IMG/VR virus record: IMGVR_UViG_3300028374_000044
Span: 1-30,814 of that record
Source: a virus
Length of the DNA: 30,814 nt
Strand: one strand, 5' to 3'
Shown here: piece after piece, positions 1 to 30,814 of the stretch
Layout of the letters: every line of letters starts with the position of its first letter
How positions within the stretch are numbered: position 1 is the stretch's first letter
The notes under the pieces: model-generated
The model's database searches: none
The model's input: the letters and a program-made list of their open reading frames with translations, nothing else
What the model was told of the DNA's origin: nothing
Made by a program: the position numbers and the translations under genes

Positions 1-330
1 AATGTAACATCTACCTATAAAGATAATGATATAGATACTAATGCTGATGGCAAAGTTGATAATGCTGATAATGCTGACTTGTTAAGTGGGAAGCGTTGGG
101 TAACAATAGCACTTGGGAATACTACGGGTGAGAGTGTTTCTGTAACTTTAAAAACTGCAGGAAGTCATGTTCATTATAATTTTTCAGTGTACTCAACTGA
201 TAATAATATTACTTATGACAATGCTAGTAGTAATTGTGCTTATATAAATAGAGGTTCTACTAATATTGATACATTAGTAATAAAAAACAGTACTGGTACC
301 GCTTACTATGAAGTTTTGTCATGGGAATAA
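1..330 (+). CDS. C-terminal part of a tail-fibre-like structural protein (5' truncated)
   Basis: The reading frame is open from the first base, so the gene starts upstream of the window and only its last 109 residues are visible. The segment begins with an Asp/Asn-rich stretch (DGKVDNADNADLLSG) of the kind common near the distal end of phage tail fibres and side-tail proteins, then a Thr/Ser/Asn-rich, beta-strand-like region ending in AYYEVLSWE. Its place directly before the endolysin and holin fits a distal tail or receptor-binding protein. An internal TTG at 79 could be misread as a start but has no ribosome binding site. Family identity is inferred from composition and position. Confidence 0.6.
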   Translation, partial: NVTSTYKDNDIDTNADGKVDNADNADLLSGKRWVTIALGNTTGESVSVTLKTAGSHVHYNFSVYSTDNNITYDNASSNCAYINRGSTNIDTLVIKNSTGTAYYEVLSWE

Positions 331-348
331 TAATAAGGAGGTGATAAA

Positions 349-537
349 ATGTATTTTTTATCAACTAATAATAATGGTGAGATAACAGGATTTCATTATA
401 ATTTAGATAAAGACACTTTGGAAGATAATGAAATAACAATTACTGAAGCAGAATATAATAATTATGTTGAAGGAGAACTGTCGCTACTAAAATATAAATA
501 TGAGAATGGAATTGTTGACAATGCTAAATTAGTATAA
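349..537 (+). CDS. Small hypothetical protein between tail fibre and endolysin
   Basis: This 62-residue acidic protein starts at ATG behind a clear AAGGAGGTG ribosome binding site, 18 bases after the tail-fibre stop. It has no membrane segment or signal peptide. It opens with MYFLSTNNNGEITGFHYNL and ends with YENGIVDNAKLV. Small proteins in this position of Gram-positive siphophages are often tail accessory or XkdX-like proteins, but I see no diagnostic motif here. Function is unknown. Confidence 0.7.
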   Translation: MYFLSTNNNGEITGFHYNLDKDTLEDNEITITEAEYNNYVEGELSLLKYKYENGIVDNAKLV

Positions 538-591
538 ATGATATATAAGATAGAAATTTTAATGAACTAATATAGTTGGAGGTGGCCATTA

Positions 592-1095
592 ATGATTTCA
601 ACTCAATCAGACAATTTCAAGTTATCAGAATGGGCAACAAATAAATACAACATGATATACCCTTGTGAACAGAAGGAACAGTTGATAGAGGGGTTAGAAC
701 TTTATAAACAAAAAATTGCAGACTTGTATCAAGTTGATATAAAAGAAGTAACAGTAATAATCACAGATGGTGATAGAGCAGGCAAAGGAACAGGATATCA
801 CTATAAAGGTTATGCTGGTGATATCTGGACAAAAATAGGATTCTTAGACAAAATATTTACAAGTGTAGAACAGATGAAGATAATTGAGAAATTGAATATT
901 TTCACAGGGAGAGGGTTGTATCCATTTAATCAAGGTTTTATCCATATTGATGTAAGAAGAGGGTTATATCCATTATCAGACAATGCTAGGATTAGTAGAT
1001 GGATAAGAAATCATGATGGTAAATATCTTGTTTATAAGAAAGATTATCAAAATAAGCCTTTCAATGGTTTGGTGTATCCTTTAGGGGAAGAGTAA
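592..1095 (+). CDS. Endolysin, peptidase M15-like (LAS metallopeptidase)
   Basis: The 167-residue product looks like a zinc peptidoglycan peptidase of the M15/LAS type, cutting peptide stems of the host wall at lysis. The visible signature is YHYKGYAGD (His-x6-Asp, two zinc ligands), followed about 45 residues later by FIHIDVR (the second His with Asp), as in peptidase M15_3 proteins. There is no signal peptide and no obvious separate wall-binding domain, so release would depend on the holin encoded 31 bases downstream. The start follows a GGAGGTGG site. The lysis assignment rests on the motif plus the holin neighbour. Confidence 0.82.
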   Translation: MISTQSDNFKLSEWATNKYNMIYPCEQKEQLIEGLELYKQKIADLYQVDIKEVTVIITDGDRAGKGTGYHYKGYAGDIWTKIGFLDKIFTSVEQMKIIEKLNIFTGRGLYPFNQGFIHIDVRRGLYPLSDNARISRWIRNHDGKYLVYKKDYQNKPFNGLVYPLGEE

Positions 1096-1126
1096 GAGAT
1101 ATTCAAAAATATAAGGAGGTTGGATA

Positions 1127-1591
1127 ATGGATTTAACTAATTTTGGGTTGCAAGTTTTAGCTGGTTTATCGCCAATTTTAATCAGTTTAGTAATTGCACT
1201 GTTGGGATTTGGATTGAACTTTTTAAAGAAGAAGACTAAAGAAATTGATAATAATGTTATAAGAAAATCAGTATTGAGTGCAGTATCAGAAGTAGATAAA
1301 GTTGCCAAAGATGCTGTCAGAAAGACCAGTGAAACCTTCACAAAATCTTTGAAAGAAGCTAATGAGGATGGAAAATTAACACAGGATGAGGCTAGACAAG
1401 CAATAGAACAAGCTGCAAAATATATAAAAAATAATGCAAGTAATTATGCTCTTGAGGTAATTAAAAATAATATTGGTTCACTTGAATATTATTTAGAAGA
1501 TTTACTAGAAGCTAAATTAGTTGAAATGAAAGATGGACAAGTAATAACAGAAATAAAAGGAATATCAAACCCAAACTTATCAAGTCAATAA
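1127..1591 (+). CDS. Holin, LL-H type
   Basis: The 154-residue product has one hydrophobic segment at about residues 7-28 (LQVLAGLSPILISLVIALLG), then KKK and a long charged helical region containing EANEDGKLTQDEARQAIEQA. That arrangement of an N-terminal membrane helix, a basic patch and a 'DGKLT..EA' helix is typical of LL-H family phage holins, which permeabilise the membrane so the endolysin reaches the wall. The gene follows the endolysin with an AAGGAGG site. The last codons include a C CCA AAC heptamer that may shift ribosomes into a 50-codon extension ending at 1728 (separate entry). The zero-frame stop gives a family-like length. Confidence 0.8.
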   Translation: MDLTNFGLQVLAGLSPILISLVIALLGFGLNFLKKKTKEIDNNVIRKSVLSAVSEVDKVAKDAVRKTSETFTKSLKEANEDGKLTQDEARQAIEQAAKYIKNNASNYALEVIKNNIGSLEYYLEDLLEAKLVEMKDGQVITEIKGISNPNLSSQ

Positions 1592-1728
1592 AGGTAGGTG
1601 GTATAGAAGCTGGAGTCAATAAAGATGGAGTAGCAGTAAAATATCAAAATGGGAATTTGAATGCTGCTATTTCTAAAGATTGGGATAAAGAAATTAGAGC
1701 TGGCTTTATGTATGAAATAAAATTTTAG
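1570..1728 (+). other. Candidate -1 programmed frameshift site and holin extension
   Basis: Bases 1570-1576 read C CCA AAC in the holin frame, a textbook X XXY YYZ slippery heptamer, five codons before the zero-frame stop. Slipping back one base continues into an open frame of 50 codons (starting CTT ATC AAG) that ends with TAG at 1726-1728. The extension contains VGGIEAGVNKDGVAVKYQNG, alternates polar and hydrophobic residues, and ends EIRAGFMYEIKF. It has no ATG, GTG or TTG near its start; the first TTG is at its middle. The stop touches the first base of the terminator stem, so the transcript seems built around this longer frame. I see no clear downstream pseudoknot. An ancestral frameshift mutation is the main alternative. 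The fused product would have 200 residues. Confidence 0.5.
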
Positions 1729-1757
1729 GAGAGGAGAAATCCTTTCCTTTTTTTTTC
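1728..1757 (+). terminator. Intrinsic terminator of the lysis/late operon
   Basis: GGAGAGGA (1728-1735) pairs with TCCTTTCC (1740-1747) in an 8-bp stem with one G-U pair and a GAAA loop, followed by a run of nine T residues. It closes the tail/lysis transcription unit. The stem begins on the last base of the TAG that ends the -1 extension of the holin. Confidence 0.88.
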
Positions 1758-1788
1758 TTTAAAATTAATTAAAGTTTTTTCTAAAAAT

Positions 1789-1820
1789 CCCTTTACTTTT
1801 TATCATTTGTATATTATACT
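1789..1820 (+). promoter_or_regulatory. Sigma-A-like early promoter P1
   Basis: TTTACT (1792-1797) and TATACT (1815-1820) are separated by exactly 17 bases, directly after the late terminator and before the first early genes. The 14-base string CCCTTTACTTTTTA at 1789-1802 recurs identically in the promoter at 2447-2478, which supports a real shared element. It would drive the 12-codon leader and the genes at 1913 and 2131. Confidence 0.75.
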
Positions 1821-1850
1821 ATATTTAACATTGGAGAAAGGGGTGAGTAA

Positions 1851-1889
1851 ATGAGATTGTGGCTTGATGGAGAAAGGTGCAATTTGTAG
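1851..1889 (+). CDS. 12-residue leader peptide (candidate)
   Basis: A tiny reading frame, MRLWLDGERCNL, sits behind a strong GGAGAAAGGGGTGAG site, about 30 bases downstream of promoter P1. It ends 23 bases before the next gene. Its position fits a leader that could couple translation to transcription or simply boost loading of ribosomes. Nothing but position and ribosome binding site supports it. Confidence 0.35.
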   Translation: MRLWLDGERCNL

Positions 1890-1912
1890 ACACTTTAAGG
1901 AGATGAAATAAT

Positions 1913-2128
1913 ATGGAAATAGACATTAAAGAAAGTGACAGAGTGTTTTATGGTGGAGCTTGGTGTAGAGTTTTTAGTGTTTATGATAATTTTGTTAGAG
2001 TAAAATTTACAGACCAATTAATAATTCTGAAATTTAAAGAAATAAATAAGGTGATTAAAGTGAAAAATTGGATAAATAACAATCATACTTGGAACCAAAA
2101 ATCAATTATTAATTTAAAGGAGGAATAG
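1913..2128 (+). CDS. Small early hypothetical protein
   Basis: This 71-residue protein is the first sizeable gene after promoter P1, starting at ATG behind TAAGGAGATG. The first half (VFYGGAWCRVFSVYDNFVRV) is beta-rich, resembling a small SH3-like fold of the kind seen in the larger paralogues at 7463 and 12465. The C-terminal half is Asn/Lys/Ile-rich. First early genes of phages often act on host functions, but no motif shows this here. Function unknown. Confidence 0.65.
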   Translation: MEIDIKESDRVFYGGAWCRVFSVYDNFVRVKFTDQLIILKFKEINKVIKVKNWINNNHTWNQKSIINLKEE

Positions 2129-2130
2129 AA

Positions 2131-2445
2131 ATGAGAATGATATCTACTATATTGATAATTATTTTATTAATGACTTTGAGCTTGCCTGCTTTTGCTGAAA
2201 AATATTCTTCTGATATGACTAAAGCAGAAATGAAAGAGCAAACTAAAATAAATTTAGAAACTTATATAAAGGAAGAAAAGAAAGCAGAAGGATTGAGTTT
2301 AAGTAGAGATGAGAAAATACAAAAACAAAAGAATATAGCCTTAGAATACATGGTTGAAAAAGAAAAAATAGAAAGACAAAAACAAATTGATAGATTTTGG
2401 TTTGGAATTGGCAGCTTAATACTTTTTTCAATATTTTTAAAATAA
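2131..2445 (+). CDS. Secreted, membrane-anchored early protein
   Basis: The 104-residue product has a clean N-terminal signal peptide (hydrophobic core ILIIILLMTLSLPAFA, likely cleaved AFA|E near residue 22). A highly charged Lys/Glu coiled-coil-like region follows, then a C-terminal hydrophobic segment FWFGIGSLILFSIFLK that could anchor it. It would therefore lie outside the membrane, tethered by its C terminus. It follows the previous stop by two bases with a GGAGG site. An exported, anchored small protein expressed from the earliest promoter could be a superinfection exclusion factor or a lysis regulator; this is inference from topology and timing only. Confidence 0.7.
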   Translation: MRMISTILIIILLMTLSLPAFAEKYSSDMTKAEMKEQTKINLETYIKEEKKAEGLSLSRDEKIQKQKNIALEYMVEKEKIERQKQIDRFWFGIGSLILFSIFLK

Positions 2446-2446
2446 A

Positions 2447-2478
2447 CCCTTTACTTTTTACAAAAAATATAGTATAAT
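2447..2478 (+). promoter_or_regulatory. Sigma-A-like early promoter P2
   Basis: TTTACT (2450-2455), a 17-base spacer and TATAAT (2473-2478) lie directly after the stop of the preceding gene and upstream of the SNF2 helicase. The 14 bases CCCTTTACTTTTTA (2447-2460) are identical to those in P1 at 1789-1802. Confidence 0.8.
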
Positions 2479-2499
2479 TATATTGTACTGAAAAAGGAG

Positions 2500-4284
2500 G
2501 TGTTAATTATTGCTAAATATAAAGGAAAATCAAAAATAGGATTAGATGCAAGAAAGCTAAAAGATGGTACTATTAAAAAGAAGGGAATTGGAATTAAATC
2601 ACCTTATTCTCACAAAGAGCTTTGTAAAAAAGTTAAAAATAAATTTGGTGGGAAATGGAAACCAAAAAAGAAAATGTGGTCTTATCCATTAGAAATTGAA
2701 GTGGTAGATTATGCTACTGAAATTTGGAGCAAAAAAGGGTTCACTTTAGAAAAGAGTGGAATACTAAAAGAATGGTATGAAAAAAGAAAAATAGAAAGAG
2801 AGAATTTACTAATTAATAAAGATAGAGAAGAAGTTAGACCAGAGGAATTAGACACTGAATTAGCAAATACACTTTATGATTTTCAAAGAGTTGGTGTAAA
2901 TTTCCTAACAGAAACCAAAGGTGCTATTTTAGGTTTTGATATGGGACTTGGGAAAACCATTACCAGTTTAGCAGTTTCAGATATAATTAATGCTAGCAAG
3001 GTTTTAATAGTCTGTCCTGCCTCACTTAAGTATAATTGGGCAGAGGAAATAGAGAAGTGGCTGCCAAATAAAAAATATTCAATATTAGATGGTAGCAAAA
3101 AGAAAAGGATTAAGGCACTTAATTCTGATGTTGATTTTTACATTACTAATTATGCAAGTCTTAGAGAGAAAAGCAGAGTTAAGGTAAATGGCAATTGGAT
3201 TAAAATTGATAATGAGCTTTTTAAAGAAATTAACAAGCAGAACTTTGACATTGGAATTTATGATGAAATTCATAGGGCAAAAAACAGGAAAAGTCAACAA
3301 ACTAAAGCTCTGTATAAGATTGCTAATGGCATAGATAGAAATTACTTATTAACTGGCACTCCAATTATAAATACTCCAGAGGATTTATGGTCATTACTTC
3401 ACATAATAGATAGAAATAAATTCAGTAGCTTTTGGAGGTTTATTCACAGATATTGTGAAGTTTGGAATAATGGATTTGGTAAAGAAATTGGTAGTGCTAA
3501 AAATCCTAAAGAGTTTAGGAAAATGCTAAAGCCTTATATGCTAAGAAGGCTTAAGGAAGAAGTTATAGAAGATATGCCAAAATTAACTAAACAAAAACAA
3601 TGGGTAGAGTTAGAAGGTGAACAAAATAAAATTTACCATCAGATGGAAGAAAATATGATAGCAGAACTTTCTGAACAAGAAGAAATAAAAGCACCTATTA
3701 TTATTTCTAAAATTATGAGATTAAAACAAATTTCTGTTAGTGAACAATTATTAGCAGAAAAACCTTCTCTTAAAAAATTTAAGAAGTCTGCTAAAATTAA
3801 AGTTTTAAATGAGATTATAGATGATTCAGGTGACCAAAAATTAGTAGTCTTTACCCAATTCCAAAAATCAGCAAAGCTACTTGCTAAACTGTTAGATAAG
3901 CAGAAAATAGGGTATGGAATAATACATGGTGGTGTTAAGACTGAACAAAGGCAAAAAGAAGTTAATAAATTTCAGAATAATAAAGATTGTAAAGTTTTCA
4001 TTGCTACAATTAAAACTGGTGGATTAGGATTAACATTAACTGCTGGTAGTATAGCTGTTTTCTTAGACAAAGACTGGACTACTGCTAATAATAATCAAGC
4101 TGTTGATAGGTTGCACAGAATTGGTCAAGAGAAAAATGTTACAGTTATAGAATTGTTAGCTAAAGATAGTATAGAAGAATACATTGAAAAATTATTAGCT
4201 GAAAAGCAAAAAACTTTTGACTCTTTGATAGAAGGAAAAATAACACCAAAAGAAATTTTATTGAATCTGAAAGGAAGTAATTAA
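2500..4284 (+). CDS. SNF2-family DNA translocase/helicase
   Basis: This 594-residue superfamily 2 ATPase probably remodels or anneals DNA during phage replication or recombination. Visible motifs in order are: an N-terminal HARP-like patch (GGKWKPKKKMWSYP, about 50-63), Walker A GFDMGLGKT (145-153), DEIH (255-258), LLTGTP (283-288), the helicase C half with VVFTQFQKSAKLL, GGLGLTLTAGS, and motif VI RLHRIGQ (537-543). This order is that of SMARCAL1/SNF2-type enzymes. The start is uncertain: the GTG at 2500 overlaps its own AAGGAGGTG site, too close to use well, while ATT at 2509 has ideal spacing and gives 591 residues. It is the first gene after promoter P2 and overlaps the next gene by one base. 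Confidence 0.9.
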   Translation: MLIIAKYKGKSKIGLDARKLKDGTIKKKGIGIKSPYSHKELCKKVKNKFGGKWKPKKKMWSYPLEIEVVDYATEIWSKKGFTLEKSGILKEWYEKRKIERENLLINKDREEVRPEELDTELANTLYDFQRVGVNFLTETKGAILGFDMGLGKTITSLAVSDIINASKVLIVCPASLKYNWAEEIEKWLPNKKYSILDGSKKKRIKALNSDVDFYITNYASLREKSRVKVNGNWIKIDNELFKEINKQNFDIGIYDEIHRAKNRKSQQTKALYKIANGIDRNYLLTGTPIINTPEDLWSLLHIIDRNKFSSFWRFIHRYCEVWNNGFGKEIGSAKNPKEFRKMLKPYMLRRLKEEVIEDMPKLTKQKQWVELEGEQNKIYHQMEENMIAELSEQEEIKAPIIISKIMRLKQISVSEQLLAEKPSLKKFKKSAKIKVLNEIIDDSGDQKLVVFTQFQKSAKLLAKLLDKQKIGYGIIHGGVKTEQRQKEVNKFQNNKDCKVFIATIKTGGLGLTLTAGSIAVFLDKDWTTANNNQAVDRLHRIGQEKNVTVIELLAKDSIEEYIEKLLAEKQKTFDSLIEGKITPKEILLNLKGSN

Positions 4285-4505
4285 TGAATAAAAATATAAC
4301 TACTATATCAATTGAACAAGATATTATAACAACAGAAGATAGAGGGGTAATAAGATTAACTCCAAACCTAAAATTAAAAGAAAAATTGGGGGAAGGTTGG
4401 AGAGAAAAATTTGAATTGGTAGATATTAGTTACAATATGATAGATAATGAAAATGAGAAAGTTCATTACACAGTGGATTTGAAGGAGGTAGAAAATGAGT
4501 GTTGA
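4284..4505 (+). CDS. Small hypothetical protein
   Basis: A 73-residue acidic protein whose ATG overlaps the helicase stop by one base (TAATG), which suggests translational coupling. It contains RGVIRLTPNLKLKEKLGEGW and ends with a GGAGGTAGAAA ribosome binding site for the next gene inside its own coding sequence. No known domain recognised. Confidence 0.65.
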   Translation: MNKNITTISIEQDIITTEDRGVIRLTPNLKLKEKLGEGWREKFELVDISYNMIDNENEKVHYTVDLKEVENEC

Positions 4506-4782
4506 TAGAATTAGAAGGGTAGAAAATAATAATCAGATGGAGAATGTAGTAGATGACTATGTAACTTTAGGGTATAAAGTTGAATCAAGAGGCCAAAATT
4601 CAGTTAAGCTAAAAGAGAAGAAGGATTGGGGTAATTTAAGTGGCCACATAATAATCATTCTTTTAACTTTTTGGTGGACTGCAGGAATTGGTAATTTAAT
4701 TTATGCCTTAATAAAACATTATGGTGGAGAAGAAATAGTAGTTAAGCAAATTAAGGAGGTGAAAAATAATGAAAGCGATTAA
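4495..4782 (+). CDS. Small membrane protein
   Basis: This 95-residue protein overlaps its upstream neighbour by 11 bases. The N-terminal half (VVDDYVTLGYKVESRGQNSVKLKEKKDWG) is soluble and beta-rich. The second half has a hydrophobic stretch, HIIIILLTFWWTAGIGNLIYAL, which looks like one membrane helix or a short hairpin. Similar layouts (a Gly-Tyr-x-Val...Val-x-Leu-x-x-Lys-Lys domain followed by GNLIYA) are common in small phage and bacterial membrane proteins of unknown role. No function is assigned. Confidence 0.7.
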   Translation: MSVDRIRRVENNNQMENVVDDYVTLGYKVESRGQNSVKLKEKKDWGNLSGHIIIILLTFWWTAGIGNLIYALIKHYGGEEIVVKQIKEVKNNESD

Positions 4783-4951
4783 AAATAAAGGATTAAAAGA
4801 ATTGGAATCATTACAAAATAGGGTTTATAGACAAAAAGGTTTAGGAAGAATTAGTCACCAAGACTTCCTAAAACTTACTGATAAGATAGAAAGTTTGATT
4901 GAGCTTGTAAAAGAAATTGAAGAAAATGATAATAAGCCTTATGAAAAATAA
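4769..4951 (+). CDS. Small coiled-coil hypothetical protein
   Basis: A 60-residue, highly charged, probably all-helical protein (LKELESLQNRVYRQKGLGRI then KIESLIELVKEIEEND). It overlaps the previous gene by 14 bases and has a good AAGGAGGTG site. The heptad-like Leu/Ile spacing suggests a coiled coil. Function unknown. Confidence 0.65.
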   Translation: MKAIKNKGLKELESLQNRVYRQKGLGRISHQDFLKLTDKIESLIELVKEIEENDNKPYEK

Positions 4952-4973
4952 GGTTTAGAAGAGGGGTGAGCTA

Positions 4974-5990
4974 ATGGAAATATCTTATAGTAGAATGTCT
5001 ACTTTAAAAAGGTGTTTTAGAAAATATTATTATAGGTATGAAAAGGGGTTAAGAAAGATAAAACAAGCATCTCCACCAAGAATGGGAAGTATGGGTCACA
5101 AAGCCTTAGAAGAAAAATGGAAAGGCAATGACTGGAAACAAGCTATAATAGATTATTGGAGAAAAGAAATGAATGGAATTCCAGAACAATTTATAGATGA
5201 AGATAGTAAGGAAGAAATAGAGTTAGTTACTAAAGTAGTAGAAAGATATTTAAATCAATATGATTATTATAGAAGTCCAGATGAGATTAATTTAATTGAA
5301 CCAGAACTTAGATTTTCAGTAGATATTCCTGGAACTGATAATAAATTAATGGGGTACATGGATAAGGTTATTGAAGTTCCTGGTGAAGGAGTTTGGTTAA
5401 TTGACCATAAATTTACTACCAAATCACCTAAAACTAAAACTGAACATTTAGAATTAAATGAACAAATTGATGATTATACTTGGGCAGTGAGTAAAATGTT
5501 TCCAGATAAAAATATAATGGGTGCTATTTGGAATGTTATAAAATTAGATTTACCAACTGTACCACAACCTATTAAAACTGGAAAGAGATTATCTAAAGCT
5601 AAAATGACTACTGATTATAAAACTTATTATCAAGCTATTTTAGATAATAGTTACAATCCTAATGACTATGAAGATTATTTAAGAAGGTTAAAAAGTGAAG
5701 ATGATAAGTTCTTTAAAAGAGAATGGATAGATAGAGATGCTTATGAATTAAAAAATATTGAAAAAGAATTGGTAGCTGTATCTAATTTAATTAACCATGT
5801 TGATAAAGATATTAGAAGTAGGAATATGGGTCAGTGTTATTGGGATTGCCCTTACAAACAATTGTGTCTAGTAGATAAAAAGGGTGGGGATAGTCAATCT
5901 ATTATTGATGAATACTTTACTATTAGAAAACAAAGAAAACAAAGAAAACAAGAAAAGCAATCTAAAGAGGACAATAACAATGTGTTTTAA
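4974..5990 (+). CDS. PD-(D/E)XK nuclease, RecB/Cas4-like with Fe-S cysteines
   Basis: The 338-residue product has the order of motifs of RecB-family/Cas4-like nucleases: YSRMSTLKRCFRKYYYRY with a first Cys near residue 14, MGYMDKVIEV with the catalytic Asp, and LIDHKFTTKS (Asp-x-Lys core) about 15 residues later. A C-terminal QCYWDCPYKQLC cluster with three Cys completes, with the first, a probable four-cysteine iron-sulphur site as in AddB and Cas4. It would process DNA ends for recombination or replication, consistent with the neighbouring SNF2 helicase. The C-terminal tail is a run of Arg-Lys-Gln repeats. Cas4 itself is less likely because no CRISPR genes are near. Confidence 0.85.
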   Translation: MEISYSRMSTLKRCFRKYYYRYEKGLRKIKQASPPRMGSMGHKALEEKWKGNDWKQAIIDYWRKEMNGIPEQFIDEDSKEEIELVTKVVERYLNQYDYYRSPDEINLIEPELRFSVDIPGTDNKLMGYMDKVIEVPGEGVWLIDHKFTTKSPKTKTEHLELNEQIDDYTWAVSKMFPDKNIMGAIWNVIKLDLPTVPQPIKTGKRLSKAKMTTDYKTYYQAILDNSYNPNDYEDYLRRLKSEDDKFFKREWIDRDAYELKNIEKELVAVSNLINHVDKDIRSRNMGQCYWDCPYKQLCLVDKKGGDSQSIIDEYFTIRKQRKQRKQEKQSKEDNNNVF

Positions 5991-6107
5991 ATGGTCAAGC
6001 TGGGTAAGACCTTGGACAAGAGAAAACTTTTTGGTTTAGAGCCAAACAATAGGGGGTGGCAATTTGTTTGTGGTGAATGTCTAGAAAAAAGGAGGAATAG
6101 AAGATGA
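5991..6107 (+). CDS. Possible 38-residue CxxC basic peptide
   Basis: An ATG directly follows the nuclease stop (TAAATG) and opens a 38-codon frame with CGEC and a basic tail (EKRRNRR). It ends four bases into the next gene. It has no ribosome binding site of its own, so it would depend on re-initiation. An alternative frame at 5980-6039 (MCFKWSSWVRPWTRENFLV), better placed behind AAAGAGG, competes for the same stretch. Neither is secure. Confidence 0.28.
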   Translation: MVKLGKTLDKRKLFGLEPNNRGWQFVCGECLEKRRNRR

Positions 6108-6268
6108 CTGAATGGGGAAATGTAATTGGTACATTTTTAGCTTTGTTATTTATGCTAGTGGTATTACCCTGGTTGCATCAAAAAATATATCAATTAATCA
6201 CAGGCAGACCATATCAGAATAATACTACTGACATTATATCAAATGGGAATGTAAAAAGAAAGGTGTGA
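6104..6268 (+). CDS. Small single-helix membrane protein
   Basis: This 54-residue frame starts at ATG behind AAAAGGAGGAATAGAAG. It has one clear membrane helix near its N terminus (VIGTFLALLFMLVVLPWL) and a polar C-terminal tail. It overlaps the following gene by four bases (GTGA). The strong ribosome binding site makes it likely real. Role unknown. Confidence 0.65.
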   Translation: MTEWGNVIGTFLALLFMLVVLPWLHQKIYQLITGRPYQNNTTDIISNGNVKRKV

Positions 6269-6498
6269 GGAACCAGATGGATGAAAAAATGCAAACTGAA
6301 CTGTTAGATGAGTATAGAAAAGAAAATGTAGTTCTTTCTAGAGTATTAATTAAAGTAGCAAACCAATTGGAGAAATGGGCTAATGAAGCATTGATAAGTA
6401 AGTGGTCAACACATCAAACACAATCAATGAGGAAATTATCTGTTGACATAAGACATGAAGCCAGAGAAGCTAAGTTTTTTAGAAGAGATAAAAAGTGA
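6265..6498 (+). CDS. Small hypothetical helical protein
   Basis: The frame encodes 77 residues from GTG at 6265 or 73 from ATG at 6277. The ATG has the better-spaced AAGGTGTGAGG site, the GTG gives a four-base overlap with the upstream gene. The sequence is helical and charged (LSRVLIKVANQLEKWANEAL) with a basic end (RHEAREAKFFRRDKK). No known domain seen. Confidence 0.62.
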   Translation: MRNQMDEKMQTELLDEYRKENVVLSRVLIKVANQLEKWANEALISKWSTHQTQSMRKLSVDIRHEAREAKFFRRDKK

Positions 6499-6526
6499 AA
6501 CAAATATATAAAAAGGGGAGATAATT

Positions 6527-7054
6527 ATGACAAATAAAAGGATTATGAGTATAGATGCAGAAACTGATGGCTTATGGGGAAATCCATTTTGGGTAGCTGC
6601 AATTGTGTATGAAGATAATAAAGAAATAGACAAAATTAATGTAGCAATTAGGTATCCCCAAATCAAAGAAGAATGGATAAAAGAAAATGTGTTACCAGAA
6701 TTAGAAAAATGTGAGAATGTAATATTTGTTGATATGTATCACGAAATGCTTAAAACAATAGCTGACTTTTATAATAAATACAAAGAAGGTTCAGAGGTAC
6801 TATGGCACATGGGACATATTGTTGAGTCTCATTTGTTCAGAGAAATGCATAGAATTGGCTTTATTGGAGATTGGGATGCACCTTACACCCCAATAGAGGT
6901 CAGTGAAGTATTAAGGGAAAACAACAAGGAACCAGATTCTGTTGACAATTACATCAAGAAATATAATGTAGCAGTCAATAATTATGGTAGTACTCACAAC
7001 CCTTTATATGACTGTGAAGTAGCTTTCAAAGCCTATTTGCACATGCAGAAGTAG
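6527..7054 (+). CDS. DEDD-type 3'-5' exonuclease
   Basis: The 175-residue protein starts with a typical exonuclease strand, IMSIDAETDGLWG (Asp-x-Glu, residues about 9-12), and ends with YGSTHNPLYDCEVAFKAYL, a His-x4-Asp motif of the DEDDh class. The closest remembered family is the Rv2179c-like 3'-5' exoribonuclease group, which also has a compact size. The middle acidic residue of DEDD enzymes is not obvious; HMGHIVESHLF carries a Glu where Asp is usual. It would trim RNA or DNA 3' ends. Its C-terminal end was copied into a short remnant at 7329-7466. Confidence 0.78.
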   Translation: MTNKRIMSIDAETDGLWGNPFWVAAIVYEDNKEIDKINVAIRYPQIKEEWIKENVLPELEKCENVIFVDMYHEMLKTIADFYNKYKEGSEVLWHMGHIVESHLFREMHRIGFIGDWDAPYTPIEVSEVLRENNKEPDSVDNYIKKYNVAVNNYGSTHNPLYDCEVAFKAYLHMQK

Positions 7055-7109
7055 CAAAAAACATAACCCAGTTGGAGGCTTAAATCCCACAAGAAAGGAG
7101 GAAAGAAGA

Positions 7110-7301
7110 ATGAATATTAATGCGATTGTAGAAAGACTAAAAAGTTTAGAAAGTTATGCTGAAGACATAGAAAACTTTGCTGATGAGATTAGAGACCTTG
7201 AAAGTATGGAAGGACAGGAAGAGCATCTAGATGATATAGATGCAGCACTACTTGCAATAAGAGATAGAATAGTAAGGATAAACAAACTGTTACATGATTA
7301 A
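7110..7301 (+). CDS. Small coiled-coil hypothetical protein
   Basis: A 63-residue, strongly acidic, all-helical protein with repeated Leu/Ile heptads (IVERLKSLESYAEDIENFAD, later LLAIRDRIVRINKLL). It starts at ATG behind AAAGGAGGAAAGAAGA. The 55 bases before it contain no other gene. Probably a coiled-coil dimer; function unknown. Confidence 0.65.
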   Translation: MNINAIVERLKSLESYAEDIENFADEIRDLESMEGQEEHLDDIDAALLAIRDRIVRINKLLHD

Positions 7302-7328
7302 AAAAGGAGGGAAGTACTATGGCAGGGT

Positions 7329-7466
7329 ATGATAAAAGTCATAGCTTTAGATGTGAAGATGACTTATGGTAGCACTCATAATCCACTATATGATTGTGAA
7401 GTGGCCTTTAAAACATATTTGCACATTCAGCAGAATTACCAAGCAAATAAGGAGGAACAAAAATGA
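7329..7466 (+). pseudogene. Truncated copy of the DEDD exonuclease (C-terminal remnant)
   Basis: This 45-codon frame reads MIKVIALDVKMTYGSTHNPL and continues with YDCEVAFKTYLHIQQ. It joins an exonuclease-like first strand directly to a close copy of the last 20 residues of the exonuclease at 6527 (YGSTHNPLYDCEVAFKAYLH). Most of the catalytic domain is missing, so it is best read as an internal-deletion remnant of a second exonuclease gene. The good ribosome binding site (AAAAAGGAGGG) is better placed for an out-of-frame ATG at 7319 that stops after 17 codons. The remnant overlaps the next start by four bases. Confidence 0.6.
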
Positions 7467-8236
7467 AGTTTGAAGATGTTAAAAAAGGTATGAAACTGAA
7501 ACGGATTGGCAGTACTAATATGTCTTGTAAGAATGGAGGAATATATACAGTTAGTGGTTTAAATAAGTATAATTCTGAACATTTATCAGATGATGTTGCT
7601 TTCAAAGAACTTTCACCTTGGTATTCATTGAAGTTTTTTGAACCAGCCTATAAGTTTGAAATTGGAGATGAGGTAATGTTCAATGACCTTAGTAGTTTTA
7701 AAGCAAAAATATTATTTATTGATAAGGATGACTACTGCACTTGTTATTTGGTTAAAATAGATGAAGATAGGAATGGAAAATCTCATCTTATGTTAAAAGC
7801 AGAAGAAACTTTATCACCACTTAAAAAGAAAGATAAATTAGAAGCTGGCGATAGAATTAAAAGTAAATCAGAAAGAATGCTTAAAATTTTACATGTACAT
7901 GAAGGTTGTGATGTTTTTAATGAAGAAAAAATAGAATATTTCTGTGAAATACTTGATGGTTCCTTTAAAGGGCGTAATAGAATAATCCTTATAGATGAAG
8001 TAGATGAAATAATCTATGATTGGGAAAATAATTATGAAAATAAAAAAGGAAGAGTAAAAATGGGAAATATTACTGAAGAAGCAATTAAAAAAATGGGAGA
8101 TGAGCTATGTGAATTTTGTCCATGGACTGATTTTGGAGAGCGTAAGATGATTACTGCTCCTCACAATTTATGTGAAGGCATAGAATGCAATTTGGCTTAT
8201 GAACATTATTTAGATGCAATGGATGAAGAATGCTAA
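7463..8236 (+). CDS. SH3-like repeat protein with C-terminal Cys-rich domain (paralogue A)
   Basis: The 257-residue protein begins MKFEDVKKGMKLKRIGST and is built of three visible beta-rich units, two of them opening with a FEIGD/LEAGD motif (near residues 66 and 127) typical of small SH3/KOW-like barrels. It closely resembles the gene at 12465, which has four units. After the shared end VDEIIYD it continues into about 60 extra residues (MGNITEEAIKKMGDEL, then CEFCPW and two more Cys) that look like a separate small Cys-rich protein. An ATG preceded by AGGAAGAG lies at the junction near 8059, so that part may also be made alone. Function unknown. Confidence 0.72.
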   Translation: MKFEDVKKGMKLKRIGSTNMSCKNGGIYTVSGLNKYNSEHLSDDVAFKELSPWYSLKFFEPAYKFEIGDEVMFNDLSSFKAKILFIDKDDYCTCYLVKIDEDRNGKSHLMLKAEETLSPLKKKDKLEAGDRIKSKSERMLKILHVHEGCDVFNEEKIEYFCEILDGSFKGRNRIILIDEVDEIIYDWENNYENKKGRVKMGNITEEAIKKMGDELCEFCPWTDFGERKMITAPHNLCEGIECNLAYEHYLDAMDEEC

Positions 8237-8251
8237 AAAAGTAGGGGAGGA
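8227..8251 (+). repeat. Direct repeat, left copy, bounding the HTH-RusA module
   Basis: AGAATGCTA(n)GTAGGGGAGGA occurs here with six A residues after CT and again at 9318-9344 with eight. The left copy spans the stop of the preceding gene; the right copy supplies the ribosome binding site of the gene at 9351. The two copies enclose a block of about 1.07 kb with different codon use. Confidence 0.75.
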
Positions 8252-8259
8252 GGAATTTA

Positions 8260-8355
8260 ATGCATCATATTGACAACAAAAAGGAGCAGGCTCATTATAT
8301 TTGTACTGAATTAAGTGAACCATTAGCAGAATTGTTAATTGAAATCAGGGGGTAG
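8260..8355 (+). CDS. 31-residue small protein
   Basis: A short frame (MHHIDNKKEQAHYICTELSE...) starts at ATG behind GGGGAGGAGGAATTTA, an excellent ribosome binding site, and ends five bases before the next gene. The single feature seen is a short amphipathic Leu/Ile-rich C terminus. It is the first gene inside the direct-repeat-bounded block. Function unknown. Confidence 0.5.
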   Translation: MHHIDNKKEQAHYICTELSEPLAELLIEIRG

Positions 8356-8359
8356 AATT

Positions 8360-8869
8360 ATGGCGAGGACTAAGGAATACAACTATGATGAAGTATTGGA
8401 AATATACAAAAAATTGTCGAATGAAAAGGGCAAGCCTTTGAAATATCGTGAAGTAAATGCATGTGATGAATTACCCAGCATATATTGGTTTCAAAAAAAC
8501 GGTGGTATAGCTGGAATAAGGAATGAACTAGGATTTAATGATAATACATTTTGCAACGATTGCACAAAATGGCCTAGTAGATGTGGTCATGTTCTAGAGG
8601 AATGCCCGTTCCTGGATGACTCAGAGTTGTATTTCACAGATACAGAATATAATTCAAGTACAGAATTGATAGAAGAAAAAAATAAAGAGACCAGAATATA
8701 CAGTAGAACTCATCTAAGCAATCAAAAATTAGAAGAAGCTATTAAATTGAAGAAACATGGAATGGTCTGGAAAGATATTGCGATTAAATTCGGAATTAAA
8801 AAAATAACGCTGTATAAGAAAGTCCAGCGATATATGGGAGATGACTGGGAAAATAGAGGATGGAGGTGA
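8360..8869 (+). CDS. Helix-turn-helix protein with Cys cluster (candidate transcription factor)
   Basis: I place the start at ATG 8360 behind CAGGGGGTAG; an in-frame TTG lies upstream at 8339. The 169-residue product has an N-terminal helical repeat (YDEVLEIYKKLSNEKGKPL ... GGIAGIRNELGF) like the repeats attached to homing endonucleases. A Cys cluster follows (CNDCTKWPSRC plus CPF), then a C-terminal helix-turn-helix, EAIKLKKHGMVWKDIAIKFG followed by IKKITLYKKVQRY. It is likely a DNA-binding regulator. Codons with CpG (GCG, CGT, TCG, CGA) are unusually common here, unlike most of the window, so recent transfer is likely. Confidence 0.68.
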   Translation: MARTKEYNYDEVLEIYKKLSNEKGKPLKYREVNACDELPSIYWFQKNGGIAGIRNELGFNDNTFCNDCTKWPSRCGHVLEECPFLDDSELYFTDTEYNSSTELIEEKNKETRIYSRTHLSNQKLEEAIKLKKHGMVWKDIAIKFGIKKITLYKKVQRYMGDDWENRGWR

Positions 8870-8875
8870 TATATT

Positions 8876-9319
8876 ATGACGAGGTGGAACAATTTGCCGA
8901 AGAAGTATCAAAAGAAAAATGAATCTAAGAAAGTATATAAACCAGAATCCGAAGAAAAAGAAGCAAAACTGATTTTACCTGGAGAATTACCGACGATGAA
9001 TGTAATTATTAATAAATCAAAAACTCATTGGTCAGAATATAGAAAGATGAAAGAAGGCTATGATGAGATAGTTTCATTTTACGCGACACAACAGGAGATT
9101 AAGTTTTTCAAGTCAGTGGAATTGGAGATAAAATACTTCCGGAAGGATAAAAGGGTAGACCCCGATAATATAGTTGTCGCAAAAAAAATAATATTGGATG
9201 GATTGGTACAAGCAGGTGTTCTGAAAGATGATAATTGGTCTATAGTCAAGGGATTTAAAGAAAGCTGGGAAGTTGATAAAAAGAGTCCAAGGACTGAGGT
9301 TATATTAAAGGAGGTATAG
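8876..9319 (+). CDS. rusA: RusA-like Holliday junction resolvase
   Basis: The 147-residue protein has a Lys-rich N-terminal extension, then LPGELPTMNVIINKSKTHW and the diagnostic RKDKRVDPDNIVVAKKIILD followed by GVLKDDN. This matches the RusA family, whose Asp residues (here in DPDN, LD and KDDN) bind the metals that cut four-way junctions. Length and motif order fit the family. It follows the HTH gene by six bases and shares its unusual CpG-containing codons (GCG, CCG, ACG, CGG). Like that gene it lies between the direct repeats. A second, RuvC-like resolvase is encoded at 27896. Confidence 0.87.
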   Translation: MTRWNNLPKKYQKKNESKKVYKPESEEKEAKLILPGELPTMNVIINKSKTHWSEYRKMKEGYDEIVSFYATQQEIKFFKSVELEIKYFRKDKRVDPDNIVVAKKIILDGLVQAGVLKDDNWSIVKGFKESWEVDKKSPRTEVILKEV

Positions 9320-9344
9320 AATGCTAAAAAAAAGTAGGGGAGGA
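9318..9344 (+). repeat. Direct repeat, right copy, bounding the HTH-RusA module
   Basis: Second copy of the AGAATGCTA(n)GTAGGGGAGGA repeat found at 8227-8251, differing by two extra A residues. Removing one copy and the block between them would place this ribosome binding site right behind the stop of the SH3-repeat gene. Confidence 0.75.
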
Positions 9345-9350
9345 ACAAAA

Positions 9351-9581
9351 ATGTTTAACATTGCTGAAGAAACGATTGAACAAATGAAAAACAGACCGAC
9401 ACTAAAGGGAGTAGAAGATAGATTAAATTTAATGAGCGATAAACAGTGTTTGCGATATTTAGAAAAAATAATTAAAGAGGCAAATGCCATGAATTATTGC
9501 TATGGAAGTGGATTTGAGATGTTGCAAGCAACTCTTATGCACGCTGAGAAAGTTATAGAGAATAATATGGAGGAGGAATAA
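9351..9581 (+). CDS. Small hypothetical protein, duplicated family (copy 1)
   Basis: The start is ATG 9351, placed behind GTAGGGGAGGAACAAAA; an in-frame ATG at 9321 lies in the repeat and lacks a site. The 76-residue helical product is clearly related to the gene at 11595: both share the pattern MSxKQCLxYLEKxIKEANAM and end NNMEEE. The conserved Cys and the fixed C terminus suggest a selected function, but I recognise no family. Confidence 0.68.
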   Translation: MFNIAEETIEQMKNRPTLKGVEDRLNLMSDKQCLRYLEKIIKEANAMNYCYGSGFEMLQATLMHAEKVIENNMEEE

Positions 9582-9584
9582 AGT

Positions 9585-10145
9585 ATGGATATTAGAAAAG
9601 GTAATTTAAGAACATTATGGTATGAAGATACAGATGGTAATATTATATGTTCACCATATTTTGAAGGTGAACCAACTATTCCAGAGAAGGCAGTATATCA
9701 AGTTTCAAGATTTCCTACAGAGCTAACTGAAACTTGTTTAAAAATTACAAAACAAGAAGAAGTTGACAACTGTGACCATCCTAGAAAAGATATAAGAGAA
9801 ACTGATGGATGGAGTGAAGGTATATACGGAATAAAGTGTAACAAATGTGGTGGAACACAGATTAGAATAGAAGGACAACCATGGCCTGAAGAGTGGGATG
9901 GAACAGGTAGCAGAGAAGTTTATTCTGGTACTTCTAGTTGGCCTGAAGACCTTGCATTAGCAATAGCTAACAGTGGTGATTATTCATTATCAACATCTAT
10001 TACCATTGCAGCTACTTCTTGTGAACGTTGCATGAATGTACTAGCCCACAAATATGAACTAGAGTGGGGATATGAAGAAGGGAGTGAAGACTGGAAAAAA
10101 ACAAACACATCCTGCCAATTCTGTGAAGGAATTATAGCTGGCTAA
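9585..10145 (+). CDS. Zinc-ribbon-like hypothetical protein
   Basis: This 186-residue protein has two Cys clusters. The first is CDHPRKD...CNKCGGTQIR (about residues 63-92), the second CERCMNV...CQFCEG (about 147-182). Both look like zinc ribbons. Between them lies a WPEEWDGTG / SWPEDLALAIANSGDY segment. The N-terminal 55 residues are beta-rich. It starts three bases after the upstream stop behind GGAGGAATAAAGT. Proteins of this build appear in Gram-positive phages without known function. Confidence 0.72.
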   Translation: MDIRKGNLRTLWYEDTDGNIICSPYFEGEPTIPEKAVYQVSRFPTELTETCLKITKQEEVDNCDHPRKDIRETDGWSEGIYGIKCNKCGGTQIRIEGQPWPEEWDGTGSREVYSGTSSWPEDLALAIANSGDYSLSTSITIAATSCERCMNVLAHKYELEWGYEEGSEDWKKTNTSCQFCEGIIAG

Positions 10146-10153
10146 ATTTTACA

Positions 10154-10178
10154 GGGGAGGGTGTTTCATACCTTCCCC
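10154..10178 (+). other. GC-rich intergenic hairpin
   Basis: GGGGAGGGT (10154-10162) and ACCTTCCCC (10170-10178) form a 9-bp stem with one G-U pair and a 7-base loop, in the 65-base gap between two genes. No T run follows, so it is not a standard intrinsic terminator. It could stabilise or process the mRNA. Confidence 0.5.
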
Positions 10179-10210
10179 ACTTAAAAAATATGATGGAGGG
10201 AGAAGAATAA

Positions 10211-10693
10211 ATGAAAGAAAATCAATTAGAGACAGGTGATATACTGTTTGAAAAAAGTAAAAAAATTTATTCCAGACCTATACAGTGGTGGACTAATTCA
10301 CAATACAGCCATGTAGCTATGGTTTATGAATACCCTATGATAATACAGGCTCGTTTATTTGGAGGGGTTCATATCACTCATATAGATACACTTGAAGAAT
10401 TTGATGTTTATGCTATGATAGAAGGATTGAGTGGTTATCAAAAAAATACCTTAAAGGAAATTAGTTTAAAATACTTGGGGTTGAAGTATGATTTAAGACA
10501 AATTTTTGGTTATGTTAATATGAGCATAATCAAAGGAAGGAATAAATTAAATAATCCACACCAAATAATCTGTTCTGAGTTAATAGACTTATTATATATT
10601 GAACTGTCAGTAGATTTGAGAAGAGGAATTTATTTAGGAGGTGTTACACCAGCTGATTTGACATTTAGTTCATTTTTAAAATTAAAACAATAA
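10211..10693 (+). CDS. YiiX-like permuted NlpC/P60 cysteine hydrolase
   Basis: The 160-residue protein carries the circularly permuted papain-like order: LETGDILFEKS at residues 6-16, then YSHVAMVYEYP with the catalytic-type His (about residue 36), and IICSELIDLLY with the nucleophile-type Cys (about 120), ending with TPADLTF. This matches YiiX/YebB-like NlpC/P60 hydrolases, which attack amide or thioester bonds and sometimes peptidoglycan. There is no signal peptide. In a phage early region it may modify a host lipid or wall precursor, but its substrate cannot be read from sequence. Confidence 0.78.
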   Translation: MKENQLETGDILFEKSKKIYSRPIQWWTNSQYSHVAMVYEYPMIIQARLFGGVHITHIDTLEEFDVYAMIEGLSGYQKNTLKEISLKYLGLKYDLRQIFGYVNMSIIKGRNKLNNPHQIICSELIDLLYIELSVDLRRGIYLGGVTPADLTFSSFLKLKQ

Positions 10694-10752
10694 TCCTGTT
10701 ACTTAATGAAGTAATAGTTGTTAAAGAAATAGAAAAATAGGAGGAATAAATA

Positions 10753-11046
10753 ATGGCAAAGTATAGAAAGAAACCTGTGATAATTGATGCTTTTCAATGG
10801 GATGGTTCAGATGAATGTTTAGAAAGTGTTCATAGAGAGTTTAAAACAGGTGAAATAGCCAGAGGCACTAATCACCTTTATATCAAAACTTTAGAAGGAG
10901 GTATAACAGTAAATCTAGGTGATTATATCATTAAAGATATTAACGATAAATTTTCTTCCCTCAAATCAGAGGAATTTAAAGAAACTTATGAGAAAGTTTC
11001 TAAACCTGTGACACTTTATCCAAATGAAGGTGGTAATACTGAATGA
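10753..11046 (+). CDS. Phage hypothetical protein of the GDYII type
   Basis: A 97-residue protein with the widely seen phage pattern KYRKKPVIIDAFQWDGS at the start and TLEGGITVNLGDYIIKDIND in the middle, followed by FKETYEKV. This small family occurs in many Gram-positive and Gram-negative phages with no established role. It starts behind TAGGAGGAATAAATA and overlaps the next gene by four bases. Confidence 0.72.
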   Translation: MAKYRKKPVIIDAFQWDGSDECLESVHREFKTGEIARGTNHLYIKTLEGGITVNLGDYIIKDINDKFSSLKSEEFKETYEKVSKPVTLYPNEGGNTE

Positions 11047-11213
11047 AAAGACGAGTAGTAAAAAGAAAATTAAAACAATGTAAATTTGAGTTAGAGAGTT
11101 TAGAAGTAGCTTTAGAATATGCCAATATACCAGATGGAGAAGAAGTAAATAAACTATTAAAAGCACACAAGGAAGAAAAATTAAAAGAGAAAGTTTTAAA
11201 GAGACTTAGTTAA
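11043..11213 (+). CDS. Small basic coiled-coil protein
   Basis: This 56-residue frame overlaps its upstream neighbour by four bases (ATGA). It is strongly basic at the start (MKRRVVKRKLKQCKF) and helical and charged throughout. Its last third, NKLLKAHKEEKLKEKV, is nearly repeated in the remnant at 12369-12461 (NRLFEARKEEKLKEKV). Function unknown. Confidence 0.58.
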   Translation: MKRRVVKRKLKQCKFELESLEVALEYANIPDGEEVNKLLKAHKEEKLKEKVLKRLS

Positions 11214-11227
11214 AAGGAGGTAAGTAA

Positions 11228-11425
11228 ATGATAATAGCTATTAGGTACAATTGGTTTCACACTGTCAAAGGTGAAGAAAAATTTAGTGAGTATGTTGTAG
11301 GGTATGACGGTGTGGAAGAAATGTATCTAGGAATACCAACTCTTTCTGAAAGATATATCAGAGTGAAGTTTGAAGATGGTCATACAGAAGAGGTTTATAA
11401 TATCAACATGATTATATCAGATTAA
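11228..11425 (+). CDS. Small beta-rich hypothetical protein
   Basis: A 65-residue protein starting at ATG behind AAAGGAGGTAAGTAA. Alternating hydrophobic residues in IIAIRYNWF, YVVGYDG and RYIRVKFEDGHTEEVYNI suggest a small beta barrel or sheet. No family recognised. Confidence 0.65.
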   Translation: MIIAIRYNWFHTVKGEEKFSEYVVGYDGVEEMYLGIPTLSERYIRVKFEDGHTEEVYNINMIISD

Positions 11426-11466
11426 CAATCAGAAATCACTTAGTTAAAAAATAGGAAGGAATAAAA

Positions 11467-11589
11467 ATGAAACAGTGGGCACAGTTAGTATTAAAAATAG
11501 TAATTCTTGGTGGTATTTTAGGGTTTGTCTTATTAGTGATAGATGACTTGTGTGGGAAGTTAGCAGCCAAAATTTTATATGGAGGGTGA
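11467..11589 (+). CDS. 40-residue single-helix membrane peptide
   Basis: A short frame behind ATAGGAAGGAATAAAA encodes a mostly hydrophobic peptide with one membrane helix (LKIVILGGILGFVLLVI) and a short DDLCGK tail. It ends five bases before the next gene, and its last codons hold that gene's ribosome binding site (GGAGGG). Likely real; role unknown. Confidence 0.6.
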   Translation: MKQWAQLVLKIVILGGILGFVLLVIDDLCGKLAAKILYGG

Positions 11590-11594
11590 TAAAA

Positions 11595-11834
11595 ATGTTT
11601 GACATGGATGAAGAAGTAATTGAAATAGTGGGAAATGCACCAACACCAAAGGAAGTAGAAAATATAGTAAAATCAATGAGTAATAAACAGTGTTTACAAT
11701 ATTTAGAAAAAGCAATCAAAGAAGCAAATGCAATGAACCATGGTTTAATGTGCTCAGAAAATGAATTCCTGATATTGCAGGCAGTTCTTATATATGTGAA
11801 AACAGTTGTCAAGAATAATATGGAGGAGGAATAA
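11595..11834 (+). CDS. Small hypothetical protein, duplicated family (copy 2)
   Basis: The start is ATG 11595 behind ATGGAGGGTGATAAAA, giving 79 residues. It is a diverged copy of the gene at 9351 with shared MSNKQCLQYLEKAIKEANAM and the same NNMEEE end. The middle differs by a few inserted residues. An all-helical fold is likely. Function unknown. Confidence 0.68.
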   Translation: MFDMDEEVIEIVGNAPTPKEVENIVKSMSNKQCLQYLEKAIKEANAMNHGLMCSENEFLILQAVLIYVKTVVKNNMEEE

Positions 11835-11836
11835 AA

Positions 11837-12133
11837 ATGAAGAAGGAACAAACTAGTACAATTGAATTAATATTAGAATCTGCACAAAGAGACCCATTTC
11901 AAACTGACAAAGAGATAGCTCTGAATGTTGATTCTACTGTTAATTATGTTAAAACAGTATTAAGTGAAAACTGTTTTTCTCTACACAAAGAAAGGAAACA
12001 GAGATACTTTAAATTATTTTACAAAGTACAAGAGTTATTAGACCTAGCAGTACCACCAACAGTAGCAGATGATATTTGGTTACTACCAAGAAATATTATT
12101 CCTCAATTAGAACAATTAGTGAAGGGGGAATAA
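11837..12133 (+). CDS. Putative HTH protein
   Basis: This 98-residue protein begins with a helical stretch and a possible helix-turn-helix, FQTDKEIALNVDSTVNYVKT followed by VLSEN, resembling winged-helix 'TDKEIA...STVxxYV' patterns. A basic segment (HKERKQRYFKLFYK) follows. It may bind DNA, but the motif match is partial. Its ribosome binding site lies inside the end of the preceding gene. Confidence 0.58.
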   Translation: MKKEQTSTIELILESAQRDPFQTDKEIALNVDSTVNYVKTVLSENCFSLHKERKQRYFKLFYKVQELLDLAVPPTVADDIWLLPRNIIPQLEQLVKGE

Positions 12134-12135
12134 AT

Positions 12136-12354
12136 ATGGCTGATTTCAAAAGTTATGTAGATTTATTTTATGAGGATTCTATTTTCCATAGGGCGATATA
12201 TACATTGTATGAAATTGAGGATGCCTATGATGATTTAGCTAAATTTATTAATGATAAAGGCGAGCAAGCATTATTGATGGCTTATGAGATTAGAACTAAA
12301 CAGGTAGAGAAACTTTCTTATGAATCCCGGAGATTAAAAGAAAGAATATATTAA
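12136..12354 (+). CDS. Small hypothetical helical protein
   Basis: The start is ATG 12136 behind GAAGGGGGAATAAAT, giving 72 residues; frames extended further upstream overlap the previous gene without a site. The sequence is helical with aromatic residues (YVDLFYEDSIFHRAIYTLYE) and a basic C terminus. No family recognised. Confidence 0.62.
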   Translation: MADFKSYVDLFYEDSIFHRAIYTLYEIEDAYDDLAKFINDKGEQALLMAYEIRTKQVEKLSYESRRLKERIY

Positions 12355-12368
12355 AGGAGGGAAGATAT

Positions 12369-12461
12369 ATTACGTATGCTAGAGAAGAAATAAATAGACT
12401 ATTTGAAGCACGTAAAGAAGAAAAATTAAAGGAAAAAGTTAAAAAATTAAAGGAGGAATAA
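12369..12461 (+). pseudogene. Remnant (or ATT-started copy) of the gene at 11043
   Basis: Thirty codons read TYAREEINRLFEARKEEKLK and on to the stop at 12459-12461. They match the end of the 11043 gene at both protein and DNA level. No ATG, GTG or TTG lies in frame, but ATT at 12369 sits eight bases behind AAAGGAGG, so translation from a rare start cannot be excluded. The simplest reading is a 5'-truncated duplicate whose end carries the ribosome binding site of the next gene. Confidence 0.5.
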
Positions 12462-12464
12462 ATA

Positions 12465-13208
12465 ATGAAAGTAAAAGATTGTAAAATAGGAATGAAACTG
12501 AAGAGGATTGGTGATACTGTTGGGGATTGTAAACAAGGAATGATTTATACAATTAAGGATTTAATTCCAAAATGTTATTCATCTGATACTGATGGGGTTG
12601 AATTTAAAGAGCTTGAAGGTGCATATGTATTAAATAAATTTGAACTAGCTAATAAATTCAAAGTTGGAGATAGAGTATTAATTAATTTTGGAGATGTAAA
12701 CCACAAAGCAGAAATAATATCAATTACTAATGAGAGTTACCATGATAAGTATGAGATTAAAATATTTAAAGGTTGGGATGGAAAAGATTTTATTTTGAGA
12801 GTAAAGGAAGAAGATTTATCATTCAGTAAGAAAAAAGATGAATTTGAAGTTGATGACGAGGTAATAGATATTTATTCTGGAAAAGGTAAAATAATATTTG
12901 TTGCTGATGAAGAAGATGAATATGATAATAAATATGCAGTACATTTTGGCTTTGGTGAAGGACATTATTATTCATTTGCACAAGAAAAAGATTTATCGCC
13001 AGCTAAAGATAAATATAATTTAGAAGTTGGTGATAAATTTAAAAGTAGAACTGGGGGTATATATAAAATTGTATATGTAGATTATAATGATTTTTATGAA
13101 GTGAAAGAATACTATTGTAAAATGGATAATGGCCCACGCAAAGGGGTATCTAGATTGTTTCACACAAACCATATAGATGAGATAATTTATGATAAGGAGG
13201 CAGAATAA
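12465..13208 (+). CDS. SH3-like repeat protein (paralogue B)
   Basis: The 247-residue protein is a diverged copy of the gene at 7463: both start MK..D.K.GMKLKRIG and share the NKF/YKF-x-x-GD units and the ending DEIIYD. It has four beta-rich units, opening near residues 7, 66, 126 and 185 with motifs such as FKVGDRV, FEVDDEV and LEVGDKF. The copy at 7463 has three and a different C terminus. KOW/SH3-like repeats often bind nucleic acid or protein partners, but nothing here names the ligand. Confidence 0.72.
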   Translation: MKVKDCKIGMKLKRIGDTVGDCKQGMIYTIKDLIPKCYSSDTDGVEFKELEGAYVLNKFELANKFKVGDRVLINFGDVNHKAEIISITNESYHDKYEIKIFKGWDGKDFILRVKEEDLSFSKKKDEFEVDDEVIDIYSGKGKIIFVADEEDEYDNKYAVHFGFGEGHYYSFAQEKDLSPAKDKYNLEVGDKFKSRTGGIYKIVYVDYNDFYEVKEYYCKMDNGPRKGVSRLFHTNHIDEIIYDKEAE

Positions 13209-13378
13209 TGGAAGAATTCAAAAACATTCTTTATGCAAATAATAATGCTCTGGAAGTAGCAAGGTGGGCTTATGAAGAATTTGATACTGGGAATAGAATT
13301 AAAGCTAGTAAATTGAAAAGAATTTCTGATAAAATGGAAAATAAGTGTAGAGGTTTTAGAGATAATAGAGAGTATTGA
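13208..13378 (+). CDS. Small hypothetical protein
   Basis: A 56-residue frame whose ATG overlaps the previous stop by one base (TAATG), with AAGGAGGCAG as ribosome binding site. It is helical and basic at its end (RIKASKLKRISDKMENKCRG). No family recognised. Confidence 0.58.
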   Translation: MEEFKNILYANNNALEVARWAYEEFDTGNRIKASKLKRISDKMENKCRGFRDNREY

Positions 13379-13500
13379 ACATATTAGTACAGGCAACAAA
13401 AATTAATAAAAAGATGGGTTATAGTTTAGTGCTATTACCTATAAGAAACTCAGTAGATGATTTTGTAATTATGAAACAGAGAAACAAGGAGGGCTTATGA
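13375..13500 (+). CDS. Possible 41-residue TTG-started protein
   Basis: A TTG overlapping the preceding stop (TTGA) opens 41 codons (containing MGYSLVLLPIRNSVDDF) that end four bases into the next gene. It fills the 118-base gap and overlaps both neighbours by four bases, which is typical of this operon. The ribosome binding site (AGAGAG) is weak, so it is tentative. Confidence 0.33.
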   Translation: MNILVQATKINKKMGYSLVLLPIRNSVDDFVIMKQRNKEGL

Positions 13501-13892
13501 CTACTAAATCAAAATTAAGAGGACATGATATAGAGTGTATAAATGGAGAATGGATATATTGTGATAATAAGAAACCAACAGCAGGTAATTATCAAGATAG
13601 GCCATGTGGGTTCTGTGGAAGACATTCTACTGAAGATGGTCATGATGATTGTTTAGGAACTCTGCCAGGAGTAATGAATGCTTGTTGTGGTCATGGGGAT
13701 ATTAGAGATGTTTATGTACAATTTCTTGATGGATTTAGTGTTTATAGAGATGATGCAATAGTTATTCAAAATATACTAAAAAAATATCGAGAACAAGAAA
13801 TGGTTAATGAAAAGAGAAAAAAGGAGAATGATAAAATGCATCCAGATGTATTGCAAAAGATACCAGCTGCAATGAAAGTTCTGAAACAATGA
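13497..13892 (+). CDS. Phage Cys/His-rich protein (PCGFCG...CCGHG type)
   Basis: The 131-residue protein opens LRGHDIECINGEWIYCD, then RPCGFCGRHSTEDGHDDC, then LGTLPGVMNACCGHGD and VYVQFLDG. This Cys/His spacing is a conserved phage pattern seen in many Gram-positive phages and probably binds zinc. The last 40 residues are a helical Lys/Glu-rich tail with no match that I know. It has a GGAGG site. No established function. Confidence 0.75.
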   Translation: MTTKSKLRGHDIECINGEWIYCDNKKPTAGNYQDRPCGFCGRHSTEDGHDDCLGTLPGVMNACCGHGDIRDVYVQFLDGFSVYRDDAIVIQNILKKYREQEMVNEKRKKENDKMHPDVLQKIPAAMKVLKQ

Positions 13893-13930
13893 GATATAGT
13901 AAAAATTATTTAAAATAATTTGAATTAAAA

Positions 13931-13961
13931 AAGGATTTTTGATTTCAATATAGAATATACT
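13931..13961 (+). promoter_or_regulatory. Promoter-like element, second class (copy 1)
   Basis: AAGGATTTT and TATACTATATAG lie with AGGATT (13932-13937) 18 bases before TATACT (13956-13961). A matching pair occurs at 19580-19610 with the same 18-base distance and TATAGTATATAG. Both lie in gaps between gene groups. The -35-like part differs from the P1/P2 promoters, so a modified or activator-dependent polymerase may be used. Confidence 0.5.
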
Positions 13962-13980
13962 ATATAGGGGTGAGAATAAA

Positions 13981-14136
13981 ATGTTTAGGGTTGAGAGAAG
14001 AAGAAAGGTAAGAGAAAAGGCAAAAGATTTCTTATGTGGTGAATTTAACAAAGAGAATTGTCCAAAATTAAGTAGACAGGAAAGAAAAAAGTTAGCTAAA
14101 CAAAAGGCAAAGGAGGTGATTAATAAATGGATGTAG
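13981..14136 (+). CDS. Small basic protein
   Basis: This 51-residue frame starts at ATG behind AGGGGTGAG, 20 bases after the promoter-like element, and overlaps the ATPase gene by ten bases. It is very basic (VERRRKVREKAKDFLCGEFN, then ERKKLAKQKAKEV) with two Cys. It could bind nucleic acid. It carries the AAGGAGGTG site of the next gene. Confidence 0.62.
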   Translation: MFRVERRRKVREKAKDFLCGEFNKENCPKLSRQERKKLAKQKAKEVINKWM

Positions 14137-14846
14137 AAAAGGAAATGCATGATATGGAAGAAAACTTTTCAGATATGAAACCTACTTTTGCAATCTATGG
14201 AGATGTTGGTGTTGGTAAAACTACCTTTACTTCTTATGCTCCTAATTCACTTTTAATAGATGCAGAAGGAGGTAGAGCCAGTATAGCTAAAACTCCTAAT
14301 AGTCCAAAAATACTTGAACCAGAAAACCTTTCAGATTTGGGTGAAATTTATTTATGGCTTAAGGCTAATCAAGATAAATTTGATTCAGTTATTATTGATA
14401 CTCTATCTGAAGTAGAGAAATGGGCTGTTGAAGAAAGTATTCAAAAGGCTGTTAAAAAAGACCCAACTAAGGATAAAGATTTAGCCACTAGGTCAGATTA
14501 CAAAAAAGGTGGCACAAAGGTAGGCAGGGTAGCTAGAATGTTTAGAAACTTGGACATGTATACATTCTTTCTACTACATGAAAGAAGTGATAAAGATGAC
14601 AGTACAGGTGCAGTTAAACTTGGCCCAAAAGTAATGCCTTCTGTTATGTCTGATTTAAATGGATTTACTGACATTATTTTCTATATTGAAGTGGATGATA
14701 GTGGTAATAGAAAGATTAGAACTTCACCTAATAGAAAAATAAGAGCTAAACACAGAATAGGCGAGCTACCAAATGTTATTGACTTGGGAACTGAATTTAA
14801 GGACTTTAGAATTGACACAGTCTTAGAAATGATTAATAACTCTTAA
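14127..14846 (+). CDS. Sak4-like RecA-fold recombination ATPase
   Basis: The 239-residue protein has Walker A GDVGVGKTT near residues 26-34, LLIDAEGGRAS just after it, and Walker B FDSVIIDTLSEVEKW near 87-101. A helix-rich part with TFFLLHERSDKDD and a final beta region complete it. This is the AAA_24/Sak4 pattern of phage single-strand annealing or recombinase ATPases. It acts beside an SSB-like protein, which is encoded next, as in many phages where Sak4 needs its cognate SSB. Confidence 0.85.
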   Translation: MDVEKEMHDMEENFSDMKPTFAIYGDVGVGKTTFTSYAPNSLLIDAEGGRASIAKTPNSPKILEPENLSDLGEIYLWLKANQDKFDSVIIDTLSEVEKWAVEESIQKAVKKDPTKDKDLATRSDYKKGGTKVGRVARMFRNLDMYTFFLLHERSDKDDSTGAVKLGPKVMPSVMSDLNGFTDIIFYIEVDDSGNRKIRTSPNRKIRAKHRIGELPNVIDLGTEFKDFRIDTVLEMINNS

Positions 14847-14865
14847 TAGTAATTATTACTATTAA
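14843..14865 (+). repeat. Perfect 23-base palindrome over the ATPase stop codon
   Basis: TTAATAGTAAT-T-ATTACTATTAA forms two 11-base arms around a single T and includes the TAA of the Sak4-like gene. It has no T run, so it is unlikely to be a terminator. It may be an operator or an origin element. Confidence 0.65.
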
Positions 14866-14888
14866 ACAATCTTAGTAAAAAGAACTAA

Positions 14889-14951
14889 TACACTATATAT
14901 ATAAATATATTTATTAAAAAATTTGTTAAAGTATATATAGTGTAGTACAAT
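14889..14951 (+). promoter_or_regulatory. Inverted repeat overlapping a sigma-A-like promoter before the SSB-like gene
   Basis: TACACTATATATA (14889-14901) is exactly repeated inverted as TATATATAGTGTA (14932-14944). TTGTTA (14923-14928) and TACAAT (14946-14951) are 17 bases apart, so the right arm lies in the spacer of a plausible promoter. The arrangement suggests a repressor or autoregulation site. The spacer between the arms is nearly all A and T. Confidence 0.52.
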
Positions 14952-14981
14952 ATTACTAAATTCTTTAAGGAGGAATTTATA

Positions 14982-15437
14982 ATGGCAATTGATATTAATA
15001 AGATTAAAAAGCAGTATGAAGAAAAAAATCAGAACGGTGATTTTGAGACACTACCAATCGGTGAATATAATTGTTTTGTTTATGAATTAGAAGGAAAGAT
15101 TAGTAGTAATGATAATCCAATGATTTCTGTTACTTTAAAAGTAACTGATGGTGAATATGAAAACCGTAGACTATGGACTAATGCAACATTAACTCCAAAG
15201 GCTTGGTTTAAAGTAGAGGAATTTTTTGATGCAGTAGACTATGATATGGATAATCTACCTGAATCAGCAGAAACTCCTCAAGAAATTGTTTCAGCTGTTC
15301 AAGATGATGTACTTGGTACTAAAGTTAATGCAGTAGTTAATCACAGAACTTGGAATGGTAAAGAACAAGAAAATGTAAAGAAATTACTGCCATTCACCTC
15401 CATGGGTGATGATGATAATGAAGGTAAACCCTTTTAA
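14982..15437 (+). CDS. DUF669-like single-stranded-DNA-binding protein
   Basis: The 151-residue protein shows LPIGEYNCFVYELE and NPMISVTLKVTDGEYENRRLW typical of DUF669 phage proteins, which adopt an OB-type role alongside Sak4. It ends in an acidic tail with a final aromatic (MGDDDNEGKPF), resembling the protein-docking tip of SSB proteins. It would coat single-stranded DNA during replication and recombination. It has its own candidate promoter upstream and is followed by a strong terminator, so it could be made in larger amounts than its downstream neighbours. Confidence 0.8.
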   Translation: MAIDINKIKKQYEEKNQNGDFETLPIGEYNCFVYELEGKISSNDNPMISVTLKVTDGEYENRRLWTNATLTPKAWFKVEEFFDAVDYDMDNLPESAETPQEIVSAVQDDVLGTKVNAVVNHRTWNGKEQENVKKLLPFTSMGDDDNEGKPF

Positions 15438-15462
15438 TTAATACTTTATTTTTTAACTAAAT

Positions 15463-15564
15463 AAAAACCCCCTCCCGAATGTTCATTGAAGAGGGTATTA
15501 CCCTAAAATTTTTACCTTTGAGTAGAGATACCCCCTCTTAGATAAGTTCGGGAGGGGGTTTTTT
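15463..15564 (+). terminator. Large structured terminator with inner hairpins
   Basis: A 17-bp perfect stem joins AAAAACCCCCTCCCGAA (15463-15479) with its exact complement at 15547-15563, ending in six T residues. Inside lies a second stem (AAGAGGGTAT at 15489-15498 with ATAC and CCTCTT at 15528-15539, with a CC bulge). The alternative inner hairpin AGGGT-ATT-ACCCT also exists. The sequence is far richer in C and G than its surroundings. Mirror-image A and T runs could stop transcription on both strands. No room for a promoter is left before the gene at 15604, so read-through or an internal promoter must feed it. Confidence 0.78.
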
Positions 15565-15603
15565 ATCAAAAAATTCAGAAAGTTGATTTAAAGGAGGAAT
15601 TAA

Positions 15604-15957
15604 ATGTTTATAAAATTTGATGATATATACTGTTCAAATACAATAGATTATAGTTATGACAGAGGATTAAGTTTGCCAAAGGAGTTAATAGAGTCCTTGA
15701 AATATAGTAGTAAACCTTTTGAGGAAGATAGCATAGTTTATATTGAAAAAGATTATGTAGCTTATGCAAGTTTGAAAGTACAAAAAGTTGTTGTAAAAGG
15801 TGGTGTTGAAGTAGAGATAGCTGATATTAGGTGTAAAGAATACTACAATGAACCACTAACTGATAGGGAAATACAAGATTTAGAGAAAATAAGTGAAGGC
15901 ATTAAGTACATTCAAGAAAAAACTAAATATACTAAAGAGTGTGGTGAAACTAGTTGA
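15604..15957 (+). CDS. Hypothetical protein before the primase-helicase
   Basis: A 117-residue protein starting behind AAAGGAGGAATTAA, just after the structured terminator. The centre (YIEKDYVAYASLKVQKVVVKG) is beta-rich and the C terminus helical and Lys-rich. It overlaps the primase start by four bases. No family recognised; its tight coupling suggests a partner role in replication, but this is inference. Confidence 0.65.
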   Translation: MFIKFDDIYCSNTIDYSYDRGLSLPKELIESLKYSSKPFEEDSIVYIEKDYVAYASLKVQKVVVKGGVEVEIADIRCKEYYNEPLTDREIQDLEKISEGIKYIQEKTKYTKECGETS

Positions 15958-18833
15958 AATTCAAACCTATTTATGAAGATATATTAGACAAAAAATTGCC
16001 TGAACCAAATGACAGTCAAGAAATGAAAATTACCTGTCCTTTTCACGAAGATAATAACCCAAGTTTTTCAATTAATAATGAAATAGGTAGTTTTCACTGT
16101 TTTAATCCTCAATGTGGTGCTTCTGGTGGTATTGTTCAATTTGTTAAAAGAATTAAAGATAAAACTAAATATGAGGCAGAGCAATGGTTGGAAGAAAACT
16201 ATGGGGAAGAATTAAAGTTAAATGAAGTTAATAAAAATAAGAAAAAAGAAAAGCCAAAACAACCTGCTATAAGTGAAACAGAAGTTAGAAAGTGGAATAC
16301 AATCCTTAAAAATTCTAATAAGATATTAAATTTCTTATTGAATGAGAGAGGCATAAATAAAGAAACAATAGACAAGTATCAAATTGGATGGGATGGAAGT
16401 AGAATAACTATTCCAGTCAGAGCAGAAGATGGTAAAATTAGGAATGTAAGAAAATATAAACCCAATAGTAATTCCAGTGAAAGTAAACTAATTAGTTATG
16501 GGAAAGGATATGGTAGTGCAAGATTATATCCATATGAAAATTTAGTTTATGATAAAGTTTTATTGGTAGAAGGTGAAATGGATGCAATTTTGGCTAATCA
16601 ATTAGATTATAAAGCTATAACTGTTACTGGAGGGGCTGGAACTTGGAAAACTAAATGGAATGAATTATTTGAGGATAAGGTAGTCTATATAACTTATGAT
16701 ATAGATGATGCTGGTCAAACTGGAGCAGAAAAGGTAGCAAGGCTATTACTACCAAAAGCACAAGAAGTTAAAATAGTAAATCTACCAATCAACAAACCAA
16801 AAAATGGAGATATAACTGATTATTTTGTAAGATTTGGACACACTAGAGAAGAACTTGATAGTATTATAGAAAATACTGAACCATTTAGTGTTGATGAAAT
16901 AAATGAAATTCCTTCTGATGATAAAATTTATGATGTTCATTTATCTAATGCTAGCAAAAGCAAATATTATTTTAAAAAGGTAAGAATGAATACTGTAATT
17001 GCTGGAAAAGATTTAGCACCATATATCATTCCCAGAAAGGTAAAAACAACTTGCACTATGGATGCTGGTAAAAAATGCAATTTTTGCCCTATGAGATTAA
17101 GTAGTGGTGAGAAAGAATATATTTTTGATTCAAATGATGCTGGAATTTTAGAATTAATTATGTGTTCAAAAACTCAGCAAAAAGGGATTTTAAGAGAAAG
17201 ATTGGGAATACCAAAAGGTTGCTACTCTCACAATATAACAGTAATAGATGCTCAAAATGTAGAAGAAGTAATGATGATGCCTGAACTTGACTTTAGTTCA
17301 GAAGAAAGAGAGTATGTTATAAGGAGGGGCTTTTATGTAGGGCATGGTTTAAAACCAAATACTTCTTATGAAGTAACAGGAGTAACAGTTCCAGAACCAT
17401 GGAAACAATACACTACTCACCTTATAAATGAGGCAGAGCCTTCTCAAGATAATATAAGTAATTTTAAAATGACTGAAGAAAAGAAAGAAAAACTTAAGAT
17501 TTTTCAACCTTCTAAAGAACAAACAGTAGAAGATAAATTTGATGAAATAGCTACTGATTTAACTCACAATGTAACTCATATTTATGGTAGAGAAGATTTA
17601 ATCAAAACAGTTGATTTAGTCTACCATTCAGTGTTAGCTTTTGATTTTCAAAATCAGAGGATTAATAGAGGTTGGGTAGAAGCATTGATTTTAGGTGATA
17701 CTAGAACTGGAAAATCAGAAACTGCACATCAAATAATGAGGCATTATAAATTAGGAGAATTAGTTACAGGTGAGAATACTAGTTTTGCAGGTCTTATAGG
17801 AGGTATGCAGCAAACTCAAAATAGATGGTCTATTACTTGGGGTAAAATTCCTTTGAATGATAGAAGATTAGTAGTATTAGATGAAGCAAGTGGATTAAGT
17901 GAAGAAGACATTGGTTATATGTCTGGAGTTAGAAGTTCAGGTGTAGCTGAAATTACTAAAATCCAAACAGAAAAGACCCATGCTAGAACTAGATTGTTAT
18001 GGATTTCTAATAGTAGAGATGGTAGAAGTCTTAAGGAATATGGATATGGAATTTGGGCTATTAAAAAATTAATAGATAAGAGTGAGGATATAGCTAGATT
18101 TGAATTTGCTGTAGCTTGTGCTAGTGAAGATGTTCCTATGTGTGAAATAAATAAGAAGATGGAATTGCATGGTAAAGTTAAACATCAATACACTTTTGAT
18201 TTGTCTAAAGATTTAATTCTATGGTCTTGGAGTAGAACTCCAGAACAAATAAAATTTACAGATGATGCTATTGATAGAATATTAGAATTAGCTACTAAGA
18301 TGGGAAAACAATATAGCTCTAAAATTCCATTGGTAGAAGGTGCTAACCAAAGAATTAAACTTGCTAGATTAGCTATATCAGCAGCAGCAAGAACTTTCTC
18401 AACAGATAAAACTGGTGAAAAAATAATAGTCAAAGAAGGGCATGCTCAGTTTGCTCATGATTTTATAGATAGACAATATAAGAAATCAAAGATGGGCTAT
18501 TGGGATTATTCTGAGCAACAAAATGAGGCAGAAAAAACTGCTATAAATAAAAAAGATGATGTACTTCTCTATCTTAATAATAATACTGATTTAGGTGATT
18601 TATTTTTACAATATGATTATATAAGGAAATCAGATATTGAATATATAGCAGACATGGAAAAAGACCAAGTTAAAAATACAATTAAATTCCTTTCTAAAAA
18701 TAGAATGGTAAGAAAAGTTAGTAGAGGGTTTAAGAAAACTCCAGCTTTTAGCAAAATTCTAAAAAATTGGAAGGGAAATAGAAGAGAAAAGAGAAAGAAA
18801 GAAGAAGAAGGTGATGCTACTAATGAAGAATAA
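15954..18833 (+). CDS. Primase fused to MCM-like AAA+ helicase
   Basis: The 959-residue protein starts at TTG behind GTGTGGTG. Near residues 28-54 a CPFH...FHCFNPQC zinc finger of DnaG/gp4 type is seen. A basal domain and Toprim motifs follow (LVEGEMDAI at 204-212; ITYDIDDAG at 246-254). The second half is an AAA+ ATPase: Walker A LGDTRTGKSET near 579-588, Walker B RRLVVLDEASG near 638, a WISNSRDGR sensor near 682, and further helical parts, resembling prophage MCM-like helicases. A second Cys cluster (TCTMDAGKKCNFC) lies between the halves. It would unwind DNA and lay primers at the fork. Confidence 0.85.
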   Translation: MKFKPIYEDILDKKLPEPNDSQEMKITCPFHEDNNPSFSINNEIGSFHCFNPQCGASGGIVQFVKRIKDKTKYEAEQWLEENYGEELKLNEVNKNKKKEKPKQPAISETEVRKWNTILKNSNKILNFLLNERGINKETIDKYQIGWDGSRITIPVRAEDGKIRNVRKYKPNSNSSESKLISYGKGYGSARLYPYENLVYDKVLLVEGEMDAILANQLDYKAITVTGGAGTWKTKWNELFEDKVVYITYDIDDAGQTGAEKVARLLLPKAQEVKIVNLPINKPKNGDITDYFVRFGHTREELDSIIENTEPFSVDEINEIPSDDKIYDVHLSNASKSKYYFKKVRMNTVIAGKDLAPYIIPRKVKTTCTMDAGKKCNFCPMRLSSGEKEYIFDSNDAGILELIMCSKTQQKGILRERLGIPKGCYSHNITVIDAQNVEEVMMMPELDFSSEEREYVIRRGFYVGHGLKPNTSYEVTGVTVPEPWKQYTTHLINEAEPSQDNISNFKMTEEKKEKLKIFQPSKEQTVEDKFDEIATDLTHNVTHIYGREDLIKTVDLVYHSVLAFDFQNQRINRGWVEALILGDTRTGKSETAHQIMRHYKLGELVTGENTSFAGLIGGMQQTQNRWSITWGKIPLNDRRLVVLDEASGLSEEDIGYMSGVRSSGVAEITKIQTEKTHARTRLLWISNSRDGRSLKEYGYGIWAIKKLIDKSEDIARFEFAVACASEDVPMCEINKKMELHGKVKHQYTFDLSKDLILWSWSRTPEQIKFTDDAIDRILELATKMGKQYSSKIPLVEGANQRIKLARLAISAAARTFSTDKTGEKIIVKEGHAQFAHDFIDRQYKKSKMGYWDYSEQQNEAEKTAINKKDDVLLYLNNNTDLGDLFLQYDYIRKSDIEYIADMEKDQVKNTIKFLSKNRMVRKVSRGFKKTPAFSKILKNWKGNRREKRKKEEEGDATNEE

Positions 18834-19572
18834 AATAGCTATATTAGGAAATGGAATATCTGGTACACTTGCTGCTAAGGCTTTAAAGGATAGTGGTAAT
18901 GAAGAATTTGATATAATAAGTAAAGATAGTAATATCCCAAAAGTCAGAGGATTTTTCTTGTTACATGATAGTTGTAACTTTGATGGGATTGAAAAAGTAA
19001 GTTTTAAAGTTGAACAACTTGGTAGAGAAGAAGTTTATAAAAAGAAGTTGTCTTATAATGGTGAGGTTTCATCATCTTGGAAAAATGGTCTTGAAAGTTA
19101 TTTTATGGTAGGATATAATCCTTATCCTTCCATAGTTCAAGAATGGCACAGCAATAGACATAGGATAGTAGAATATGAATTAGTTCCAGAAGATTTTGAT
19201 TTGTTATTCTATGATTATGATTGGGTGATAAGTACAATACCACCTAATAATCTATTTAAAAGTGCTGAATTAAAATATTCTAAAATATGGATTAAAGACA
19301 AACCTGCTGATGATAATGGTTATTATGCTAAGTATTTTGGAACTGATGATACAGATAAAATTAGAGAAAGTCAACTTTGGGGTAGAAAATCAATTGAATA
19401 TTCTATTGAAAAAGAAGGTTCAGCAATATGTATAAAACCTATTAAGGCTAAAAATTTACCAAAAGATGATAGGTTAACTTTAGCTGGTAGAAAAGGCAAA
19501 TGGAATAAGAATATTTTAGCTCACCAAGTTTACTACCAAATATTAGATGAGATTAATTTAAGAAATTTGTAA
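18823..19572 (+). CDS. Rossmann-fold FAD/NAD-dependent oxidoreductase-like protein
   Basis: Starting at ATG 18823, the 249-residue product opens with KIAILGNGISGTLAAKAL, a Gly-x-Gly-x2-Gly dinucleotide-binding loop. Later DYDWVISTIPPNNL resembles the second conserved strand of FAD-dependent enzymes such as UDP-galactopyranose mutase and amine oxidases, and LAGRKGKWNKNILAHQVYYQ is near the C terminus. In those families this last part sits beside the flavin. Its substrate is unknown. The gene overlaps the primase end by 11 bases, so it belongs to the replication operon. Alternative GTG/ATG starts at 18811 and 18814 would add four or three residues. Confidence 0.62.
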   Translation: MKNKIAILGNGISGTLAAKALKDSGNEEFDIISKDSNIPKVRGFFLLHDSCNFDGIEKVSFKVEQLGREEVYKKKLSYNGEVSSSWKNGLESYFMVGYNPYPSIVQEWHSNRHRIVEYELVPEDFDLLFYDYDWVISTIPPNNLFKSAELKYSKIWIKDKPADDNGYYAKYFGTDDTDKIRESQLWGRKSIEYSIEKEGSAICIKPIKAKNLPKDDRLTLAGRKGKWNKNILAHQVYYQILDEINLRNL

Positions 19573-19579
19573 ATAAAAG

Positions 19580-19610
19580 AAGGATTTTAATGAGTTATCT
19601 ATAATATAGT
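19580..19610 (+). promoter_or_regulatory. Promoter-like element, second class (copy 2)
   Basis: AGGATT (19581-19586) and TATAGT (19605-19610) are 18 bases apart, in the 79-base gap before the nucleotide-enzyme fusion. The element matches the one at 13931-13961 in both blocks and spacing. It is followed by AGAGGGTAG and, later, the GGAGGTGATTAA site of the gene. Confidence 0.5.
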
Positions 19611-19651
19611 ATATAGAGGGTAGCAAAAATTTATAGTTAGGAGGTGATTAA

Positions 19652-20593
19652 GTGGAATTGGAAGAATTAGAAAAAATTTGGAAAGACCAAAAAGAGTTTA
19701 ATAAAAACTTTATAGATTATGAAAATATGATAGAAAAAGAAAAGGTAGAACAATTAAAAGAATATTCTTTAATGTTGATAGATGAAGTGATGGAGTTGGT
19801 GCGAGAAACTAATTGGAAAGCACACAGAAAAGACAATAGCTATATGATTAATAGTAATGTAAAAGAAGAACTGATAGATATTTTCAAGTATTGGTTGTCT
19901 ATAGGTTTGATTTGGGATTTGGATGTTGAAAGTTTTATAGAGGAATATCACAGAAAATCATCAGTAGTAAAACAGCGTTACAAGCAAGAAAAACAATTAG
20001 ATTTCAAATCAAATAAAATAGTTGGAGTGGATATTGATGGTGTGTTAGCTGATTACCCTGGTTGTTTTATCAAATATATAAATCAAAAAGTAGGAACTAA
20101 TTTTAAAGTAGAAAATCTAACACAATATAATGTATATGAGGCAATAAAAGACATTCCTACTAAGATTATGAAAGAATTAAAACATGAATTTAGGAAATCT
20201 GGAGGACTAAAAAATGTAGGTGTTTTCTCTGGAGCAAAGGTATTCCTTAAAACCTTAAGGAATAAAGATTATAAAATAGTTCTATTATCTGCCAGGCCAT
20301 ATAAGAAGTATAGAAGGATTTTTGCTGATACTCAAGAATGGCTTAGTGAAAATGAATTAGTCCATGATGCTATCCTTTGGGATGAGGATAAGATGGATAG
20401 ACTGATTAGAGAATTTGGTGAAGATAATGTAGAGTTCTTTATTGAAGATAATTTAGAAAATGCTAATAGCATATCTAAAACTACTAATGTATATTTGATT
20501 GATAAAAGTTATAATAAAGGGAAAATTAATAAAAATGTAATCAGGGTAAATAGTTTAAAGGAGGTTTTAGTAATTGAAGAAAAAAAGAGCTAA
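19652..20593 (+). CDS. Fused MazG-like NTP pyrophosphohydrolase and 5'-deoxyribonucleotidase
   Basis: The 313-residue protein starts at GTG behind GGAGGTGATTAA. Residues about 1-115 are all-helical with a MazG/dimeric-dUTPase pattern: DEVMEL (Glu-x2-Glu) and later KEELIDIFKYW (Glu-x2-Asp). Residues about 128-313 form a HAD phosphatase: VDIDGVLAD (nucleophile Asp), VLLSARPYKK (Ser) and FFIEDNLENA (Asp), the order of 5'(3')-deoxyribonucleotidases. Together the two domains would turn a dNTP into dNMP and then a nucleoside, probably dUTP or dCTP control for the ThyX route. Both halves keep their key residues. Confidence 0.78.
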   Translation: MELEELEKIWKDQKEFNKNFIDYENMIEKEKVEQLKEYSLMLIDEVMELVRETNWKAHRKDNSYMINSNVKEELIDIFKYWLSIGLIWDLDVESFIEEYHRKSSVVKQRYKQEKQLDFKSNKIVGVDIDGVLADYPGCFIKYINQKVGTNFKVENLTQYNVYEAIKDIPTKIMKELKHEFRKSGGLKNVGVFSGAKVFLKTLRNKDYKIVLLSARPYKKYRRIFADTQEWLSENELVHDAILWDEDKMDRLIREFGEDNVEFFIEDNLENANSISKTTNVYLIDKSYNKGKINKNVIRVNSLKEVLVIEEKKS

Positions 20594-20679
20594 TTAAAAA
20601 ATTAGATAAATTTGATGATGAAGATGAGATTTATTTATTTCACACATTCCACAAGTTAGTTGTCACAAATTTGATATAA
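20574..20679 (+). pseudogene. Frameshifted small reading frame
   Basis: A TTG at 20574 behind AAAGGAGG would start MKKK, but the frame stops after seven codons. Dropping one A from the seven-A run at 20580-20586 restores a 34-codon frame (KELIKKLDKFDDEDEIYLFH...) ending at 20679. It is probably a small gene broken by an A-run indel, or a sequencing error. The run overlaps the end of the preceding gene. Confidence 0.4.
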
Positions 20680-20692
20680 CTAAAAGTGACAA
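20660..20692 (+). promoter_or_regulatory. Candidate operator: TTGTCAC-N19-GTGACAA
   Basis: Two perfect 7-base arms, TTGTCAC (20660-20666) and GTGACAA (20686-20692), lie just upstream of a small HTH gene. A weak promoter (TTGATA at 20671-20676, TACTAT at 20696-20701, 19 bases apart) falls over the same place. The HTH protein may bind here to control itself and the polymerase gene behind it. Confidence 0.4.
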
Positions 20693-20724
20693 GGTTACTA
20701 TATTAAAACTACAAGGAGGTTGCC

Positions 20725-20916
20725 ATGATTTTATCCAATAAACAAACTAGAAGTTTAGAGGCAAAGATTTGTGCTTATTCTAAAATGTTAGGTAAAAGTG
20801 AAGAAGAAATTGCTGACTTTTTAGGATATAGTCGTATGACTATTAAAAGAAGAATTGATTCATTGAAAGATAAAGCTCCAGAATTGTATTTAGCATTAAG
20901 AGATAGGGGGTATTAG
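20725..20916 (+). CDS. Small HTH DNA-binding protein
   Basis: This 63-residue protein contains a clear helix-turn-helix, SEEEIADFLGYSRMTIKRRI (about residues 25-44), after a helix-forming N terminus. It starts behind ACAAGGAGGTTGCC and ends one base before the TTG of the polymerase. It is likely a local regulator, possibly acting on the inverted repeat at 20660-20692. Its size fits a single-domain phage Cro- or sigma-region-4-like protein. Confidence 0.72.
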   Translation: MILSNKQTRSLEAKICAYSKMLGKSEEEIADFLGYSRMTIKRRIDSLKDKAPELYLALRDRGY

Positions 20917-20917
20917 T

Positions 20918-23900
20918 TTGGACTATGTAAACATTCATGTGCATAGTGAGTTCAGTCTCCTTGATGGCATGATTTCTCCAGAAGAAATAATAAACTATGC
21001 TAAAGAGAACAACCAAAAGGCAATAGCTATAACTGACCATGGGAAAATGGGAGGATTTTTTAAACTATTAAAACATGGTAAAGAACAAGGTGTAAAACCA
21101 TTAATTGGAGTAGAAGTCTATATGGTTAAGGATATAAATTTTCAGCAAAATAGAAAAAAAGGTGAAAAGGAACAAAGATACCATTTAACTCTAATAGCTA
21201 AGAATAAAAAGGGAATGCAAGACTTATTCCAATTAACTTCTAAATCACACACAGAAGGATTCTATTATAGACCCAGAGTTAATAAGGAAATGATAGATGA
21301 ATTTAGTGATAATCTTATAGTAATGACAGGTTGCATAGCAGGTGTTATTCCTCAATTATTAATTAATGGAAAGTATAAATTAGCTAAAAAACAAGCTATT
21401 GAATTTAACAATAATTATAAAGACTTCTATATGGAAATGCAACCTAATAGCTTAGATGAACAAAAAGAAGTTAATAGAGGTCTTGTGAAATTACACAATG
21501 ATACAGATATTCCTTTAGTAGCTACTACTGATGCTCACTATTTAAAAGAACAGCAAGAAAGCCACAAAGTTCTACTTGGTATAAATAGTGGTGGAAATAT
21601 GTGGGAATTTGATGATGATACTTTTCATTTAATGACTGGCAATGAAATATTTAAACTGTTTAAGAAAAATCACCCATTTCTATCAGATAAAATAATAAGA
21701 GGTGCTATAAAAAATACAATAGGAATAGCAGATAAATGTGATTGGTTAGAAAATGAAAGAATGGGTGATACTTTACCTAATCCTTACCCAGAACTTGAAG
21801 ATAAAGAAGAAGAATATGAATTTTTAGAAGAATTGTGTGAAAAGGGTTGGGAAGAAAAGAATATGCTTGATAAGAAAAATCTACCAGAATATCAAGAAAG
21901 GTTAGGAAGAGAACTAAAACAAATTAAAGAATTGGGCTTTGTTAGATACTTCCTTTTAGTCAATGATTTATATGAGAATTTCGTAAAACCAAATGACCTA
22001 ATGTATGGAACTGGTAGAGGTAGTTCAGCTGGCAGTTTAGTTTGTTGTTTATTAGATATAACTACACCAGACCCAATTAAGTATGGATTAATGTTTGAAA
22101 GATTTATCTCACCTAATAGAATTCATGAGCCTGATGTTGATATGGATTTTGAGGATAAAAGAAGGGGTGAAGTTAAAGAATACTTTATTGAAAAGTATGG
22201 TAGAGAATATGTAGCTGATATTGGAACTTATGGAACTATGAAAGGTAAACAGGTTTTGAGAGATGTTAGCAGGGTTTATGGTATTCCTAAAAATGAAGTA
22301 GATAAGATTAGTAATTTCATTATCCAAAGAAGTGGTGGTGATGCTAGAGCCAGTAATACCATAGAAGATACATTTCAAGAGTTTGATGAGTGTAAAAAAT
22401 TTGATAAAAGATATCCAAAAGTATTAAAACATGCTAAAAATTTAGAAAGTAGAGTAAGACATGCTGGAACTCATGCTGCTGGAGTTATTATTTCTAATGT
22501 TAAACTAATAGAACACACTCCTTTAGAGGTAAGGGGAGGACAAAATGGGAATATAACTACTGCTTTGGATTGGAGAGAAACTGATAAGCAGGGTTTTCTA
22601 AAGATGGATGTGTTAGGGCTTAGAACTCTATCTGTAATAAAAGATACAATAGACCAATTAGAACTGACAAAAGAAGATTATGAAAAATATGATATTGATT
22701 TAGAATTTCCAAAAGATAAGGAAAAAGTTCCTATGAAAAGAAAGCACTTAGTTCATGTAAATTATAATGACAAAAGAGTTTTAGATGAATTTAGAGCTGG
22801 AGATACAGAAGGTGTATTTCAATTTAACTCTGTAGGTATGTCTGATATTTTAAAAGAAATGAAGGTTGAAGGATTTGAGGATTTAGTGTCTTTAAATTCA
22901 CTTTATAGACCTGGAGGAATGCGTTGTATCACTGGGGATACAAAGGTTCAGAAAGGGAAAAATGGAAATGTAATCTATAAAAAAATAAAAGATGTTTATG
23001 ATGATTGGAAGAGTGCTAATGATTTAGGCAAAAGTATGAAAAAAGTTGCATCTTTAAACCTTGAAACTGGTAGATTAGAAAACACTAGATTGCTAAATAT
23101 TGAATATTCAGGAAAGAAAGAAGTTTATAGCTTAAAGTGCCTTCACTATGATGGTGTTATTAAGGCATCTGAAAATCATAAGTTCCTTTGTTGCAATAAA
23201 AATAATAAATATGAGTGGAAGAAAATGAAGGACATTAAACCTGGAGAATATGTAGCAGTAAAGGCTTGGGAAAACTTGTGTTTTGTTTGTCCTAATCACT
23301 ATAGAAAAATTGAATTTGTTAAAGTTAGAGAAAAATTTTATGAAGGGGTTGAGGACACTTATGATATGGAAGTAGCTAAAAATCATAACTTCTTAGCAGG
23401 AGGCTTCATTGTTCACAATAGTGGCATAACTAGAGATTATATAGAAAGAAAAAATGGTGAACAAAAAATTGAAAAAGTCAATCCTATCTATGATAAAATA
23501 ACTGAAGATACACAAGGACTTATAGTTTTTCAAGAGCAAGTTATGAAAATTTTTTCTGATATGGCTAATAGAAATGCTATTGAGGTTCATAGAATGAGAG
23601 AAAAGGTAGCTAAATCTCATGGACTGCAATCTATGCAAGATGAAAAAAAAGGTTTTATTGAAGGTTGCAAAGAAAATGATATTGGTGAAGAATTTGCTGA
23701 AGAATTATTCCAAAAGATAGCTCACTTTGGTTCATATGCTTTTAATAAATCTCACGCCATAGTTTACACCCAAATAGCTTATTGGACACAATGGTTGAAG
23801 ACATTTTATCCATTAGAGTTTTATGTATCAAGTTTAAATAATGAAAATAATGATGATAAAGTCAGAAGGCTACTTGGTGCACTTGAAAAGAAAGGCTACA

Positions 23901-24634
23901 AGTTATTATTGCCTCACATTAATAAATCAAAAGAAGGTTTTACAGTAGAAAAATGGAATGGAGAAAAGGCTATGAGGTTTGGCTTAAGATACACTAAGGG
24001 TATTGGAAAAACTACTGCCAGTGAAATAGTCAAACACCAACCATATGAAAATGAAGAAGATGTCAAGACTAGAAAAGGAATAAAGAGGAGAACTTTTCAT
24101 AAAGGGATTAGAAGACTTTTAAAAGAAGTTGATGCTTGGAAAGATGATGATGAATATACTCAAGAGGAACTTGAAGGTTTAAGAGAGTTTTTAGCAGCAG
24201 AAGAATTGTTACCACTTCCAGTATTAGGCAAAAATATTAAAAAGGCTAGAAATTTAGCCAAGCATTATAATGTAAATTTGACTGATGTTAATGATTTAGA
24301 TTTTAGCCATAATGATTTTGTTTATCTTTGTGGAGTATTTAATGGTGTTAATTATGCTAGAGTTGGAGATTTTGGGCCACCTTCTAAATATAGTAAATGG
24401 GAAGTTGGAGATAGATATGCAATGATGGATTTGCAAGATGGAACAGCCCATATGAGAGTTAAATTCAACCCTAAGAAATACCAGGAATATAAGGATGATT
24501 TGAGAATAGGTCAAAAGGTATTGATTCACAGTAGAATACTGAAAGATATTAAAATGGTATTTATTGATTTCATGGTAGTATTGAGTGAAGAAAAAATAAA
24601 AGAACACCAAGAAAAATATGGAGAGGATGATTAA
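20918..24634 (+). CDS. dnaE: DNA polymerase III alpha subunit (DnaE type), intein-interrupted
   Basis: The 1238-residue precursor starts at TTG behind AGGGGG. It has the PHP domain (HVHSEFSLLDGM near 7-18, ITDHGKMGGFF, TDAHYL) and the catalytic Asp pair in EPDVDMDFED near 404-413. The RPGG...SGITRDYIERKNG segment, the polymerase thumb/fingers and a C-terminal OB-like part (VGDRYAMMDLQDG) are also present. Residues 670-834 form a mini-intein (separate entry), so the spliced enzyme has 1073 residues, normal for DnaE. It would copy the phage genome with the primase-helicase at 15954. It retains PHP metal-type His/Asp residues. Confidence 0.92.
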   Translation: MDYVNIHVHSEFSLLDGMISPEEIINYAKENNQKAIAITDHGKMGGFFKLLKHGKEQGVKPLIGVEVYMVKDINFQQNRKKGEKEQRYHLTLIAKNKKGMQDLFQLTSKSHTEGFYYRPRVNKEMIDEFSDNLIVMTGCIAGVIPQLLINGKYKLAKKQAIEFNNNYKDFYMEMQPNSLDEQKEVNRGLVKLHNDTDIPLVATTDAHYLKEQQESHKVLLGINSGGNMWEFDDDTFHLMTGNEIFKLFKKNHPFLSDKIIRGAIKNTIGIADKCDWLENERMGDTLPNPYPELEDKEEEYEFLEELCEKGWEEKNMLDKKNLPEYQERLGRELKQIKELGFVRYFLLVNDLYENFVKPNDLMYGTGRGSSAGSLVCCLLDITTPDPIKYGLMFERFISPNRIHEPDVDMDFEDKRRGEVKEYFIEKYGREYVADIGTYGTMKGKQVLRDVSRVYGIPKNEVDKISNFIIQRSGGDARASNTIEDTFQEFDECKKFDKRYPKVLKHAKNLESRVRHAGTHAAGVIISNVKLIEHTPLEVRGGQNGNITTALDWRETDKQGFLKMDVLGLRTLSVIKDTIDQLELTKEDYEKYDIDLEFPKDKEKVPMKRKHLVHVNYNDKRVLDEFRAGDTEGVFQFNSVGMSDILKEMKVEGFEDLVSLNSLYRPGGMRCITGDTKVQKGKNGNVIYKKIKDVYDDWKSANDLGKSMKKVASLNLETGRLENTRLLNIEYSGKKEVYSLKCLHYDGVIKASENHKFLCCNKNNKYEWKKMKDIKPGEYVAVKAWENLCFVCPNHYRKIEFVKVREKFYEGVEDTYDMEVAKNHNFLAGGFIVHNSGITRDYIERKNGEQKIEKVNPIYDKITEDTQGLIVFQEQVMKIFSDMANRNAIEVHRMREKVAKSHGLQSMQDEKKGFIEGCKENDIGEEFAEELFQKIAHFGSYAFNKSHAIVYTQIAYWTQWLKTFYPLEFYVSSLNNENNDDKVRRLLGALEKKGYKLLLPHINKSKEGFTVEKWNGEKAMRFGLRYTKGIGKTTASEIVKHQPYENEEDVKTRKGIKRRTFHKGIRRLLKEVDAWKDDDEYTQEELEGLREFLAAEELLPLPVLGKNIKKARNLAKHYNVNLTDVNDLDFSHNDFVYLCGVFNGVNYARVGDFGPPSKYSKWEVGDRYAMMDLQDGTAHMRVKFNPKKYQEYKDDLRIGQKVLIHSRILKDIKMVFIDFMVVLSEEKIKEHQEKYGEDD
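22925..23419 (+). mobile_element. Mini-intein (165 residues) in DnaE, no homing endonuclease
   Basis: The insert runs from a Cys (CITGDTKV, block A) to HNFLAGGFIVHN, with the required His-Asn end and Ser as the first residue of the following extein. A block-B-like SENHKFLCC lies in the middle. It splits RPGGMR from SGITRDY in the active-centre region of the polymerase. At 165 residues it is a minimal splicing domain with no LAGLIDADG endonuclease part. Its coding DNA is in frame and in the phage's base composition, so it is probably long-established. All splicing residues visible to me look intact. Confidence 0.9.
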
Positions 24635-24635
24635 A

Positions 24636-25061
24636 GTGAAATTACAAATTGACCAAGTAGCTATTTATGTAGGTGATAGAAATAAGGCTGTTGAAGATTT
24701 TAGTAAAACATTTTCACTGAATGAATGGGTTGAAGATGAAGTAGAAAGTGATGTTTTTAATTATAATTTGGCATTTAATTATTCCCTTTTAGAAGGTGGA
24801 ATTGAATTTGAATTGATTGAAAATGTAGAAGGAACAAGCTACCATAATGAATTAGAACCACCTTGCATTTCACATTTTGGGATTCATGTTGATGATTTAG
24901 AAAAGGCAATTGAATATTTTAAGATTAATGGATTTGAAGAAATGCAAACTGTTACTACTCAAAATCATAGTGGAACTGATAATAGATATAAATATACTTT
25001 TATAGACACAAGAGGATTACTGGGTTGTCCATTAAAGTTAATTAAAAGGATTGATGTATAA
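24636..25061 (+). CDS. VOC/glyoxalase-fold protein
   Basis: I prefer the GTG at 24636, spaced behind GGAGAGGATGATTAAA, giving 141 residues; an ATG at 24618 would overlap the polymerase end. It has two beta-alpha-beta-beta-beta units: QIDQVAIYVGDRNKAVEDFS at the start and HFGIHVDDLEKAIEYFKING in the second half, typical of the VOC superfamily (glyoxalase, dioxygenase, drug-binding). Some metal ligands look replaced (Gln where the first His is usual), so it may bind rather than convert a ligand. It is the first of three tightly joined small-molecule genes. Confidence 0.72.
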   Translation: MKLQIDQVAIYVGDRNKAVEDFSKTFSLNEWVEDEVESDVFNYNLAFNYSLLEGGIEFELIENVEGTSYHNELEPPCISHFGIHVDDLEKAIEYFKINGFEEMQTVTTQNHSGTDNRYKYTFIDTRGLLGCPLKLIKRIDV

Positions 25062-25420
25062 TGGAAATCAAAGATGGCAAGGTTATTTTAGACATTAAAG
25101 CTGATGAAATGGGATACCCAAAAGTCTTAGAAGAATACTTGGAAGTTGTTGAAGAAAAAACTAATATGATGATTGAGAAAGTCAATAAATATGGCAACCA
25201 AAGGTATATAATAGAAAATTGGGAATATGATAGTAAAATGATTTATTCAGATATTCAGAGAAAATTCATCAGGCTTAAAAATATTACCTGGAAATTTGAA
25301 GATTTAGAAGATAGTAATGAAAAATTGATGGAGGATTTAAGAGAAACCTATGGTGACACTTTAAATTATTGTGTTTTGGCTATTCAAATAATTGACAAAT
25401 ACTTGAAAGAGGTGAAATAA
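25061..25420 (+). CDS. NMAD1/DUF1599-like or MazG-related protein
   Basis: The 119-residue helical protein has FIRLKNITWKFEDLED followed by EKLMEDLRETYGDTLNYCVL, close to the 'R..ed...DL.NY....i' pattern of DUF1599 (nucleotide modification associated domain 1) and distantly of MazG-like nucleotide hydrolases. Its ATG overlaps the VOC stop by one base, and its stop overlaps the SDR start by one base. Such domains occur in phages next to nucleotide-handling genes. The assignment is tentative because it rests on a short pattern. Confidence 0.52.
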   Translation: MEIKDGKVILDIKADEMGYPKVLEEYLEVVEEKTNMMIEKVNKYGNQRYIIENWEYDSKMIYSDIQRKFIRLKNITWKFEDLEDSNEKLMEDLRETYGDTLNYCVLAIQIIDKYLKEVK

Positions 25421-26133
25421 TGGATAAAAAGATTGTAATAACTGGAGCAAGTAGTGGATTAGGGTTGGAATATGCTAGAGAATTAATCAAGGCAGGTAAT
25501 GAAGTTTACAATGTAGATATTCAAAAACCAAAAGAAAAATTAGACTACACTTTTTACAAAGTAGATGTAAGAAATTATGAGGCAATTCAAGAATTGGCAA
25601 CTGAAATTGGAGAGATTGACATATTAATTAATAATGCAGGAATTAATCACCTTGACTATCTGGAAAATTTAGAAGAAAGTGATATGAGGAAGGTTATTGA
25701 AACCAATGTAATGGGATATTATAATGTAACAAAGGCATTTCTACCTTCTTTACAGAGAACAAAAGGAACAATAGTCAATACAGTTTCAAGGTCAGCCACA
25801 ACACCAATGACAGCCAGTTTACCATACAATGCTAGTAAAGGTGCACAACTAATTATGACTGAACAAATGGCCAGAGAATTGACAAAAAAAAATGGGATAA
25901 CAGTATTTAGTATTAGTCCTAATAGATTAAAAGGAACTGGAATGACAAAATATATTGATGAAACAGTTCCTAAAGTAAGAGATTGGACTAAGGAATATGC
26001 TGAGAAATATCAAAAGAAGAATGCTTTGGTGAAAGAAGAAACTGACCCAAATATTATAGCTAAAAGATTGGTAGATTTATTGAAAGATAAACACAACTTT
26101 TTAAGTGGTTGTGATTTACACTTTGGAATATAA
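25420..26133 (+). CDS. Short-chain dehydrogenase/reductase (SDR)
   Basis: The 237-residue protein shows all classical SDR marks: ITGASSGLGLEYA (cofactor loop, residues 7-19), NNAG near 73-76, VNTVSRSA with Ser, and YNASKGA with the catalytic Tyr-x3-Lys. The Asp in YNVDIQKP at the end of the second strand favours NAD(H). It would reduce or oxidise a keto/alcohol group of a small molecule. Its start overlaps the preceding stop by one base. The substrate is unknown; a nucleotide-base or sugar precursor is possible in this context. Confidence 0.85.
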   Translation: MDKKIVITGASSGLGLEYARELIKAGNEVYNVDIQKPKEKLDYTFYKVDVRNYEAIQELATEIGEIDILINNAGINHLDYLENLEESDMRKVIETNVMGYYNVTKAFLPSLQRTKGTIVNTVSRSATTPMTASLPYNASKGAQLIMTEQMARELTKKNGITVFSISPNRLKGTGMTKYIDETVPKVRDWTKEYAEKYQKKNALVKEETDPNIIAKRLVDLLKDKHNFLSGCDLHFGI

Positions 26134-26146
26134 AGGAGGTAATATT

Positions 26147-26374
26147 TTGGACAAATTGTATGTCATCTATTGTAAAGATAAGAAATTAAAAACAAATTCT
26201 AATGGTTATAATACTAAAAGAGGTACAAAGGCTGCATTGACTATGCTAGTTAAAAAGGACTGCCCAGAGGATTGGGAAGAAGAAAGAGAAAAATATTCAA
26301 TTAAGGAATTCATATCAAAAGAAGAATTAACATTTAAAAATGTCTTTAAAAAGATTTTTAGGAGGGAATTATAA
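26147..26374 (+). CDS. Small hypothetical protein
   Basis: The start is TTG at 26147, behind TAAAGGAGGTAATATT, giving 75 residues. A frame opening earlier overlaps the SDR gene without a site. The protein is basic (YNTKRGTKAALTMLVKKDC, then FKKIFRREL). Its stop overlaps the next ATG by one base. No family recognised. Confidence 0.6.
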   Translation: MDKLYVIYCKDKKLKTNSNGYNTKRGTKAALTMLVKKDCPEDWEEEREKYSIKEFISKEELTFKNVFKKIFRREL

Positions 26375-26625
26375 TGGGTTTATATGGACAAAAAGAATGT
26401 ATGTATAATGAAAAACATCCTAATCCATACTACTTGACTAAGTGTAATAATCCAAAGGTAGAAAAGGGTATAGTTAAGGGTGAATTTTGTAATAATTGCA
26501 AAAAGGTTGTGCTACCAGAATATGGTAAAGGTGATTTATTAGAAAACTTGGTAGCTTGTCTGGAAGGTAAAAAAAGAGAAATGGTAAAAGATTATACACT
26601 AAAAGTTTTGAAAGGGGTGATATAA
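26374..26625 (+). CDS. Small Cys-rich hypothetical protein
   Basis: An 83-residue protein with Cys residues in KECMYN, TKCNNP, GEFCNNCKK and VACLEG, spaced like a zinc knuckle. A Lys-rich helical end follows. Its ATG overlaps the previous stop by one base and it touches the ThyX start. No known function. Confidence 0.62.
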   Translation: MGLYGQKECMYNEKHPNPYYLTKCNNPKVEKGIVKGEFCNNCKKVVLPEYGKGDLLENLVACLEGKKREMVKDYTLKVLKGVI

Positions 26626-27411
26626 GTGAAAGTAACATTAATAAGTTGGCCAAATAATCCATTAAAGGCAATTCATTGTGCTGTTGAAAATATGAATGGA
26701 AATATGATACATGACATGAATAGTATAACTAAAGATGAGGCATTAGTTACACTAAAAGAATTAAAGAAAACTAAGTTAAATGGGGCATTGGAATTTGGCG
26801 GAGATTATATATTCCAGATAGAAGGTGTTCCAAGAGCCTTCACTCATCAGATAGTAAGGAATAGAGTTGGTGCCAGTTATTCTCAAGAAAGCATGAGGTT
26901 TGCTGCTAAAACTGGGGAAAACTTCAGTTATTCTACTGGTAGTTCTGTTAATGATGAAGAACAGAAAAGGGCTTTTGAGAGGGCTATGAAAGATGCCCAA
27001 TTTAATTATGAGAATTTATTAAATATGGGTGTGGAAAACCAAGATGCAAGAGGGGCTTTGCCTATTAATACCAATACAAAAATTGGTGTTAGATTTAATC
27101 TCATGACTTTAGTTAAAATAGCAGAGGTCAGGTTATGTCACCAGTCCCAAGGACACTGGAGAGAAGTAGTGGAAGAAATGAAAAGAGAAATTGGTGAGAA
27201 AGTAAATCCAGAGATAGCAAGTTTATTAGTTAAAATTTGTGATAGAACTGGGAAGTGTGAATTCAAATCATTATTTGATAGGGAATGTTTTATTGAAAAG
27301 CAATTGGTTAAAGATGTTTGTGACAATTGTGGAGAAAAGGATATTTGTTTAGTTAAAGCAGAAGGGGACTATTGTAATGCCATTCAAAAATTCATGCTGA
27401 AGGAGGAGTAA
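26626..27411 (+). CDS. thyX: Flavin-dependent thymidylate synthase ThyX
   Basis: The 261-residue protein starts at GTG behind AAAGGGGTGATATAA and follows the ThyX plan, converting dUMP to dTMP with methylene-tetrahydrofolate and FAD. The signature region reads THQIVRNRVGASYSQESMRF near residues 73-92. The usual RHR is RNR here (78-80), and the following segment resembles that of phage ThyX enzymes. GVRFNLMTLVKIAEVRLC... is near 148-168. Unusually, a Cys cluster (CDNCGEKDIC and further Cys) forms a C-terminal extension that may bind metal. It is the thymidylate supply for replication, next to ribonucleotide reductase and the fused nucleotide hydrolase. Confidence 0.85.
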   Translation: MKVTLISWPNNPLKAIHCAVENMNGNMIHDMNSITKDEALVTLKELKKTKLNGALEFGGDYIFQIEGVPRAFTHQIVRNRVGASYSQESMRFAAKTGENFSYSTGSSVNDEEQKRAFERAMKDAQFNYENLLNMGVENQDARGALPINTNTKIGVRFNLMTLVKIAEVRLCHQSQGHWREVVEEMKREIGEKVNPEIASLLVKICDRTGKCEFKSLFDRECFIEKQLVKDVCDNCGEKDICLVKAEGDYCNAIQKFMLKEE

Positions 27412-27413
27412 AA

Positions 27414-27629
27414 ATGGATAAGCCAAGAGTTGAATTAGTAAAAAAGAAATGGGTAGATGATTTTCTTGATGATATAGTCAAGGTTGGTAATAGATTAATT
27501 ATAGCTGGAGCTTATGATGATAAGGTTGATAAAGCTGTCAGAGAATTTATACAGGAATTGAGTTCTGAATTTTATGAAATAAACATTAGCTATAATGCAG
27601 AGATACAGAGGAGGGAATTTAATGATTAA
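27414..27629 (+). CDS. Small hypothetical protein
   Basis: A 71-residue helical, charged protein starting two bases after the ThyX stop behind AAGGAGGAGTAAAA. It reads VKKKWVDDFLDDIVKVGNRL in the first half. It overlaps the next gene by eight bases, and its end holds that gene's GAGGAGGG site. No family recognised. Confidence 0.62.
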   Translation: MDKPRVELVKKKWVDDFLDDIVKVGNRLIIAGAYDDKVDKAVREFIQELSSEFYEINISYNAEIQRREFND

Positions 27630-27921
27630 TTTAGATATTGATGGGGAATATGGATTGCAAAGTGACCAAATGCAAATTATACTAGGTAAACACTCCACAA
27701 GAGAAAGGGATGGAGAACAAGTCCACACACTTAAGGATAAGTCTTATCACAAAAGCATTAAATCAGCACTAACAACTTATGCAGGAAAAAAGTTAAAAGA
27801 TGGTGGAGAAATAACTGATTTTGAAGAATTAGTAAAAGTTCAAACCATAACTAATGAAATATTAGAAGGGATAGAAAGTGAGCTGAAAAAGGCTAATGAG
27901 CAATTTCTTAAAGAAAAGTAA
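27622..27921 (+). CDS. DUF5405-like phage protein
   Basis: I place the start at ATG 27622 behind GAGGAGGGAATTTA, giving 99 residues. The body, GEYGLQSDQMQIILGKHSTR followed by KSYHKSIKSALTTYAGKKL and ITDFEELVKVQTI, resembles DUF5405, a small phage family whose function is unknown. It overlaps the resolvase start by 26 bases. Confidence 0.65.
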   Translation: MINLDIDGEYGLQSDQMQIILGKHSTRERDGEQVHTLKDKSYHKSIKSALTTYAGKKLKDGGEITDFEELVKVQTITNEILEGIESELKKANEQFLKEK

Positions 27922-28360
27922 AAATAAAAACTTTTTAGCTCTTGACCCAGGCAAGACTATTGGTTTTGCTTGGTTTGAGCTTAGTGAAAATAAGATAATT
28001 AATGTTTATGCTGACCAAATGTTCTGGATAAATTTCTTATATGATTTTGCTGAGATTTCTGAAAAGAAAGATTTTGAGTTGTTAATGGAGAATTATACAA
28101 TCAGGAGTAATACTATTGCTGCTAACTTGAATAAGGAACTTCTGACTGCTAAGGTTATTGGTATCATTGAATGGTATTGCAGGTTTAATGATATAGATTA
28201 TCAATTCCAACCAGCAGGAATAGGCAATGCCTTCTTTACTAAGGAAAGATTGAAGGATATGGATTTATGGGTAGTTGGTAAAAATCACGCTAGAGATGCA
28301 ACTAGGCATGGATTATGGCATTTAACTTTTGGTAGAGAAGAGGAGGTAAGCTATGAGTAA
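27896..28360 (+). CDS. RuvC-like Holliday junction resolvase
   Basis: The 154-residue protein has the RNase-H-like catalytic pattern: FLALDPGKTIGFAWF with the first Asp near residue 17, LLMENYTIR with Glu near 64, and NHARDATRHGLWHL with the last Asp and His near 131-136. This is the RuvC/phage resolvase order, acting as a dimer that cuts four-way junctions. The start ATG lies in the end of the previous gene. The window also encodes RusA, an unrelated resolvase. Confidence 0.82.
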   Translation: MSNFLKKSKNKNFLALDPGKTIGFAWFELSENKIINVYADQMFWINFLYDFAEISEKKDFELLMENYTIRSNTIAANLNKELLTAKVIGIIEWYCRFNDIDYQFQPAGIGNAFFTKERLKDMDLWVVGKNHARDATRHGLWHLTFGREEEVSYE

Positions 28361-28586
28361 TGGTAGTAATGTAGATAAAAAGGAAGAATTAAAACAAAGA
28401 TGGAAGGTTATGAAGTATGATATTGATAAATTTGTTAAGACTTTAGACAAACCAGATAGTCTTTATGGCCACAAAGTTTACCATGATTATGAAATAAGGC
28501 TTGGAAAATTTATGAAAAGATTTAAGAAGGTTAATAAAGGAACTAAGGAATTTTTAAAAGAAATGGAAATGAAGAATAAAAAATAA
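28353..28586 (+). CDS. Small basic hypothetical protein
   Basis: A 77-residue, Lys-rich helical protein (KKEELKQRWKVMKYDIDKFV, later MKRFKKVNKGTKEFLKEM) starting behind GAAGAGGAGGTAAGCT and overlapping the resolvase stop by eight bases. It may bind nucleic acid. No family recognised. Confidence 0.62.
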   Translation: MSNGSNVDKKEELKQRWKVMKYDIDKFVKTLDKPDSLYGHKVYHDYEIRLGKFMKRFKKVNKGTKEFLKEMEMKNKK

Positions 28587-28632
28587 GTAAATATTTACTA
28601 TAAAACAAATTAATAATAGAGGGGATTGGATA

Positions 28633-28878
28633 ATGATGGATAAAGAAGAAAGAGAAGTACACGAACGACTTGCTAAAAAAATGAATAATTATAAAGAAAT
28701 TTTAAAAGAGAAAGGTATTGAAGATGATTTAGCTAAGAAAATGGTAAGAGATTACCACAAATCATTGATGCAATCTATTATGGCTAAACAACAGATGGAA
28801 GAATTTGAAAAGGGTTTTCAATCTGCCTTTCAAGGTGATAGTATGCATGAAATGGATTTGAGTGATTTAGATGCTTAA
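28633..28878 (+). CDS. Small coiled-coil protein
   Basis: An 81-residue charged helical protein with an acidic end (MHEMDLSDLDA), starting at one of two adjacent ATG codons (28633 or 28636) behind AGAGGGG. It overlaps the HD-domain gene by eight bases. It contains the segment KKMNNYKEILKEKGIEDDLA. Function unknown. Confidence 0.62.
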   Translation: MMDKEEREVHERLAKKMNNYKEILKEKGIEDDLAKKMVRDYHKSLMQSIMAKQQMEEFEKGFQSAFQGDSMHEMDLSDLDA

Positions 28879-29431
28879 TAAGGGTAAATTGAATTTATGT
28901 TTAAATTGGATTAGAGATGATAAAATAATGGAATGGACTAAGGATTGGTTGCAAGACCAAACACCAGATTATTTTTGGGAAATTCCAGCTAGTTCTACTG
29001 GAAAATATCATCCAAATTATACTACTAAAAAAGGAGGGTTAGTTCTTCATACTAAAGCTGTTTTCCAGATAGCTTTAGACCAATTGGATAATAAAGTTTG
29101 GAGTTTTGATAAGAAAGAAAGAGACATAATACTTTCAGCAATTTTATTACACGATACAAGAAAATTAGGCATACCAAAAGAAAAGTATACAGTTTCAAAT
29201 CATGCAGTATTAGTAGCTGATGCTATTAGAAAAGAGTGTAAGTCAGGAAGTGTTAGAGCTAGAATTGCTGATGCAATTTCTACTCATATGGGGCAATGGA
29301 ATAAAGACTTTAAAACTGATGAAACAATTGCACCACTACCTTCTACTGAATTACAGTTCTTTGTTCACCTTTGTGATTATTTAGCAAGCAGAAAATATAT
29401 GGAAATTAATTGGGAAAGGGTGAAAGTTTAA
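28871..29431 (+). CDS. HD-domain phosphohydrolase
   Basis: The 186-residue protein has the HD-superfamily order: GGLVLHTKAVF (first His, about residue 61), AILLHDTRKLG (His-Asp pair, about 96-97), SNHAVLVAD (His) and STHMGQWNK. CDYLASRK lies near the end. HD enzymes hydrolyse nucleotide phosphodiesters or phosphomonoesters. The layout also recalls the HD domain of YhaM-type 3'-5' exonucleases, whose N-terminal OB part is absent. Next to RNR it is likely a nucleotide hydrolase; the substrate is inferred. Confidence 0.78.
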   Translation: MLNKGKLNLCLNWIRDDKIMEWTKDWLQDQTPDYFWEIPASSTGKYHPNYTTKKGGLVLHTKAVFQIALDQLDNKVWSFDKKERDIILSAILLHDTRKLGIPKEKYTVSNHAVLVADAIRKECKSGSVRARIADAISTHMGQWNKDFKTDETIAPLPSTELQFFVHLCDYLASRKYMEINWERVKV

Positions 29432-29434
29432 TAA

Positions 29435-30814
29435 ATGGAAATTGTAAAAAGAGATGGTAAAAAAGTTGATTATAAGAAGGAGAAAATATTCATAGCAATT
29501 GAGAAGGTCTTTAATGAGGTAAATGGGAATGGGTATTATGGTGATATGGTAAGTGAGTTAACAGATAAAGTAGAGGTTAAAATAAAGAATTTAGATATGC
29601 CACATGTGGAAGAAATTCAAGATGTAGTAGAGGATGTATTAATTGAAGAAGGGTATAAAAATCTTGCTAAGGCTTATATAAAATATAGAGAAGAACATGC
29701 TCAAAAGAGAAAAGAATGGTTAAAAAGTGAATTAGCACTTTCTATTTGGATGAGAAAATACCAGTTTGAAAGTGAATCATTTGAAGTATTTTTTAACAGG
29801 GTAGCAAAGGGCAATGAGAAAATTAAAAGCCTGATTAAGAGCAAGAAGTTTATGTATGCAGGCAGAATATTAGCTAATAGAGGGCTTAAAGAACATGGAA
29901 TTAATGTCACTTATTCTAATTGTTATGTAACTTCTCCACCAGAAGATGATTTAGAAAGTATTAATAATAGTGCTTACAGTTTAGAAAGAACATTCAGCTA
30001 TGGTGGTGGCTCAGGATTGGACATTAGTAAGCTAAGACCAAGAGGTGCTAAAGTTAATAATGCAGCTAAAACTACCAGTGGTGCTGTTAGTTTTATTGAT
30101 AAATTTGACATTTCTAGTAAGATAATTGGACAGAAAGGCAGAAGGGCTGCACTAATGATTTCACTAAGTTGTGAACATCCTGATGTAGAAGAATTCATTG
30201 AGAAAAAATTAGATTTAAATGCAGTTAATAAAGCTAATATTAGTGTAAGATTAACAAACAAATTTTTAAAAGCAGCAGAAAAAGAGGAACCACTACCCAT
30301 AGAATTTAAGGTAAAAGATACAAGTGAAATAATCACTAAAAAACTAGATGCAGATAAATTGCTAAATAAATTAGCTTATGGCAATTGGTACTCTGGTGAA
30401 CCTGGTGCTTTATTTTGGGATAGAATTGAAGATTACAATTTATTAAATGAACATCCAGATTTTGAATATGCTGGCACTAATCCTTGTGGAGAGGAGCCGT
30501 TGCCAGCAGGTGGAAGTTGTTTATTGGGGGCAATTAATTTATCAGAGTTTGTAGAAAATAAATTTACAGAAAATGCTAAATTCAACTATAATGAGTTTAT
30601 CAATACAGTAGAAATAGCTGTGGAAGGGCTTAATGAAGTTCTGGATGAAGGGTTGCCACTACACCCATTAAAAGAACAAAGAGATAGTGTAGAAAAATGG
30701 AGACAGATTGGCTTAGGTATAATGGGTTTAGGCAGTATGTTTATTAAGTTAGGTGTAAAATATGGAAGTCAAGAGTCAATAAAATTGATAGAGAGAATTG
30801 GAATAGAAATGTCT
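29435..30814 (+). CDS. nrdJ: Class II (B12-dependent) ribonucleotide reductase, 3' truncated
   Basis: 460 codons are open to the window end. The N-terminal ATP-cone-like region (VKRDGKKVDYKKEKIFIAIE) is followed by the catalytic barrel: SNCYVTSPPEDDLESI, SYGGGSGLDISKLRPRGAKV, TTSGAVSFIDKFD and NPCGEEPLPAGGSCLLGAIN with the Asn-Pro-Cys-Gly-Glu radical-cysteine site. 'NCYV..PPEDDLESI' and the 'SGAVSF' segment are typical of the adenosylcobalamin-dependent class. It converts ribonucleotides to deoxyribonucleotides, feeding ThyX and the polymerase. Coenzyme B12 must come from the host. The C-terminal redox cysteines lie beyond the window. Confidence 0.88.
   Translation, partial: MEIVKRDGKKVDYKKEKIFIAIEKVFNEVNGNGYYGDMVSELTDKVEVKIKNLDMPHVEEIQDVVEDVLIEEGYKNLAKAYIKYREEHAQKRKEWLKSELALSIWMRKYQFESESFEVFFNRVAKGNEKIKSLIKSKKFMYAGRILANRGLKEHGINVTYSNCYVTSPPEDDLESINNSAYSLERTFSYGGGSGLDISKLRPRGAKVNNAAKTTSGAVSFIDKFDISSKIIGQKGRRAALMISLSCEHPDVEEFIEKKLDLNAVNKANISVRLTNKFLKAAEKEEPLPIEFKVKDTSEIITKKLDADKLLNKLAYGNWYSGEPGALFWDRIEDYNLLNEHPDFEYAGTNPCGEEPLPAGGSCLLGAINLSEFVENKFTENAKFNYNEFINTVEIAVEGLNEVLDEGLPLHPLKEQRDSVEKWRQIGLGIMGLGSMFIKLGVKYGSQESIKLIERIGIEMS

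Follow-up and report, generated by a model that had tools for sequence, protein, structure and literature searches.

The 30,814-bp stretch of DNA analysed here (the window; IMG/VR virus record IMGVR_UViG_3300028374_000044, positions 1 to 30,814) is a fragment of a tailed phage that contains no GATC, no GGACC or GGTCC (GGWCC) and no AAGCTT, and in which GANTC is ~2.5-fold depleted. The best explanation, which we hold with considerable confidence, is that the phage has been under lasting selection from Type II restriction enzymes in its hosts; these would have several specificities, and one would cut GATC.

Gene content of the window

Nearly all window genes lie on the + strand and comprise the end of the tail region, a putative lysis module, an SNF2 helicase, a RecB-like nuclease, a RusA resolvase, an AAA_24 ATPase, a primase-MCM helicase, an intein-bearing DnaE polymerase, ThyX, an HD-domain protein and a ribonucleotide reductase (RNR). 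The principal features, with identities to the related records G001 and G003, are:

592-1095, + strand, endolysin-like protein (weak match to PHROG endolysin)
1127-1591, holin-like ORF (Pfam holin LLH, score below cut-off)
2500-4284, + strand, SNF2-family helicase (G001 and G003 homologues 86% identical)
14127-14846, + strand, AAA_24 ATPase belonging to the recombination module (homologue present in G001; used in the codon comparison)
15954-18833, + strand, primase with CHC2 zinc-finger and Toprim domains, joined to an MCM-type P-loop helicase (G001 homologue 91% identical)
20918-24634, + strand, intein-containing DnaE-type DNA polymerase III alpha (Pfam DNA_pol3_alpha, PHP, Intein_splicing)
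26626-27411, + strand, ThyX thymidylate synthase of nucleotide metabolism (Pfam Thy1)
29435-30814, + strand, large subunit of ribonucleotide reductase, truncated at the window end (Pfam Ribonuc_red_lgC, ATP-cone)

The endolysin-like protein and the holin-like ORF probably mark the lysis module. The DnaE-type polymerase identifies the replicon as phage, and its Intein_splicing domain lies at residues ~688-834; ThyX is an ordinary thymidylate synthase, and the primase-MCM fusion has distant homologues in Microbacterium phages (35%). Structural genes of the close relative G001 resemble those of Firmicutes myophages. Among the window proteins scanned, no methyltransferase or hypermodification gene and no DpnII-family or other recognisable restriction gene was recognised, and no integrase was found among the proteins assigned; since the records are fragments, a methyltransferase could lie outside them.

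The strand is very asymmetric in composition (A 40.6%, T 29.0%, G 20.4%, C 10.1%; GC skew 0.34), as is that of a sister phage, L057 (GC skew 0.33). A small ORF is duplicated at 9347-9582 and 11591-11835, ~2.2 kb apart and with 73-79% nucleotide identity, giving paralogous small proteins. AT-rich elements ~70-80 bp long (AAGGATTTT ... TATA-like), common to the window and G001, lie upstream of genes (window 13905-13983 and 19551-19619; L009 11375-11456; L010 391-475) and are possibly a phage promoter or regulatory motif.

Absence of GATC and codon choice

From the trinucleotide composition of the window 55.1 GATC are expected and none is present (Poisson P(0) ~1e-24); across 300 second-order simulations the count averaged 55 and was at least 35. 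The first-pass annotation had reported the absence by eye, together with a GC content of ~31% and several dozen sites predicted by composition; the recount also gave 0, the measured GC content is 30.5%, and the count is thus not near the model frequency. Nor are the other 4-base palindromes equally depleted: most occur at 0.8-1.0 of expectation, CTAG (54/96; site counts here and below are observed/expected) and GTAC (37/52) are mildly low, and those containing CpG, with expectations <7, are too rare to judge. When codons were shuffled synonymously with the proteins kept, 46.2 +/- 4.8 GATC were obtained (minimum 35; observed 0), and by the palindrome table, the simulations and this shuffle the loss of GATC is specific to the motif. 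At the site-elimination threshold (observed/expected <0.1, expectation >15), GATC is eliminated both in the window (0/55) and in G001 (3/74).

Selection against GATC is visible at the codon level. The ratio GAT:GAC in window Asp codons depends on the next base (A 215:48, C 0:24, G 179:2, T 129:28): GAT, described in the annotation as the preferred codon, is used in 523 of 601 cases before bases other than C, and GAC in 24 of 24 before C (Fisher p ~1e-20). GACC was found at or within a few bases of all 16 positions at which the annotation had placed a GAC-coded Asp. Asn and Tyr before C still favour the T-ending codon (AAT:AAC 47:19, TAT:TAC 35:15), so a following C does not by itself account for the use of GAC. 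After a G-ending codon, Ile is never ATC (0 of 121, vs 42 of 624 elsewhere), and after NGA, Ser is never TCN (0 of 15, vs 254 of 488 elsewhere). Together, the Asp, Ile and Ser patterns indicate that all three reading frames have been cleared of GATC by synonymous choice.

Other missing sites and the phage clade

Relatives were sought in viral contigs with DnaE, ThyX, RNR, primase and SNF2 queries; the first three gave distant matches or none, and the primase and SNF2 queries recovered G001 and G003, which are the same phage. G001 (43 kb) is the nearest relative, with ~84% nucleotide identity to the window in aligned parts and roughly 78-88% across shared regions, and has GATC 3/74, GGWCC 0/21 and AAGCTT 1/34. 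Its three residual GATC are at 13856 (between two ORFs), 23166 (in a tail-spike-like ORF) and 28946 (in an ORF for which no counterpart was found in the window), and a single GGTCC occurs in one stretch present only in G003. The terminase large subunit of G001 (L008 2185-3647) and of G003 is read as two overlapping ORFs, possibly owing to a frameshift or sequencing error.

In a scan of 579 palindromic patterns over the window plus G001, GATC (3/129) ranks first by z, and GGWCC (0/34) and AAGCTT (1/50) are the remaining words of similar completeness when words containing GATC or AAGCTT and patterns of low expectation are set aside. Maximum-order model expectations for the same two records are 32 for GGWCC and 17 for AAGCTT. 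By location, GGWCC is 0/13 in the window and 0/21 in G001, and AAGCTT is 0/15.8 in the window under the order-2 model, an expectation that depends on the model (16 vs 6). GANTC is 68/165 in the window plus G001. The first-pass annotation had named GATC alone; that loss stands, but at least three sites have been eliminated, and the depletion of GGWCC, AAGCTT and GANTC had been missed. These words are classical Type II specificities: GATC of DpnII, Sau3AI and MboI, GGWCC of AvaII, AAGCTT of HindIII and GANTC of HinfI.

A single depleted degenerate motif, GRWYC, was rejected, as most of its depletion is contributed by words containing GATC and by GGWCC and GANTC words. Depletion of CTAG and GTAC and scarcity of CpG were not taken as evidence of restriction; CTAG is low also in several phages with normal GATC. 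The partial depletion of GANTC, CTAG and GTAC may have other causes.

The absence of GATC has been maintained since the window and G001 diverged. In an ~11.4 kb alignment of the two (~84% identity) neither has a GATC, vs 13 expected via single substitutions, a calculation based on rates of single-base substitution that takes no account of CpG effects, which makes CpG-containing palindromes poor controls; AATT, ATAT, TTAA, AGCT and TATA turn over freely in the same alignment. At both shared Asp codons where C follows only in G001, G001 has GAC and the window GAT; in the AAA_24 ATPase gene, near 14652, GAC in G001 replaces GAT of the window where the next base in G001 is C. TGCA is depleted in G001 (L008-L010; 53/124) and not in the window (99/111), and in aligned DNA 18 TGCA are window-only vs 1 G001-only (sign test p = 8e-5). 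This contrast indicates that avoidance also has a lineage-specific component, and it suggests that TGCA avoidance in the G001 lineage is recent and specific to that lineage.

The portal protein of G001, used as query, retrieved 54 viral and 27 genomic loci. In the three nearest portal lineages, G001/G003, L055 (85% identity) and L056 (63%), GATC is 3/74, 0/8 and 1/26, GGWCC is 0/21, 0/3 and 0/10, and AAGCTT is 1/34, 0/4 and 0/11, respectively. The next lineages, L057 and L058-L066 (47-49% identity, similar GC), have normal site counts (for L057, GATC 67/71, GGWCC 11/8 and AAGCTT 19/16). Depletion thus tracks phage lineage, with one clade without the sites and normal sister clades, and the portal tree needs one change for the loss, which arose once in the clade and has been maintained since. 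The window has no portal gene, so its placement in this clade rests on its nucleotide identity to G001 in shared regions.

Proposed host enzymes, alternative explanations and known systems

Portal and capsid proteins of G001 resemble those of Listeria phage B054 and Lactobacillus phage LBR48 at 34-38%, and the nearest cellular relatives of the portal are in Bacilli prophages (~40-44% identity); no closer portal-encoding prophage was found in genomic contigs or in 398 genomes of one phylum. These similarities suggest Firmicutes as the host phylum and do not indicate a genus. In the phylum of the Bacilli genome with the related prophage, DpnII-family enzymes scored above cut-off in 20 of 398 genomes (5%), which makes exposure to GATC restriction in that phylum plausible.

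Under selection by such enzymes, a new GATC, GGWCC or AAGCTT would make the genome cleavable in restricting hosts, and mutants carrying one would be lost. Over time every site would be removed, mostly through synonymous changes, and site-free incoming DNA would be invisible to those enzymes, with a phage methyltransferase or modified base unneeded. The agent would be a GATC cutter of the DpnII/Sau3AI/MboI type (or the DpnI type), accompanied by AvaII-like, HindIII-like and perhaps HinfI-like enzymes, which may all reside in one host or be spread across several. Escape from host GATC-cutting restriction, as proposed in the first-pass annotation, is supported by the motif specificity, the synonymous codons and the sharing of the loss across the clade, and further by the normal sister clades and by the fact that other sites typical of Type II enzymes have gone as well; the GATC-cutting enzyme of the host we infer.

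That enzyme might instead be a DpnI-like cutter of methylated GATC, or the host population might be polymorphic for DpnI and DpnII, an alternative to a plain DpnII/Sau3AI/MboI enzyme that is improbable but carries some weight. Loss of GATC escapes DpnI-like and DpnII-like cutters alike, and the data fit cleavage of methylated (DpnI type) and unmethylated (DpnII/Sau3AI type) sites equally. GATC is under-represented in 46 of 46 phages whose hosts encode a methyl-directed enzyme (PMC6286503), and Streptococcus populations alternate DpnI and DpnII cassettes (PMC12707154). Against this, the words lost alongside GATC, GGWCC and AAGCTT, are classical Type II cleavage sites, which makes ordinary restriction-modification simpler, and DpnII-family genes do occur in the 5% of sampled genomes noted above.

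Avoidance through Dam methylation with methyl-directed mismatch repair, or a related function of Dam, is very unlikely: it would leave GGWCC and AAGCTT in place, and MutH/Dam-directed repair is a gammaproteobacterial feature, a range outside the Firmicutes, the phylum indicated by the portal and capsid of G001. The precedent for it is phiX174, which is without GATC, an absence that has been linked to mismatch repair (PMC5014478). Equally hard to sustain is a GATC-cutting nuclease made by the phage, which would destroy host DNA and spare its own site-free genome. Such an enzyme would also select against GATC, and many small window ORFs are without assignment; however, none of the nuclease-like window proteins (a RecB-like PDDEXK_1 protein, an RNase H-like protein and the RusA resolvase) is known to be GATC-specific, no DpnII domain was found in six related virus records, and the loss of GGWCC and AAGCTT would be left unexplained. 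An accident of composition (low GC, strand asymmetry or biased mutation) or of technique (a library or assembly artefact such as contigs cut at GATC) can practically be dismissed, for although strand asymmetry is strong (A 41%, C 10%; GC skew 0.34), trinucleotide-preserving simulations and codon shuffles still yield at least 35 GATC, L057 has normal GATC at similar GC and skew, and independently assembled relatives show the same losses with a few residual sites.

Restriction-site elimination by phages was already known, and the window leaves the understanding of restriction or anti-restriction unchanged; what is new is this clear phage case with at least three sites lost jointly. It is a clear-cut instance from nature of elimination driven by restriction, in which the codons supply proof, sister phages serve as control and several sites are lost in combination. 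The set of missing sites predicts restriction enzymes of the hosts and could be of use in assigning uncultured phages to their hosts. More tentatively, the way in which GATC, GGWCC and AAGCTT have disappeared jointly across the clade, and GANTC and, in one lineage only, TGCA have disappeared in part, might be a readable record of the combined Type II repertoire met, stable since the portal proteins diverged to ~63% identity and predictive of host range.

Elimination of Type II sites has been reported in about a tenth of viral genomes, most strongly in non-temperate dsDNA phages, and GATC ranks with the sites whose avoidance is most consistent (Rusinov et al., 2018, PMC6286503). As in those cases, the sites lost here are short and palindromic, with observed/expected <0.1 at expectation >15; unlike them, at least three are lost jointly across a clade. 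The Staphylococcus podovirus phiAGO1.3 has 2 GATC and no GGNCC, which its authors match to Sau3A and Sau96I (PMC6346686). It resembles the window in the near-absence of GATC and the loss of a GGNCC-type site, but is a different phage, a 17.6-kb podovirus with a known host, and the window has lost GGWCC rather than all GGNCC, plus AAGCTT. Moorella phage MTATph1 (OR602862; L108, 68453-111155) likewise has GATC 0/118 in 42.7 kb, with GGWCC and AAGCTT near normal. In the phage group L015-L019, related through the SNF2 helicase at ~30%, GATC is 0/38 to 0/68, but CCWGG is absent and GGWCC is absent only in some members. As these phages are unrelated or distant, loss of GATC is convergent and recurrent. 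The set of missing sites differs from lineage to lineage, as expected if it reflects the enzymes of the hosts.
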